IMG/VR virus record: IMGVR_UViG_3300050014_001127
Coordinates: 1-49,622 of that record
Source of the DNA: a virus
Strand: one strand, 5' to 3'
DNA: 49,622 bases
Part shown: piece by piece, positions 1 to 49,622 of the stretch
Layout of the letters: each line of letters starts with the position of its first letter
Numbering within the stretch: position 1 is the stretch's first letter
Made by a program: the position numbers and the translations under genes
The notes under the pieces: generated by a model
What the model was told of the DNA's origin: nothing
The model's input: the letters and a program-made list of their open reading frames with translations, nothing else
The model's database searches: none

Positions 1-249
1 CTAAAATATGATGAAATAGATATTTTTGTTGGTAGAAGAAATATTGAAATAGAAATAGGAAAAATTTATTATATTGATAAAAGTGGGGAAAAACATATTT
101 ATTATCCGGATATTTATATAAAATCAGAAAACAAAATATATGAAGTTAAATCTCAATTTACTTATAATATTCATAAGGAAATAAATGAATTGAAAAAAGA
201 AGCATGCATTGAAAAAAAATTAAATTTCGAATTTCTAATTTTAAATTAG
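1..249 (+). CDS. C-terminal part of a PD-(D/E)XK homing endonuclease-like protein (5' end outside window)
   Basis: The frame is open from base 1 and stops with TAG at 247-249, giving 82 residues of a protein that begins upstream of the window. It contains YYPDIYI and, about 12 residues later, EVKSQFTY, a spacing typical of a PD-(D/E)XK nuclease core. The same arrangement (FSDFYLP, then IEIKSSFTF) ends the nuclease at 15942-16997, so the two are probably relatives. Like that gene it lies on the plus strand against minus-strand neighbours, as expected of a free-standing homing gene. The family call is inference from this pairwise resemblance. Confidence 0.6.
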   Translation, partial: LKYDEIDIFVGRRNIEIEIGKIYYIDKSGEKHIYYPDIYIKSENKIYEVKSQFTYNIHKEINELKKEACIEKKLNFEFLILN

Positions 250-256
250 AAGGGTT

Positions 257-463
257 TTAATTTTTACAAAACATTAACGGGCCTATTTGGGTAGGCAATG
301 CTTTGAATATTTTCCAGTTATTATTCATAGCTTCTACTTGAGCCATACGTTCTAAAAGGATAAATTGATTAAACGAACATCGGTAAGGATCATAGCAAAC
401 CCGATAAAACTCGGTCATACCTGGAATTTTCTTTCCTGTCCTGAATGTGTATCCGTCTTCCAT
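257..463 (-). CDS. hypothetical protein, 68 aa
   Basis: This small protein has no recognised domain. It is rich in aromatic residues, has three Cys, and ends in MFCKN. It starts at an ATG at 463 and sits 41 bases beyond the stop of the candidate sliding clamp, so it may be the last gene of that unit. No terminator hairpin is obvious in the few bases separating it from the convergent nuclease remnant. Confidence 0.6.
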   Translation of the reverse strand: MEDGYTFRTGKKIPGMTEFYRVCYDPYRCSFNQFILLERMAQVEAMNNNWKIFKALPTQIGPLMFCKN

Positions 464-504
464 AATATATTTATCAAAAAAGCCCCGTAAAGAGGCTTTA
501 AAAT

Positions 505-1305
505 TTAAAATTCGGCAATAGACTCTTCGTATTTAGCGTCCTTCTCGACCATTGAAATAACTGTAATGGTATCGCTATCATTTGATCTGAAAACCAATTT
601 CTCATTGGCCATATCTACTCGATAATTTTCAAGATCAAGTTTATCAAACTGAGCCTTGTAAATAGATATAGCAGATTCTGCTTTACCTGAATCGGCAAGG
701 GTTAGTTCAAATGTTTTACCGCGTGCAGTTAATTTTTCCTTTATTGTTTTGAGATCAATAAATTTGTATTCATTATCCAAGTTACAGAGTGAATTTAGTT
801 TTTCAATTTGTAAGCTGGGAAAGTCAAATGTTACCAAAGGATTAACCTTTGATATTTTTGTTAAGAAAAGCCCTTCAGAGATATACTTGAAAATGTGGAG
901 AGAGGTTCCTTTGATATTCATTTTTAAGGAAGCGTTTTTCATCTGAAGATCTGTTCCTGCAAAACTTGGTTCCCCCAGGATTTCTTCAAATTTAAATCCA
1001 AGAGTAAATTCTCCCGATAAGAAATGGTCGATAGATTTGATGAGTCTTGGTAAATGCCCTAAACCCATTTTGATCATCTTAGTATCTAATTCTGCAGGTT
1101 TATTGGATATTTCTAATCCTGATTCTGCAAAAGAAATCTTCGAATATTTAATAACACTATGTTCAGCGTTATAAGTCTTTGCTACAAAATGTTCAGCGGT
1201 GGGATCGATTTCTAATAGGAGGGAATTGTCAATAGAAGCAAACTTTTTAAGCCATGAGGTAAAAGGTCTTACGTTAGTAGCCTTGAACTCTAATACTTTT
1301 GCCAT
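505..1305 (-). CDS. candidate DNA polymerase sliding clamp (T4 gp45-like), 266 aa
   Basis: The protein is an alternation of predicted beta strands and amphipathic helices of the length expected for a phage clamp (T4 gp45 is about 230 residues). The pattern near residues 30-60 (LLLEIDPTAEHFVAKTY, then a strand with KISF) and the C-terminal strand pair around NDSDTITVISMVEK resemble gp45/PCNA-type folds. No single catalytic motif exists in clamps, so this rests on fold pattern. In T4, gp45 is both the polymerase clamp and the activator of late transcription, which would fit the late-type promoters in this window. An unrelated beta-rich protein remains possible. Confidence 0.45.
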   Translation of the reverse strand: MAKVLEFKATNVRPFTSWLKKFASIDNSLLLEIDPTAEHFVAKTYNAEHSVIKYSKISFAESGLEISNKPAELDTKMIKMGLGHLPRLIKSIDHFLSGEFTLGFKFEEILGEPSFAGTDLQMKNASLKMNIKGTSLHIFKYISEGLFLTKISKVNPLVTFDFPSLQIEKLNSLCNLDNEYKFIDLKTIKEKLTARGKTFELTLADSGKAESAISIYKAQFDKLDLENYRVDMANEKLVFRSNDSDTITVISMVEKDAKYEESIAEF

Positions 1306-1365
1306 AATTTATGTCTTTAGTGTTTAATGATTCTGTACTTGTATGTTATGAAAGGGCTTAAGTTT

Positions 1366-1878
1366 TTATCCTTTGAATATAAATTCTATTTTTTCAACCC
1401 TATTGACCCCCGAACTGAACCAAGATCTCATCATTGTTTCAAATGGCTGTTCGAACCAGTCTTCACACAAATCATTATTGACCCATTTTCTAGGATCGGC
1501 GATAATTTTATCAATTTCTTTATTAAATACTTCGGGATTATCCCAGAAAGTAGTTTCAGCTGGATCAAACATATGGTCCGGCTTATTTTGCATATTGCTT
1601 AAAGAAAATGCAATCCCGGTAGGTCCTACAAGACGTTCATTTGCAAAATAAACGGTATCCCCTGTCTGACTTCCATTTTTGCTTTTATACATTAGACTAA
1701 CTGTATAAATTTCCTTATTCTTCATAGGATCGACTAAATGGAATTTATAGATTGCTAAAGGAAGCTTATCGTGTTTTTCTCTCCAAAGTTTATATCCCAC
1801 ACCAATACCCAACTTTTTAAGAGGATCGTTTTGATCTCTATTAAAATCTAATGCTTCAGCGATAGTTTTAGCCTTCAT
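1366..1878 (-). CDS. hypothetical protein with late/virion-type N-terminal motif, 170 aa
   Basis: No enzyme family is recognised. The N-terminus reads MKAKTIAEALDFNR and continues with a DPLKKLGIG segment. It resembles the N-terminus of the protein at 18189-18575 (MRAKTVNFERGQEP, then AMDIG). The string IAE-A at residues 7-10 fits the (L/I)XE-(A/G/S) cleavage rule of the T4 gp21 head protease, so the first residues could be a capsid-targeting peptide; that is inference. The gene overlaps the stop of the upstream gene by 4 bases (ATGA) and is third in a small operon starting at 2341. Confidence 0.75.
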   Translation of the reverse strand: MKAKTIAEALDFNRDQNDPLKKLGIGVGYKLWREKHDKLPLAIYKFHLVDPMKNKEIYTVSLMYKSKNGSQTGDTVYFANERLVGPTGIAFSLSNMQNKPDHMFDPAETTFWDNPEVFNKEIDKIIADPRKWVNNDLCEDWFEQPFETMMRSWFSSGVNRVEKIEFIFKG

Positions 1879-2111
1879 GCTACTTTAATCTTTTTTGTTC
1901 GAGGATCCGATAAAAACTTTTCTGCAGCTTCTTTATAAATAGTTTTATCAAATTTGGGGTGCCAAGATTCAGGATGATTTTGTTCCATCCAAGTAGAAAA
2001 ATGAGCCGTTACCATTTCTAAATCAGAACTTATTTGACTAAACAATAAGCCACCCTCATTAGGTAGATACTCATTAAAGAAGATTTCTTCTATATTCCTT
2101 GACTGTATCAT
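1875..2111 (-). CDS. hypothetical protein, 78 aa
   Basis: This acidic N-terminal, basic C-terminal small protein has no recognised domain. It begins just after the TAG stop of the DUF3008-like gene and overlaps the next gene by 4 bases, so all three are almost certainly co-transcribed and translationally coupled. The helix-forming character and the ending DPRTKKIKVA give no function. Confidence 0.7.
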   Translation of the reverse strand: MIQSRNIEEIFFNEYLPNEGGLLFSQISSDLEMVTAHFSTWMEQNHPESWHPKFDKTIYKEAAEKFLSDPRTKKIKVA

Positions 2112-2113
2112 GG

Positions 2114-2341
2114 CTAAAGGAAATAAGAAATATTTTCTGCAACAAGCTTAAATGATTCGGAAACTTTTTTCTTCTTTTTTGGAAGTCCTTTGTGTTTTGT
2201 CTTAGCGAATTTTTCGAGTTCGTCTGTAGACATTTTGGACATATTAGCAGAAGCTGTACCTACTTTTCCTTTCTTGCCTTCTTTCTTATCTTTCAGGGCA
2301 ATTGCAGCTGCAATTTGTTGATTTTTACTAGTTGATGGCAT
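2114..2341 (-). CDS. DUF3008-like small basic protein, 75 aa
   Basis: The start MPSTSKNQQIAAAIALK, a lysine/glycine-rich middle and the phrase ELEKFAKTKHKGLPKKK match the pattern of the small DUF3008 family, common in T4-like and other phages and of unknown role. The protein ends with a hydrophobic tail after VSESFKLVAE, which is unusual for the family and loosely resembles the ESL-type N-terminal motif seen elsewhere here. A class B (late-type) box precedes the gene at 2351-2366. It is first in a three-gene operon. Confidence 0.75.
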   Translation of the reverse strand: MPSTSKNQQIAAAIALKDKKEGKKGKVGTASANMSKMSTDELEKFAKTKHKGLPKKKKKVSESFKLVAENISYFL

Positions 2342-2350
2342 GACGAACGT

Positions 2351-2366
2351 TTTCTTTATTTATTCG
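2351..2366 (-). promoter_or_regulatory. class B (late-type) promoter-like box
   Basis: On the minus strand the sequence CGAATAAATAAAGAAA lies about 25 bases before the ATG at 2341. It resembles the GAATATATAAAATAAA box before other probable late genes in this window and the TATAAATA core of T4 late promoters. It is one of the weaker copies. Confidence 0.4.
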
Positions 2367-2420
2367 TCTATTCTAAAATAAATATGACATCCCAAATCGT
2401 AATGCCGCCAATTAAAAGTT

Positions 2421-2436
2421 GAATATATAAAATAAA
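2421..2436 (+). promoter_or_regulatory. class B (late-type) promoter-like box
   Basis: GAATATATAAAATAAA lies 3 bases before the start of the homing gene at 2440. Exactly the same 16 bases, with the same preceding T, occur at 49203-49218 before an unrelated gene, which argues for a regulatory element rather than chance. Confidence 0.55.
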
Positions 2437-2439
2437 ACA

Positions 2440-3237
2440 ATGGTTGAAAAGAAATATGTTTTCATTTACATGACTAAAAATTTAGTTAATGGCAAAATCT
2501 ATGTTGGTTTTCATGCTACTAACAAAAGTTTTGATCGAGATAATTATATCGGCAGTGGAATTTTATTTAATAAAAAAGTTTTAGAATATGGTAAAAATAA
2601 TTTTATTATGGGTATTATAGAATATATCAATCCAGCCGAATGGAAAGAAAAAGAAAAATATTGGATAAAAGAAATGAAATCTCATGTTAAATTTGGTAAT
2701 GGATATAATTTGACTGATGGAGGGGATGGAACTTTTGGATATAAAATGACCGATAAACAATTAAAGAGATATTTAGAAAATAATCCTATGCAAGATAAGC
2801 ATCATACCCAATATTCTAAATCCCTAATGTCGGAAATAATGAAAACTAAAACATTTACGGATTCTCATAAAACTTCTATTTCTGAGTCTCTAATGGGGAA
2901 ATTGAATCCTTTTTTCGGTAAAAATCATAGTGAGAAATCCAAAGAAAAAATGAGAAAATCAAAATTGGGGGTACCTTCTAATAAAAAGGGAAAATCCTAT
3001 GAAGAAATTTATGGAAAAAATGCTTTCGAAATAAAGAAAGAAATATCAAAGGCTAATAGTAAACTAACTTTAACAGATAAAAAAATTATTTTGGATCAGA
3101 TTAAAATAAAACAAGGGCCGCTAGTAAGAGAAATAGAAAATCTATCTGAAAAATTTAATGTTTCCTATCATACCATTTATCGCGTTTATTTATCCTCTAT
3201 TTCATCATCTTCTAAAGCGTCTTCTTTTATTTCTTGA
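2440..3237 (+). CDS. GIY-YIG homing endonuclease with NUMOD3 repeats, 265 aa
   Basis: The N-terminal GIY-YIG nuclease domain shows FIYMTKN (residues 8-14) and IYVGFHAT (about 20-27), then the conserved YIGSG and the glutamate region KEKEKYWI. The middle carries a NUMOD3-like DNA-binding segment (GKLNPFFGKNHSEKSKEKM), and the end has a helix-turn-helix-like stretch (SEKFNVSYHTIYRVY). It is convergent with the topoisomerase medium subunit and overlaps its 3' end by 52 bases. The last 17 or so residues, rich in serine, are simply the antisense of the acidic topoisomerase tail. It is free-standing and likely cuts an allele lacking it. Confidence 0.9.
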   Translation: MVEKKYVFIYMTKNLVNGKIYVGFHATNKSFDRDNYIGSGILFNKKVLEYGKNNFIMGIIEYINPAEWKEKEKYWIKEMKSHVKFGNGYNLTDGGDGTFGYKMTDKQLKRYLENNPMQDKHHTQYSKSLMSEIMKTKTFTDSHKTSISESLMGKLNPFFGKNHSEKSKEKMRKSKLGVPSNKKGKSYEEIYGKNAFEIKKEISKANSKLTLTDKKIILDQIKIKQGPLVREIENLSEKFNVSYHTIYRVYLSSISSSSKASSFIS

Positions 3238-4631
3238 TCAAAAACATCTTCTCCATTCCAAATAGTTATTCCCTGAAATTCTGAAATGTCATCGGTATCA
3301 AATAGGTCTACAGCTGTAGTATTTTTAGAGGATATTCCTCTGGCAATAGTAGGGTCAAGCATTTTATCAAAAGCAGCTTTGTTCTTAATAAGATCTTTCT
3401 CCTTAGCTTTTAAGTCCTTTTTAAGCTCCTCTATTTTGAGTTTAGTTGCTGCTAACTCATCCTTGGTGAACTTCTTAGAGGTTAATCCTTCCAATCGTAC
3501 TTTTACTTCAATTACAAATGGCTTAAGAAATAAATCCACCTCTTGGACCGATCTTTTCTGTTTAAGAATGAATTCAATGAACTTCTCTTTAGCTATATTG
3601 AAATCCAGTTCATTTGATAACCAGTTCCTTTCATATTCAGTATTCTTCCAGAGTAATCTCTTGATCTGCCATTTATAATCGTCCAAGTATTGTTCAATGT
3701 TTTCATAAACAAGAACCTGTCCATCCTTAACAAACACAGGACTTTCAGTAACTATGATTGAAAAAGATTTCTCAATGTAAGTTTGAATTTCTTCCCATTC
3801 TTTGGTACTCTTCCCAGTGTAGATAATATCGATGTTTACCTTCTTATTTGAGTTATTTAGAATTTTGATAAGTCCTTCATAACGATTAAAAAGATAATCG
3901 AGTCTTTTAAGTACAGAAGCGTAATTAAGGATTGGTGGAAGTTCACGAATCTCGGCACGCTTATCTTTAACTTCTATTTTAGATGAGAGTATCCATGCAC
4001 GCTCGAGCCCACGATGTTTTTGAATTGTACCATGAAAGTCGTGGAAATGAGGACGAACCTTATCTCTCTTACCTTCGAGATATTCTTGAATGTCAGAAAG
4101 TTTACGTGGGAGAATGGTTGTTTTGTAACCAACTGCAATACCTACAATTGAAGTAGTTAACCCAAGAGGAATATCAAGCCAAAATGGTTTGTATGGTCCA
4201 TCAGGAGTTTTCTCTGTAAGGTATTTATATTTTTTTAGGATTTCTGAAGTCTCCTTAGATAACTTCACTGAAGTATATCGGGCAGCTGCAGGATCTGGGC
4301 AGACTTCGCTGCCAAAGAATCCATAACCTTCCAATATTTGTAATGAAGACCCAAACGGTCTAGCAAGTTTAGATATTGCTTTTCCTAAGCTTAAGTCCCC
4401 GTGGTGATAGCCATCTTTGATACTATCTCCTACAACCGACAACGTCTTTGTAAAAGCCTGCGGTGTGTTCATAAGGATATACCTTTGAACTGGTGTAAGA
4501 GCATCGTAGAAAGAAGGAATTCCCCTAGACTCAAGAACATAAACCGAATAGTCTCTGTACTTGGTATCGATAAATTTCGATATTGGGAGCTTAACTATTT
4601 TGCTCTTTCGTGGTGCTGGTGTTTTCGTCAT
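3186..4631 (-). CDS. type II DNA topoisomerase medium subunit (T4 gp52-like), 481 aa
   Basis: This is the DNA-cleaving (GyrA/ParC-type) subunit. The active-site tyrosine is Y119 in AAARYTSVKL, preceded by the YHHGDLSLGKAI segment (about 75-86) and the LTPVQRYIL recognition helix. The protein lacks the GyrA C-terminal beta-propeller, as T4 gp52 does, and ends with a long charged coiled coil (about 400-440) and an acidic tail. It should act with the large subunit at 10818-12632 to relieve supercoiling during phage replication. The two subunit genes lie about 6 kb apart. The start overlaps the upstream small gene by 41 bases. Confidence 0.93.
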   Translation of the reverse strand: MTKTPAPRKSKIVKLPISKFIDTKYRDYSVYVLESRGIPSFYDALTPVQRYILMNTPQAFTKTLSVVGDSIKDGYHHGDLSLGKAISKLARPFGSSLQILEGYGFFGSEVCPDPAAARYTSVKLSKETSEILKKYKYLTEKTPDGPYKPFWLDIPLGLTTSIVGIAVGYKTTILPRKLSDIQEYLEGKRDKVRPHFHDFHGTIQKHRGLERAWILSSKIEVKDKRAEIRELPPILNYASVLKRLDYLFNRYEGLIKILNNSNKKVNIDIIYTGKSTKEWEEIQTYIEKSFSIIVTESPVFVKDGQVLVYENIEQYLDDYKWQIKRLLWKNTEYERNWLSNELDFNIAKEKFIEFILKQKRSVQEVDLFLKPFVIEVKVRLEGLTSKKFTKDELAATKLKIEELKKDLKAKEKDLIKNKAAFDKMLDPTIARGISSKNTTAVDLFDTDDISEFQGITIWNGEDVFDQEIKEDALEDDEIEDK

Positions 4632-4830
4632 GCGAATGTAGAATCTGTCTTATTTTTTGTGTGTTTTGAAAAACCATATCTTTGGCTAATAACATTCCCT
4701 CTACAGCTAAATTAATAGCAGTTAAACCGTTATAAACTTCTCTTAATTCCTCTGCGGAAAGAGAACCAGGTTTTAATTGAAGAAATTGATCTTTAAGATC
4801 ATTAACTTCACTGAGCATTTCATCTTCCAT
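4591..4830 (-). CDS. hypothetical coiled-coil protein, 79 aa
   Basis: The protein is almost entirely helical, with an acidic N-terminal half and leucines in heptad-like spacing, and has no recognised domain. Its end overlaps the topoisomerase gene by 41 bases in another frame, so the two are probably translated from one mRNA. A class A promoter lies so close (GTATATTTG, then 5 bases, then ATG) that the message would be leaderless. It may be an accessory to the topoisomerase; that is only context. Confidence 0.7.
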   Translation of the reverse strand: MEDEMLSEVNDLKDQFLQLKPGSLSAEELREVYNGLTAINLAVEGMLLAKDMVFQNTQKIRQILHSHDENTSTTKEQNS

Positions 4831-4835
4831 AAATA

Positions 4836-4870
4836 CAAATATACTAAAAATTTCTCAAATAAAAAAATTT
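4836..4870 (-). promoter_or_regulatory. class A promoter for the topoisomerase medium-subunit unit
   Basis: Read on the minus strand, TTTTTTTA is followed by 15 bases and GTATATTTG, ending 5 bases before the ATG at 4830. TATATTTG fits the TAnnTTTG -7 box of Bacteroidota promoters. At the usual distance the transcript would start at or next to the ATG. Confidence 0.65.
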
Positions 4871-4892
4871 AAAGGACAAAATGTCCTTTATA
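4866..4892 (-). terminator. rho-independent terminator after the zinc-ribbon gene
   Basis: On the minus strand a hairpin with arms AAAGGACA and TGTCCTTT is followed by AAATTTTTTTA. It lies directly downstream of the stop at 4902. Its T-run is also the upstream element of the class A promoter for the next gene. Confidence 0.65.
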
Positions 4893-4901
4893 ATGTCCTT
4901 A

Positions 4902-5129
4902 TTATTGGACAAAATAAGGATAGCGAACGGTATAATTTGCTTTATAATTACACTTCGTACACTTATGTTCAAATAAAGCGGGCTGTGATGTTAATACAAT
5001 TCCTGTTGGTCTCATATAACCTTGTCCGCATACTGGGCATTTTTCATCGACCTGTTGGGCCTCAACTTTTCTAACCTCTGGCATTTTGTTCTGGATTTGA
5101 TTTTGGATTTGTTGGATTTGGAAGCTCAT
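4902..5129 (-). CDS. zinc-ribbon protein, 75 aa
   Basis: After a glutamine-rich N-terminus the protein carries CPVCGQGY and, about 25 residues on, CTKCNYKA, a four-cysteine zinc ribbon. Such ribbons bind nucleic acid or proteins; no function can be given. Starting at 5129 overlaps the upstream gene by 59 bases; a start at the internal Met (MPEVRKVE, 5084) would leave only a short overlap and is also plausible. Confidence 0.75.
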   Translation of the reverse strand: MSFQIQQIQNQIQNKMPEVRKVEAQQVDEKCPVCGQGYMRPTGIVLTSQPALFEHKCTKCNYKANYTVRYPYFVQ

Positions 5130-5556
5130 CGGGTCCTTTATCTTGAGCTTTTTTCTCAGCTTCCTGAGCTAAAAGTTCTGGGCCTTTCTGATAATTTTTT
5201 ACTATCCACCTAACTATATCTGCATATTTTGCATGTTCGGCATTATCATGATTGATTTTTACTTCTTTGGGGATCCCAAGTTCGTAGTAAAATCTGTTTC
5301 CTGCTTCTTCAAGTACATAAGCGCTATACTGTTGAAGAAACCCCGGATCTTTCCATCTGTTATCCATTTTTTCGGACAATCCCTTAACTAATAGAGCATG
5401 AACGATTCTTTTATCATTCCATCCAATATTAAGGATTTCGCAGACTAATTCAGCAGTAGCATCAACAAATTTCTTTTCAGCTTCTTTTCCTTTACTTTCA
5501 ATACAGCAACCATCCATATTGGCGTCGCTACTTCCGGGAATGTTGTAAATTTTCAT
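5071..5556 (-). CDS. hypothetical protein, 161 aa
   Basis: No domain is recognised. The protein is mainly helical, with a Cys pair near the N-terminus (DGCCIES) and a low-complexity, proline- and asparagine-rich tail (about 145-161) that overlaps the next gene. It begins 29 bases inside the preceding zinc-finger gene. Composition suggests a soluble cytoplasmic protein. Confidence 0.75.
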   Translation of the reverse strand: MKIYNIPGSSDANMDGCCIESKGKEAEKKFVDATAELVCEILNIGWNDKRIVHALLVKGLSEKMDNRWKDPGFLQQYSAYVLEEAGNRFYYELGIPKEVKINHDNAEHAKYADIVRWIVKNYQKGPELLAQEAEKKAQDKGPDELPNPTNPKSNPEQNARG

Positions 5557-5713
5557 TTTCTATTTTTTTATAATCATGTATATCCGTAACATCTTTAACT
5601 TTTAAACAAACATCGCAAGTATCTTCCCAGAAAGAAGCACAGTGTCCTTCCGGAAGTCTCATACCGGCTTTTTCAGCACAGTCTTCGCATAGTTGTATAT
5701 TATTATTTCCCAT
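5528..5713 (-). CDS. small zinc-finger-like protein, 61 aa
   Basis: The sequence MGNNNIQLCEDCAEK followed by CDVCLKVK shows two CxxC pairs about 27 residues apart, consistent with a zinc-binding knuckle. I chose the ATG at 5713: the longer frame would run 25 residues into the neighbouring gene and has no supporting motif. It sits 7 bases after the upstream stop. Confidence 0.65.
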   Translation of the reverse strand: MGNNNIQLCEDCAEKAGMRLPEGHCASFWEDTCDVCLKVKDVTDIHDYKKIENENLQHSRK

Positions 5714-5720
5714 GGTTCTC

Positions 5721-5984
5721 TTACAGCTGACAACCGGAATAGTTTTCAAGCCATTCGGGTAACTGATCTTTTTTATCTTTATACCCAAGACCTATTAAAA
5801 ATCCTTTACACCAAAGTGCCCTATCATGCCAGGTATTGTGAAAAAATGTATCTATTTCTTCTCCAGTTTCATTATTTCTTGCTGTCGATTGGCAACCAGA
5901 CCATGAATTATCTGGGGATTCATATTTAATGGTTTCGATAAAAAGATCTATTGGGAAACCATTCTTTTTTAAGAATTGTAACAT
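5721..5984 (-). CDS. hypothetical protein, 87 aa
   Basis: This tryptophan-rich soluble protein has no recognised domain. It starts 2 bases after the stop of the deoxyribosyltransferase-like gene, in a tight run of genes from 8484 to 4902. The aromatic C-terminus (LPEWLENYSG) is common among small phage proteins. Confidence 0.7.
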   Translation of the reverse strand: MLQFLKKNGFPIDLFIETIKYESPDNSWSGCQSTARNNETGEEIDTFFHNTWHDRALWCKGFLIGLGYKDKKDQLPEWLENYSGCQL

Positions 5985-5986
5985 GA

Positions 5987-6334
5987 CTAAAAAGTTCTAA
6001 CTGCCCATTCATCAATCATTCTGGCAAAGCTTTTACCCTCACCGTATGAAATGTTTTCTACTACCTTAAGTTTTTTTCCAAATGCAAAAGCAACTCCTAA
6101 GTCAAAATGAGTTCCCTGACTATCCGGATTGTAAAAAACATGTACTTCATCAGATTCCATAATAGCTTTCATATTCTGAGTACAGATCTGAGTTCCTGAA
6201 CCTGCTTGGTTAGTATCTCTATGAGGTAAATGAATCTCATTGCCTTCTGATTCAAGTTTTGCGACATAATCTTCAAGCTTCTTTTTATATTCTTCTGAAG
6301 CTCCGCGAACAGTACAGATAATAAAAAATTTCAT
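5987..6334 (-). CDS. nucleoside 2-deoxyribosyltransferase-like protein, 115 aa
   Basis: The compact fold begins MKFFIICTVRG and contains SDEVHVFYN followed by GTHFDLGVAFAFGKKLKVV (about 74-92), the signature region of the nucleoside 2-deoxyribosyltransferase superfamily. Enzymes of the family normally use a glutamate in the FE(L/I)G position; here it is aspartate (D78), so catalysis may differ or be lost. Known members hydrolyse or transfer N-glycosidic bonds of nucleosides or nucleotides. The gene lies two genes from an NADAR protein, another N-glycosidase-type family. Confidence 0.7.
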   Translation of the reverse strand: MKFFIICTVRGASEEYKKKLEDYVAKLESEGNEIHLPHRDTNQAGSGTQICTQNMKAIMESDEVHVFYNPDSQGTHFDLGVAFAFGKKLKVVENISYGEGKSFARMIDEWAVRTF

Positions 6335-6696
6335 CTTTCGTTTGGTGTTAAATTATATTTTTCTACAAAATAAGGTATCTCCTTTTGATCACAATTGACC
6401 CATAAAAAATATTCCGGGTGTTTAGCCATAGTACAGAATCCCGTTTCTAAAAACCATTCTGATCCTACTTCTGAACCATGTTCATCATATCCTTTTCGAT
6501 GAATGAAAACAAAATGGCAAGATTTATCAAGTTTAGCCATTATATCTTCCCAGTTCATTTTAATCGGAACTCTTTGCCAACATTCAGATTCATCAACCAT
6601 CCATTGCTGGCATTTGGATTTAGCCTCTTCTAAAAGTTCTCTCTTCTTTTTTAAAGATAGCTGACGAGTGTGATAAAAAGTGTCTTGATGGTGCAT
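6331..6696 (-). CDS. hypothetical protein, 121 aa
   Basis: No family is recognised. The N-terminal half is charged and helical; the rest has a strand pattern around HFVFIHRKGYDEHG. I chose the ATG at 6696, which overlaps the TAA of the NADAR gene by one base (TAATG); the longer frame would run 19 residues into that gene. It overlaps the next gene by 4 bases, so it is coupled to both the NADAR and the deoxyribosyltransferase-like genes. Confidence 0.72.
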   Translation of the reverse strand: MHHQDTFYHTRQLSLKKKRELLEEAKSKCQQWMVDESECWQRVPIKMNWEDIMAKLDKSCHFVFIHRKGYDEHGSEVGSEWFLETGFCTMAKHPEYFLWVNCDQKEIPYFVEKYNLTPNER

Positions 6697-7175
6697 TAAA
6701 TAACTGCTCTTACCCTCATTAAAACTTTTCCTAGAAGATTCTGACCTTTCCAATTCTTTTCATCGAGAATCCGGTCATCATCCCATTTTATCATGACTCC
6801 CCAAATTGGGTCAAAGGGAGTTCCTTCAACCAAAATCTTATTACCGGTATTCAAGAGTTGTTTAAGCAATTTAGGATCAGAATTAAACTTATGCCAAACA
6901 GCACTGTACATGAATCTTTCTCGGTGTTCCTTCCATAATTCTTCTTTGTAATTTTTTACAGTTCGTCCAAGATCTTTAGCAGTTTTTGGATCCATCCCAT
7001 ATTGAATAATGTTTGAAGCAGAATTAGGATCATTAAAGAACATAGCTTTATGATACATGAATAGCTGTTCAGAATTATAGAATCGATGATTTTCAAATCT
7101 GATATTCAGATCCTTGGGAATCCAGTTAGATAAAAAGGAACCCCAGAAATATATGTGGGTATCAGTTACTCTCAT
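6696..7175 (-). CDS. NADAR-family (YbiA-like, DUF1768) N-glycosidase, 159 aa
   Basis: Family signatures run in order: FLSNWIP (14-20), NSEQLFMYHKAMFF (34-47), the WxxxRxxxMY segment (81-90), KFxxxPxLLxxLLNTG (96-111), LVEGTPFDPIWG (115-126) and WKGQNLLGKVLM (142-153). NADAR proteins cleave N-glycosidic bonds in riboflavin intermediates, and some remove ADP-ribose from guanine in nucleic acids, reversing DarT-like toxins. In a phage, an anti-defence or NAD-metabolism role is plausible; that is inference. The length is normal for the family. Confidence 0.9.
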   Translation of the reverse strand: MRVTDTHIYFWGSFLSNWIPKDLNIRFENHRFYNSEQLFMYHKAMFFNDPNSASNIIQYGMDPKTAKDLGRTVKNYKEELWKEHRERFMYSAVWHKFNSDPKLLKQLLNTGNKILVEGTPFDPIWGVMIKWDDDRILDEKNWKGQNLLGKVLMRVRAVI

Positions 7176-7381
7176 TTTGGCTTGTAATTAGGATCTACAA
7201 AATCTTTTATTGCTTGTTCATATCCGTGTATAAATCTGCCTTTGGCTAAGGTAACTTCATTTTTGCTAATGAATTGTCTTAGCCCACACTCAACAACATA
7301 TTCTTCCGCCTTCCGAAATAAATCTTCATAAGTTGGAAGTGGTTTCGTTTCTTCTTTTTTCTTCTTTTTAAAATTAAACAT
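7172..7381 (-). CDS. hypothetical protein, 69 aa
   Basis: A short lysine-rich start (MFNFKKKKKEE) leads into a helical region with no recognised domain. I chose the ATG at 7381, which overlaps the stop of the homing gene by 8 bases; the longer frame would lie 12 residues inside that gene. It overlaps the NADAR gene by 4 bases. The homing gene may have been inserted just upstream of it. Confidence 0.65.
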   Translation of the reverse strand: MFNFKKKKKEETKPLPTYEDLFRKAEEYVVECGLRQFISKNEVTLAKGRFIHGYEQAIKDFVDPNYKPK

Positions 7382-8057
7382 TTTTACATTTTTTTCTATG
7401 GCCTCTTCTAAAATCACGGACCCCTATTTCTTTATGACATATCGGACAAATAATTTTTTCTTTAATACTTTCTTGATATTTAGAAATGTTGTCCTTATGT
7501 TCTTGAGATAAATTTCTTCCCTGTAGGGACTTGCTTATACTTTCTCCTACCGAAGATGGTCTAGTTTTATCCTTGAGCGCTTTTCTTTGTTTATCTTTTG
7601 TTTTTTCTGAAGTTTTATATAGTCCTGTTTTATCTTTATTCCATGGAATTTTTCCCGCAGAACCTTTAGATATATTATTTTTTCTTTCTTCCGAAAACGG
7701 TGGATTGGATTTAAGAGTTCCCCTAATTTTATTCTTTGTTTCTTCTGCAAGAAAAGATTCATTTACACCATATCCTCCTTTTGGACTTATATTATATCCC
7801 AAAGGACTTAAAGTTTTATACTTCTGAATATATTTTTCTTGGGCATTAAAAGCTTCTTCCCTAGTAGGAAACCATTCCAAAATTTCTTTGAAGAAATTAT
7901 CTAATCCATATTTCTTTTTAGCTGATTCTAAATAAGGTCTTCCGCTTCCAATATAATATTTTTTTTCGAGAGGATTTATTGTATGATCACCAACGTATTG
8001 TTTTCCATTGATCAAATTTGTAGTGATATAAACGTAATGATGATTTTCTTCAGACAT
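7374..8057 (-). CDS. GIY-YIG homing endonuclease with C-terminal zinc finger, 227 aa
   Basis: The nuclease domain shows HYVYITTNLINGKQYVG (7-23), YIGSG and the EAFNAQEKYI helix with the catalytic-type glutamate. NUMOD3-like repeats (KIPWNKDK, and HKDNISKYQ regions) follow. The C-terminus has a zinc finger of the form CPIC-x12-H-x4-C. The protein closely resembles the one at 43724-44434 (shared NLINGKQYVG, EAFNAQEKYIQ, YNISPKGG), so the two are recent relatives. It shares the strand of its neighbours and has its own class B box. Confidence 0.92.
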   Translation of the reverse strand: MSEENHHYVYITTNLINGKQYVGDHTINPLEKKYYIGSGRPYLESAKKKYGLDNFFKEILEWFPTREEAFNAQEKYIQKYKTLSPLGYNISPKGGYGVNESFLAEETKNKIRGTLKSNPPFSEERKNNISKGSAGKIPWNKDKTGLYKTSEKTKDKQRKALKDKTRPSSVGESISKSLQGRNLSQEHKDNISKYQESIKEKIICPICHKEIGVRDFRRGHRKKCKNV

Positions 8058-8060
8058 ATA

Positions 8061-8078
8061 GCTTTTATTCTATATATC
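8061..8078 (-). promoter_or_regulatory. class B (late-type) promoter-like box
   Basis: On the minus strand GATATATAGAATAAAAGC lies about 20 bases before the ATG at 8057. The box before the homing gene at 15942 (GGATATATATAATAAAGC, then TATG) is nearly the same, although that gene encodes a different nuclease type. Confidence 0.5.
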
Positions 8079-8106
8079 TTCTTGCAACTATCCTACTATG
8101 GCAAAA

Positions 8107-8484
8107 TCAAAATAATGGAATTGATTCATCTTTCTTTTTTATTTCATCAGATGGGTTCCACTCAGGAACTTCGACCCCTAGACGTTCAGAAAGCCAATTA
8201 GCTACAAGACGACGGTGACAAAATTGTCCAGCAGGCTCCCAGCATAGTAATACAAACCCGTGAAGAGTACTATATATTTCTTGGGGATCCAATTTGTCTA
8301 GAACTTCTTCTTTATACTGACGTTCGTACTCTGCATCATCAATTTGATCTGCTTTTCTAGCAAAGAAAGTATGTCTTGGAGGTTCAAGCGGTGTAAATCT
8401 CGCTCCACCCCAGTCAAGAGGAGGGTATAGACAAATTGCTATACCATCTTCTCCTGTGTATGTTTTAAAAGTTCCGGTCTTCAT
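8107..8484 (-). CDS. DUF488-family protein, 125 aa
   Basis: The phrase LLCWEPAGQFCHRRLVANWL (about 78-97), followed by GVEVPEW, is the hallmark of DUF488 proteins, in which a Cys/His/Arg cluster is conserved. The family's biochemical role is unsettled. The gene starts next to the stop of its upstream neighbour. Its association with nucleotide/NAD-type enzymes in this region may mean a role in nucleotide handling; that is inference. Confidence 0.8.
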   Translation of the reverse strand: MKTGTFKTYTGEDGIAICLYPPLDWGGARFTPLEPPRHTFFARKADQIDDAEYERQYKEEVLDKLDPQEIYSTLHGFVLLCWEPAGQFCHRRLVANWLSERLGVEVPEWNPSDEIKKKDESIPLF

Positions 8485-8739
8485 TTATTCAGATATCGGC
8501 TCGCACTCTTCAACAAAATTAATATATTCTTCCACAATCTCATCTGTAGCTGGAAGTATATCAACGGTTTCCCATTTATCCTGCAATTCGAAGAAAGGAT
8601 CATTTTTTAATTCTTCTCTTAGCAACTGAGCATCTCTTTGTGAAGGCTGATTCCAGTATCCTACAAAATGTAAGATCGGTTTTGGATCCTCTTTAGAAGT
8701 AGGATCAACAACGATAAGACCGTAGCCAAATTTTTCCAT
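8485..8739 (-). CDS. hypothetical protein, 84 aa
   Basis: No domain is recognised. The N-terminal strand MEKFGYGLIVVDP and the very acidic C-terminus (EEYINFVEECEPISE) suggest a small soluble protein. I chose the ATG at 8739: the longer frame overlaps the AAA ATPase gene by 68 bases. The stop abuts the start of the DUF488 gene. Confidence 0.7.
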   Translation of the reverse strand: MEKFGYGLIVVDPTSKEDPKPILHFVGYWNQPSQRDAQLLREELKNDPFFELQDKWETVDILPATDEIVEEYINFVEECEPISE

Positions 8740-8755
8740 ATATGTGTTTGTTTGT

Positions 8756-10114
8756 TTAATTACCAAATCCAACTTTTTTTCCTTCGAAGAATGCTTCAGG
8801 ATTTCCTTTGACAATATCTTCAAAATAATAGATGTCTGCTAAACTCATAGGTTTATCTACAATTACTTCTTTATGTCCTTCTTTGTCCATAAGAACTTTT
8901 GCTTTGTCCGGGGAAAGCTTATCAAATTTATAAGCCTTGAGAAGTCTTCCTTTTCTTAAAAGAGCTTCATCAATGTTTTTTGTAGGCATATTGAATGTAG
9001 CTACCATGGAGATATTCAAACAGTCTGAAAGCAATCCATCAGTCAAGTTAAGAATATTTGAGACTGCACTTGAACGTCCTGATCCATCTCTTTTCTGAAG
9101 AGCACCTTCGGCATCTTCAAGTATTAAAATAGCATCACTGTTATCCATAAGGAAAGGAATAAATTCCGGTTCAGTTATGCTGTGGACCATGTCTGGAGAG
9201 ATAAAGATAATATTCCTCTTGAGTTTGCCGGCTAAGTAACGGATAAATGTTGTTTTGCCAGTTCCGGGATCTCCATGTAGGATTACAAGACCAGTTTTCT
9301 TTTTGTTGTTGAGCTTGTTAATAATATCTCTCGCAACTTCGGGAAATCCTTCGTTGTAATTGGTGTCCAAGTTTATGTGTTTGACTCTTTTGAGGGTAAA
9401 ATCTTTTTTATCAAAACCATACTGGCCTTTATAAACAATGTAGATTTTATTCTTTACAACTGGAGGTTCTTTATATGCTTTGATAATCCCAAGCATAATG
9501 CCCAAGCTGTTTTCCTCTGTAGCAAAATTCTGATATTCGGGGGGGAAAATAACATAAGCCCCATTACCATCAAAATAAAGAAAGATGTCTTTGAAATTTA
9601 CCCAGAGATTACCAATATCAGTCTTTTTGTTATCATAACGATAGGTTACGATGTAACATGATTTTGGTAATTTAAGTGCATCGATAAACTTCTGAAAGAA
9701 TGCTCTTTTGAGAACATCATTAGAAACATACATCCAATGCGGTGTGATGTTGTGAAGCTTTGTATATTTGTAAACTAAATAGGCCAAACCATATTCCGCT
9801 TCAAAATAAGCTTCCCTGTCATCCGCAAAATTGTAGTATGGACTAATATTGTCTGTCTCGAGTTTCTTTACCCTTGGATCAGAAAATTTTACCCCGTCTA
9901 TTTTTTTGAAATCAAAAACTTTGGAATCCTGAGTTTTATCCTCTTCACTCCACAAATAATTCTGGTCGTTTGGCATATTTGTCAAATCTATTATTTTATC
10001 GTCGTCATAAATTAAATTCTTGAAGTCCTCGTCTGAAAGATTTGCTAGGATATTGCCCAAAGATTTTCCAATCCTTTCCTCTTCAGAAAGTTCTTTCCTT
10101 GTATTCTTGATCAT
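8756..10114 (-). CDS. BCS1-like AAA ATPase, 452 aa
   Basis: The C-terminal half is an AAA module: Walker A GDPGTGKTTF (281-290), Walker B AILILEDAE (328-336), sensor 1 VATFN (371-375) and arginine fingers in ALLRKGRL (384-391). The order and the RxGRL ending match the BCS1/proteasome-type branch rather than clamp loaders. The N-terminal 250 residues are unlike any family I recognise and probably bind the substrate or partner. It likely remodels a protein complex using ATP. The start overlaps the upstream homing gene by 4 bases (ATGA). Confidence 0.88.
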   Translation of the reverse strand: MIKNTRKELSEEERIGKSLGNILANLSDEDFKNLIYDDDKIIDLTNMPNDQNYLWSEEDKTQDSKVFDFKKIDGVKFSDPRVKKLETDNISPYYNFADDREAYFEAEYGLAYLVYKYTKLHNITPHWMYVSNDVLKRAFFQKFIDALKLPKSCYIVTYRYDNKKTDIGNLWVNFKDIFLYFDGNGAYVIFPPEYQNFATEENSLGIMLGIIKAYKEPPVVKNKIYIVYKGQYGFDKKDFTLKRVKHINLDTNYNEGFPEVARDIINKLNNKKKTGLVILHGDPGTGKTTFIRYLAGKLKRNIIFISPDMVHSITEPEFIPFLMDNSDAILILEDAEGALQKRDGSGRSSAVSNILNLTDGLLSDCLNISMVATFNMPTKNIDEALLRKGRLLKAYKFDKLSPDKAKVLMDKEGHKEVIVDKPMSLADIYYFEDIVKGNPEAFFEGKKVGFGN

Positions 10115-10800
10115 ATCCTTTCTTTTTTATTCCAAGGTATGATTCCTTTATTTCTAGAAACCCCTGTACTGCTTTTAATCATCTCTTTTTTTGCTTCTTC
10201 TGACATGGGGATTCCTTTATTCCAAGCTTTTCTTCCTTTGAAAGCTAAACTCATATTTTTCACGTGTTCTGGAGATTTGGGTTTTCTCATATTCTTTTTT
10301 GCTTCTTCCGACATCGGCTTCATCATATTTTTTCGATGGCTTTCCGACTTTGGAATCCCCTTTCCCCTAGAAACACCCAGAGAATTTATGCTTTCATTTC
10401 TTTTTCTTTCTTCCGTATGTTTTATTCCTAATAAGGAATTTCTAATTTTGTCCTTTGTTTTTTCAGATAAACTTCTCCCAAAAGCTGCTCCCCCATCTCC
10501 GCCAGGAGTCATATTATATCCGATTTCTCTGAGATAAGTTTTATCTTTTTCAATCCAATATTTTTCTCTTTCATTTAGAAGTTCTCTTAATTTAATTCGA
10601 GAATCTGCTTCAATGGTTTCAACAATATTCCAAGAAAAATTATTAATCCCATATTTTCGAATTGCTGTTGAAAAATGACAGATTGAAACTTCCGAATTTT
10701 TTAAATGATTATAAATGCGTCTTTTAAATGGTCTAACTGTTTTTCCGTAATATTTCTTATTAGAAGGAGAAATAGCACAATAAATAATACCAGAATACAT
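10111..10800 (-). CDS. GIY-YIG homing endonuclease with many NUMOD3 repeats, 229 aa
   Basis: The nuclease domain begins GIIYCAISPSNKKYYGKT (4-21), with the R-x3-H region (RRIYNHLKN) and the catalytic-type glutamate in LNEREKYWI. It is followed by a run of NUMOD3-like DNA-binding repeats (GIPKSESHRKNM, PMSEEAKKNM, PKSPEHVKNM, AWNKGIPMSEEAKKEM). This type differs from the 7374 and 43724 proteins and lacks the zinc finger. It lies between the topoisomerase large-subunit gene and the AAA ATPase gene, fitting snugly (17 bases from the first, 4-base overlap with the second). Confidence 0.92.
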   Translation of the reverse strand: MYSGIIYCAISPSNKKYYGKTVRPFKRRIYNHLKNSEVSICHFSTAIRKYGINNFSWNIVETIEADSRIKLRELLNEREKYWIEKDKTYLREIGYNMTPGGDGGAAFGRSLSEKTKDKIRNSLLGIKHTEERKRNESINSLGVSRGKGIPKSESHRKNMMKPMSEEAKKNMRKPKSPEHVKNMSLAFKGRKAWNKGIPMSEEAKKEMIKSSTGVSRNKGIIPWNKKERI

Positions 10801-10817
10801 GAATTTGTTTCTTCTAT

Positions 10818-12632
10818 CTATCCGCCATTTTCAAGCCACTTTTTCCTTTTTAATGAACTTTCGCCAAATGCTATCTCTAAGAATTTATTAGCCGAACGAT
10901 CATCAACAATCTGGAAAAAAGTTTTATTGTGCATTACATATTCCCAGTCTACTTCATTGAGAGACCCTAATCCTTTTAGATAGTTTATGTTGGAAAGTTT
11001 TTTAGTTTTAGCTAAATTTTCGAACTCTCCTAGGGTTTGAAAGTACTGTCTGCCTTTTCCTTCATCGCAGACTACAAGTGGTGAAACAAGTTTAAAAAGA
11101 CGACCATCATTTATTATATGGGGAAACCATCGATGGAAAAGCTGGATGATAAGTGATGATATGTGGTGTCCATCGGGGTCTTCGTCTGTTGCAATTACTA
11201 TTTTTTCATAAGCTGGGGATTTGTCACTATCAGGAGTGATTCCAAGTATTGACATAATCTCCATAATCTCTTTGTTCTCAGTTAAGTCACCTAAGTGTTT
11301 TATATTCTTAACTTTACCTCTTAAAGCATATACTCCTTCAGTCTCACTGTCTCGAGCTTGCTTTACAGCTCCGGCTGCTGAGTTACCCTCCGTGATATAT
11401 ATGACCTCTTTTTTACGAGAAGCCGGAGAGTATTTCTCACTGATTTTTCTTTTACTTTTACGCTGAGCAGTTTTTATCTTATTGATGTTCTCACTGTACA
11501 AGCGATCTTCAATTTGCTGATCAATCTGTTTAGCTATATCAGATCCTTTGAGTTCTTTAAGAAGTTTGAACTTAAAGTTCTCTTCCATAGTTGGCTCAAT
11601 TTCTCTTTTCTCAACGGCATACTTTGTTTTGTTCTGATCAGCAAACCTCATTAATGTTGAAGGAACATCCATCACAATTAATGTTTCATAAAAGTGGTGG
11701 GCTAAAGAATATTCAAATGATGCATTTACCCAGTCATTTATAATCTTCTGTTGAATTCCTGTACATTGGGAACCATTGAGAAAAGCAAGGGAGCAAGAGT
11801 TCTCGTAGGAGGGCCATAGGAACACGTATCCGAGCTTATTCTTTGTAGTAATATATTTCTCTGGGATCCAGGACTTCGTTATGCTAATAGGCTCTGTTTT
11901 GCCTCCTCGTATAAATTCCGCTCTAAGTTTAAGTCCTTTGAGTGCAGGGTCCAAATCCAGAAGGAACTGTTTGAATGAAAGATAAGTAGTGATAAGATCC
12001 TCATCCCATTTATATCCTGGAAATACTTCGGGGGAAGGAACAAAAGAAACCATAGTTCCTTTTACATCAGTATTAGTTTTTCCTCTCTTTTCTTCTTCTA
12101 CCACTCTAAAATCTTTCCAAGCATAGCTTACATAACTCGTTGGATTGACTGTGGTAACCCAAAAACTTTCAGATAAGATATTTACAATAGAAGCCCCAAC
12201 TCCATTGGTTCCTAAAATGTTGTTATCGGTATCAGAGAAGTTTGAACCTGCATGAAGTTCTTCAAATGCAGTTCGGACTACGTTCTTTTTAGTCTTTGGA
12301 TGTTTGGATGCTGCCTTATGAAATCCACCGCCTTCATCGATGATGGTAACTCTGTTTGTATTCACATCGATTGAGACCGAAATACCTTTCATCTTGCCTC
12401 TCATTCTCTTAGCTTCATCAATAGCATTTTCGAGAATTTCTATTATCAAGTGCATAAACCCAGGTGACCAAGATTTATCCATGGCAACTAATTTGCCATC
12501 CTTGATAATTGGAAGCTTGTCTTCAAATGGAGCAATCTGTCCTAAGTACATAGTTGGTCTTAATCTGACCGCTTCAAATGTATTAAGAGCAATAATCTCC
12601 TTATCGTTCTTTTGATTGATTTTTATACTCAT
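10818..12632 (-). CDS. type II DNA topoisomerase large subunit (T4 gp39-like), 604 aa
   Basis: This is the GyrB/ParE-type ATPase subunit. The GHKL domain shows EILENAIDEA (65-74, Glu and Asn for Mg-ATP), DEGGG (99-103) and GTNGVGAS (141-148). The transducer domain follows, then the TOPRIM domain with ITEGNSAAG (about 412-420) and DEDPDGHH (about 483-490), which binds Mg for DNA cleavage. It pairs with the subunit at 3186-4631. The length is close to GyrB-type subunits lacking long insertions. No intron is seen although homing genes lie next to both subunit genes. Confidence 0.95.
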   Translation of the reverse strand: MSIKINQKNDKEIIALNTFEAVRLRPTMYLGQIAPFEDKLPIIKDGKLVAMDKSWSPGFMHLIIEILENAIDEAKRMRGKMKGISVSIDVNTNRVTIIDEGGGFHKAASKHPKTKKNVVRTAFEELHAGSNFSDTDNNILGTNGVGASIVNILSESFWVTTVNPTSYVSYAWKDFRVVEEEKRGKTNTDVKGTMVSFVPSPEVFPGYKWDEDLITTYLSFKQFLLDLDPALKGLKLRAEFIRGGKTEPISITKSWIPEKYITTKNKLGYVFLWPSYENSCSLAFLNGSQCTGIQQKIINDWVNASFEYSLAHHFYETLIVMDVPSTLMRFADQNKTKYAVEKREIEPTMEENFKFKLLKELKGSDIAKQIDQQIEDRLYSENINKIKTAQRKSKRKISEKYSPASRKKEVIYITEGNSAAGAVKQARDSETEGVYALRGKVKNIKHLGDLTENKEIMEIMSILGITPDSDKSPAYEKIVIATDEDPDGHHISSLIIQLFHRWFPHIINDGRLFKLVSPLVVCDEGKGRQYFQTLGEFENLAKTKKLSNINYLKGLGSLNEVDWEYVMHNKTFFQIVDDRSANKFLEIAFGESSLKRKKWLENGG

Positions 12633-12662
12633 ATTGGTTATACGGTATGCTTTGCGTAAGTT

Positions 12663-12995
12663 TTAATCATCTGTGTCATCATAGACAATAAGTCCAGGTT
12701 CTGTGTTCTCAAAACACTCGATCCACTCATTAACAGTCTTAAGATCAAATTCATCAACAAGAAATTTATCTACACTGGACGGAGCCATATCAAGTTTGCT
12801 TAAAAGAGTAGGTCCAAAAAGAAAATTTGTACCATCCACCTTTACTCCAACGACCGCCATTCCTGGTTCAAAAGATCCTACTGAATAACCGGTCATGAGA
12901 GTTAAATGGGTTTCATTTTCTATAAAATCGCAAAACTGATCTCTTTTCTTTCCTTTGAGTTTGTCGAGATCGACAATAAATCCGTAAGCTATCAT
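12663..12995 (-). CDS. hypothetical protein, 110 aa
   Basis: No domain is recognised. The protein alternates strands and helices, contains FGPTLLSKLD, and ends with an acidic tail (VYDDTDD). It lies 30 bases upstream of the topoisomerase large subunit and 12 bases after the next gene, so it is probably co-transcribed with both. Confidence 0.75.
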   Translation of the reverse strand: MIAYGFIVDLDKLKGKKRDQFCDFIENETHLTLMTGYSVGSFEPGMAVVGVKVDGTNFLFGPTLLSKLDMAPSSVDKFLVDEFDLKTVNEWIECFENTEPGLIVYDDTDD

Positions 12996-13007
12996 TGATA
13001 TTTGGTT

Positions 13008-13925
13008 TTAGTATAATTCCTCTGCAACTTTTATTCCATAGTATTCTGTAAAGAAAGCTCTGGCAATCGTATCAATATTATCTTTAGATTCTGTAAGAAA
13101 CGGGGTATCATTACCGTAATAACTATCTTCCTTAAGCGGATAGTTTGGAAGTAGATGGTTTACATTTTTCTTCCATTTGTCTTGAAGAGTGAAATTATAT
13201 TTTTTGTTATTGTTTATTCCAAAGAAAGCAAAGTCTTTATTGAATTTAAGATCATTAAATTCCGGAATATTTTTATTCTGGGGAACCATATTGGTAATGA
13301 ACTTAGCCGTTACAGGATAGTCCATGATTTTGTATTTCTTTCCTTCGGCAGATTTTATCAAGAAGAAAGCACGTCTCGGTGAAACCTTATACATGTGATG
13401 CGTATACTGTTCGTATTCCTGATTGTGTTGTCTGCTATATCCATAATTGTAATGGTACCTGGATTTGATTTGTTTGGTATACCAAGTTCCTAAATATATC
13501 ATTGGCTCCCCGCTCTCGCATAGCGCGGTAATAATAACATCACCTGGCTTCAGATCCTTAAGAGTGACAAAAGTCTTTTCACTTTCTCGATTTTTAAGAT
13601 CAAGAAGTTCGAGATAATCGAGCATGTCTGTTTTAATGAACTCAACCTGATGGGCAATGATATTCTCAACGAAAGTTATTTCGTCTTTGATAACACCATT
13701 GATAATGGTTAGACTTAAAAGCGGGAGTTGTTTGAAATCGAGATAAACTACTTTAGGTAGTTGGGGATGGGTAAGTTCAAAACCCATCTTATCATATTTA
13801 ATTATTTTGACGTCTTTCATTGGAGCATTTGGGAATGGAAGGGTTTTCTTATCCCCAGTCATTCGAACCCGTTCTCCGATATATGCTTTTTCGAGTAATT
13901 TAAATGAGCAACTGCTTGACTTCAT
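13008..13925 (-). CDS. hypothetical protein, 305 aa
   Basis: This beta-rich protein has no recognised family. The N-terminal part has short strand repeats; the middle (LKDLKPGDVIITALCESGEPMIYLG) looks like a small barrel such as an SH3 or KOW-type fold; the C-terminus is helical. It follows a strong terminator and thus may head the topoisomerase transcription unit, although no class A box is seen before it. Confidence 0.75.
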   Translation of the reverse strand: MKSSSCSFKLLEKAYIGERVRMTGDKKTLPFPNAPMKDVKIIKYDKMGFELTHPQLPKVVYLDFKQLPLLSLTIINGVIKDEITFVENIIAHQVEFIKTDMLDYLELLDLKNRESEKTFVTLKDLKPGDVIITALCESGEPMIYLGTWYTKQIKSRYHYNYGYSRQHNQEYEQYTHHMYKVSPRRAFFLIKSAEGKKYKIMDYPVTAKFITNMVPQNKNIPEFNDLKFNKDFAFFGINNNKKYNFTLQDKWKKNVNHLLPNYPLKEDSYYGNDTPFLTESKDNIDTIARAFFTEYYGIKVAEELY

Positions 13926-13939
13926 AATTTTAGAAATTT

Positions 13940-13968
13940 AAAAAAGAAGGGAGTAACCAGCTCCCTTC
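13940..13968 (-). terminator. rho-independent terminator after the DUF932 gene
   Basis: On the minus strand a perfect 7-bp stem (AAGGGAG/CTCCCTT) with a 7-base loop is followed by CTTTTTT. It separates the DUF932 gene (stop at 14002) from the gene starting at 13925. Confidence 0.75.
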
Positions 13969-14001
13969 CTAAACAAATATTTAAAAACCACCAACCAAAT
14001 C

Positions 14002-14997
14002 TTAAGCTAATTGATTTACATTTGCTGTAAATACTAAGCCATTCTGTGTCTTGACCTGCACCTGGTTATTGTATGCCTGTCCAAGTACTTCGACTTCCAT
14101 TGATTTTCCTTTTGCCGAAGTGAATATTTTCTTTTCTGAAGTTGTCAGAGCATCTACTGGTGCTCCGAGGTATTCTTCAGCTATTGACCAAAGCTGTTTG
14201 TTGAAAGTAAGGTTACGAGCTGCATTGGTTATCTCCCTTGGAGAACTTTTCTTCCCTTTTGCACTTTTACGTTCGTAGAGACCTTTAACGGTTTTTTCCT
14301 GTATCGGGTTGAAAGTTGTCCAAAGGTCGTTTGACTCGTCTTCGGGACGTATCGGGGTTAATATTTCAACCGGGTTCATACTCTTGCCTATTTCAGCGAG
14401 ATTTATTGCTCCTTCTTTCATAAACCTGGTAGGTTCACGAAGAGCCAAAGCTCTTATTGCAAAATCTTCACGTTCATCGGCTGTAAGGATACGATCCTGC
14501 ATTACTGATACGTGTGTTCCTATTGTGCGGTACTGTTCAGCAGCTTCTGCAAGTGTCTGGAGAAGTTCTGCGGCGTCAATATTAATATGACGGAATTTGA
14601 TCTGAGTTGCCATTCCTGGGATTGCAATAACGAGACCGTTGGTGCAAACTAAACGGAAAAGGCCGAGGTGCATTGAAGCGGGGGTAAAACCATCATGACT
14701 GTTGTCAAGCAAAAGATGAGGTTTAACCTGGTCACCCCTGACATTAATAAATCCCAAATCTGGGTTATCCATGCGGATAATATGACGGCCAAATTCATTA
14801 GCACCATGCTGTTTTGCTGAATAAGGATTCCATCCAAGTTTAGCGAAAGTCTCAACTAAACCAATGGTGGAAATAAAGCTGTACTTTTCAGTACGATCCG
14901 GGTGAGGATGATTTGTAAATGCGGCCGGAACATGTTTCTGAAGATCTTCCTGCGAGAGGATTTTGTAACCAATCGATGAAAGTTCTGTGTTTCTCAT
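14002..14997 (-). CDS. DUF932 (phage/plasmid-like) protein, 331 aa
   Basis: The order of conserved phrases fits DUF932: an N-terminal region with FISTIGLVETFAKLGW, then HGANEFGRHIIRM, then a SMHLGLFRLVCTNGLV core (about 108-123), and a basic C-terminal region. Members are abundant in phages and plasmids and their biochemical role is unknown. The gene is monocistronic, with a class A promoter upstream and a terminator downstream. Its codon use looks less AT-rich than its neighbours', often a sign of high expression. Confidence 0.85.
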   Translation of the reverse strand: MRNTELSSIGYKILSQEDLQKHVPAAFTNHPHPDRTEKYSFISTIGLVETFAKLGWNPYSAKQHGANEFGRHIIRMDNPDLGFINVRGDQVKPHLLLDNSHDGFTPASMHLGLFRLVCTNGLVIAIPGMATQIKFRHINIDAAELLQTLAEAAEQYRTIGTHVSVMQDRILTADEREDFAIRALALREPTRFMKEGAINLAEIGKSMNPVEILTPIRPEDESNDLWTTFNPIQEKTVKGLYERKSAKGKKSSPREITNAARNLTFNKQLWSIAEEYLGAPVDALTTSEKKIFTSAKGKSMEVEVLGQAYNNQVQVKTQNGLVFTANVNQLA

Positions 14998-15032
14998 TTT
15001 ATCTCTTTTTAGTTTTTAATAAATCTCTGAGA

Positions 15033-15069
15033 CAAATGTACGATTTATTTCCTTAGTAAAAAAATATTT
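15033..15069 (-). promoter_or_regulatory. class A promoter for the DUF932 gene
   Basis: On the minus strand AAATATTTTTTTA, 15 bases, then GTACATTTG. The ATG at 14997 lies 35 bases after the box, so unlike most copies this transcript would have a short leader. Confidence 0.65.
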
Positions 15070-15080
15070 CAAGATAAATT

Positions 15081-15515
15081 TTAAGTTGCTATCCCTCTAT
15101 TTTTACTTTTAAGAACATTTTTTTGAAGAAAATCCTTATCTTTTCTTATTCCCCGCTTGTAATTATACTGATTCATCTTTTTTTCTTCTTCTGGATAATG
15201 ATTTAATCCCAAATATGCTTTTTGAGAAATTTTTTCACCTGGAGTTTGCAATTCTTTCCATAGATAATTGTCTTTTCCTGGTTTTCCGATTCTTTTGTCT
15301 ATAGGAATTTTGATCAAATCCAAAACATCTTCAGTAAAGGTAATAGCTTCGTAAGTATAATAGACCCATCTTAAATAGCTTGGCATACTTTTTGCAAGAG
15401 ATTCTATAGGTATTTTTCCGAATTTACCAAAATCTAAACGACTTTTTAAAGTTAGTGTTCTTAAAAGGGTTCTATCTTCAAATAATTCTTCTAGTGATTC
15501 AAAAACAAAATTCAT
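15081..15515 (-). CDS. hypothetical protein with ESL-type N-terminal peptide, 144 aa
   Basis: The protein begins MNFVFESLEELFED. The same pattern opens the proteins at 49228 (MEKLVYESLDELNED) and 47970-48779 (MKLVTESLSDFLSEA), which are otherwise unrelated. The rest is basic and helical with no recognised domain. A class B box precedes the start. The shared N-terminus may be a capsid-targeting or assembly signal; that is inference. Confidence 0.72.
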   Translation of the reverse strand: MNFVFESLEELFEDRTLLRTLTLKSRLDFGKFGKIPIESLAKSMPSYLRWVYYTYEAITFTEDVLDLIKIPIDKRIGKPGKDNYLWKELQTPGEKISQKAYLGLNHYPEEEKKMNQYNYKRGIRKDKDFLQKNVLKSKNRGIAT

Positions 15516-15520
15516 AAGGC

Positions 15521-15538
15521 TTTTTCCTTATATATTTT
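15521..15538 (-). promoter_or_regulatory. class B (late-type) promoter-like box
   Basis: On the minus strand AAAATATATAAGGAAAAA lies about 23 bases before the ATG at 15515. It shares the AATATATAA core with the better copies at 2421 and 49203. Confidence 0.4.
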
Positions 15539-15583
15539 GCAATTATTTTCCACAGTAGACTCATTATTTTTCAAAATTGGAGA

Positions 15584-15889
15584 TTATTTTCCACCATGGA
15601 ACCATTTATGGTAAGTATTTTCCACCTTCTGAGGCAAAGTAACATACCTGCGATCCCATCGAATGTAAGAATTCCAAAGCCAGATAGAAATAGCGAAAAT
15701 AAGAACCGTGGCAATGGCAACCTTAATTAAATGTGGAATGATACTGATAATTTTCTGAAATTTTTTGTGAAGTTTGATTACAAAATGTTCCTCGTGATTA
15801 CTTTTTGGTCGATAAATGTCAAATTTATCTTTGTTAATTTTGATAAATTCCTCTATTGAATCTTCAGTTAAATTATCCCAGTTCCCCAT
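15584..15889 (-). CDS. single-pass membrane protein, Bacteroidota-type, 101 aa
   Basis: The N-terminal 45 residues are acidic, then amphipathic; one membrane helix (LIKVAIATVLIFAISIWLW, about 54-72) follows, and the C-terminus is basic. The phrase FDIYRPKSNHEEHFVIKLHKKF resembles small Bacteroidota membrane proteins, often encoded near ECF sigma factors, that carry an FDxxEPxxxHxxRFxxKL motif. This suggests capture of a host gene and possibly interference with host regulation; both are inference. Confidence 0.72.
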   Translation of the reverse strand: MGNWDNLTEDSIEEFIKINKDKFDIYRPKSNHEEHFVIKLHKKFQKIISIIPHLIKVAIATVLIFAISIWLWNSYIRWDRRYVTLPQKVENTYHKWFHGGK

Positions 15890-15922
15890 ATTTTTAATTG
15901 TAAATTTTTAAAATAATCTTGC

Positions 15923-15939
15923 GGATATATATAATAAAG
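15923..15939 (+). promoter_or_regulatory. class B (late-type) promoter-like box
   Basis: GGATATATATAATAAAG lies 2 bases before the ATG at 15942, matching the box before the homing gene at 8057. Confidence 0.5.
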
Positions 15940-15941
15940 CT

Positions 15942-16997
15942 ATGATTAAGGAAAAATATTTAAATATAAAAATTTACAACCCCAATATCAAATATTATCA
16001 ATTATTGGGATTTAATTGTAAATTTGGCGACATTATAGAAGTTCCTACTACTATTTGTAGTAATTGTGGAATTGAAAAACAAAATATTCTTAAAAATTAC
16101 TATAAGTGTATAAATACTAGTGATCTCAAAATCTATGTTTGTTCTGAGTGTTCTTATATAAAAAATAAAAATACATGTTTAAAAAATCACGGGGTAGAAT
16201 ATCCAATGCAATCAGAAGATATAAGAAACATAAAAAAATCAACATGTAATAAAAAATATGGGGTAGATCATTATTCTCAAACAGATGAATATAAAATTAA
16301 AGTAAATAACACTTATTTTAAAAAATATGGAAAACATTACTTTGAAACAGATGAGTTTAAGAATAAATCTAAGAATACTTGTTTAAAAAATCATGGGGTA
16401 GAATATCCGATGCAATCAGAAGATATAAGAAATAAATCGAAAGAAACATTATTTAAAAAATATGGAGTCACTAATATCTCCCAATTAGAAAATATCAAAA
16501 TTGATAAAATTAATACTTGTTTAAAAAACTATGATGTTGAATTTCCTATGCAATCAGAACTTATCAAAAATAAAAGAAAAATATTCTGTAATAAAAAATA
16601 TGAATGTAATCACGAAATGCAAAATTTAGAATATTTTAATTATTGGTTACTTAAAACATATAAAATTAAAACTTATAGAAACACTAAATTATTTTATCAA
16701 GGATCATACGAATTGGATTTTTTAGAAAATTTCGAAAGCAAAATTCATATAAAAAACGGATTATCATTTGATTATTTTTCCAAAAATAAAAATCATAAAT
16801 ATTTTTCAGATTTTTATCTGCCTGAATTTAATTTAATTATAGAAATTAAAAGTAGTTTTACATTTTATAGTAATAAATCTATAAATTTATTAAAAGAACA
16901 AAAAGTATTAAATAGTGGATATAATTTTATTTTTATTATTGATAAAGATTATTCGGATTTTAGTAAGATAATTGGATTAAACGATCCGCACATTTAA
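15942..16997 (+). CDS. homing endonuclease-like protein with KYGV repeats and PD-(D/E)XK core, 351 aa
   Basis: The N-terminal part has two CxxC pairs (CSNCGIEK and CSECSYIK), a likely zinc ribbon. The middle is built of about seven repeats of the form T-C-x-K-K-Y-G-V-x-x-x-Q-S-x-x-I, which probably bind DNA. The C-terminus has ELDFLE, then FSDFYLP and IEIKSSFTF, consistent with a PD-(D/E)XK (Vsr-like) nuclease. It is convergent with the exonuclease gene and overlaps its 3' end by 38 bases. Its very AT-rich coding sequence differs from its neighbours. It is a free-standing mobile gene. Confidence 0.82.
   Translation: MIKEKYLNIKIYNPNIKYYQLLGFNCKFGDIIEVPTTICSNCGIEKQNILKNYYKCINTSDLKIYVCSECSYIKNKNTCLKNHGVEYPMQSEDIRNIKKSTCNKKYGVDHYSQTDEYKIKVNNTYFKKYGKHYFETDEFKNKSKNTCLKNHGVEYPMQSEDIRNKSKETLFKKYGVTNISQLENIKIDKINTCLKNYDVEFPMQSELIKNKRKIFCNKKYECNHEMQNLEYFNYWLLKTYKIKTYRNTKLFYQGSYELDFLENFESKIHIKNGLSFDYFSKNKNHKYFSDFYLPEFNLIIEIKSSFTFYSNKSINLLKEQKVLNSGYNFIFIIDKDYSDFSKIIGLNDPHI
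16171..16571 (+). repeat. near-identical direct repeats inside the homing gene
   Basis: Two stretches of about 57 bases, beginning near 16171 and near 16375, differ at only a few positions and encode the same block (CLKNHGVEYPMQSEDIRN). A third, more diverged copy begins near 16511. They show recent amplification of the DNA-binding repeat. Confidence 0.75.
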
Positions 16998-17658
16998 CTG
17001 TGGCTTCTACATCTTTTTCACAATAATTTTTAATTTCTTCAAGACGGCCATCAAAATATGCTCCTGCTACTTTATCTCCTGATAATTCTTCCTTTGAACT
17101 TTTTATACCTAAAGAAACACATATCATTTCCATAGGTGTATAAGATTCTTGCTTACATCCTTGACCCCATACTTCGATAATATCATAAACATTAACATTC
17201 CAGGGTTTTATGCCATAAACATTAATACTTTTTGGAGGAATAACCCCATTAGACATCATACGCTTTGAAAGCCATGGCATATCATATCTAGTTATTCCCG
17301 CCCCACAAAGTATTAATCCTTGCTGTTCTACTTTATTAAAAAGAGCGGCTACAGAAACCATAAGTTTAGCTTCATCATCTCCATAAAGAGATTTTATGAT
17401 TATTTCTCCTTTATGAAAATACCCATAAGAAACACAGATAATTTTACAAAACTCGGGAGCAAGATGGGAGTTGTTATCCCACCAACCTGAAGAGTCAATA
17501 GGATTTTTCCCCTCTTCAGTATTTTTTCGATTCCATTTTTCACATTGATGAAGAAATACTTCATATAATGGGGGATTCAAAACTCGGAGTTCGCTGATAG
17601 TTTTAGTTATAGGAACCCATTCACAATCCTAGAAGAAAAGTTTTTCTTTAGTAGGCAT
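16960..17658 (-). pseudogene. DEDD-type 3'-5' exonuclease (PolB-exonuclease-like) with in-frame amber codon
   Basis: From the ATG at 17658 the frame reads MPTKEKLFF, then TAG (17629-17631), then DCEWVPITKTISELR and 206 further residues without a break. DCE is exonuclease motif I; later motifs include GAGITRYDMPWL and CEKDVEATVKCADRL, as in the predicted PolB-related exonucleases (PF10108-like). The codon sits directly before the catalytic Asp. A restart at the TTG at 17580 would lose motif I, giving an inactive protein. It is either a recent nonsense mutation, a read-through site or a sequencing error. The 3' end overlaps a homing gene. Confidence 0.75.
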
Positions 17659-17669
17659 TATTTTCGTAT

Positions 17670-18014
17670 TTAACTGAGTCCAAGTTTGGCTCCCCTCATA
17701 TAGAGGTTTGTAAGAAAACCCGAAATTCTGTTAAAAGTGTACATTTTAGAAATATCCTCTTTGTATTTTTCGGCTTTCAATTTGCTTACATGAGTTGTTG
17801 GATCATTAAGAATATTGTAAAATTCTCTCTTTAATCCTTCGGGATCATTTACATACTTATCAGCATTTTTGAGGAGAACTTCCACTCTCAATGATACACT
17901 TTTGCCGTCTTCAATTCTTGTAATGTCAGGCATGTTAGCATACCTTTTTTCATTACCATTTAAAAGTCTTCTTCCCACTTTATAATTTTTTAAATAGATT
18001 ATTTCTTTTTTCAT
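17670..18014 (-). CDS. hypothetical protein, 114 aa
   Basis: This basic helical protein has no recognised domain; the middle (KSVSLRVEVLLKNADKYV) and the end (FLTNLYMRGAKLGLS) are amphipathic. I chose the ATG at 18014 (MKKEIIYLKNYK); the longer frame would overlap the small membrane protein upstream almost fully. It lies 11 bases before the exonuclease start and is probably in the same transcript. Confidence 0.7.
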   Translation of the reverse strand: MKKEIIYLKNYKVGRRLLNGNEKRYANMPDITRIEDGKSVSLRVEVLLKNADKYVNDPEGLKREFYNILNDPTTHVSKLKAEKYKEDISKMYTFNRISGFLTNLYMRGAKLGLS

Positions 18015-18129
18015 GAATATTAGTAGCATGCTTAGATTCCCACTTATTATAAAGAAGAAATAAAACAACTATAATAGCAACTACTCCTACTCCGATAACT
18101 ACTTTGATTAATTCTAGATCAGTTTCCAT
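17980..18129 (-). CDS. small single-pass membrane protein, 49 aa
   Basis: From an ATG at 18129 the frame reads METDLELIKV, then a strongly hydrophobic helix (VVIGVGVVAIIVVLFLLY), then a basic tail ending LFKKL and TAA at 17980. It has a clear membrane helix with positive-inside charge and fills a gap otherwise empty of genes, directly behind a class A promoter-like element. It overlaps the next start by 35 bases in another frame. Confidence 0.7.
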   Translation of the reverse strand: METDLELIKVVIGVGVVAIIVVLFLLYNKWESKHATNIHEKRNNLFKKL

Positions 18130-18144
18130 TTTGTATCACTTTTA

Positions 18145-18184
18145 ATATATGTACTAAAAAAATTCCAAATAAAAAAATATTTCA
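18145..18184 (-). promoter_or_regulatory. class A promoter-like element (variant -7 box)
   Basis: On the minus strand AAATATTTTTTTA, 15 bases, then GTACATATA. The upstream part and the spacing are exactly as in the other copies, but the -7 box ends ATATA instead of ATTTG. It lies 16 bases before the ATG at 18129. Confidence 0.5.
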
Positions 18185-18188
18185 TAAA

Positions 18189-18575
18189 TTATTTTTTCCA
18201 ATCGAAATCTGAAAGAGCAAACCATTCTCTGAATTTATCTATACAGGCTTCTAAAGAATTAAAATAAAGTTCATCGCCATTCCCCGTTTCTCCTATATTT
18301 TCTGTTTTATACCATCCTACTGCATATTCATTTGCTTCTACCTCTTCTGTGTCAAAGGAAATATAATAAAATTCCTTATTTTTTGTAAACCCAATAGTAA
18401 TTCTATCCTTTCCAGTTTGATCTTCGATTTCTGTTCCTAGAGATGTAGCTAATTTCTCAACAGCATCTGTTATTTCTTGATGAATTTTAGCTATTTTTCT
18501 TTCTCCAACCATGCCAATATCCATAGCATCGTATGGTTCTTGGCCACGTTCGAAATTTACAGTTTTTGCTCTCAT
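18189..18575 (-). CDS. hypothetical protein with NFERG N-terminal motif, 128 aa
   Basis: The start MRAKTVNFERGQEPYDAMDIG resembles that of the 1366-1878 protein, and xNFxR is also found in the tandem-domain proteins at 46-48 kb. The remainder is an acidic alpha/beta protein with no recognised domain. A class B box lies in the 3' end of the upstream gene, so this gene can be expressed independently at late times. A virion or assembly role is inferred from promoter and N-terminus only. Confidence 0.75.
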   Translation of the reverse strand: MRAKTVNFERGQEPYDAMDIGMVGERKIAKIHQEITDAVEKLATSLGTEIEDQTGKDRITIGFTKNKEFYYISFDTEEVEANEYAVGWYKTENIGETGNGDELYFNSLEACIDKFREWFALSDFDWKK

Positions 18576-18581
18576 AAGAGG

Positions 18582-18597
18582 TTTATTTTATTTATCC
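18582..18597 (-). promoter_or_regulatory. class B (late-type) promoter-like box
   Basis: On the minus strand GGATAAATAAAATAAA spans the stop region of the ATP-grasp gene, about 22 bases before the ATG at 18575. It differs from GAATATATAAAATAAA at three positions. Confidence 0.5.
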
Positions 18598-19505
18598 TCC
18601 TCCTTACCCCATATTTCCTCCCAATCTTTAACAGCTGCTTCGGAAACTGCATCTACTATTAATCCAAGATCGTTCCCATACATTCCTGCACAAGAAAAAC
18701 ATCCGATTTCAATAACTTTATAGTTTTGGTATCCTGAAATTAAGGCTACATCTATTGTCCAAGCATGATCTGGATTGTATTTATTAGCACCTCGTTGAGC
18801 AGCATCCCAAGCAAGTTTATCATCGCATCCTTCCCACAAAGAATGAGAATTCATCAAAACATAATCTTTGGTAGATACGTTTCTACTTTGTTTTTCGCCA
18901 TGACTCCAGTCTCTATAAAGACTTCCGGCAATAACTTTTCCACCAACAATTACAAATCTCCATTCTTTTTTAATATTCTTAACAGAGGATATTAAACATA
19001 AAAGATCCGGGTCAACATCATAAAATCCAGCTAATTTGACACACTCTTCAAAATTGTATTCTGGACAGATCATTCCGGTAAATTCTTTCATCCCTGAATT
19101 AGGACGAATGAAAACCTTTCGAGGACCATATCCTCCAAATGTATCAAAAATAAAATCTCTTTTACGGATAAGCTCGCCATAGGGAAGCATCATATAGTGT
19201 TCATGCAAAAGATTTTCTCCAATAAAAGGATAGTATGAAGTGCATTCATATTCTCTTTTCTTAAGATAAACTCCTGGTGTCCACTGACATGCCATCAATT
19301 TACGTCCAAAGTTAAGAGAACCATAAAATACTACACATTCCCCGATACCGTAAATTTCTTCGCACCTTTCCACAAGATGATCGTCAAATGGAACATACGG
19401 AATTTTTCTTACTGTTGCTCCATCAGCAATCAAGAGATCATAAATTTTATCGGTGTTGTCGGTAAAAACATCAGGCTCAATAAGCCATTTAACTTTATGA
19501 TTCAT
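18588..19505 (-). CDS. ATP-grasp protein, R2K-clade-like, 305 aa
   Basis: The C-terminal half has the ATP-grasp pattern: KVFIRPNSG (about 129-137, nucleotide-binding Lys/Arg), EWRFVIVGGKVIAGSLYR (about 186-203), then AWTIDVAL and YKVIEIGCFSCAGMYG with the metal-binding acid and the following small residues. The spacing fits the R2K clade found in phages and in predicted conflict systems, thought to ligate amino acids or peptides to a protein or small molecule. The substrate is unknown. It overlaps the SET-domain gene by 11 bases, suggesting a joint function. Confidence 0.8.
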   Translation of the reverse strand: MNHKVKWLIEPDVFTDNTDKIYDLLIADGATVRKIPYVPFDDHLVERCEEIYGIGECVVFYGSLNFGRKLMACQWTPGVYLKKREYECTSYYPFIGENLLHEHYMMLPYGELIRKRDFIFDTFGGYGPRKVFIRPNSGMKEFTGMICPEYNFEECVKLAGFYDVDPDLLCLISSVKNIKKEWRFVIVGGKVIAGSLYRDWSHGEKQSRNVSTKDYVLMNSHSLWEGCDDKLAWDAAQRGANKYNPDHAWTIDVALISGYQNYKVIEIGCFSCAGMYGNDLGLIVDAVSEAAVKDWEEIWGKEEDK

Positions 19506-19881
19506 AAGCCCATTTTATAAATTTTTTGCCAGCATAGTCATCAATTTCCCAATAATCGATAGTTAGTTCTTCCCCAACTTCAATATCCCTTAGTGTTACT
19601 ACTTCTCCCTTTTCATTTGGCCCTGTGTTGGGGGTATCGGAGTGATTCGTAAATCGGTCATTATCCACACAAAGAATCCAATGTTTAAGCTGCAAATCAT
19701 AGTAAGCATACTTTTGAAGAAACAGATGTTCTGCAATGGAATAGGTATCGTGTTCATAAAGAATTCGATCCAGATGAGGATTAAATCTCCATGTGATGGT
19801 TCCCTTGGGCAATCTCATTTTAGTAAAAACCCCAATTCCTTCTATAGGACTTTTGTCCAGGTAAGTATCAATTAGTAGCAT
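19495..19881 (-). CDS. SET-domain protein (putative lysine methyltransferase), 128 aa
   Basis: SET signatures are clear: GIGVFTKMRLPKGT (15-28), the NHSDTPNT motif (79-86, from the N-H-S-x-x-P-N family signature) and TLRDIEVGEELTIDYW (96-111) with the catalytic-type tyrosine. The domain is minimal, with no post-SET zinc site. SET enzymes methylate protein lysines using S-adenosylmethionine. The target could be host or phage protein. It is coupled to the ATP-grasp gene downstream and overlaps the upstream gene by 14 bases. Confidence 0.88.
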   Translation of the reverse strand: MLLIDTYLDKSPIEGIGVFTKMRLPKGTITWRFNPHLDRILYEHDTYSIAEHLFLQKYAYYDLQLKHWILCVDNDRFTNHSDTPNTGPNEKGEVVTLRDIEVGEELTIDYWEIDDYAGKKFIKWAYES

Positions 19882-20287
19882 CTTTTATCCAATCTGTTTT
19901 AACTTTAACTCGGATGGCTCTTCTTTTCTTGCAACCATCTATTTTCATAAAAATGCGAAAGACCAAAAATGATTCGGAGGTTAATCCTCTACGACCAGCT
20001 CTTTCAACAGTATAGGAAACATACCAAGTGATATTTTTTCCCATCCATTTGCTTGGAATAGTTTCCATGAAACCACTCCGAGTTTTGCACTGATGACCTT
20101 TGAATTCTAAAATGAGTTTATCTTCAAATGCGGGTAGATTTTCTTCCCAAAAATGAACAAGAATAAGTTGTATTAGCTTATCTCTTTTGATAGCATCAAC
20201 TTCAAGAATTTGTTTCATAGTCATTTTATGAAAAAACTTCATGAGTCTTTTAAAATGATCAATTGAACAAATAGGCTGTCTTTCCAT
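19868..20287 (-). CDS. hypothetical basic protein, 139 aa
   Basis: No domain is recognised. The protein is basic and has a strand-rich second half (ITWYVSYTVERAGRRG, FLVFRIFMKIDG). I chose the ATG at 20287 (MERQPICSID), since the longer frame starts with TTG inside the promoter. It is first of a unit that includes the SET and ATP-grasp genes. Confidence 0.72.
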   Translation of the reverse strand: MERQPICSIDHFKRLMKFFHKMTMKQILEVDAIKRDKLIQLILVHFWEENLPAFEDKLILEFKGHQCKTRSGFMETIPSKWMGKNITWYVSYTVERAGRRGLTSESFLVFRIFMKIDGCKKRRAIRVKVKTDWIKDATN

Positions 20288-20305
20288 GTTTATACTTTTA
20301 AAAAA

Positions 20306-20314
20306 CAAATATAC
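20306..20314 (-). promoter_or_regulatory. class A -7 box (GTATATTTG) for the SET/ATP-grasp unit
   Basis: GTATATTTG lies immediately after the T-run of the upstream terminator and 18 bases before the ATG at 20287. The usual T-run/A element at 15-16 bases is not present; that position is occupied by the terminator stem. Confidence 0.45.
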
Positions 20315-20346
20315 GAAAAAAGCTCTTAGGTTAGTAAGAGCTTTTG
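20315..20346 (-). terminator. rho-independent terminator after the zinc-finger gene
   Basis: On the minus strand AAGCTCTTA and TAAGAGCTT form a stem with a 6-base loop, followed by TTTTC. It lies just after the stop at 20358 and runs directly into the next promoter box. Confidence 0.7.
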
Positions 20347-20357
20347 TTAAGAAATTG

Positions 20358-21098
20358 TTAAATAGTAAACTTTGTCCTTAATTCTGGTCCAAGAAGAGGA
20401 TAACCCCATTTTTCTAGAACCGAATTATACTGATCAAAAGTAATTATGCCTTTCTGAAATTTCTTTAGTTCCTGGTTAACTCTGGTATGAAAAGGAACCT
20501 TATCTTCAGTATAGAATTGAATGTAAATCATGAAGCAGTATTTCTTCATCATCTCCTGAAGAACCGTAGTAGTTAAATTCTCTACCCCTATTTTTTCTAT
20601 TTCAGCTAAGATAATCTGGGCAGCTGTATTTCTACCAAAAACATGTTCGATGAGGTAATTTTTCTCTTCCTTAGTACTTTTTGGATGATCTAATGTAGCT
20701 ATGGAATAGAGGTCCTGATTAGCGTGATCGTAAATAGAGTTCTCAATGATTCTATAAGTTTTCTTAATGAAATATTGAGCTGTGGATTTCTTTTTGTAGA
20801 TAGGAATGATTGTTGCAGCCCAAATAAGAACATCTCTAAAATTTAAGAGGATACACTTATTGCAGAGTTTGGCTTTATGGCCCGGAACAATTTCCCCGCA
20901 TTCTGGGCATCTAGCTATTTTAGATAATCGTTCTTTTTCAATACAGTCGGGGCAAGTACGTCTGCCATTAAATTTATCGAGAGGAACTATCTCTTTACAT
21001 TTGTTACAAACTTTGTAAGAGTTCCCATTTTGATCTAGCAATATTGTTTTGGACTTTTTCTTGGGTCTGAAAACAAGTTGGTCTTTCTGATTGTTCAT
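20358..21098 (-). CDS. multi-zinc-ribbon protein, 246 aa
   Basis: The first 85 residues hold three or more CxxC pairs: CNKC (32-35), CPDC (54-57), CPEC (69-72) and CNKC (84-87), arranged as two zinc ribbons. A helical domain follows, with a hydrophobic segment (LIWAATIIPIY) too short to be a sure membrane helix. Stacked ribbons usually bind nucleic acid or ribosomes. The gene has its own terminator, and a bidirectional terminator lies upstream, so it is monocistronic. The family is not recognised. Confidence 0.75.
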   Translation of the reverse strand: MNNQKDQLVFRPKKKSKTILLDQNGNSYKVCNKCKEIVPLDKFNGRRTCPDCIEKERLSKIARCPECGEIVPGHKAKLCNKCILLNFRDVLIWAATIIPIYKKKSTAQYFIKKTYRIIENSIYDHANQDLYSIATLDHPKSTKEEKNYLIEHVFGRNTAAQIILAEIEKIGVENLTTTVLQEMMKKYCFMIYIQFYTEDKVPFHTRVNQELKKFQKGIITFDQYNSVLEKWGYPLLGPELRTKFTI

Positions 21099-21204
21099 TA
21101 AACTGTTGGATTTGGTTGTTTAAATAATTTGTTTAAATGACCTTGGTTAAATGATCATTTGGGCATTATATCTTCAAACCTAAAAAAGTTTTAATGAACA
21201 CAGC
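21099..21204 (-). promoter_or_regulatory. intergenic leader of the multi-zinc-ribbon gene
   Basis: This stretch between a terminator and the ATG at 21098 must hold the gene's promoter. The minus strand shows CTTTTTTAGG followed by a TTTG and GATATAATG, but no class A -7 box. Several TTTAAACAA/TTTAACCAA-like repeats occur close to the start; they could be operator sites. No firm element can be named. Confidence 0.3.
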
Positions 21205-21236
21205 AAACCCTCAGATTTCTCTGAGGGTTTTTTGTT
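21204..21236. terminator. hairpin terminator, possibly bidirectional
   Basis: AAACCCTCAG and CTGAGGGTTT form a perfect 10-bp stem with a 6-base loop. The plus strand continues with TTT, giving a run of six T; the minus strand continues with GCTG after three T. It lies downstream of the minus-strand gene ending at 21246. Confidence 0.65.
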
Positions 21237-21245
21237 GTTAAAAAT

Positions 21246-21449
21246 TTAAACAGCTTTGCTAAATGACTGAAGAAGTTCTCTTAAAGCCGAATCTGTTAAA
21301 AAAAGATCCGCCCTTTTTAAATAAGCCATCCCGATATAATAAATAGTTTCAGGATCATGTTCTTTTTGAATAGATTTGCTAAGATTTTTTGAAAGAATCT
21401 TTAAATCCTTTTTTTGATCTTTTGAAAGTTTAAGTTTTATAATTTCCAT
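21246..21449 (-). CDS. hypothetical helical protein, 67 aa
   Basis: The protein is lysine-rich and wholly helical (MEIIKLKLSKDQKKD), with TPR-like spacing in YYIGMAYLKRADLFL. I chose the ATG at 21449 over a GTG at 21470 that lies inside the upstream stop region. It is the last gene of the unit that starts near 23605. Confidence 0.65.
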   Translation of the reverse strand: MEIIKLKLSKDQKKDLKILSKNLSKSIQKEHDPETIYYIGMAYLKRADLFLTDSALRELLQSFSKAV

Positions 21450-21460
21450 TTTTTTATTTT

Positions 21461-21739
21461 TTATCCCCACATTATATCAAATGGTTTCTCATTCATGTCG
21501 TATGGATAGTTTGTAATTTTCCAGCTATCGCATTTTTTCCTTAATTTTTTAAGACCAATATGTCTTCGAATTATACCCTTAGCTGATAGAAGATTGCCCG
21601 ATCTGGTGCTATGATCTTTGTATAAATGAAGCCTAGTAGGCCCAATATTAACCCAAAGACCAAACCACATCCTATACTGAGCTATGAAAACCGGGGCTTC
21701 ATTAAGAAACTGAATTTTTTGAACTCTGTATCTCGACAT
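21461..21739 (-). CDS. hypothetical protein, 92 aa
   Basis: This is a basic, aromatic-rich protein with no recognised domain; the segment GLWVNIGPTRLHLYKDH is its most distinctive part. It begins 58 bases inside the upstream gene in another frame, an arrangement common in this unit. The long overlap leaves the exact start uncertain; Met24 (21670) would remove it. Confidence 0.65.
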   Translation of the reverse strand: MSRYRVQKIQFLNEAPVFIAQYRMWFGLWVNIGPTRLHLYKDHSTRSGNLLSAKGIIRRHIGLKKLRKKCDSWKITNYPYDMNEKPFDIMWG

Positions 21740-22128
21740 ATTTTGAATATGGCACGATTTTTAAAAGCTTCTAAAAGTTCTTCTGGATCATGAGCTTCAT
21801 CAATAGCTAAATATGTATCTCGATTTTTTCCGGTGTTGCAATAAAACATGAGAGGCATTTCTCTTCGGGAATAAACGCATTTAGGACATATCCTTTGCCT
21901 GAATTCCGTATTGGTATCTATCTCTTTGTTTCCTTCGATAGCCAAACACAAAGTACAATGTTCTATCGATCCAAATCCAGTTAATTCTCTAGCAACTTCT
22001 CCAGCATCTGTATAAGGATAGTTTTCAAGATTATAGAACCAGATTTTTTCCACTTCTGCAAGAGTGATTTCTTCATATTTTTTTATAAGAGCATTAAATG
22101 CTTCGATGTTTTCCGGTTGCTTTTTCAT
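21682..22128 (-). CDS. hypothetical cysteine-rich protein, 148 aa
   Basis: The protein starts MKKQPENIEAFNAL and has CTLC and CPKC pairs about 24 residues apart, a possible zinc site. The rest is helical. The start at 22128 overlaps the TAA of the upstream gene by one base (TAATG), which is why I prefer it to the longer frame that runs into the membrane protein gene. Confidence 0.7.
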   Translation of the reverse strand: MKKQPENIEAFNALIKKYEEITLAEVEKIWFYNLENYPYTDAGEVARELTGFGSIEHCTLCLAIEGNKEIDTNTEFRQRICPKCVYSRREMPLMFYCNTGKNRDTYLAIDEAHDPEELLEAFKNRAIFKICRDTEFKKFSFLMKPRFS

Positions 22129-22394
22129 TAGTTTGTTTCTAAGTAATGAAATAAAACTGAAATAGGCCCAATTCCAATAACAATCCATCCCACGATAATC
22201 AGAGCTAAACCAATAGCTCCGAATGTAAAATGTTTGAGTACATCTCCGGCAGCGATAAATACAAATCCTATAAGAAGAAAAGTGAACAGGAATTTGATTC
22301 GATCCGATAGAGTTTTCATACTCTGGTTAGCAATCTTGTCCCAAATTGAAACTTTGGGTTCTTTAGGTTTTGATGCCTGAAATCTTGGGTCCAT
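22128..22394 (-). CDS. two-helix membrane protein, 88 aa
   Basis: A basic, proline-rich N-terminus is followed by two predicted membrane helices (about 35-55, FLFTFLLIGFVFIAA; about 58-80, GAIGLALIIVGWIVIGIG). No family is recognised. It overlaps the upstream lipoprotein gene by one base, so the products may form a complex at the inner membrane. Confidence 0.72.
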   Translation of the reverse strand: MDPRFQASKPKEPKVSIWDKIANQSMKTLSDRIKFLFTFLLIGFVFIAAGDVLKHFTFGAIGLALIIVGWIVIGIGPISVLFHYLETN

Positions 22395-22690
22395 TACTTG
22401 GTCTCCTTAATTTTATAAGTTCCTTCGATCAAACCAAAGTTACTTTTTTCCTGAAAGGTATAAGTTTCGGCTGAATCTTTTGGGGTCATCGGACGAGTAA
22501 GATACCAGATGTTTTCATCTTTCCAGGTAACATGAACCAGTTTCTGATGAACTGGAAGTTCAATAGCAGCAGTTCCGCCAAAACGTTTTACCCTCTGATT
22601 CTTTGTGCACGATTCAAGTACAGAAGCATAAAGAATAAGAAGAAGAAAAAGTGCAGCGCCGGTTAAAAATCCTTTGAAAGCTGTTTTCAT
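22394..22690 (-). CDS. putative lipoprotein of a widespread phage family, 98 aa
   Basis: A hydrophobic signal segment (GAALFLLLILYASVL) ends in the lipobox-like VLESC, with Cys28 as the lipidation site. The mature part has RFGGTAAIELPVHQKLV and DENIWYLTRPM, a pattern I recognise from small exported proteins of many tailed phages; its function is unknown. It may act in the periplasm or outer envelope, for instance in exclusion or lysis; that is inference. Confidence 0.75.
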   Translation of the reverse strand: MKTAFKGFLTGAALFLLLILYASVLESCTKNQRVKRFGGTAAIELPVHQKLVHVTWKDENIWYLTRPMTPKDSAETYTFQEKSNFGLIEGTYKIKETK

Positions 22691-22691
22691 A

Positions 22692-23126
22692 TTAGTTCAA
22701 TATAAAGGTTTGTGCAGAATTGGCAGGAATAGTAGGAGCAGCAAAACCAGATTTAATTCTGATTTTGAGTCTCTCTTTATAAGTGCAAGTATCCCATTCA
22801 GTATGATATTCGAAATAGCTGTTAAAGATTTTTTCTTTGTTATTGATAACTCTTATAGCTTTCATATCTCCACCGATGTGAACCGGGTTTTGATTGCCAT
22901 CAATAAATAACCATCCATCTGATCCCTGTTCACTCTGAACAAATATATTATTCAAAAGATATACGTCTGTAGTAATACCGCCAGACTGTTTGATGACAAT
23001 CCAGTCACCAGTAGTAGTTCCAATAACAGAACCATTAGCTTTCATTCTCTGGCAAGTTCCTGCACATCCAGCCATGGAGACAGTAATTACCAATAACATT
23101 AAAACTCTAAAAATTTTTGATTTCAT
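22692..23126 (-). CDS. putative lipoprotein, 144 aa
   Basis: The signal peptide (VLMLLVITVSMAG) ends in the textbook lipobox SMAGC with Cys21. The mature part is beta-rich, in part resembling a small barrel (GDWIVIKQSGG, WLFIDGNQNPVHIGGDMKAI). It lies next to another lipoprotein gene and membrane protein genes. No known lysis or superinfection-exclusion family is recognised. Confidence 0.78.
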   Translation of the reverse strand: MKSKIFRVLMLLVITVSMAGCAGTCQRMKANGSVIGTTTGDWIVIKQSGGITTDVYLLNNIFVQSEQGSDGWLFIDGNQNPVHIGGDMKAIRVINNKEKIFNSYFEYHTEWDTCTYKERLKIRIKSGFAAPTIPANSAQTFILN

Positions 23127-23331
23127 TTTTTGATTTATTAAAGTTAGGAAAAATTAAAATTCGTAAATAAGAATAAATGAAAGATCCTGCAAACCCCATG
23201 AGAAATTTCCATGGGTTAAAATTGTCCGGGACATAATGAGTGAGGATCAAAATGGTAATAAGCGATCCCCCTAATCCAATAAGATAAAAATCGGTATTAA
23301 TAAATGGGCGTACTAGTTTTTGGAGTTTCAT
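23107..23331 (-). CDS. two-helix membrane protein, 74 aa
   Basis: The sequence MKLQKLVRPFINTD leads into two predicted membrane helices (about 15-34, FYLIGLGGSLITILILTHY; about 45-64). I chose the ATG at 23331; the longer frame from 23409 would read through most of the preceding gene's 3' end. It overlaps the lipoprotein gene by 20 bases. Confidence 0.68.
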   Translation of the reverse strand: MKLQKLVRPFINTDFYLIGLGGSLITILILTHYVPDNFNPWKFLMGFAGSFIYSYLRILIFPNFNKSKNEIKNF

Positions 23332-23605
23332 ATCTTGAAAATATTGGTTTGGTGTCATTGATAAGATCTCGAGGATCCGTTGCTTGAGAAGTGTGTTGAA
23401 GAATTCCATTACGAATATATCTTACAAACACATATTTTTCATTGACTGATGTAACTATACCATGATCCCCATACCAATCAGGATGTTCACTTTCAAAATA
23501 TTCCTGAATGAGATGTTTAGGAATATATCGAACCTTATCATCTTCCTTAAAATCTGATAATGCATTGACTGGGTTAATGTGTGAGTCTAAAACCATATCC
23601 ATCAT
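23297..23605 (-). CDS. hypothetical soluble protein, 102 aa
   Basis: The core KVRYIPKHL ... HGIVTSVNEKYVFVRY has the look of a small SH3-like barrel; the end is disordered and proline-rich. I chose the ATG at 23605 because the longer frame begins with TTG within the promoter. It is first of the unit running down to 21246. Confidence 0.7.
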   Translation of the reverse strand: MMDMVLDSHINPVNALSDFKEDDKVRYIPKHLIQEYFESEHPDWYGDHGIVTSVNEKYVFVRYIRNGILQHTSQATDPRDLINDTKPIFSRYETPKTSTPIY

Positions 23606-23614
23606 ATTAAGAAA

Positions 23615-23650
23615 CAAATATACAAAAAGAATCCCAAACTAAAAAATAAT
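23615..23650 (-). promoter_or_regulatory. class A promoter for the 23.6-21.2 kb unit
   Basis: On the minus strand ATTTTTTA, 16 bases, then GTATATTTG, 9 bases before the ATG at 23605. The 16-base spacer is the 3' arm and T-run of the terminator for the upstream gene. Confidence 0.65.
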
Positions 23651-23660
23651 TTGGGATCTT
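23624..23660. terminator. terminator fused to a class A promoter
   Basis: ATCCCAAA and TTTGGGAT form an 8-bp stem. The minus strand continues with TCTTTTT, the plus strand with CTTTTTT, so the hairpin could stop transcription from both sides. The loop holds the T-run/A element of the promoter. Confidence 0.65.
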
Positions 23661-23667
23661 TTTTAAG

Positions 23668-23910
23668 CTAAGCAGATACTTTTACCATCCGTTGAAGATT
23701 GACTTCAAACTGAGGGCTTCTGAATATCCACAATGTAGTTTCAAATCCAAGGTGCATAAGGGCAAAAGCGTAGTGACCTAATGTAATGAATGGTATTGCT
23801 ATAATGAATGCGGCCCAGCTTCTCTTGGTCATCCCCCATGTTCTTTTCCAGAATACTTTTTCCTTAAATGCAAAAGCACTAATTAAGTTGAGCTGTTTTG
23901 GTGTTTTCAT
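23668..23910 (-). CDS. small membrane protein, 80 aa
   Basis: From the ATG at 23910 the protein reads MKTPKQLNLISAF and has one clear membrane segment (SWAAFIIAIPFITLGHYAFALMHLG region, about 30-52) and amphipathic flanks. I reject the longer frame, which covers half of the preceding gene. It overlaps that gene by 32 bases and is followed by a terminator. Confidence 0.65.
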   Translation of the reverse strand: MKTPKQLNLISAFAFKEKVFWKRTWGMTKRSWAAFIIAIPFITLGHYAFALMHLGFETTLWIFRSPQFEVNLQRMVKVSA

Positions 23911-24445
23911 CTCTAAAGAAGTATTTATGAGCATAATGTAGAAATTTATGGGTAACCGAATCATCCGGTAGGTAGAAGACAAAAGATACTTCTCCTTTAG
24001 GTAACCCCAATGAAGAGATCCATTTATTATCCGTCTGACGAACTTCTCTGAATTTTTCATAATACGGTTTTGTAATAGTATCATGACGATCCAAGAGAAC
24101 AAATCTTGTAGTTTTTGCATGAAGATAACCAGCATAATTATTAAAATCCATATACTGAGTTGTATCTTTTTTGCTTACCTCAAATTTGTATCTGAGAAGA
24201 GAAGCAAATTTAACAGTAGTATCTGCTTTTATTGTAGTTTCTCTCCACCAGAGTTCGTGCTGTTTAACCTTTGTAATGGTGTAGGGAATTTTTAAACCTA
24301 CAACTCCATTGACGATGACCATTCCAATAAATGTGGTCGCAAATACAATGCATCCTGTTTCAAACTGTCTTTCTTTGATTTTCTTGCCAAAGATAGCAGC
24401 TGAAAGTAAGAATGAAAAAACAACTAGAATTCCAAATGTATACAT
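23879..24445 (-). CDS. membrane-anchored protein, 188 aa
   Basis: Two N-terminal membrane helices (about 2-19 and 33-53) anchor a C-terminal soluble domain of about 130 residues with strand-rich character (HELWWRETTIKADTT, RFVLLDRHDTITKPYY). The family is not recognised. It starts 15 bases after the large membrane protein gene. Confidence 0.75.
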   Translation of the reverse strand: MYTFGILVVFSFLLSAAIFGKKIKERQFETGCIVFATTFIGMVIVNGVVGLKIPYTITKVKQHELWWRETTIKADTTVKFASLLRYKFEVSKKDTTQYMDFNNYAGYLHAKTTRFVLLDRHDTITKPYYEKFREVRQTDNKWISSLGLPKGEVSFVFYLPDDSVTHKFLHYAHKYFFRDENTKTAQLN

Positions 24446-24460
24446 GTCTTTCGGTTTTAA

Positions 24461-25627
24461 TTATTTAGATACTGAACTTGTTCCTTCCGAAACAACTGGT
24501 GAATCCATAATAACTGGTGCGTCTTCGGGATAACTAACCCCTTCCCAACGAATACCTGGACAATAGTCTGTATAAGATGCTCCAAAGTACTCTCCAAAGA
24601 TACCAAGGAATCCAATAAGACCTTTCCAAAATCCTTTAGCGCCAGCGGCGATAAGATATGAGAGATTAACGATAACAAGCTGCCATAAGAATGTGTAAAG
24701 GATGAATTTAAGCGGAGTCCAAACACACCAAAATAGAAAACTATAAGCCACTTTGATATACCATAGATCGGTTCCCCTATTAGCCATATAAGTAACTAAC
24801 TTTGAAAATAACCAGCCAAGGAATGCGATAGTTCCAAGTATTGCGATACCAATACCTGCATCTAAGACAACAGTCCAGTTCCAATGATCCACTAACCAGA
24901 GAATACCCTTGCCAAGGAAATTAACTACAAAATAAGTAACAGTTAAGAGTACGCCAGTTACGAGGGCACCGGTAACTCGTTTGGTCCATTTTATAATATT
25001 TTTCCATGAGGCAACTGTATTAGAAACTTTGCCAAAGAAATCTCCTACATTATCTCTGAAATTTTCAAGTTTCTCATCATAAGTAGGAACATAAGGTTGA
25101 TTTCTTTTTGCTGTTTCTTCTTCCTGACATATTTTTGAATAAACCTCGTGTTGTTCCGCTATCCAATTTGAAAATTCAGGACTAGCCTCACGATAATTTA
25201 GTTGAGAAACTTTATAGGCAGGAACTCCTTTTTTTGTTTCAAACCATTTTGCAACAAATACATCTTTGGAATATCCCCCTTTTTCATAACCATGAAATTT
25301 ACGATAGAGTTTATTTAATTCCTCGTGATGCATCCATATTTGATAAACATCTAAATCAACCAGTTTATCCTCCCAGGCTTTAGCAGCAGGTTCAACCATT
25401 GTTTTCTCTACAATATTTTCTATTGCTTCGATTAATACGTTCCAGATATAAAAAATGAAACGAACTGGCAGAACGATTGCACAGGTCAAGAGACTAAATA
25501 TCAACAGCCACCAGTATGGACAAAAATTGTTCATGTTTTGTGGAGTTGGAGCAGCTTCGCCTAGCACAAGCTTAACAAGCTTAGAGTGCCAGGAATTTGG
25601 GCTTAATGTTACATACGCTTTTTCCAT
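24461..25627 (-). CDS. polytopic membrane protein, 388 aa
   Basis: Predicted membrane segments lie at about 38-62, 218-238, 247-270, 280-300 and 310-345, with a charged, mainly helical region (about 70-210) between the first and second. The end is a soluble, acidic tail. No transporter or channel family is recognised. It is the largest of a set of membrane proteins from 22.1 to 26.0 kb, which suggests a phage-encoded inner-membrane assembly. Confidence 0.78.
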   Translation of the reverse strand: MEKAYVTLSPNSWHSKLVKLVLGEAAPTPQNMNNFCPYWWLLIFSLLTCAIVLPVRFIFYIWNVLIEAIENIVEKTMVEPAAKAWEDKLVDLDVYQIWMHHEELNKLYRKFHGYEKGGYSKDVFVAKWFETKKGVPAYKVSQLNYREASPEFSNWIAEQHEVYSKICQEEETAKRNQPYVPTYDEKLENFRDNVGDFFGKVSNTVASWKNIIKWTKRVTGALVTGVLLTVTYFVVNFLGKGILWLVDHWNWTVVLDAGIGIAILGTIAFLGWLFSKLVTYMANRGTDLWYIKVAYSFLFWCVWTPLKFILYTFLWQLVIVNLSYLIAAGAKGFWKGLIGFLGIFGEYFGASYTDYCPGIRWEGVSYPEDAPVIMDSPVVSEGTSSVSK

Positions 25628-25633
25628 TGTGAT

Positions 25634-25978
25634 TTATTTAAATATTAGATATAAGATTACAAATATAATTAGGGAGACAAATGAAAGCCTTCCCCAAGAA
25701 AAATCGGTTCGATAATAAGACCTGTATCCCGGGCCAAATATTCCATTGTCCCCGGTTTTGCGAGTTTCAAAAAATATAGTATTGAAAGCCCATTTGATAA
25801 ATTTCCACCCGTAATATAATGGGGTGAATATACATTTTAAAATAAATATGCCTGCTTCTGTTGCTTTTTCTTTTGCAGTAGGAAGACGATGTTCGAGACC
25901 TGTTCCGTCTTTCTTTGCATAAAGTTTTCTCTTATCCCTCTGGATTTTTGGTCTTTTGATATATAGATCTTTACTCAT
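25634..25978 (-). CDS. membrane protein, 114 aa
   Basis: The N-terminal 40 residues are strongly basic. A hydrophobic segment (AGIFILKCIFTPLYYGWKFI, about 42-61) and a C-terminal membrane helix (LSFVSLIIFVILYLIF) follow. It lies 6 bases upstream of the large membrane protein gene and overlaps the previous gene by 8 bases. The family is not recognised. Confidence 0.72.
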   Translation of the reverse strand: MSKDLYIKRPKIQRDKRKLYAKKDGTGLEHRLPTAKEKATEAGIFILKCIFTPLYYGWKFIKWAFNTIFFETRKTGDNGIFGPGYRSYYRTDFSWGRLSFVSLIIFVILYLIFK

Positions 25979-26261
25979 TTTTTAGCTTAGTTTTCCAATA
26001 ATTCATTACAAGATCTGTTAATTCGTCCAGACTTTTATCTGTATTAATCGGGGTCCAAGTAGACCCGGTTTTTTTAAAGAGAGTATCTTTTATGGCTCTA
26101 AGCCACTTGTTATCAGCTTCATTTCCAAAATTGTTTATGTCAAACCAGAGATGCATGTTGGTAATTACTTTGGTTTTCTGAGACCGAAAAAGAATTTTTA
26201 CAGTCATCTTTTTGATTTCTTGCCGAGTAATTGGTTTTTCGTAGGATCTAGTTATTTTCAT
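25971..26261 (-). CDS. hypothetical protein, 96 aa
   Basis: This basic soluble protein shows HLWFDINNFGNEADNKW in the middle and a helical end, and has no recognised domain. It is first of the membrane-protein unit, behind a class A promoter variant, and overlaps the next gene by 8 bases. Confidence 0.72.
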   Translation of the reverse strand: MKITRSYEKPITRQEIKKMTVKILFRSQKTKVITNMHLWFDINNFGNEADNKWLRAIKDTLFKKTGSTWTPINTDKSLDELTDLVMNYWKTKLKNE

Positions 26262-26280
26262 TTTAGTCTTTTTTATATCT

Positions 26281-26317
26281 GCTAATGTACGACTAATTAT
26301 CCAATTAAAAAAATTTT
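26281..26317 (-). promoter_or_regulatory. class A promoter-like element (variant -7 box)
   Basis: On the minus strand AAATTTTTTTA, 15 bases, then GTACATTAG. The -7 box has A in place of the third T. It ends 19 bases before the ATG at 26261. Confidence 0.55.
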
Positions 26318-26549
26318 ACCACTTAATTGTTACGGTTGTACCATCTCTTTGATCCCTGTGTTCATAAACTTCATATCCCTCTTCTTCCAGTTCGAATAAA
26401 ACATCAAGCATAAGGGGATCGTAAAAATTTACTGAGAACTGTCCTTGATTAACAGCCCTTTCAATTGTGAGCCTAATCGCTGCCATTTGGTTAGCAGCTT
26501 TATTTTCCACGACACTCGTGGCTTTTGATCTTGCTTCTTCTGCTTGCAT
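26316..26549 (-). CDS. hypothetical protein, 77 aa
   Basis: A helical N-terminus is followed by LMLDVLFELEEEGYEVY and a final strand (DGTTVTIKW), a compact alpha/beta layout common in small phage proteins. It shares 121 bases with the 26429-26662 frame; both have coherent features, so I list both, but this one is the more convincing. A start at Met22 (26486) would reduce the overlap. Confidence 0.65.
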   Translation of the reverse strand: MQAEEARSKATSVVENKAANQMAAIRLTIERAVNQGQFSVNFYDPLMLDVLFELEEEGYEVYEHRDQRDGTTVTIKW

Positions 26550-26662
26550 TTTCTATGTTCTTTATCTCCGTAAATAATTGTTCCAATCGTAAATACAACG
26601 AATAATATTGCTGCTACTGAACAAAAAATAAGAGTTTGTATGGTCTCCAAAATCTTTTCCAC
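26429..26662 (-). CDS. small membrane protein, 77 aa (overlaps next gene)
   Basis: An N-terminal membrane helix (LIFCSVAAILFVVFTIGTIIY, about 11-31) is followed by a strongly basic tail. The start is GTG, overlapping the stop of the RNA ligase gene (TAGTG). The C-terminal half overlaps the next gene in another frame, so either the overlap is genuine or this gene is read only in part. Confidence 0.5.
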   Translation of the reverse strand: MEKILETIQTLIFCSVAAILFVVFTIGTIIYGDKEHRKCKQKKQDQKPRVSWKIKLLTKWQRLGSQLKGLLIKDSSQ

Positions 26663-27801
26663 TATTCCTCATATTTAAGAAGGAATTTATTTGAGATGAC
26701 TTTAAATGATAATCTTCCATTGTCACTGTAAGCTGGATTTTTAGCTACAAATACCACACCTTCTCTTGGACCTTCTACAAGCATTGATTTTCCATCAGCG
26801 TATAGAATAAGGTCTTCATACTTCTCGGGAAGTTTAAAGTTCATATCAATTATAGGAACTGTATCTAATCCCATTTCTGCCATCATTTCAAGGAATGTTT
26901 CGAATGGATAGAACTGGAATTTAATAGGATCGAAAGCTCTGAAGAACTTAACTATTTGTCCTTTCAGTTTATATTTGTTTTTCTGGATTCCTTCTCCAAT
27001 AAGTTCCCCTTGTAGAGTTAAGGATTGGATTCCTTGCTGACCCATATACTTGGACATTTTTCTTTCCAAGTTAAGAGCTCTGGCAACTTTCCAGAAAGTA
27101 TTTCCTTCAGTTTCAAGAAGTTCCAAATTTCTGGAAGCTATACCAAATGTAAGATTATAAACGAAAGGAGTCATGGAAGTTCCATCACATTTTTCTGTAG
27201 CAATCCATGTTTCTTTTCTGTAATCTTCATAATGCTCCAAAAGGTTTTGAATTCTTTCTTCATCAGTTTTTATTGAGTGTGAAGGAAATGCCCCCTTAAC
27301 CAATCCTGCAAGTTCCGCTGGAATTGGAGCTTCATAAACTTTGATACCGATAAGATCCGTAAGGTCTTCCCCCTCTACAATTGGAATAAATCCGTCGGTA
27401 TTTTCTCCTGGGTGTTCAAGTATAAGTACCTGTTCCCAATTTTCGTCCAGACCATATTTAGTTGCTTCTGGAAATAGATCTTCAATTTCTTCAGGAGTGT
27501 AAAGCATCCCATATTCATTGAGAATAGACAGCGGAAATATAATACCTTGGGAAATTTGTCCGCGAAGTTTAATTGTACGAATTCTGAATCCTCTTGAACG
27601 AAGAAATTCAAATTCGGGTCTTTCGGGAAATACAGAATCTATCTCTGCATAAATACAAAGATCTGAATCTTTAAATTCCCCTTTCTTAGCAACAACGGAC
27701 CATCCTCTGATAACTGCTCTTTCAATTGAGTCAGCATCGGGGATCGGGAATAACCCGTTGATCCTTTCAATCGTTGCTAATTTTCTTTTAATATCTGACA
27801 T
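26662..27801 (-). CDS. RNA ligase (DRB0094/Rnl-type), 379 aa
   Basis: An N-terminal OB-like region (about 1-160) precedes a nucleotidyltransferase domain with the KxDG motif EKCDGTS, nucleophile K204. Later motifs are FGIASRNLEL (motif III-like), LQGELIGEGIQ (motif IIIa/IV) and EGVVFVAKN followed by SFKVIS (motifs IV-V, last lysine). The N-terminal OB domain is typical of the DRB0094 family rather than T4 Rnl1 or Rnl2. Such enzymes seal nicks in RNA. The phage also encodes a CCA-adding enzyme and HAD phosphatases nearby, pointing to repair of cleaved tRNA. Confidence 0.87.
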   Translation of the reverse strand: MSDIKRKLATIERINGLFPIPDADSIERAVIRGWSVVAKKGEFKDSDLCIYAEIDSVFPERPEFEFLRSRGFRIRTIKLRGQISQGIIFPLSILNEYGMLYTPEEIEDLFPEATKYGLDENWEQVLILEHPGENTDGFIPIVEGEDLTDLIGIKVYEAPIPAELAGLVKGAFPSHSIKTDEERIQNLLEHYEDYRKETWIATEKCDGTSMTPFVYNLTFGIASRNLELLETEGNTFWKVARALNLERKMSKYMGQQGIQSLTLQGELIGEGIQKNKYKLKGQIVKFFRAFDPIKFQFYPFETFLEMMAEMGLDTVPIIDMNFKLPEKYEDLILYADGKSMLVEGPREGVVFVAKNPAYSDNGRLSFKVISNKFLLKYEE

Positions 27802-27935
27802 TATAGTTGTTTTTCAAGTTTAAGTATATCCTCTTTAATCATCTCATTCCAATAACAGTCAGTAAGGTTTCCCCACCTATCTCGAATGAATGATTTTTCA
27901 AGTTTCCTAATTCTTATTTTTAATGATAATTTCAT
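27801..27935 (-). CDS. small basic protein, 44 aa
   Basis: From an ATG at 27935 the frame reads MKLSLKIRIRKLEKSF and ends EKQL before TAA. It overlaps the upstream stop by 4 bases (ATGA) and the RNA ligase start by 1 base (TAATG), which is strong evidence that it is translated. The helical, charged peptide has no known family. Confidence 0.7.
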   Translation of the reverse strand: MKLSLKIRIRKLEKSFIRDRWGNLTDCYWNEMIKEDILKLEKQL

Positions 27936-28369
27936 CTTTCCATTCCTTCTTTATCGAGTTCTTTTACTCGACCCCCAATAACTTCGACTTTTACATGACA
28001 ATTAACCCCTCGAATTCCCTGAACAGTTTTAACATTTATAGAATCAATATATTTGATTTCCAAATTATAAGCGCTCCATAAAGCATCATAAACTCCATCT
28101 GCAAGAGGAACAGGATCCCCGGTCATACTTTCAAAATCTTCGGTTTCTGTTAAAGGAACAATCTGATAAATTGAGTTATTTGTTTTGAAAATATCATAAG
28201 CTATGATCTCTTCAACTACACTTGTATGCCATCCTGTATTTAGACGAAAGCATTCTCCAATCTCTGGAAAGTTCTCCGGAATCCCGATTTTTTCAAATCC
28301 AACAAGTATATTGTTAGGATGTTTTGCATCTGGGCGTTCTTCAATTTTAACTATTTTAACTCTTTTCAT
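27932..28369 (-). CDS. hypothetical protein, 145 aa
   Basis: This beta-rich soluble protein has no recognised family; it starts MKRVKIVKIEERPDAKHP and contains a strand-turn-strand region (HTSVVEEIIAYDIFKT). It lies 6 bases after the upstream gene in a tightly packed operon. Confidence 0.72.
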   Translation of the reverse strand: MKRVKIVKIEERPDAKHPNNILVGFEKIGIPENFPEIGECFRLNTGWHTSVVEEIIAYDIFKTNNSIYQIVPLTETEDFESMTGDPVPLADGVYDALWSAYNLEIKYIDSINVKTVQGIRGVNCHVKVEVIGGRVKELDKEGMER

Positions 28370-28375
28370 AATATT

Positions 28376-28672
28376 TTAGATTTCAACAATTTCCCAATCT
28401 GTAATAGGAACATCAAAACACTTATCAATCCAATAACCTTTTCCACTTTTTTCATTGGGCAAAATATTGAAATGATTGACAAGGGCTTTTTGTTTCTTAG
28501 TTAATTTGGGGTCATCTCCCCAAGTTTTGATAATTACTTTCACTCCATTACCTGCCCATTTTAATTGGGGCATTCTGGGATAGAGTTTCCCCGTTGAAGA
28601 TAAGTTTCCTGATCCTCTTGAAGGAGTGAAATATAAACCTGTAGGTTTGTGTAAGATTTTATAGACTTTCAT
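28376..28672 (-). CDS. hypothetical protein, 98 aa
   Basis: The opening MKVYKILHKPTGLYFTPSRG, ending DWEIVEI, is a layout often seen in small phage proteins of unknown function. The protein is basic and mostly strands. It overlaps the upstream stop by 4 bases. Confidence 0.72.
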   Translation of the reverse strand: MKVYKILHKPTGLYFTPSRGSGNLSSTGKLYPRMPQLKWAGNGVKVIIKTWGDDPKLTKKQKALVNHFNILPNEKSGKGYWIDKCFDVPITDWEIVEI

Positions 28673-28872
28673 TTAAAATTGGGATGAACACATTTAACTT
28701 GACTACGATACTGATTGCACATTGGGTCTTTTTTGAAATCCCTGCCACTTTTGGAAACTCTATTAATGAGAGTCCATTTTGAGGATGGATCCACCCAATA
28801 AGCTTTAGCTCTATACCAGTGACCCTTTTTGAGTCCTAGTCTTGGCTGATCCTCTAAAATTTCTACTATCAT
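28669..28872 (-). CDS. hypothetical protein, 67 aa
   Basis: The first half (LGLKKGHWYRAKAYWVDPSSKWTLI) looks like a single small beta barrel; the end is basic with two Cys. No family is recognised. It overlaps the next gene by 4 bases and the previous gene by 1 base. Confidence 0.7.
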   Translation of the reverse strand: MIVEILEDQPRLGLKKGHWYRAKAYWVDPSSKWTLINRVSKSGRDFKKDPMCNQYRSQVKCVHPNFK

Positions 28873-29042
28873 TAGTTAAAAGGTTTATCGTTAAATGGAC
28901 TGTCAAAAGCTCCATGAGGTTTTGGAGGATGAGGTGGATGAGGAGGATGCGGCGGATGTTCCGGGTGGGACATCATACACAAACTAATCGTATTATCCAA
29001 CTCAATTCTCGTTATTTCAGGCTTCTGGTAGTTCTTCTTCAT
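28872..29042 (-). CDS. peptide with KPEI leader and HPP repeats, 56 aa
   Basis: The protein reads MKKNYQKPEITRIELDNTISLCMMS, then four HPP-like triplets (HPEHPPHPPHPPHPP), then a short GAFDSPFNDKPF tail. The K-x-x-KPEI-x-x-I-x-LD-x-x-I-S-L start and the SPF-x-x-KPF end resemble a family of short Bacteroidota peptides of unknown function that look like leader-core precursors. The histidines could bind metal. I chose the ATG at 29042; the longer frame adds four residues inside the upstream gene. Confidence 0.68.
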   Translation of the reverse strand: MKKNYQKPEITRIELDNTISLCMMSHPEHPPHPPHPPHPPKPHGAFDSPFNDKPFN

Positions 29043-29361
29043 CAATAAAAACATAACTTATTTTTACATCCTGCAGTTTCTGAAATTTGGATTCTTCAAT
29101 TCTGAAAAAGAAATCTGGAAGATAAATTCCCATGTAGGTATCAAAATGAGCAATTTTAGAAACATTTCGTGGAATAACATACATTCTTTCCTTTTCCCCT
29201 ACCATTCCTCTCAAAGTACAATCAATACAATCCATCAGTTTATTCCAATGAGCTGAGTCAATCTGATTATAAACACACTTTGGTAGTTTATGCAGTTTCT
29301 TCTCAACCATTTTAAAAGTCTCAATACTGTCGGCTTTGATTTCTACTTTATGGTCTTCCAT
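29017..29361 (-). CDS. hypothetical protein, 114 aa
   Basis: A helical N-terminus is followed by two Cys near CIDCTL and a strand-rich half. No family is recognised. The ATG lies 5 bases after a class A -7 box, so its mRNA is probably leaderless. It is first in the unit reading down through the RNA ligase. Confidence 0.72.
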   Translation of the reverse strand: MEDHKVEIKADSIETFKMVEKKLHKLPKCVYNQIDSAHWNKLMDCIDCTLRGMVGEKERMYVIPRNVSKIAHFDTYMGIYLPDFFFRIEESKFQKLQDVKISYVFIDEEELPEA

Positions 29362-29366
29362 AGTTG

Positions 29367-29375
29367 CAAATGTAC
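29367..29375 (-). promoter_or_regulatory. class A -7 box (GTACATTTG)
   Basis: GTACATTTG on the minus strand, followed by CAACT and the ATG at 29361. The T-run/A element is poorly kept here (GATATTTTTAA), so this is a weaker copy. Confidence 0.5.
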
Positions 29376-29396
29376 TTAAAAATATCTTAACTCGTT

Positions 29397-29873
29397 CTAT
29401 TTCTTTGTTAAAGTTTCGTCAAGTTCCTCTTCTTCTGGTTTTAATCCTGGAAACAACTTGTAGAATCTCTTCCAAGCTGTTTTTCTTTTCTTGCTAGGAA
29501 ATCTTATGTCCCGGGTATATCCTCTTCCATTTCCCCTATTGATAGAAGTTTTATTGTCCTGTCTTTCGGGTTTGTCATTGTGTTTGTAAATCTGGCTTAC
29601 TTCTGAATGACTGGCTTTAATAATATGCCAATGCTCCATATATTCTTTTTCTTCAGTCGTAACTTTTAAAAACAAATCATGAATTCGATTCATTTCTTTT
29701 AATCTCTTAACATAGAAACCCCCATAACGGGAAGGATTCTTGTCTTCCTTAACTTTCTGAAATTGCTCCCGAATAATCTGAAGAGGAAAAGGAAAGTGGC
29801 GAGCACAGAGAGACAGGAGCTCGTGTGCCTCCCGTCTGCTAAGTTTTTCCTTTATGATTTTTTCATTTACCAT
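29397..29873 (-). CDS. hypothetical basic protein, 158 aa
   Basis: The first 85 residues are helical. A glycine/asparagine-rich basic linker (INRGNGRGYTRDIRFPSKKRK, about 110-131) leads to KRFYKLFPGL and an acidic end. The linker pattern suggests RNA or DNA binding. It overlaps the CCA-adding enzyme gene by 11 bases. Confidence 0.72.
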   Translation of the reverse strand: MVNEKIIKEKLSRREAHELLSLCARHFPFPLQIIREQFQKVKEDKNPSRYGGFYVKRLKEMNRIHDLFLKVTTEEKEYMEHWHIIKASHSEVSQIYKHNDKPERQDNKTSINRGNGRGYTRDIRFPSKKRKTAWKRFYKLFPGLKPEEEELDETLTKK

Positions 29874-31101
29874 ATAGAAGTGTCATTAAGTAATCAACTG
29901 AATCCTTTCTGTCATCCCAGTTGAATCGGTTCATCAAGGCATCTCTCAAAACCCTATCCAATATATCTTGTATCCATTTACCTTCTTCGTAGTTATTGGA
30001 TATTTCCTTAACATCATCTCCGTTAAGCATTACGCTTTTCATCGAGAAAGGTATCTGCCCCATTTTCATATTCAGTACAACTTTCTGAACTGAATCTGGA
30101 AGTATAACCGATTCCATTATAGCCGGAGCTTCCGAAAAACATTTTGAAAGCATGAATAACAGATCTTCGTCATCATGTTCAACATGAGGAAGTCTTGTAA
30201 ACAGTTTTTCAAGAGTCTTAACATTTTTTGCAAGAGATGATTCTCCTTTAAGCCTCTGAAGTATAAATTTAGAAGGATCTATATCTCCAAGAAGACCCAA
30301 AACATAGAAGAAAGATACAGCGTCAAGATATTCCAATCCTTTGTCATAACGAAGCATCTTCTTTCCAAATAATGCTAGATCAACATCATAGAAATGAAGC
30401 AAATCCAAAGCTATCTGGGTGTTACCGTTTTTCTTTATGATCTTCATTAGCTCATCCATTATTCTTTCTCCGGATATGTCTTTTATAAGATGAGCATTTT
30501 CCTGCATAAGTTTAGCTGTAGGAATATCAAAGATATATCCAAAACGAGCTGCAAACTGTATTCCTCTTAATATTCTTAAAGGATCATCAATAAAAGCTTT
30601 AGAATTCGTAGCTTTGAGAATCCCATATTCAATATCCTGTATTCCATTATAAGGATCGATAACTTCCATTGAACTGCATTTGATAGCTATAGAATTTATC
30701 GTAAAGTCTCTTCTTTCCAAATCCTGATAGATTGTAACCCCTTTTGTCTGAATATCAAATCCCTTATGACCGTTACCCGTTTTTCTATCGGTGCGAGGTA
30801 TTGCTATATCAAAAGGCTCCCCAAAATATCCTGTAGGTTTGAATTTTATAACTGCAAAGCTTTCCCCTACAATATCCACCTGTCCAAATGGCAATAGTAT
30901 ATGTTTGATCTCCGCTAATGTAAGACCTTCGACAATTATATCTATGTCCTTAAGGGGCTTATCGCGGTAGGCGTCACGTACACACCCTCCAACAAGATAA
31001 ATATGACTTTTTACAAGGAGGTGACGAATCCAATGGTAATTTGTGAATTCCATCAGCAATTCGAATATTTTCTCTGGCAGTTCGGGCATCCTTTTCTTCA
31101 T
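29863..31101 (-). CDS. cca: CCA-adding tRNA nucleotidyltransferase, 412 aa
   Basis: The nucleotidyltransferase head shows YLVGGCVRDAYRDKPLKDID (35-54), with the GG motif and the DxD metal site, then the RRDFTINSIAI signature and the neck motif DDPLRILRGIQFAARF. These identify a bacterial class II CCA-adding enzyme or close poly(A) polymerase relative. It would add or rebuild the CCA tail of tRNAs. The tRNA at 48990-49063 has no encoded CCA, so it needs such an enzyme. I chose the ATG at 31101, directly behind a class A promoter, over the longer frame. Confidence 0.92.
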   Translation of the reverse strand: MKKRMPELPEKIFELLMEFTNYHWIRHLLVKSHIYLVGGCVRDAYRDKPLKDIDIIVEGLTLAEIKHILLPFGQVDIVGESFAVIKFKPTGYFGEPFDIAIPRTDRKTGNGHKGFDIQTKGVTIYQDLERRDFTINSIAIKCSSMEVIDPYNGIQDIEYGILKATNSKAFIDDPLRILRGIQFAARFGYIFDIPTAKLMQENAHLIKDISGERIMDELMKIIKKNGNTQIALDLLHFYDVDLALFGKKMLRYDKGLEYLDAVSFFYVLGLLGDIDPSKFILQRLKGESSLAKNVKTLEKLFTRLPHVEHDDEDLLFMLSKCFSEAPAIMESVILPDSVQKVVLNMKMGQIPFSMKSVMLNGDDVKEISNNYEEGKWIQDILDRVLRDALMNRFNWDDRKDSVDYLMTLLYGK

Positions 31102-31105
31102 GTGA

Positions 31106-31142
31106 CAAATGTACAAAAAGAAACCCAAATAAAAAAATATTT
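31106..31142 (-). promoter_or_regulatory. class A promoter for the CCA-adding enzyme
   Basis: On the minus strand AAATATTTTTTTA, 15 bases, then GTACATTTG, then only TCAC before the ATG at 31101. The predicted transcript would begin at the start codon. The element is the best single example of the class. Confidence 0.7.
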
Positions 31143-31146
31143 GGGT
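31115..31146 (-). terminator. terminator fused to a class A promoter
   Basis: ACCCAAAT and ATTTGGGT form an 8-bp stem followed on the minus strand by TTCTTTTTG. It ends the lipoprotein gene (stop at 31169) and occupies the promoter spacer. Confidence 0.65.
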
Positions 31147-31168
31147 CACTTTATTTTTTAAGTATTTC

Positions 31169-31753
31169 TTATTTAAAGACCTCCAAAACGGTGTTATTAA
31201 CATACAGTCTTTCGATAGATGTTTTCTTAAGAGAAACTTTTACTATCGTTGGATTAGTAATGTCTACTAGACTTGGATCCCCAGAATTTAAAAAAGCCTG
31301 ACCAACAAATCCTAAAAACCAATCTGGAATTATATCTGTTTTATCAAGATAAAATCCGGTAACATGTTTCATTTGATAATCAGTATAAGAAAGGGATGCA
31401 CTAATTGAATAGGAGAAGGGATACTCGCTACAGGTTGTAGCAGTTTTCTTGAATACTTTTCCAGATGCATCAGTCCCCTTATAAGTAATACTATATGAAC
31501 CTACCATATAAAATGTAAAGGTTAAAGGAGTATTTTCCACAAGAGTCTGAAATTGCTCATCATTTAATCCGAGAGCCTTTTCAACACTTTCTGTACTAAC
31601 AAATCCGCCGATTTCGGGATTCCATTTACCGTCAATACACAAAAATTTATTGTGTTCATTAGTAAAATATCTATTGCATCTCTCATTATGTTGTTTTTCA
31701 CAACTAGATAAAGCAATAACCAAAACAATTAAAATTAAGAAAATCTTTTTCAT
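31169..31753 (-). CDS. putative lipoprotein, 194 aa
   Basis: The signal peptide MKKIFLILIVLVIALSSC has a lipobox (LSSC, Cys18). The mature part is beta-rich with repeated strand patterns (FTFYMVGSYSITYKG, FSYSISASLSYTDY) and four further Cys. The charge right after Cys (EKQHNERC) could favour surface exposure in Bacteroidota. The function is unknown; surface masking or exclusion is possible. Confidence 0.75.
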   Translation of the reverse strand: MKKIFLILIVLVIALSSCEKQHNERCNRYFTNEHNKFLCIDGKWNPEIGGFVSTESVEKALGLNDEQFQTLVENTPLTFTFYMVGSYSITYKGTDASGKVFKKTATTCSEYPFSYSISASLSYTDYQMKHVTGFYLDKTDIIPDWFLGFVGQAFLNSGDPSLVDITNPTIVKVSLKKTSIERLYVNNTVLEVFK

Positions 31754-31771
31754 TTTTTATAAAAATTAAGT

Positions 31772-32056
31772 TTAAAATCTGTAAAGTTTAAATACTGCGT
31801 CGTCACAGGGAACACATCTTTTAATGTGAACCTCTTTTGTAACTTTGTCTCCGGATTGGGTAACATATTCAACACTATTTGTAGCCCAATGGCAATAAAC
31901 AGCCCAATCATGGCCCCAACCTTTTTTGGCGACCCAACGAAGAAGTTCATTCTCGTGGTTGTCAATCATATACAATCCTTCGGGGCTATTTGGAATGACC
32001 CCTGTTGCAAAAACTTCTCCTAAGGGCAGGTTTTCAAATTCTTCAAGTGTCATCAT
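31772..32056 (-). CDS. conserved phage protein, 94 aa
   Basis: The phrases LEEFENLPLGEVFATG, NSPEGLYM, RWVAKKGWGHDWAVYCHW and VPCDDAVFKLYRF match a small protein family I have seen in Bacteroidota phages; its function is unknown. I prefer this frame over the one at 31750-31965, which overlaps it. A second start codon one residue downstream is equally possible. Confidence 0.72.
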   Translation of the reverse strand: MMTLEEFENLPLGEVFATGVIPNSPEGLYMIDNHENELLRWVAKKGWGHDWAVYCHWATNSVEYVTQSGDKVTKEVHIKRCVPCDDAVFKLYRF

Positions 32057-32439
32057 TTTTTTAAGGTTTTAATAAATTTAAGAATTTTGTGATAAGCTTC
32101 TTTTTGAGCTTGATCTTTTTCTATTTGATCGAAATCTGGTTGTTCATCATCATCACAATTTTCCATTGAATTGGATGCTAGGGAACTATTTAAAGCTTGT
32201 ATTTCCAAATGTATCTCTCTAACTATTTCTTCTAGCCGAGGTAATTCATTCCAGTTTTGTATTGCCCATTTCCAATCCATGTGGTCTGCATGAGCATCAT
32301 TACTCCCTCCATTAGTTTTGGGTCCTTCCATCAAACATTTGTTACATTTGATATAGACGGATTTATGTTTAAGATCTGTGCTTCCGCAATTGGGGCAGGG
32401 TTTAAGATCTTTTTCAGATATTGTAGACAAATCAGTCAT
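32053..32439 (-). CDS. Lar-like restriction alleviation protein, 128 aa
   Basis: The N-terminal half shows LKPCPNCGSTDLKHKS and CNKCLMEGP, then A-x-x-x-WN-x-LPR, the layout of the Lar zinc-ribbon family. Rac-prophage Lar modulates type I restriction and modification. The C-terminal half is an acidic coiled coil not part of the family. Whether it counters host restriction here is inference. It overlaps both neighbouring genes by 4 bases. Confidence 0.78.
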   Translation of the reverse strand: MTDLSTISEKDLKPCPNCGSTDLKHKSVYIKCNKCLMEGPKTNGGSNDAHADHMDWKWAIQNWNELPRLEEIVREIHLEIQALNSSLASNSMENCDDDEQPDFDQIEKDQAQKEAYHKILKFIKTLKK

Positions 32440-32615
32440 TGTTTTCCCTCCCTGCTTACTTTACTTTCATCAATTTCTAACCATTCGCTATCTTGATATG
32501 CAAACTTGCACCAGGATACAGTCCAGAAGAAACCATTAATTCCGTGATTCCAAAAAGCCAATTCCCAGTCTCCGTTTTGACGTCTGACCCAATAGTATCC
32601 TTCCTCTCTATTCAT
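32436..32615 (-). CDS. hypothetical protein, 59 aa
   Basis: The sequence EGYYWVRRQNGDWELAFWN is a small beta-sheet pattern common in phage proteins of unknown function. I chose the ATG at 32615 (MNREEGYYW), which overlaps the upstream TAG by 8 bases; the longer frame adds 13 residues inside that gene. Confidence 0.65.
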   Translation of the reverse strand: MNREEGYYWVRRQNGDWELAFWNHGINGFFWTVSWCKFAYQDSEWLEIDESKVSREGKQ

Positions 32616-32820
32616 CTTTATATTGTTTTCGATTCCAATATCCCATTTTTTCAAGCCAATAGAATGGAAGCATAAAAAGATCTATTCCAAACGGTTCATA
32701 TTCGCATAAGGCTCTTCCAGTAACTAGCTTTAAAGTTATAGCATTGATAAACATCAAAATATAAATTATTCCAATGAGAATCATGCAACCTACTCTACCA
32801 AAGAATCGTAGAATTTTCAT
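32608..32820 (-). CDS. small membrane protein, 70 aa
   Basis: A membrane helix (CMILIGIIYILMFINAITL, about 12-30) and a second, weaker hydrophobic region (FGIDLFMLPFYWL) are visible. The start overlaps the TGA of the newly found upstream gene by 4 bases. The family is not recognised. Confidence 0.68.
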   Translation of the reverse strand: MKILRFFGRVGCMILIGIIYILMFINAITLKLVTGRALCEYEPFGIDLFMLPFYWLEKMGYWNRKQYKDE

Positions 32821-32951
32821 TTATCTTTGTCTTTTTTCTTAAAAATCTGAGCAAACATATTTGTAATTGCAATAACAACTACAACGAATACAATTGCATA
32901 GCAAGTAAGTCTGTCGTCCGATTGAGAATTTAAAAATTGCCAGATATTCAT
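32817..32951 (-). CDS. small membrane protein, 44 aa
   Basis: The frame reads MNIWQFLNSQSDDRL, a hydrophobic helix (AIVFVVVVIAITNMFA) and a lysine-rich tail before TGA. It overlaps its upstream neighbour and its downstream neighbour by ATGA, each 4 bases, so it fills the gap precisely. It is not related in sequence to the other small membrane proteins here. Confidence 0.72.
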   Translation of the reverse strand: MNIWQFLNSQSDDRLTCYAIVFVVVVIAITNMFAQIFKKKDKDK

Positions 32952-33241
32952 CGTCTTGGTGTTAAAAGTTTATTTTTTTCTTGTTCTACCCGTTCTTTCA
33001 TATCCATAAGAACTTGCCATTTTTGGATAGGCATAATGTTTGTAATAAACATCCCCAGATTGTTAGCCCATGCGAATAAAAATACAAAAAGAACCATTTT
33101 CCATCCAAACCAAATAAATCCCAAAACAAGAGCTGCAATATAAATAATCAACCCGAGAATACCCATAAGAAGGGCTTTCTTTTCATGTTTAGCTATAAAA
33201 TTAACAGGATTTACTTCCGCAAAATCTCCTTTTCTTTCCAT
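32948..33241 (-). CDS. two-helix membrane protein, 97 aa
   Basis: Two predicted membrane helices (about 23-43, LLMGILGLIIYIAALVLGFI; about 48-68) are followed by a cytoplasmic-type basic tail (KERVEQEKNKLL). The family is not recognised. It starts one base before the stop of the upstream gene. Confidence 0.7.
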   Translation of the reverse strand: MERKGDFAEVNPVNFIAKHEKKALLMGILGLIIYIAALVLGFIWFGWKMVLFVFLFAWANNLGMFITNIMPIQKWQVLMDMKERVEQEKNKLLTPRR

Positions 33242-33242
33242 A

Positions 33243-33623
33243 TTATTCTAAATTTTTACCAATTTTATTATACCATTCAATCCACGAAATCACTTCTGTC
33301 CAAACTGTATGAAGTGCTATTTGATTTTCATAAAGGAAATCCCTGCCATTGAGACAATAATCGATACAATTTACCTTGGACCATCCTCTATGTAAAGATT
33401 TTTTATAACACTCTCGAGCAACGGGGATAAGCCAATCCCAGGATCTATAATATCCTAATTCATCATCCGTACAAACTCGTTCATCCCATTCGATTGGGGA
33501 TTTGCGAAACCACCAAAATTGATCATGACCAAGTCCATTTATGGGTTTCTCTGAACGAATTAATCCCATAAATTCAGCAATCATGCTGTTTTTATCGTTT
33601 ATCTCTTTCTGATTGTTTGTCAT
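33243..33623 (-). CDS. hypothetical protein, WYN-type family, 126 aa
   Basis: The protein has IAEFMGL near the start, YRSWDWLIPVARECYKK in the middle and VISWIEWYNK at the end. The upstream gene shares IIEFLGF and GFIDWYNTE, so the two are probably diverged copies of one phage family of unknown function. They overlap by 32 bases. Confidence 0.72.
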   Translation of the reverse strand: MTNNQKEINDKNSMIAEFMGLIRSEKPINGLGHDQFWWFRKSPIEWDERVCTDDELGYYRSWDWLIPVARECYKKSLHRGWSKVNCIDYCLNGRDFLYENQIALHTVWTEVISWIEWYNKIGKNLE

Positions 33624-34164
33624 TATTTTCGGTATTATACCAATCGATGAATCCTAGTACTGCATCCCACATTGCTTGCCCAGCAAGTTCATTTCGAGCA
33701 GATGATATTTTTCCTAAATTAATAGAATGGTCTCCTACTCTTCCGATGTAAACTGCATACTCTTTTTTATATGAATGAACAGGGGTTTCACAATCTTCAT
33801 CGGAAATATCATAATCGGTAAGCTTAGTTTGAACGTTCTGAATCACCCAATCAAAATATTCTCCATCTTTCTCCAAAGTTCTCATACCCCCAATATAAAA
33901 GAGGACATTCATAATATCGGAACCTTTTTGAAAAGTTAGTTTATATTCATAAATTTTATTAACCCCCTTGACCATGGGAATTAAAATAGGATTTCCAAAT
34001 CCATTATAGATTTTTCCTTTTTTGAGAGTAAAGGGGCCACGATGTTCATCATCTTCAACATTTAGCTGAATGACCCAATTTTTTAGCCATTGTTTGGTAG
34101 GGTCTTTAAATCCTAAAAATTCAATGATTTTTCTATTGCCAATTTTTGCTTCTTCTGGAGTCAT
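33592..34164 (-). CDS. hypothetical protein, WYN-type family, 190 aa
   Basis: It opens MTPEEAKIGNRKIIEFLGF and ends with AVLGFIDWYNTENND, matching the ends of the 33243-33623 protein; the middle is beta-rich and unrelated. I chose the ATG at 34164, 2 bases after the upstream stop, over a start 7 residues further out. The function is unknown. Confidence 0.72.
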   Translation of the reverse strand: MTPEEAKIGNRKIIEFLGFKDPTKQWLKNWVIQLNVEDDEHRGPFTLKKGKIYNGFGNPILIPMVKGVNKIYEYKLTFQKGSDIMNVLFYIGGMRTLEKDGEYFDWVIQNVQTKLTDYDISDEDCETPVHSYKKEYAVYIGRVGDHSINLGKISSARNELAGQAMWDAVLGFIDWYNTENNDKQSERDKR

Positions 34165-34166
34165 GA

Positions 34167-34631
34167 TTAAAATTTTGTGGTCCAAGCTGGATCAGGTAAA
34201 AATTCATTTGCATAGCAGTCATCTAAAAACCAGTAAAGATTTTGCCATTCTTTTTCCGGATCAAATCCTGCTTTATCATCTATAAGGATATTGAAATAGA
34301 ATTTCTTTTCATAAAAACCAAAATTGCCATTTTTGGACGATATATTTGGATTTTCATTTATCCCCTCAAAAACAATTCCTTCTCTCTTAAATCCTTCTAA
34401 ATAAATATCAATCTCATTCGGGAATGAAGAGGTCCAAAGAATTTTTTTAATATCAGGGCGGTAAAGACAAAGACTCTGAAGAGTTTCTAAAGCCCATGGG
34501 TAAAAAATCATTTCAGTTCCTTGATATGTCGGCTTGATGATCGTTCCATGCAAATCAAAGACCCAATAAGTTTCATACCACTGCTTTTTGAAAGCCTCCA
34601 AAAACATTTTATGTATGTAGTCCGTAATCAT
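34167..34631 (-). CDS. HAD-like phosphatase with DLHGT motif, 154 aa
   Basis: HAD motifs are visible: motif I WVFDLHGTII (24-33), motif II LWTSS (about 64-68) and motif IV ILIDDKAGFDPEKEW (about 114-128). The second aspartate of DxDGT, the usual acid/base, is histidine, a feature shared by some phage HAD proteins I recognise. It probably acts on a phosphate ester, but the substrate is unknown; a role in nucleotide or RNA-end repair is possible. Confidence 0.78.
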   Translation of the reverse strand: MITDYIHKMFLEAFKKQWYETYWVFDLHGTIIKPTYQGTEMIFYPWALETLQSLCLYRPDIKKILWTSSFPNEIDIYLEGFKREGIVFEGINENPNISSKNGNFGFYEKKFYFNILIDDKAGFDPEKEWQNLYWFLDDCYANEFLPDPAWTTKF

Positions 34632-34759
34632 TGAGTATCCTCTTCTCTTTCTTTAAGTTGCATCAAAAATTCAATTACTTCTTCCAACTCATCCTGATCA
34701 AACACTTCGTGTACAGGATCCCCGTTTTTTTCGTTTCCGTCAATTATTATCTGTATCAT
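34628..34759 (-). CDS. small acidic protein, 43 aa
   Basis: From an ATG at 34759 the frame reads MIQIIIDGNEKNGD and ends KEREEDTQ before TGA. It overlaps the HAD gene start by 4 bases (ATGA) and the end of the upstream gene by 20 bases. The peptide is a strand followed by an acidic helix, of unknown function. Confidence 0.65.
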   Translation of the reverse strand: MIQIIIDGNEKNGDPVHEVFDQDELEEVIEFLMQLKEREEDTQ

Positions 34760-35072
34760 TGACTTCTGATTTGTGACGAATGAATGTTTCGTCTGTAATT
34801 TTAAAATACATAACAGCTTCCTGTTTATAATGATTTATAGTGAAATCTGCTATGATTTTTATTTGATCTTCAGTGCACATAATAGAACAAGGGATCACCT
34901 TTTCTGAAAAGAGTTTCCCGGCTGGACTTAACCAATGACCCTTTGCACTTTTCATAATAGTAACCCCACCAGTAAGTTTCCTGACGAACTCATCCCATTT
35001 TTGATGATGTTCGACCGGAAATTCCCATCTCATGTTATTTTCCGCTGGTACTAATATTTGCCAGATCTGCAT
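34740..35072 (-). CDS. conserved phage protein, 110 aa
   Basis: Distinct phrases are IWQILVPAENN (3-13), HHQKWDEFVRKLTGGVTI (about 22-39), KGHWLSPAGK and IPCSIMCTEDQI. They match a small phage family I recognise but whose function is unknown. The start at 35072 overlaps the upstream gene by 38 bases, yet is supported by the conserved N-terminal phrase. Confidence 0.75.
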   Translation of the reverse strand: MQIWQILVPAENNMRWEFPVEHHQKWDEFVRKLTGGVTIMKSAKGHWLSPAGKLFSEKVIPCSIMCTEDQIKIIADFTINHYKQEAVMYFKITDETFIRHKSEVNDTDNN

Positions 35073-35421
35073 TTTCTTTTATTTTGTGTTCTGTACATCC
35101 AAAAGTTTCTTCTGTTTCAATATAATCAACATAGCCTCCATCCCATCCTGTATGAAGCTCGATTTGCAATTGATCACTCCCTTTTAGCCCCCAACATTTC
35201 CCGCTATTAACAGCTCCGTCATATTCCCAGTTAGTCCTCTGCTCCCAGTGTTCGCAGGTTTTACATCGCAATGTACAATTTTTTTCCGTAACTTGTATAC
35301 TATTTTGCGTATTTTTTTCGAAATCATCAAAAATAAGATCTATCTTATGCATTATAGCTCTAGGCTTGCCATAAGAATTCCTATCCTCTCTGAATAGTTT
35401 TTTTGCATCTTCTCTTGTCAT
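35035..35421 (-). CDS. hypothetical cysteine-containing protein, 128 aa
   Basis: The middle holds CTLRCKTCEHWE, then GKCWG and FGCTEH, five cysteines that could bind a metal or a cluster. The N-terminal 35 residues are helical and basic. The next two upstream genes are also cysteine-rich with aromatic residues nearby, so the three may be related in role. Confidence 0.72.
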   Translation of the reverse strand: MTREDAKKLFREDRNSYGKPRAIMHKIDLIFDDFEKNTQNSIQVTEKNCTLRCKTCEHWEQRTNWEYDGAVNSGKCWGLKGSDQLQIELHTGWDGGYVDYIETEETFGCTEHKIKENADLANISTSGK

Positions 35422-35636
35422 TTTTTCCGATTATTAGGACTGTTATGGACATCATCAAAAGGACACCAGGTTCCGGTCATATTATTTGCAAAACATTCCT
35501 TGGTAATATTACACATCGAAGAAGTACATGCCCAAGCGGGACAGTCTGTATTATGATCGCAGAATAAACAATCGAATGGTTCTACATTTCGCTGATATTC
35601 TCTTCCTTTTAGGTCTCTTGTTGTATCCCTTGGCAT
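35418..35636 (-). CDS. cysteine-rich small protein, 72 aa
   Basis: Starting MPRDTTRDLKGREY, it contains eight Cys in patterns such as DCLFCDHNTDCPAWAC and CNITKECF, suggesting a metal-binding fold. I chose the ATG at 35636; the longer frame adds 11 residues inside the upstream gene. It overlaps the next gene by 4 bases. Confidence 0.68.
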   Translation of the reverse strand: MPRDTTRDLKGREYQRNVEPFDCLFCDHNTDCPAWACTSSMCNITKECFANNMTGTWCPFDDVHNSPNNRKK

Positions 35637-35818
35637 GGGTCGGTCTCCTCGTGATCTTCTAATGGACAATGAGCAGGAATTGGATAGTCCCTGGTTAATA
35701 AATCGTAGATAATATTATAACGAGATTTCCTGCAAGTCTCACTATATTCTCCCAATCCCGCTTTAATAAAATGCGGGCATTGCGAACAGTATTTTATGAT
35801 CAGTCTTTTAGTAACCAT
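35609..35818 (-). CDS. cysteine-rich small protein, 69 aa
   Basis: The protein shows YCSQCPHFIK, ETCRKSRY and AHCPLED, spaced like a small iron-sulphur or zinc site. The pattern C-x2-C-P-H-F-x(n)-C-x(n)-C-P-L is common in short phage proteins of unknown function. It overlaps the HAD gene by 19 bases. Confidence 0.7.
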   Translation of the reverse strand: MVTKRLIIKYCSQCPHFIKAGLGEYSETCRKSRYNIIYDLLTRDYPIPAHCPLEDHEETDPCQGIQQET

Positions 35819-36444
35819 TTGTCTATTGGGGTTTCAAAACATTTTTTAGCTTCAGCAATATGAATATCTCTCAAACCGTGATGGTAACCTGAGATTTTCT
35901 GAACTGACCATTTTTCAAGTAATGGATTTATATCAAAAAGAGAATCATCCAAGACACAGATCCCCTTAACTTTATTACGGTGGCTTCTTAACCACATGCA
36001 AATTTCTTCTCCCCTGGTCGAACTCAATTTTTTAGGGGTAACATCTATGATTTCACATTTGGCTCCCCATGAATTAAGTATCTCTTGTAATTGATGAATG
36101 CTTCTTCCTAATCTCCATGAAGAACAGATAACGACTTTTGCCTGATTCTCTTCAACAATTTTATTCAAATTCTGAATAGCAATTTCATCATGAGGATATA
36201 ATTCTCCCGATAAATTGGGCATTTCCCAATTGGGATCCTTTTGTTTTATTTCATAAGATTCCTGAACCTTGGCTGTGAATTCTGGATTCATTTCATCAAT
36301 ATGACCTTGACCCCAATATTTTGGATCAAAATCCTCCTCTTTCCATTCAACCTCAACGGCTTCAGAAAATTTCTTATAAACAGCTCTTACTGAATTAAGC
36401 ACATCGTCAAAATCCAAAAATAATATGTTATTCTTTTTTGTCAT
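35800..36444 (-). CDS. HAD-domain protein, RNA-repair-type, 214 aa
   Basis: Motif I is LFLDFDDVLN (with D11 and D13), motif II is VVICSSWR (about 108-115), followed by STRGEEICMWLRSH and the acidic motif ICVLDDSLFD. The DFDDVLN/CSSWR/RGxEI pattern is that of the HAD domain found in Swiss-Army-Knife RNA repair proteins. It may remove terminal phosphates from cleaved RNA so that the RNA ligase can act; that link is inference. Confidence 0.82.
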   Translation of the reverse strand: MTKKNNILFLDFDDVLNSVRAVYKKFSEAVEVEWKEEDFDPKYWGQGHIDEMNPEFTAKVQESYEIKQKDPNWEMPNLSGELYPHDEIAIQNLNKIVEENQAKVVICSSWRLGRSIHQLQEILNSWGAKCEIIDVTPKKLSSTRGEEICMWLRSHRNKVKGICVLDDSLFDINPLLEKWSVQKISGYHHGLRDIHIAEAKKCFETPIDKWLLKD

Positions 36445-36601
36445 CTTTTATAATTTCAGGATCTTTGGCATCAGTATAATTATCATGAAGAATTATTTCT
36501 CCGCTGTCTGGATCACAATATTTAGCAATAAACAAGGTATCTTTCTTTACCTTTCTTTTTGGAAATAATGGCTCTTTTGGAACCTTTCCATACCAGGGCA
36601 T
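36428..36601 (-). CDS. small protein, 57 aa
   Basis: From an ATG at 36601 the frame reads MPWYGKVPKEPLFPKRK, then KDTLFIAKYCDPDSGEI and ends KDDKKE before TAA. It fills the gap between neighbours, one base after the upstream stop, and overlaps the HAD gene by 17 bases. The family is not recognised. Confidence 0.7.
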   Translation of the reverse strand: MPWYGKVPKEPLFPKRKVKKDTLFIAKYCDPDSGEIILHDNYTDAKDPEIIKDDKKE

Positions 36602-36602
36602 C

Positions 36603-36779
36603 TTAAAATTCTAAAGTTGAAAATTCGCCACAAGCTCCACAAGTTACATCAATTGGGTCTTCAGCTATTGAAGAATATGCACTAGGAGAATAGGTCTCCT
36701 TATTTTCCGCTTGACAATGAGGACATATCCAAGTAATCTTAGCGGTAATTTCGTAATCAGTAACAGTTGCTTTTTCCAT
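36603..36779 (-). CDS. zinc-ribbon protein, 58 aa
   Basis: A single zinc ribbon is formed by ICPHCQAEN and, 24 or so residues later, CGACGEF. I chose the ATG at 36779 (MEKATVTDYE), one base after the upstream stop. Such ribbons usually bind nucleic acid or a partner protein; no more can be said. Confidence 0.7.
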   Translation of the reverse strand: MEKATVTDYEITAKITWICPHCQAENKETYSPSAYSSIAEDPIDVTCGACGEFSTLEF

Positions 36780-36780
36780 A

Positions 36781-36987
36781 TTATCCACAATCAAAATTCA
36801 TCATAATCCATGTCCATAATTCATCAGAGTTGTTTACCTTCAACAAACTATTTCTTAACTTTTTATTTAATTCTCCTTCAATGATTCCTTCTATATCATC
36901 TGAAACCAAACTATCACTAGTCTTTTTAATATATGATATTATATCTCTTTCTCTGTGTTTAATTGAAAACTTAACGGGCTTACTCAT
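36781..36987 (-). CDS. hypothetical helical protein, 68 aa
   Basis: This small protein has a basic start (MSKPVKFSIKHRERD), an amphipathic helix and an aromatic end (ELWTWIMMNF). No domain is recognised. It overlaps the upstream gene by one base. Confidence 0.68.
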   Translation of the reverse strand: MSKPVKFSIKHRERDIISYIKKTSDSLVSDDIEGIIEGELNKKLRNSLLKVNNSDELWTWIMMNFDCG

Positions 36988-37334
36988 CAGTCTCTTTCTA
37001 ATTGTATAAAATCAATTTCTTCTGGAGTTAATCCATCTCTTCCTTTAACTCCATCATGACCATCTGATTCCATATATTTGGACCAGATCTGATTCCACCT
37101 ATGATTTAATGCTTGATGTTTTGGAATTTCATCTTCATTAATTGGGTACCAGCCATAATGGTTTACCAGGTTTTCATAAGTAAAATGATCATAAGCTTTT
37201 GGTTTGTTTTTCATTTTACCAAAAAGACCATAACGCATAATATCCGGCTGTATTTCAAATATAGCATGATCGTCTGGACGTACCAAATATTTTGGATACC
37301 AGGGTCCTTTTAATTCTTCAAAATCGTGTCCCAT
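36987..37334 (-). CDS. hypothetical protein, 115 aa
   Basis: The protein is rich in Trp, Tyr and His (GPWYPKYLVRPDDHAIFE, NHYGWYPINEDEIP) and ends with an acidic helix. No family is recognised. It follows an intergenic stretch with direct repeats and seems to head the dense run of genes down to 31772. Confidence 0.72.
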   Translation of the reverse strand: MGHDFEELKGPWYPKYLVRPDDHAIFEIQPDIMRYGLFGKMKNKPKAYDHFTYENLVNHYGWYPINEDEIPKHQALNHRWNQIWSKYMESDGHDGVKGRDGLTPEEIDFIQLERD

Positions 37335-37435
37335 CGTTAAAGCTTGTTAAATTCATTACCACATATTGCCACATAGAAATGCAATCAATTGTGTATCAAC
37401 GTTAATGTTTGTTAAAAACTACCACTTATTGCCAC
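37335..37435. repeat. pair of about 40-bp direct repeats between two genes
   Basis: Two imperfect copies begin CGTTAA, continue with TTGTTAAA and contain ACCACxTATTGCCACxTA (about 37335-37375 and 37396-37436). They lie just before the ATG at 37334 and overlap the stop region of the upstream gene. Spacing and position suggest operator or iteron sites. No class A or B box is present. Confidence 0.6.
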
Positions 37436-37699
37436 TTAAGCTGGCCAATCCATATCTGGTGGGGGATCCTTTTTGGTTTTCTTTTTGGCTTTATTCTTCC
37501 AGTTTAGTCGTAATGACTCCAGCATCATTCGCTCATCCTTCTTCGATATTCCCATTGCCTTTCGAGCTTCTTTGGAAATACCCCAAACTGGTTTCCCCTC
37601 TACAATTTTATAATCGATAGGTATTGTAGCAGGAAGAGTCTTAACAGTTTCGGTAAAAATCATTAAATGAACTTTTGGAATTTTTTTCTTTTTACTCAT
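37436..37699 (-). CDS. hypothetical basic protein, 87 aa
   Basis: The protein is strongly basic, with lysine-rich ends and a predicted alpha/beta middle (KVHLMIFTETVKTL, VWGISKEARKAMGIS). It may bind nucleic acid. It overlaps the upstream gene by 4 bases. Confidence 0.7.
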   Translation of the reverse strand: MSKKKKIPKVHLMIFTETVKTLPATIPIDYKIVEGKPVWGISKEARKAMGISKKDERMMLESLRLNWKNKAKKKTKKDPPPDMDWPA

Positions 37700-37935
37700 T
37701 GTTTTAGAGCCTCCTCTGCTCTTTCAAAGTCCTCTTCAGAAACATAAACAGAGAGAAGATTTCCATTTTCGATCAAGGCAAATTTAATTCCTGCCTTATC
37801 AATTTTGGAAGCATGAAACATGCTTTGCTCCATTGCTTCTTTCCAGAAAGGTCCGCCTGAACCGGCAATTACACCGCTAACAGCTTTTTTGTTTTTGAGC
37901 GTTGAGCTCATTACTTTATTTTGAAACTGACTCAT
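37696..37935 (-). CDS. hypothetical protein, 79 aa
   Basis: A basic helical start is followed by KFALIENGNLLSVYVSEEDFERAE, a compact alpha/beta unit. No family is recognised. It overlaps the upstream gene by 20 bases and the downstream one by 4. Confidence 0.7.
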   Translation of the reverse strand: MSQFQNKVMSSTLKNKKAVSGVIAGSGGPFWKEAMEQSMFHASKIDKAGIKFALIENGNLLSVYVSEEDFERAEEALKQ

Positions 37936-38674
37936 TTAATTTTTTTATTAGTTCTTGTTCGAATTCGCATTCAACATCACCGCCTTCAAGAATTTCTGGC
38001 ATACTAACTCTTACGGATTTTTCATCAGCTTCGGGACCTCGGATAATTCTTACCCCTCCCCCAGAATGAATACCATAATCGTCACAGTCTATCGTGAATT
38101 TAATTTTAACAACATCTTTATCCAACTTAAACTGAGCATCAATCATTTTTTCACCATTACTTTCTTCGGAAGCAACCTCATTAAACTTATTGATAAACCA
38201 TTCTTTATCAAAATTAATAATATCCTGCATCTCTCCCAAAGCCATTTTGTCCTGAGCTTCCTGAACGGCTTGCTGTAATTCAGCCCAATCCTGAAGTGTA
38301 AGCTGGCAAGGGCCATTCATAGAAATTCGAATATTCTGGTGTCTTTTTTCCCAATTCCTGTGTTGAGCAGAATAGATTTTATTTGCTTCTTCCCAATAAG
38401 AGTCCTTGCCTCCCCCATCATATTCGGGGAATACAGGATAGTCGGGCTGATGAGGTTTCTTATACACAATTACAAGAAGCTGACTGTCAAGATTTTTTCT
38501 TATCTCAATTCTCTCGTCATCCCCTTTAATATGTTTTGCCTTCCATTTGTTCTTGTCTTCTTCAGACATATTTGGAACAAAGGTTCCAGCAACACCGGAG
38601 TCGGAAGAATACATTTCATTATGCTCTTTCGTACTCCTTATCTTTTGCGGCTTATCGAAATCCAAAACGCTCAT
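37916..38674 (-). CDS. hypothetical acidic protein, 252 aa
   Basis: The protein starts MSVLDFDKPQKIRSTKEHNEMY and is charged and helical in the middle (EELQQAVQEAQDKM region), ending with a strand-rich part containing YGIHSGGGVRIIRGP. The family is not recognised. It lies 14 bases after the DNA ligase gene and may be co-transcribed with it. Confidence 0.72.
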   Translation of the reverse strand: MSVLDFDKPQKIRSTKEHNEMYSSDSGVAGTFVPNMSEEDKNKWKAKHIKGDDERIEIRKNLDSQLLVIVYKKPHQPDYPVFPEYDGGGKDSYWEEANKIYSAQHRNWEKRHQNIRISMNGPCQLTLQDWAELQQAVQEAQDKMALGEMQDIINFDKEWFINKFNEVASEESNGEKMIDAQFKLDKDVVKIKFTIDCDDYGIHSGGGVRIIRGPEADEKSVRVSMPEILEGGDVECEFEQELIKKLNESVSK

Positions 38675-38688
38675 CGTCGTCTTCCATT

Positions 38689-40608
38689 TTATATTTTAAA
38701 ATCGCCGTAGGTTTTTATTGGAATACCTTTCTTATCAGCTGTTTTCATTTTGCTGCTGGTAGAGCTGTAAGAATCGGTAATCAAGAACTGACATTTTTTA
38801 TCAGTTATAGCTACGTCTTGCAACATAGGGAATTTAGAGATAAATTCTGCCTTTGTTGGGAATCCAAATTCTTTTGGACTTCCAGTCATACAAACATAAA
38901 TTGTTCCTGTCATGGTTTCTGCTTTTTTAGGTTTATCAATTTCGATACCCAGATTCTCAAGATCCTGAACAACTTTCATAATGTAAAGACTTACTTCCGG
39001 GCTTCTCATTTTATAAACTAAAGCTCTCTCCAAATTTGAATAATCAAAATCCAAATCTGCATGTTCTCTGGCAAGCTGTATTGAAAGTTTGTCACCTACG
39101 TTATCATAACCGAGCATCTGAATAACCTGGCTATAAGTAAGGGATTTGATATTTCTGAATGCTTCGTAAAAAATCTGCTGTGAACGTGAACCTGGTTTCA
39201 AACCATATTTTTCATAATCAACCTTTCCGTGGATAGAAAGAACTGCATAAATTACTTCATACATGTTTTTAAAATCCTCCGCAAATGGTTCGATGGTTTT
39301 CTCACCAATTCCACGAAGTTCAAGAAGTTTAACTGCGCCGGCAAGCTGTTTGGCAACTCTACCTTTGCAAGTTTCATTTGGGCAAATAAGGTGAACCCCA
39401 TTATATTCTGTAGGGGTTCCGCATGCTGGGCAAGTCTTAGGAAATAATGATCTGATAGCTACTTCCGATTCAATAACAACGCTCTGAATTTCAGGGATAA
39501 TGTCCCCCGCTTTTGCAATTGAAACTACTGCACCTGGGCCAATTCTATGTTCTATAAGATAAGCTGCATTGTATCCCGAAGCCCTTCTGACTGTTGAACC
39601 ATCAAGAAGAACAGGCTTTAATAAAACTGTTGGAACGATTTCGCCTCTTTTTGAATTATTCCAGAAGATTCCTTCATATTCGGTAATAACCTGAACTGGT
39701 ACGAATTTTATTGCTTTTGCCCATTCGGGATCGTGGCTATTTTCTCCAAGAAGTGTTCTGTACTCAACTGGAAGAGAATAAACAACTCCATCAATCTGAT
39801 ATTCATATACCTTACGAAGTTCCTCATAAGTCTGCATTGATTCAATAAAACTATCTGCAGTAACATCATCCACCAAAACATTGTTTGACTGGTATGTAGA
39901 TTTATAAAGATCGTTTTCGAATAATTTCTGATCGACATGTTTGCCATTCAACAGAAAATGAAGAGGTTTAAGATGAAGTTCTGATACTTTGATCATATCT
40001 TCTTCATCATTGCCAATAACTCCAGCAACATAATTTCTGGGGTTAGCAAACTCTGCAGAATATTTTTCTTTAAATAAAGCAGTTGGAATAACTACTTCGC
40101 AACGAATTTCAATAACATCGCCTTCATAAATTGGCTGATACCTTGAAATCAATTCGGCAGGAATCATATTCTGAAATCTTTTCATAATATCTTTGCCGGT
40201 AAATCCGTCGCCTCTGGTCAAAACATTTGAAAGCTGAATTCCTCTGTAGATGATATTAATTGCATTGCCATCATATTTGCAAGATGACATGAGGGGAACT
40301 TTATGACCTATTATAGATACGCATTTATTATACCATTTAAGGAAATCTTCCTGCATATAGTTGGTTCCTTCTTCGGTAGCTTCAATCTGAATCTTGTCCA
40401 GAGAAAGCATTTTTGTTGGATGGGTAAAATCGAAGTCCTTCCTTTTAGAACCAACCTGATTAGGAACTTTTGAACCATATTCTTTAAGTATAGCTTCGAT
40501 ATAATCAAATTCGGAATCCTCCATTGTAGGAACTCCGTCATAATAAGCTATTTTGTTTTTTAAATAACGCTCTTCTAATGCGTTTATTTGTTCCCGTGTG
40601 TATGCCAT
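38689..40608 (-). CDS. ligA: NAD-dependent DNA ligase (LigA-type), 639 aa
   Basis: The adenylation domain has the KxDG motif CKYDGN with nucleophile K111, then TRGDGFTGKDI, EIRCEVVI and FANPRNYVAGV. A four-Cys zinc finger follows (CPACGTPTEY, CPNETCKGR), then helix-hairpin-helix repeats (LRGIGEKTIEPF) and a C-terminal BRCT domain (YVCMTGSPKEFGF onward). The N-terminal Ia domain, needed for NAD binding, is present but short (YYDGVPTMEDSEFDYIEAIL). It seals nicks in phage DNA. Most T4-like phages use an ATP-dependent ligase, so this replacement is notable. Confidence 0.95.
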   Translation of the reverse strand: MAYTREQINALEERYLKNKIAYYDGVPTMEDSEFDYIEAILKEYGSKVPNQVGSKRKDFDFTHPTKMLSLDKIQIEATEEGTNYMQEDFLKWYNKCVSIIGHKVPLMSSCKYDGNAINIIYRGIQLSNVLTRGDGFTGKDIMKRFQNMIPAELISRYQPIYEGDVIEIRCEVVIPTALFKEKYSAEFANPRNYVAGVIGNDEEDMIKVSELHLKPLHFLLNGKHVDQKLFENDLYKSTYQSNNVLVDDVTADSFIESMQTYEELRKVYEYQIDGVVYSLPVEYRTLLGENSHDPEWAKAIKFVPVQVITEYEGIFWNNSKRGEIVPTVLLKPVLLDGSTVRRASGYNAAYLIEHRIGPGAVVSIAKAGDIIPEIQSVVIESEVAIRSLFPKTCPACGTPTEYNGVHLICPNETCKGRVAKQLAGAVKLLELRGIGEKTIEPFAEDFKNMYEVIYAVLSIHGKVDYEKYGLKPGSRSQQIFYEAFRNIKSLTYSQVIQMLGYDNVGDKLSIQLAREHADLDFDYSNLERALVYKMRSPEVSLYIMKVVQDLENLGIEIDKPKKAETMTGTIYVCMTGSPKEFGFPTKAEFISKFPMLQDVAITDKKCQFLITDSYSSTSSKMKTADKKGIPIKTYGDFKI

Positions 40609-40850
40609 ATTAAATAGTTTTCTGTTATTCCTATAAATTCAACATCAGTTATTTCTGAAAATTCTCCATCACATTTAACTGCGGTACCTTGAAATTCAAA
40701 TTCAGGTTCATTAAGATCTGTAGAATATCCAGATGCACCATACATAAATACATGGCCATCACCAGCATCATCATATTCGTCTCCAATTTCCCACTCAACT
40801 TCTACCTTTTTTGATCCATATTTTTCAGGTAATTCTTCGAATGTGAGCAT
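40584..40850 (-). CDS. hypothetical acidic protein, 88 aa
   Basis: This is a beta-rich acidic protein with WEIGDEYDDAGDGHVFMYGASGY near the middle. No domain is recognised. It overlaps the ligase start by 25 bases and is first of the ligase unit. Confidence 0.7.
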   Translation of the reverse strand: MLTFEELPEKYGSKKVEVEWEIGDEYDDAGDGHVFMYGASGYSTDLNEPEFEFQGTAVKCDGEFSEITDVEFIGITENYLIWHTHGNK

Positions 40851-40871
40851 GTTTGATTATTATTTAGGGAA

Positions 40872-40904
40872 CAAATATACAACAAAAACCCCGAAATAAA
40901 AAAT
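40872..40904 (-). promoter_or_regulatory. class A promoter for the DNA ligase unit
   Basis: On the minus strand ATTTTTTA, 16 bases, then GTATATTTG. The ATG at 40850 is 21 bases further on, so a short leader is expected. Confidence 0.65.
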
Positions 40905-40915
40905 ATTCCGGGGTT
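40883..40915 (-). terminator. terminator fused to a class A promoter
   Basis: AACCCCGxAATA and TATTxCGGGGTT form a stem with one mismatch; the minus strand continues with TTTG. It ends the gene whose stop is at 40925. Confidence 0.6.
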
Positions 40916-40924
40916 AAAATATCG

Positions 40925-41602
40925 TTAATATTCCTTGTCAAAAGGAAGTTCTAACTGGTTCAATGCACAGAATAAGAACAGAGAATCTTTTTGAGAGGCT
41001 GTCAATTTATCCTTATTCATGACAAACTTTATGTCAACTCCATCCCATTTCATTATCCTTACCCATCCGGCATCCTGAAGAGCTTCTGTTGCTCCGTGGG
41101 CTTTACTTATTATCCTGCCGGCTTCTAATTTACCCTTTGATTTATCCAAGTAATCCCAAGCCCAAGCATCATGTTGTGCAAAATTCGGAACTGGATAATA
41201 TCTTCCATCAGGGTTTAACCAGCCGTTCAAACATTGATATTCTTCAAATCCCTGATATTTGGAATCCATTGGCGGCGGGGTATAAGTTTCCCCCTTTTTC
41301 TTAGCTATTCTTTCTCTTATACTCTGCAGAGTTGGACGGAAAAATGGAAATTCTTTATGATAGTTTTCCTGAACCCATTTCATCTCTTCATCGGTTATTC
41401 CAGTCCATCCCAAAGCATCCAAATGCTTCTTGCTGGAAGCTTCCAACTCAGCCAATTCTTTCCTTTTCAATTCGGTTTCAGCTTTCAATTCCTCTGTTTC
41501 CCTCTGCAACCTTTCCGTATAAGCTTCTATTGCATCCAGAGCTTTTTGAGCTGTCTCCATCATGGACATCAGCTGTTTTTCGGTGGGTTTCTTTTTTTCC
41601 AT
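40925..41602 (-). CDS. hypothetical coiled-coil protein, 225 aa
   Basis: The protein opens MEKKKPTEKQLMSMMETAQKAL, followed by a coiled coil (about 20-65, RLQRETEELKAETELKRKE) and a soluble domain with YQGFEEYQCLNGW and DLPFD-like ending. No family is recognised. I chose the ATG at 41602, 4 bases after a class A -7 box. Confidence 0.72.
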   Translation of the reverse strand: MEKKKPTEKQLMSMMETAQKALDAIEAYTERLQRETEELKAETELKRKELAELEASSKKHLDALGWTGITDEEMKWVQENYHKEFPFFRPTLQSIRERIAKKKGETYTPPPMDSKYQGFEEYQCLNGWLNPDGRYYPVPNFAQHDAWAWDYLDKSKGKLEAGRIISKAHGATEALQDAGWVRIMKWDGVDIKFVMNKDKLTASQKDSLFLFCALNQLELPFDKEY

Positions 41603-41606
41603 ACGA

Positions 41607-41640
41607 CAAATGTACAACAAAAAACCCAAACTAAAAAATA
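41607..41640 (-). promoter_or_regulatory. class A promoter
   Basis: On the minus strand ATTTTTTA, 16 bases, then GTACATTTG, then TCGT before the ATG at 41602. The transcript should be leaderless. Confidence 0.65.
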
Positions 41641-41650
41641 ATTTGGGATC
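41616..41650 (-). terminator. terminator fused to a class A promoter
   Basis: CCCAAA and TTTGGG arms on the minus strand are followed by TTTTTTG. The hairpin lies after the stop at 41654 and overlaps the promoter spacer. Confidence 0.6.
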
Positions 41651-41653
41651 TTT

Positions 41654-42145
41654 TTACTCAGGAAATTTAATTTCCAGTTTGTGCTCTTTTGTCAGATCGC
41701 AGGTAGAATTTTCCATAATCTGAAACGTTATAGAAGGGTTTCCGGATTCAACCTCAAGTTCTATTTCTATAAGGATTTTTCCCATAATAACATCGGTAAT
41801 ATAAACGATATACTCCTTGGTCTTCTGAGTGAACTCAATAATCTTTTCTAAAAGTTTCTGTTTTTTATCTCCAGGAACTGTATAATGAATACGAACAGAT
41901 GTTTTAAATTGCTTGTCTGAATAGAATTTAAATGATAGCGGAAAATTTATAAAATATCGGTGCTTTTTTTCAACAATAAGGTAGAATGATACTAGTTTCT
42001 TATTTCCGACTATGGTATACTTAGGAGGAAGTATCTTAAATCTGCAAGGATTTCTTGATGCATCGTCGAAAGGTTTCTTAAATATAGAGATTATTAAAAG
42101 TATGCATAGAACGATAAGTGTTGCAAGCAATAAACTCTGTACCAT
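41654..42145 (-). CDS. membrane-anchored protein, 163 aa
   Basis: A single N-terminal membrane helix (LLLATLIVLCILLIISIF, about 5-22) anchors a domain of predicted beta strands (about 35-160), perhaps an immunoglobulin-like sandwich. No family is recognised. It follows the fibre-like gene by 15 bases and so may be part of the late unit. Confidence 0.72.
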   Translation of the reverse strand: MVQSLLLATLIVLCILLIISIFKKPFDDASRNPCRFKILPPKYTIVGNKKLVSFYLIVEKKHRYFINFPLSFKFYSDKQFKTSVRIHYTVPGDKKQKLLEKIIEFTQKTKEYIVYITDVIMGKILIEIELEVESGNPSITFQIMENSTCDLTKEHKLEIKFPE

Positions 42146-42160
42146 CCACTGGGTCTTATT

Positions 42161-42877
42161 TTACATATTAAGAAGTTGCTGAATTTGGACTTTCATTCTA
42201 TCTATCTCCTCCTGCTGTTCTTTAATAATGTCTAACAGGCTAGACCCATTTAGTATAAAATCGAGTGCACTTATTTCACCATGTACTTCTAACTTATATA
42301 TTTCCGGTTTTTTGCCTAAACCTACTCTTCCCTTATGATCTACAATAAGATGATAACTGTCATACTTTGCACTAGTAATGCCCAATATAGGACGATTTTG
42401 TAGATAAGAATCTTCTGAACTTCTACCATCTAAAATGATTAAAGGAATATTGGAAGTTTTGCCATTTCCCGCGCGTCCGATAATATAAAGACCTGCATCT
42501 TCTTCCGTTTGACCCATCCCGATAATCTCTGGCAGAAACCCATTCGAAGTTCCATTCCCCATAGAAAATCCCCTTTTACCATCCCCAATATGAAACGCTG
42601 TAACAATTTTATTTTCAGATACTGCTATATCAAAAACATAAGTATAAAGAGGGATTCTGCCAAGACCAACTTGATTACCATTATATGTAAATGGATTCCA
42701 AATTACTTGTTCTAGTTTAGGCAGGAGTACAGGTTTCCAAACAAGACTTCCATCAACAAGATTTAAAGTCATTGAGGTAGAACAATCAATTAAAAGGGGA
42801 AAAGTTTCTTTAAAAGAAATCCTTTCCCCTTCTACAGAAACTTGATTTAATAAAATATTATTTGGTTGGGGTTTCAT
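42161..42877 (-). CDS. fibre-like structural protein, 238 aa
   Basis: The protein is beta-rich with repeated Gly/Asn turns (FHIGDGKRGFSMGNGTSNGF). The end GKKPEIYKLEVHGEISALDF is the KLEVxGxIxA pattern found near the ends of phage fibre proteins, followed by a trimerising-type coiled coil (EEIDRMKVQIQQLL). I chose the ATG at 42877; the longer frame runs into the upstream gene. A tail-fibre or other virion role is likely. Confidence 0.72.
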   Translation of the reverse strand: MKPQPNNILLNQVSVEGERISFKETFPLLIDCSTSMTLNLVDGSLVWKPVLLPKLEQVIWNPFTYNGNQVGLGRIPLYTYVFDIAVSENKIVTAFHIGDGKRGFSMGNGTSNGFLPEIIGMGQTEEDAGLYIIGRAGNGKTSNIPLIILDGRSSEDSYLQNRPILGITSAKYDSYHLIVDHKGRVGLGKKPEIYKLEVHGEISALDFILNGSSLLDIIKEQQEEIDRMKVQIQQLLNM

Positions 42878-43658
42878 CTTTTTTCTTTGTCGGGGGTCTT
42901 CCCCTTTTCTTTTTTTCAGGGGGAGGGACTTTTGAGGCTTTATATGCTGACCATTTTTTGTATATTTCGTTGAGTTCAGCACACTTTAAATAATCCTCTT
43001 TGTCCTGATAAACTTTGATTAATCGATCAATAAAGGTTTTGACTTTATCATCAGTCAACACAATAATCATTTTCTTATCAGCAAATATGGCAAAAACGTC
43101 TCCATCTTTATAATTGACTTTTAAGAAATTGTAGCATTTTTCCGCAAATCCTGGAAAATTCTCTTTTCCATAAAAATCGGGGGGTTGACCATCTGGGTCA
43201 AGACTAAATATTACTCTTTTATCTATTGATATAGCAACTTGAACCAAAGACATTAAACTTGGAGTTCCCTGCTGTTGTCTTGCTTGTGCTATTTCTTCTA
43301 GTGTTTGTCGGGCAACATCATCCAAAAATAGTAGCAATGTTTTTTTAAAATCTGCATATCCATGATGAATAATACTTTCCGAAAGATTCCAAGAAGGATT
43401 TACTTCAGTATCATGCAGAAAAACTACATGAGAATAACAATGAAGTTGAAGTACATCTGATCCCAATTTATTGTAATCGTCTGCTACTGGATTTTTAAAT
43501 TCTCCCCAAACACACCAGGTATTTGGTACCTCGTCTAATCTTTGGGTTTTCATATTATCGAATTCCACAAAGAGATTGAGAATCTCCTGATCGGAAAATG
43601 TATGTTCTTTGGGGGATAGTTCCTCCGTTAGTCCGTTACCATAAAGGAGAATCGCCAT
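42858..43658 (-). CDS. hypothetical protein with AT-hook-like tail, 266 aa
   Basis: The N-terminal region (MAILLYGNGLTEELSPKEHTFSDQEI) and the middle, a helical domain (about 105-200), are not recognised. The C-terminus has KKRGRPPTKKKDE, an AT-hook-like GRP motif in a basic context, which could bind AT-rich DNA. It precedes and overlaps the fibre-like gene by 20 bases. A weak class B box lies upstream. Confidence 0.75.
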   Translation of the reverse strand: MAILLYGNGLTEELSPKEHTFSDQEILNLFVEFDNMKTQRLDEVPNTWCVWGEFKNPVADDYNKLGSDVLQLHCYSHVVFLHDTEVNPSWNLSESIIHHGYADFKKTLLLFLDDVARQTLEEIAQARQQQGTPSLMSLVQVAISIDKRVIFSLDPDGQPPDFYGKENFPGFAEKCYNFLKVNYKDGDVFAIFADKKMIIVLTDDKVKTFIDRLIKVYQDKEDYLKCAELNEIYKKWSAYKASKVPPPEKKKRGRPPTKKKDETPTK

Positions 43659-43683
43659 AATGATATATAGTTTATATAAGTTA

Positions 43684-43699
43684 TTACTTTTATATATTG
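43684..43699 (-). promoter_or_regulatory. weak class B (late-type) promoter-like box
   Basis: On the minus strand CAATATATAAAAGTAA lies about 40 bases before the ATG at 43658. The divergent homing gene starts at 43724, and the whole gap is AT-rich with TATATA on both strands, so the call is uncertain. Confidence 0.35.
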
Positions 43700-43723
43700 T
43701 ATGATTAAAAATGCAAAAAGTTT

Positions 43724-44434
43724 ATGGAAAAGGAATTCCATTTTGTTTATGTTACTACAAATCTTATAAATGGAAAACAATATGTTGGGGAACACTCTAC
43801 TAATGATATGGATTGTCGGAAAACGAAAAAATATACGGGCAGCGGATTATACATTGATAATGCGAAAAAACTTTACGGAAGAAAAAACTTTGAAAGAAAG
43901 GATTTAGAATTTTTCCCAACAAAGAAAGAAGCTTTTAATGCTCAAGAAAAATATATCCAACAATATGGTACTTTAAATCCCGATGGATACAATATTAGTC
44001 CCAAAGGAGGAAACTGGGGTGGAATAAAAGGATGTGCTTCTGAAGATACAAAGCGAAAAATGAGGGTACCCAAATCTAAAGAACATAAAGAACATATGTC
44101 TTTAGCTTGGATTGAAAGAAGAAAAACTCCGGTTTCAACACAAACTAGAGAAAAACTAGGAAAAGCAAGAGAGGGCAAAACCCATGATCAAAACTCTAAA
44201 GATAAAATAGGATATGCCAATACTATCAGAGTTTGGAAAGATGAATCCCGATTAAATTTAAGCAAAAAAAGATCTAGTACACATCATTCCGAAAAAACTA
44301 AAGAATTAATTGGCAAAAAAATACCATGTAAATATTGTGGTAAGGAAATGAATGCAGGAAATTTAGCTAGATACCACAATGAAAATTGTGTTTTTAAATT
44401 TACTTTGCAAAACGTTGACGAGCTGCATCAGTAA
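43724..44434 (+). CDS. GIY-YIG homing endonuclease with C-terminal zinc finger, 236 aa
   Basis: The nuclease domain reads HFVYVTTNLINGKQYVGEHS (6-25), with YTGSG and EAFNAQEKYIQQYG. Basic NUMOD-like repeats follow, and the end has a CKYC-x12-H-x4-C zinc finger. The protein is closely similar to the one at 7374-8057. It is convergent with the IMPDH/GMPR-like gene and overlaps its 3' end by 35 bases, so its last 10 or so residues are antisense to that gene's end. Confidence 0.92.
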   Translation: MEKEFHFVYVTTNLINGKQYVGEHSTNDMDCRKTKKYTGSGLYIDNAKKLYGRKNFERKDLEFFPTKKEAFNAQEKYIQQYGTLNPDGYNISPKGGNWGGIKGCASEDTKRKMRVPKSKEHKEHMSLAWIERRKTPVSTQTREKLGKAREGKTHDQNSKDKIGYANTIRVWKDESRLNLSKKRSSTHHSEKTKELIGKKIPCKYCGKEMNAGNLARYHNENCVFKFTLQNVDELHQ

Positions 44435-45452
44435 TAAAAACCCATTCTGCTTCGCCAATAAATTCATAAAGATTTCTAGCTCCGCAATAACTCATATTAG
44501 ATCTCAAATAATCTTCAAAATTTTCAGTCCACTGATGCAAATTATATTCTACTTTTTGATATTTTGTAATTCCTTCGGCAGTTACAAGTCTGGTTTTTCC
44601 CCATTTTCTTTGAACTGCTTTTGTACTCATTCCACGATATTTTTTCTTAACAGGAAACCCCCATTTCCATAATGTCTTAGCAATATGGAATGGGATTTTT
44701 ACTCCGTAAAGATAATTGAACCCCGCACTTTGCATAGACTTGTTGAATAAGGATCCTACCATCACGTAATCTGCACCCAAAGCTAAGGCCTTAATAATAT
44801 CATCGAACCCTTGCATGCCTCCGTCTGCCACGATTTTAGCATTCAAATTCGAGTCCTTCTTAATTTTATGACATTCGCTTATTAAGGATCCTAGAGGATA
44901 ATTTATAGCTACATTTGCTGCAGTAGTACATCCGGCTCCGGTTCCAATAGAACATCTTACATAATCTGCTCCTGCCAATGCTAAATTCTTATAAGTCAAT
45001 GGATGAGCAACATTACCCACCATTATTTTTATTTTGGGATACTTAATTTTTATTTGAGCAACTATCTTAAGCAACCTAGTCATGTGTCCGTTAGCAATAT
45101 CTATAAGAATATTTGGATAATCAAAGAAATGATTGGTTCCTTCAATAACTAAATCCATTTCCAATTCCTCTTCAATCTCTTGTAACCCAAACGATTGAAA
45201 CATATATTCTTTATCCAATGTTCCCAAATCTGAACAATATTGTCCTCTTGGTATGCAAGGAACAATTCCTGCTCGAACATAAGCCATTCTATTCTTCGAA
45301 CATACAACCGTATCCATGGGAGCAGCTAATAAAGGTAATGTATAAAATGCTCCATTGAAGTCCTTTCGGGTTTGACAGTATTTTCTACTATCAATGCCAC
45401 TTTCTATAGCTGGGATAATCGAAATGTCTCTTAAATCAAACTTTTTGTCCAT
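44400..45452 (-). CDS. IMP dehydrogenase / GMP reductase-like enzyme, 350 aa
   Basis: The barrel carries APMDTV (44-49), GNVAHPLTYKNLALAGADYVRCSIG (about 146-170), the catalytic loop TGAGCTT with C175, and ADGGMQGFDDIIKALALGADYVMVGSLF. A YRGMSTKA segment follows. There are no CBS domains. The absence of CBS and the length favour a GMP reductase-like form, but IMP dehydrogenase activity cannot be excluded; the loop GTGAGCTT departs from the usual GPGSxCTT. It would adjust guanine nucleotide pools. I chose the ATG at 45452. Confidence 0.88.
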   Translation of the reverse strand: MDKKFDLRDISIIPAIESGIDSRKYCQTRKDFNGAFYTLPLLAAPMDTVVCSKNRMAYVRAGIVPCIPRGQYCSDLGTLDKEYMFQSFGLQEIEEELEMDLVIEGTNHFFDYPNILIDIANGHMTRLLKIVAQIKIKYPKIKIMVGNVAHPLTYKNLALAGADYVRCSIGTGAGCTTAANVAINYPLGSLISECHKIKKDSNLNAKIVADGGMQGFDDIIKALALGADYVMVGSLFNKSMQSAGFNYLYGVKIPFHIAKTLWKWGFPVKKKYRGMSTKAVQRKWGKTRLVTAEGITKYQKVEYNLHQWTENFEDYLRSNMSYCGARNLYEFIGEAEWVFITDAARQRFAK

Positions 45453-45477
45453 GATTATATTTGTATAGTCCTTATAA

Positions 45478-45507
45478 AAGAAAAACCCCATAAAGTTTTA
45501 TGGGGTT
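45478..45507 (-). terminator. rho-independent terminator after the WYL_2-like gene
   Basis: AACCCCATAAA and TTTATGGGGTT form a perfect stem of 10-11 bp, followed on the minus strand by TTTCTTTT. It lies just after the stop at 45514. It is the most stable-looking hairpin in the window. Confidence 0.8.
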
Positions 45508-45513
45508 ATATGA

Positions 45514-46392
45514 TTATTGTTCGAGTTCTTCTGCGCCAGGTTCTTCCTGAATTTCTTTAGGTGGCTCTTTTGAGGTAGCCTGTTGAATTGGAAGTAAAAC
45601 TGTTGTAGGTTCTTCTTCTTTAGGTGCTGGAGCTGCTGGTTGTTTGGTTAAAGTTCTTCTGGTTATTGGGGTTACTTTAGGAATCCTATAATTAGGATGT
45701 TCTACAATTTCACCAATATTTTTAATTCTAGACTCTGGTATTTTAAATACTGCACCATCTCGAATAGTCTTAGCATAAACTCCTCCATCCGGATCCAGCT
45801 GATATATTTCTATTTCAATATTTACACCCTTTCGGTTAAGATAATCTCTAACTTCTCCAACATGTAATTCCTGACCTTCATCTTCAACTGGTTTGGTAAT
45901 TGGTTCAACCTGTGGTTTTTCTTCCTTACCCTTATCAATTGTTTTGTCCTCTTTATCCTTACCAAGTTTCTTATCAATATCTTTAACAACTACGATTGGC
46001 CTATTGTTTTCTTCATCTTTTTTAAGAACAATCTCTTTACTTCTTTGAGAAACACTTCTCCAAGCCATTTTATCAAGATCATAGAATGTAGCAACTTTAG
46101 GACTCGATGGACGAATTCCCTTTGGATGGTCTTCATTAGGAATATATTTCATCATAGTTGTTCCCCTAGCTGGACGAACCTCCCCATCAAGTTTGATGAA
46201 TTCAAAGTTTAGAATTTTCTTTCTAAGTATCTTACGAAGTTCGGGAACGGTGATAGGTTCTCCATAAAGAAACTTTTCACAAAGTAATTCTTTATAAAAA
46301 AAGTCTACAATTTGTTTATCTTCCAGTTTCTCGCATATACGAGAGCCGAAAAGTTCTTCTGCTAAAATGTTCTTAATTATAAATTGATTCAT
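45514..46392 (-). CDS. protein with WYL_2 (Sm-like, DUF2693) domain, 292 aa
   Basis: An N-terminal helical part precedes FEFIKLDGEVRPARGTTMMKY (about 63-83) and VATFYDLDKMAWRSVS (about 100-115), which match the WYL_2/DUF2693 small-barrel domain found in T4-like phages. The rest is a long low-complexity tail rich in Lys, Glu and Pro with a second small domain (about 175-235, VRDYLNRKGVNIEIEIYQ). It ends the late-type unit that begins with the cupin gene, overlapping its upstream neighbour by 4 bases. Confidence 0.75.
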   Translation of the reverse strand: MNQFIIKNILAEELFGSRICEKLEDKQIVDFFYKELLCEKFLYGEPITVPELRKILRKKILNFEFIKLDGEVRPARGTTMMKYIPNEDHPKGIRPSSPKVATFYDLDKMAWRSVSQRSKEIVLKKDEENNRPIVVVKDIDKKLGKDKEDKTIDKGKEEKPQVEPITKPVEDEGQELHVGEVRDYLNRKGVNIEIEIYQLDPDGGVYAKTIRDGAVFKIPESRIKNIGEIVEHPNYRIPKVTPITRRTLTKQPAAPAPKEEEPTTVLLPIQQATSKEPPKEIQEEPGAEELEQ

Positions 46393-47186
46393 CGAAATTT
46401 TATTGTTATTCCTAATTTGGAACGTATTTTTTCTATATATTCTGGGGTTATGGTAGGCTTTACTAAATCCATTTCTTCAGCAGATAAAGGACTTAAATTA
46501 GATTTTCGTTTCATTGTAGGATTCAAATTAACCCAATTCTTTTTGTATAAGTTGAAATATACTTTTCCTGAAGGATTTGAAGCCGTCTTTTTTCTTCCTA
46601 TATGACCTATTCCTATTACTAAAACAAGACGATTCTCCATTTCCTCTTCCTGAATATAGGAATAAACAATATCTGTATATTTATTTACAAGAAGTTGACC
46701 TGGCTGCCACCCAAATAAAATATCCTTTATTTCTTGATCGGATTTAGCTCTTTGAAAATTTACGGATTCTTTTATTGGGTTTTTTAACTTATTCCAATCT
46801 ATAAATTTCGTATATACCTCTTCATTTTCGGGGTCTCTAGTTAATTCTATAATATAATTATATTCTTTATCAGATAACGTTGCCATTCCTGATTCATGCA
46901 TTGAACATTGTGGCCAATCCTTATTCCACATCATATCTTGAAATAGGAAATCTTCGCAATCTCCTTCTATAATTCCTAATTTAGTGGAAGAAAAACAATA
47001 CCCATGTTCTTCAAAAAACTTATCCTTTCTTTTATTACTTATGAGGTAAACGGGAACTCCATTGTGAATATCATTTTTTGTTGAATTTGACACAAACTGC
47101 CCATTCTGAAAACCGCCAAAATGAGTTCTCATAGCTCTTTCATCAGAAAGTCTTTTAAAATTTATACTTTCTCTTACGATTTTCAT
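46389..47186 (-). CDS. two-copy repeat-domain protein (FxR...GQ family), 265 aa
   Basis: The protein consists of two related units of about 130 residues. Each starts with ES(I/V)NFxR and has a GGFQNGQ or FGWQPGQ phrase about 20 residues later: residues about 7-30 and 142-167. Each ends with an acidic helix. The next gene upstream holds two more copies. The function is unknown; the start MKIVRESINFKR resembles the other late N-termini. It overlaps the upstream gene by 4 bases. Confidence 0.78.
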   Translation of the reverse strand: MKIVRESINFKRLSDERAMRTHFGGFQNGQFVSNSTKNDIHNGVPVYLISNKRKDKFFEEHGYCFSSTKLGIIEGDCEDFLFQDMMWNKDWPQCSMHESGMATLSDKEYNYIIELTRDPENEEVYTKFIDWNKLKNPIKESVNFQRAKSDQEIKDILFGWQPGQLLVNKYTDIVYSYIQEEEMENRLVLVIGIGHIGRKKTASNPSGKVYFNLYKKNWVNLNPTMKRKSNLSPLSAEEMDLVKPTITPEYIEKIRSKLGITIKFR

Positions 47187-47986
47187 ACGAATGGTTTTAC
47201 TCCTACTAATTGAATTACCCTGTCAATATATTTCTTTGATTTTGGGCTGGATATAGCATTATAAATAACTAGTTTTTCCATTTGGGTGGGTTCCTCCAAA
47301 CTACTCTCTCTTTTTACAACAAGCCCCTGAAATGGTCCTAAATGTATAAAAGCATAAGGGGGATTTCCTGAAACGGAACCTATCTCCAAACAATGAATAG
47401 TCCAGTCATCAACTCCTCCTGGTATTAATTGATCTTTTTTTTCAGCAAAAACATATAGAGTAATCATAGCTCCATGAACAGCAAGTATTTGTCCACGTCT
47501 CCAATCGAATAAGGATCTTTTGATTTCTTGCTCCGTTCTTCCTCTTTTAAATGCTTCATTTAATGTTGGAGATATTCCGGTGTCCTTCTTTATCTTAGAC
47601 ATAAAATCGGGATATTGAGCTATTTTCTTTTTGACTAATTCTATTTCGAAATCTTCCAACCCTCTTTTTCCTTCTTCAAAAAGACTTACTTCTTGTAATA
47701 CCTTGAGATTGCTTAAAGAAAAATGTGTAATTTCCTTTTGGCCAATCGATCTAACTAAATTTCCTATTTGATATGTGATCATTCTCGGGGTTGAAGTAAT
47801 AGAATTATCATCGGGGCCAATATACATATAAACTTCTAGATATGGTTTTCGATTTTTATCCCTATCTCTTGCAAAAGTTATAAGTTGACCAGGACGAAAT
47901 CCAAGAAGCTTATCTTTAATGGATCTGCCAGAAGTATTACGTTCAAAATGAATTTCTTCTCTAACAAGTTTACTCAGTTGTTCCAT
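47183..47986 (-). CDS. two-copy repeat-domain protein (FxR...GQ family), 267 aa
   Basis: Copy one begins KLVREEIHFERN with LLGFRPGQ; copy two begins LNEAFKRGR with LFDWRRGQ. Both then show strands and a C-terminal helix. The internal copies and those of the downstream gene make four tandem units. I chose the ATG at 47986 (MEQLSKLVREE), which overlaps the cupin gene by 17 bases, because the longer frame would add 29 residues inside the cupin. An alternative start lies at 48004. Confidence 0.75.
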   Translation of the reverse strand: MEQLSKLVREEIHFERNTSGRSIKDKLLGFRPGQLITFARDRDKNRKPYLEVYMYIGPDDNSITSTPRMITYQIGNLVRSIGQKEITHFSLSNLKVLQEVSLFEEGKRGLEDFEIELVKKKIAQYPDFMSKIKKDTGISPTLNEAFKRGRTEQEIKRSLFDWRRGQILAVHGAMITLYVFAEKKDQLIPGGVDDWTIHCLEIGSVSGNPPYAFIHLGPFQGLVVKRESSLEEPTQMEKLVIYNAISSPKSKKYIDRVIQLVGVKPFV

Positions 47987-48779
47987 CGAATTCGTCTTCT
48001 CCATTTTTTTCAGCTTCTTCGCCAGCTTCTTTTGTTTGATAAATAGTACCATCTTTATGATTAGGAGGTCCATAAAGGGTATATAGTTGAAGGTCTTCTG
48101 TATCGCTTGTATTGATTATATCGTGTTCTGCTCCGCCAGGAACAAAAACTGAGTCCCCATCCTTAACATCGTATTCTTCATCATTGATAATACATTGGCC
48201 TACACCTTCTTCAAATCTAAAAAATTGATCTGCTTCGTGGTGTTCTAACCCAATATTTTCACCGGGTTTCAAAGTCATCAATACAAGTTGAAGATTCTTA
48301 CCAGTATAAAGAACTTTTCGATAATTTTCATTTTCTAAAGTATCCTCTTGAATATCATCATGAAATCCTTTTTTGGTTGATCCCTCTTCGGGGCTCGTTT
48401 CGTCTTCTGCGGGTTCTTCATTTCCTTTATCTCGAGCCATGTTATAGATATATTCCTCCATTTCATGAACATTTACCCCTAGCTCATCAGCTAATTCGTG
48501 AATGTCATCGTCTTCAAATTCCCCCTGATAATTATCAATAAAATCCTCAATAGCTTTCTTTTGCTCTGGAGTAAATTTATCTTCTTCCTGGTCCTCAGTT
48601 ACCCCAGCTTCCTCAGACTCGGTTATTTCTTCAGCATAATGATCCAGTTCATGATCATCTTTATTTTGATCCTTACTCAATAGTTTATGAGTATCCTTAT
48701 CAATTTTCCCGCCTAAAGTTGGATCTAACTTTGTAGCTTCCGATAAAAAATCCGATAAACTTTCTGTAACTAATTTCAT
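47970..48779 (-). CDS. cupin-domain protein with acidic linker and ESL-type N-terminus, 269 aa
   Basis: The N-terminus MKLVTESLSDFLSEA contains LSE-A, a fit to the T4 head-protease cleavage rule. An acidic, low-complexity linker (about 30-150) leads to a single cupin domain: LVLMTLKPGENIGLEHHEADQ with the metal-site histidines, FFRFEEGVGQ, and GDSVFVPGGAEH. The linked phrase YGPPNHKDGT is shared with bacterial cupins of this type. The cupin's reaction is unknown. It heads a late-type unit. If its N-terminus is a capsid signal, a cupin enzyme would be carried inside the head. Confidence 0.82.
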   Translation of the reverse strand: MKLVTESLSDFLSEATKLDPTLGGKIDKDTHKLLSKDQNKDDHELDHYAEEITESEEAGVTEDQEEDKFTPEQKKAIEDFIDNYQGEFEDDDIHELADELGVNVHEMEEYIYNMARDKGNEEPAEDETSPEEGSTKKGFHDDIQEDTLENENYRKVLYTGKNLQLVLMTLKPGENIGLEHHEADQFFRFEEGVGQCIINDEEYDVKDGDSVFVPGGAEHDIINTSDTEDLQLYTLYGPPNHKDGTIYQTKEAGEEAEKNGEDEFDGTTE

Positions 48780-48790
48780 GATGGGTATAA

Positions 48791-48806
48791 TTTATTTATA
48801 TATTCC
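48791..48806 (-). promoter_or_regulatory. class B (late-type) promoter-like box
   Basis: On the minus strand GGAATATATAAATAAA lies about 27 bases before the ATG at 48779. It directly follows the T-run of the tRNA terminator, another fused terminator-promoter. Confidence 0.55.
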
Positions 48807-48836
48807 ACAAAAAAGCCTGAGATAACTCTCAGGCTT
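48807..48836 (-). terminator. rho-independent terminator downstream of the tRNA
   Basis: AAGCCTGAGA and TCTCAGGCTT form a perfect 10-bp stem with a 4-base loop, followed on the minus strand by TTTTG. It would end transcription of the tRNA at 48990-49063. Confidence 0.8.
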
Positions 48837-48989
48837 AATTCTTTATCCGCATCGGGAATATTGTTAAAATATTGTTAAATCAAGAACTTTTTCGTTAAAC
48901 ATGTCTAACAAATAGGATAAATGCGATGCAATGACTCATTATAAAAAGCAAAATCCTCAAAATCCCCAAAGATATATATAAAAAATTAG
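48837..48989. other. intergenic stretch between the tRNA and its terminator
   Basis: I see no reading frame of useful length. The stretch is AT-rich, with repeated TTGTTAAA near 48861-48880. It may be part of the tRNA precursor; nothing else can be supported. Confidence 0.4.
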
Positions 48990-49063
48990 TGCAGTAGAGG
49001 GGAATCGAACCCCTACAAAACGATGCGTTAAAACGTTACTCTATCCAATTAAGATACTACTGC
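48990..49063 (-). tRNA. tRNA, apparent anticodon AAC (Val), no encoded CCA
   Basis: Read on the minus strand, the acceptor arms GCAGTAG/CTACTGC pair fully, and the T arm is AGGGG-TTCGATT-CCCCT. The D arm contains AATTGGAT with three pairs. The anticodon stem ACGTT/ATCGT has a T-T mismatch; the loop TTAACGC puts AAC at positions 34-36, which would read GTT (Val). An A at position 34 is rare in bacterial tRNAs other than Arg, so the isotype is uncertain. The base after the discriminator A is C, then T, so CCA must be added by enzyme. Confidence 0.8.
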
Positions 49064-49073
49064 AACCAATAAG

Positions 49074-49103
49074 AAACCACAATATATTAATGTTGTGGTT
49101 TTT
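49074..49103. other. hairpin upstream of the tRNA
   Basis: AAACCACAA and TTGTGGTTT form a 9-bp stem with a 10-base loop, with TT after it on the plus strand. No plus-strand gene lies before it, so a terminator role is unsure. It could end the small minus-strand frame at 49087-49227. Confidence 0.4.
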
Positions 49104-49227
49104 GCTGTTTGGTAATGTATATACTCACAGGAAGGGTTAAAGTTTTGTTGCTTAGCGTATTTATTTCCAAAGTAGAAACAATAATGAATGAGACAAAAAT
49201 CTGAATATATAAAATAAATACTTTCAT
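49087..49227 (-). CDS. possible small exported or membrane peptide, 46 aa
   Basis: From an ATG at 49227 the frame reads MKVFILYIQIFVSFIIVSTLE and ends KQQKPQH before TAA. The first 19 residues resemble a signal or membrane segment. However, the start abuts the plus-strand gene at 49228 and the frame runs antisense to that gene's class B box, so it may be chance. Confidence 0.3.
   Translation of the reverse strand: MKVFILYIQIFVSFIIVSTLEINTLSNKTLTLPVSIYITKQQKPQH
49203..49218 (+). promoter_or_regulatory. class B (late-type) promoter-like box
   Basis: GAATATATAAAATAAA lies 9 bases before the ATG at 49228. It is identical to the box at 2421-2436. Confidence 0.55.
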
Positions 49228-49622
49228 ATGGAAAAGTTGGTTTATGAATCCCTGGATGAGCTGAATGAAGACTGGAAAAGTAAAATAGCTAAAGGACTTG
49301 TTGGAGCTGCCTTTGTTGGAAGTATGACTGGATTGCCTTCATGTTCTTCTAAAACTTCTGATAACTATGATAAAACTGAACAAACTTTCAAAACTAATGA
49401 CAAGAATTGGAAACATAAAGCTTACAAAAATATTTTTGATGAATTAAGCAAACACTATTATTTAAAAAATGCTTTTATAGAAGGCCCTTCTTCGATGTAC
49501 TATATAAACGATAACAAAACCGGCTGTAACATAGTTGGTAATGAGGAAAATATTAATAATATCAAGAGGGATATAATGAAATATTTACAATCCGAGCCAA
49601 CCCCTTCCAAGGAAGATAAATT
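49228..49622 (+). CDS. hypothetical protein with ESL-type N-terminus, 3' end outside window
   Basis: The protein opens MEKLVYESLDELNEDWKSK, sharing its N-terminal pattern with the 15081 and 47970 proteins. It is followed by a glycine-rich hydrophobic stretch (GLVGAAFVGSMTGLPSC, about 23-39) that ends in a lipobox-like LPSC. The rest is soluble and charged. If the hydrophobic stretch is a signal, the first 20 residues make an unusually long n-region; alternatively they are removed first. Frame is open to the window end (131 codons). Confidence 0.75.
   Translation, partial: MEKLVYESLDELNEDWKSKIAKGLVGAAFVGSMTGLPSCSSKTSDNYDKTEQTFKTNDKNWKHKAYKNIFDELSKHYYLKNAFIEGPSSMYYINDNKTGCNIVGNEENINNIKRDIMKYLQSEPTPSKEDK

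Follow-up and report, generated by a model that had tools for sequence, protein, structure and literature searches.

A short N-terminal leader shared by dissimilar proteins of uncultured T4-like megaphages as a possible capsid-targeting signal

The 49.6-kb viral fragment analysed here (49,622 nucleotides, hereafter the window) encodes proteins of mostly unlike body that start with a common short leader, and the same leader recurs throughout the genomes of related phages. We consider it fairly probable (roughly 55%) that this is a T4-type capsid-targeting sequence, processed by a prohead protease and carried by a large set of internal head cargo that includes a cupin protein. This reading is favoured because the leader is common to unrelated bodies, matches the T4 sequence in register, and is accompanied by protease and capsid genes and by late-promoter-like boxes. 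The leader itself is a real feature, more extensive than the preliminary description of this DNA had noted, and the T4-type packaging proposed there is partly supported. The tagged genes of the window and their associated elements are the following.

15081-15515 (-): gene with N-terminus MNFVFESLEELFED; tagged protein of 144 aa, no Pfam or PHROG match, no homologue found
15471-15515 (-): class-1 leader MNFVFESLEELFEDR at the start of this gene
15522-15535 (-): late-promoter-like box ATATATAAGGAAAA upstream of it
47970-48779 (-): tagged cupin protein of 269 aa, with leader, TKLDPTLGGKIDKDTHKLL segment, helical domain and Cupin_2 domain
48735-48779 (-): class-1 leader MKLVTESLSDFLSEA of the cupin protein, in which LSE-A fits the T4 gp21 rule
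48791-48806 (-): late-promoter-like box GGAATATATAAATAAA heading the 47970/47183/46389 unit
49228-49622 (+): tagged protein, gene cut by the contig end; Gly/Ala-rich hydrophobic stretch after the leader
49228-49272 (+): class-1 leader MEKLVYESLDELNED, matched by HMM
49203-49218 (+): late-promoter-like box GAATATATAAAATAAA upstream of 49228
1366-1878 (-): tagged protein of 170 aa, with orthologues in L253, L147 and G001, each tagged
1801-1878 (-): class-2 leader MKAKTIAEALDFNRDQNDPLKKLGIG at its start
2350-2365 (-): late-promoter-like box GAATAAATAAAGAAAA heading the 2114/1875/1366 unit
18189-18575 (-): tagged protein of 128 aa, weak WGR-like match
18513-18575 (-): class-2 leader MRAKTVNFERGQEPYDAMDIG at its start, matched by HMM
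18582-18597 (-): late-promoter-like box GGATAAATAAAATAAA upstream of it
46389-47186 (-): two-module tagged protein, paralogue of 47183
47151-47186 (-): leader MKIVRESINFKR at its start, matched by both HMMs
46698-46784 (approximate, -): internal second tag-like copy IKESVNFQRAKSDQEIKDILFGWQPGQ in the same gene
47183-47986 (-): two-module tagged protein with an LVREEIHFERN start and internal LNEAFKRGRTEQE; the longest ORF runs from 48073

Three of the 75 window proteins, whose coordinates and N-termini were confirmed as first described, begin with h-V-x-E-S-L; written as M-x(1-4)-h-x-ESL-xx-h, the motif averaged 0.014 occurrences in 20,000 residue shuffles, which never reached three, and was found in none of 175 non-gene ATG ORFs. 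An initial, shorter regular expression had given an enrichment of just 6-fold, the true motif being longer. Two HMMs were then used, whose training sequences came solely from other phages, with the window left out. The class-1 HMM ranked 49228 (E 1.6e-6), 47970 (1.6e-5) and 15081 (2e-3) at the top of the window, followed by 46389, and the class-2 HMM ranked 18189 (1.9e-8, about 2e-8), 46389 (8e-6), 1366 (4e-5) and 47183 (7e-4), so that the three proteins and the four others credited with related starts are the best matches of the window. Shuffled sequences scored at most 3.5 bits with the class-2 HMM, and one shuffle in about 1500 obtained 12.6 bits with the class-1 HMM. These proteins had been described as otherwise unrelated, and the leader does behave as a modular N-terminal element on mostly unlike bodies; this does not extend to all seven, because 46389 and 47183 share 27% identity as paralogues, and a tag-plus-domain unit occurs twice in each. 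Related-locus scans queried with the cupin or the 1366 protein gave no match; cupin orthologues were found through pattern scans, and the leader is retained in four phage cupins and missing from one chromosome-like cupin. One tagged cupin, in L085, lies near a tail-tube gene.

A genome-wide search for the motif found the leader throughout the genomes of relatives, for example on about 50 of the 473 genes of a 405-kb contig. In uncultured T4-like megaphages it takes the longer forms MKxVxExINEKFxEESDPIxDMGIG and MKxVxExInFERGxDPkxAMGIG, some forms beginning with MKAxx being two residues shorter. Among 2804 unique proteins of the relatives, 220 carry the leader, with 195 copies at the N-terminus and 130 at internal positions, distributed over 121 body clusters, and 140 tagged proteins can be aligned solely over MKLVxExINEKFxExSDPIxDMGIG, with M1 and E10 in at least 90% of them. 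Tagged genes are dispersed over the genome, beyond the head module, some of them adjoining tail and head genes. The leader peptides had no tblastn match among 50,697 phage records, a search that therefore yielded no cultured relative with data on its virion. The class-2 DNA pattern gave 4 matches in bacterial genomes, about the chance estimate and with no indication that hosts carry it. Lak-B5, LR756500 and T4 lack the class-2 pattern. A shared leader in megaphages was not found in the open-access literature, where tagged polyproteins likewise appear, as far as we found, to be undescribed.

Over its first ten residues the leader follows the register M1 K2 x Y/V4 x E6 x I/L8 x E10 and, as a short N-terminal peptide common to unrelated proteins, shares M1, E6, a hydrophobic residue 8 and E10 with the proteins of the T4 record, in which IPII and IPIII start with MKTYQEFIAE and Alt with MELITELFDE. 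Residues 4 and 7 of the T4 sequence are reported in a review to act in targeting, and residues 8 and 10 in processing (PMC9026906). Exact-register matches amounted to 25 in G009 versus 0.29 in shuffles. The T4 likeness drawn in the preliminary description fits these ten residues only, because the longer DPxxxMGIG half, absent from that description, has no T4 precedent. Late-promoter-like boxes, which had been assigned to most of the tagged genes or their units, precede each of the four tagged genes that come first in a unit versus 6 of the 71 others (Fisher p 1.7e-4), and also stand in front of the protease gene.

No prohead protease is encoded in the window, itself a 49.6-kb fragment; among relatives, a Peptidase_S77 prohead protease is encoded by G001, G007, G009, G010, G019, G025 and Lak-B5, the latter translated with TAG as glutamine. 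The protease gene lies at 209366-211756 in G007 and at 306658-309003 in G009. The Gp23 capsid proteins of the relatives read HALNE-AAMGG or AEMGG versus FLTE-AEIGG in T4, and the predicted maturation site, LNE-A, equals the LTE-A of T4. The LSE-A of the cupin and the IAE-A of gene 1366, proposed earlier as gp21 sites, do match the rule but are weak evidence alone, little above background: (L/I)xE-(A/G/S) occurs within the first 20 residues of about 3-6% of untagged proteins too, and the orthologues of 1366 have VNE-V, VFE-K or VKE-Y instead. A site of the EFLNE-A type is found in 8 of 83 class-1 leaders, compared with 0.28 in shuffles, and [LIM][NST]E[ASG] behind 5 of 57 non-redundant class-1 leaders versus 41 of 2675 (p 0.002). 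In a group of AAA+ ATPases, the leader plus LNE/MNE-(A/G/S) at residues 19-24 is kept in six phages. In just one of 57 class-1 proteins does a Gly-rich stretch come after a cleavage-like site, and in class 2 a K follows h-N-E, so that the T4 rule holds just up to P1.

We propose that the leader is a capsid-targeting sequence of T4 type, expanded in a clade of Lak-related, uncultured T4-like megaphages, and infer that their tagged proteins undergo docking, packaging, cleavage and ejection. Late transcription would supply cargo proteins bearing the leader, which AlphaFold2 predicts to be unfolded (pLDDT 36-60, the body mostly 74-92; 33-42 for the cupin leader). It would dock on the prohead core through the helix face V4/E6/I8/E10, followed in many leaders by F-xxxx-DPIxDMGIG. 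The S77 protease could then cut after h-x-E, within or just behind the leader, and also between the tagged modules of polyproteins, and the released proteins would remain inside the head, to enter the host alongside the DNA. Window cargo would include the cupin, the two two-module paralogues and a family whose genes lie next to the clamp gene. Several observations count against this scheme. If cleavage took place at E10, the mature protein would retain the DPIxDMGIG half, whose conservation calls for a separate explanation; the K of class 2 is a further difficulty. Tags are rare or absent in two protease-bearing phages, G007 (few class-1 and no class-2 tags) and Lak-B5. More than 10% of genes are tagged, far above the T4 handful, and they lie scattered beyond the head module. 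The window fragment encodes no protease.

The leader might instead be a docking or localisation motif for the host membrane or pole, the replication compartment, the tail or the baseplate, its T4 likeness being that of a generic amphipathic helix. This would suit the lack of a T4 counterpart for the most conserved part, FxxxxDPIxDMGIG, the absence of tags from some protease-bearing relatives and the dispersal of tagged genes, but the register match at M1, E6, h8 and E10, the late-type boxes and the tagged genes adjoining tail and head genes argue against it, and we regard it as rather unlikely. Its version with a phiKZ-type nucleus is disfavoured, since no chimallin homologue was detected in G007, G009, G025, Lak-B5 or LR756500, the 201phi2-1 control being detected. 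A Sec or lipoprotein signal peptide was rejected on reading the leaders, which are acidic, amphipathic and devoid of a hydrophobic core; the hydrophobic stretch of 49228 lies solely after its leader.

Tandem clustering (17 adjacent tagged-gene pairs vs 5.6 expected) and large families of paralogous bodies, with 46, 41 and 37 members, could also reflect a relic of gene-family expansion, in which one small ancestral gene was duplicated many times and its bodies diverged or were swapped, the 5' end persisting by recombination without a common function. We hold this to be improbable: codon use at conserved leader positions is near background, synonymous codons being randomised and residues fixed, which indicates selection at the protein level, and the occurrence of the leader on unrelated ATPases, cupins, ankyrins and DUF5661 proteins, together with its absence from the chromosome-like cupin, argues that it was added and then kept by selection. 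The same codon data, with 130 copies lying inside proteins, make a translated DNA or RNA element (promoter, ribosome-binding or translation signal) scarcely credible, although leaders stand at gene starts near the box. It is very doubtful, too, that the tags are linkers at which polyproteins are cut into effectors, with targeting secondary or absent; the 62 multi-tag proteins (2-7 tags each, median spacing 123 residues), which include one of seven tags at 75699-78377 in G006, and the h-N-E-K-F retained in internal copies would fit, but most tagged proteins have one N-terminal tag, where a linker is useless.

As an extension of the capsid-targeting reading, we tentatively suggest that the leader, on at least 10% of genes and on single proteins or polyproteins, loads diverse small proteins into the head for delivery to the host. 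Such cargo might include ankyrin, LRR-like, cupin, AAA+, zinc-ribbon-like and many orphan domains; Foldseek gave no significant match for the largest cargo family, and PADLOC just a few weak or generic matches. If true, this would be the phage analogue of a repertoire of secreted effectors, and a leader of 20-25 residues would allow the injected proteins of uncultured megaphages to be read from sequence, yielding candidates for host takeover and anti-defence, most of them unnamed by homology searches. The targeting signal of T4, present there on a few proteins, would then be open to expansion into a large arsenal and to combination with tagged polyproteins.

Among known systems, the prohead protease of SPN3US and phiKZ (gp245 and gp175, respectively) removes propeptides from some head proteins (PMC10052503). 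These too are large phages with many head proteins, but their propeptides are mostly long (111-254 residues) rather than one common short leader, and in SPN3US about 80% of the head proteins escape cleavage. The Lak megaphages of Prevotella have a homologous sliding clamp, an S77 protease, a Gp23-type capsid protein and an AAA+ ATPase with an INE-G site, whereas Lak-B5 is without the tag family. The T4 capsid-targeting sequence (IPI, IPII, IPIII and the Alt propeptide) differs in being found on a handful of proteins instead of dozens per genome; the present leader adds a conserved second half (DPIxDMGIG or FERGxDPxxAMGIG), has internal copies in multi-module proteins, and is usually followed after the second h-x-E by K or F, not A/G/S, its role in packaging being putative. 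Both are nonetheless N-terminal, span about 10 residues of the form M-K-x-[YV]-x-E-x-[IL]-x-E, and are carried by otherwise unrelated proteins in phages with an S77 protease and a Gp23 capsid protein.

The preliminary description had read seven window proteins with a shared N-terminal peptide, a cupin included, as packaged in the phage head. All seven N-termini are correct as written there, and HMMs trained only on other phages ranked these proteins first in the window. Three of the 75 genes (15081, 47970 and 49228, named by start coordinate) share the ESL start, against 0.014 expected; the others are 1366, 18189, 46389 and 47183. The shared leader thus holds, but not the unrelatedness of all seven proteins, as 46389 and 47183 are paralogues of two tag-plus-domain units apiece.

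The window, a 49.6-kb fragment that is itself classed as a virus record, encodes a clamp protein sharing about 30% identity with the clamp of Prevotella Lak megaphages, and its gyrase-type subunit retrieved nine uncultured contigs (62-65% identity). Collinearity with the longest of them, G007 (322.9 kb), extends between two ends:
Window 505, G007 84.8 kb: clamp end
Window 44.4 kb, G007 107.3 kb: end at an IMPDH-like gene, so read by eye
Homing-endonuclease-like genes, also recognized by eye, are numerous in the window (2440-3237, 7374-8057, 10111-10800, 15942-16997, 43724-44434). A DUF3008 protein and its neighbour, separate here (2114-2341 and 1875-2111), are apparently fused in locus L253 (8328-9050), where the junctions show tag-like VNEAF and VISESI.

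In the contigs examined, the class 1 leader takes the form MK(K)LVxESLxEF (83 unique N-termini), and its HMM at at least 12 bits matched 71 proteins N-terminally versus five internally, one shuffled sequence having reached 12.6 bits with this short model. The longer class 2 leader has two forms:
MKxVxExINEKFxEESDPIxDMGIG: G006, G008, G009-G012
MKxVxExInFERGxDPkxAMGIG: window, G001, L246-L260
Because intermediate leaders such as MKLVRESLNEYLGFTEDGDPVKNMGIG and MSKLVYESLLEFQRGNPSEALSLG bridge them, the sequences show both classes to be a single family. About 50 of the 473 genes of contig G009 (405 kb) are tagged; since G009, G010 and G011 overlap in sequence, their counts are not independent, and the HMM scan was restricted to unique proteins. 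A loose DNA pattern for the tag matched 51 times in G009, 29 in G012, 15 in G025 and 12 in G027. It had no match in G007, Lak-B5, LR756500 and T4, and reading it in reverse gave none either.

The leader is modular. Splitting 220 tagged proteins at 325 tags yielded 121 body clusters (84 singletons), and 62 proteins carry two to seven tags, spaced by a median of 123 residues. This distance is close to the size of single-tag proteins. The clearest example is G006 75699-78377 (locus L037), with seven tags; this gene, G009 73584-75773 and G012 9039-11522 resemble polyproteins, with several tags in one reading frame and modules homologous to stand-alone tagged proteins. Internal tags retain h-N-E-K-F-x-E-E-S-D-P-I-x-D-M-G-I-G and have lost most of MKxVxE. 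Codon choice at the fixed leader residues is close to genome background, which indicates that selection is acting on the peptide and that the copies are old. The per-column percentages of this codon and residue comparison are conditional on a regular expression that had fixed some of the residues.

Domain matches among 140 tagged proteins comprise ankyrin repeats (11), AAA+ (5), DUF5661 (5) and cupin (3), most having none; the tag was not seen on capsid, protease, clamp, ligase or topoisomerase proteins. AlphaFold2 models, based on shallow alignments of nine and four sequences, respectively, gave mean pLDDT of about 36-60 for residues 1-28 of a member of the largest cargo family (body mostly 74-92) and below 50 for residues 1-65 of the window cupin (cupin domain mostly 66-89). 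Highly conserved yet predicted to be unfolded, the leader looks like a docking motif.

The cupin is organized as follows:
Window 47970-48779: leader, TKLDPTLGGKIDKDTHKLL segment, helical domain, Cupin_2
The TKLDPTLGGKIDKDTHKLL segment recurs at G009 100667 and at the C-terminus of L172 8024. A helical segment with IHELADELGVNVHEMEEYIY (48426-48584, cupin residues 66-118) is inserted ahead of the cupin domain; four stand-alone phage cupins of 147-151 residues lack this middle part and keep the leader (MKKVVRESLNES; MKRLVKERLYED, in two identical copies; MKILVKESLNQFLDES). In locus L085, the tagged cupin and further tagged genes follow a tail-tube gene. The closest cupin in phage records, without leader, adjoins ABC-transporter-like genes in L267 (OR846894.1, named Listeria phage LM 4-11-1), and because of these genes the contig appears to be chromosomal DNA of a bacterium and not phage.

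The preliminary description had noted a class B box on most of these genes or their units; a box (G)AATATATAAA(T)AAA precedes all four tagged unit leaders of the window. It resembles the T4 late promoter, TATAAATA. The box also precedes some homing-endonuclease-like genes of the window, where it is absent upstream of the clamp, topoisomerase and ligase genes, and it is found at the protease genes of G007 and G009 and at G007 190548. Comparison of tagged with untagged unit leaders gave p values of 2.6e-4 (G009), 0.07 (G006) and 0.04 (G007, only two genes).

A prohead protease gene of the T4 gp21 type, Peptidase_S77, is present above cut-off in G001, G007, G009, G010, G019 and G025, as well as in Lak-B5 and LR756500. 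In G007 and G009 it occupies the N-terminus of a protein of 780-800 residues, and the neighbouring gene encodes a Gp23 capsid protein. The protease has a repeat-like C-terminal part of about 600 residues in:
G007 209366-211756
G009 306658-309003
G025 60813 region
This part is probably coiled-coil, and in all three the gene is a probable protease-scaffold fusion beside the capsid gene; in G007 and G009 the long remainder of the protein probably represents the prohead core. A second gene, S77-like and stand-alone (G007 194919-195425), scores under the curated cut-off and is distant from the capsid gene. Sugar-nucleotide and glycosyltransferase-like genes, identified by eye, form long runs close to the head genes (G007 195-207 kb, G009 285-304 kb) and suggest glycan synthesis. 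Capsid sites of the maturation type read HALNE|AAMGG in the Gp23 proteins of G007 and G009 and HALNE|AEMGG in G025, matching FLTE|AEIGG of T4; LNE|A is therefore very probably a cleavage site of the relatives' protease. Leader removal is hinted at most clearly by an AAA+ ATPase of six phages, in which a class 1 leader is followed, after variable residues, by LNE or MNE|(A/G/S) at about residues 19-24.

The leader family is real, selected, modular, T4-like in register and found in phages with a matching protease. That it is a capsid-targeting signal we consider slightly better than an even bet (about 0.55): the leader would dock on the prohead core, and the tagged proteins would be cleaved, packaged and injected. 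Doubt stems mainly from the K that class 2 has after h-N-E, from the DPIxDMGIG half, which this reading leaves unexplained, and from how many genes are tagged. The T4-type end EF(I/L)xE|A occurs in eight of 83 class 1 leaders against 0.28 expected, and leader ends such as DEFLNEA, EEFINEA, NEFMTEA and SDFLSEA are of this type. In the 140 tagged proteins, M1 and E10 are the positions with at least 90% conservation. According to a review (PMC9026906), residues 4 and 7 serve targeting and residues 8 and 10 processing in T4. IPII and IPIII begin MKTYQEFIAE|A and Alt begins MELITELFDE in the T4 record, and this targeting sequence has in common with the tag M1, K2, a hydrophobic residue at 4, E6, a hydrophobic residue at 8 and E10.
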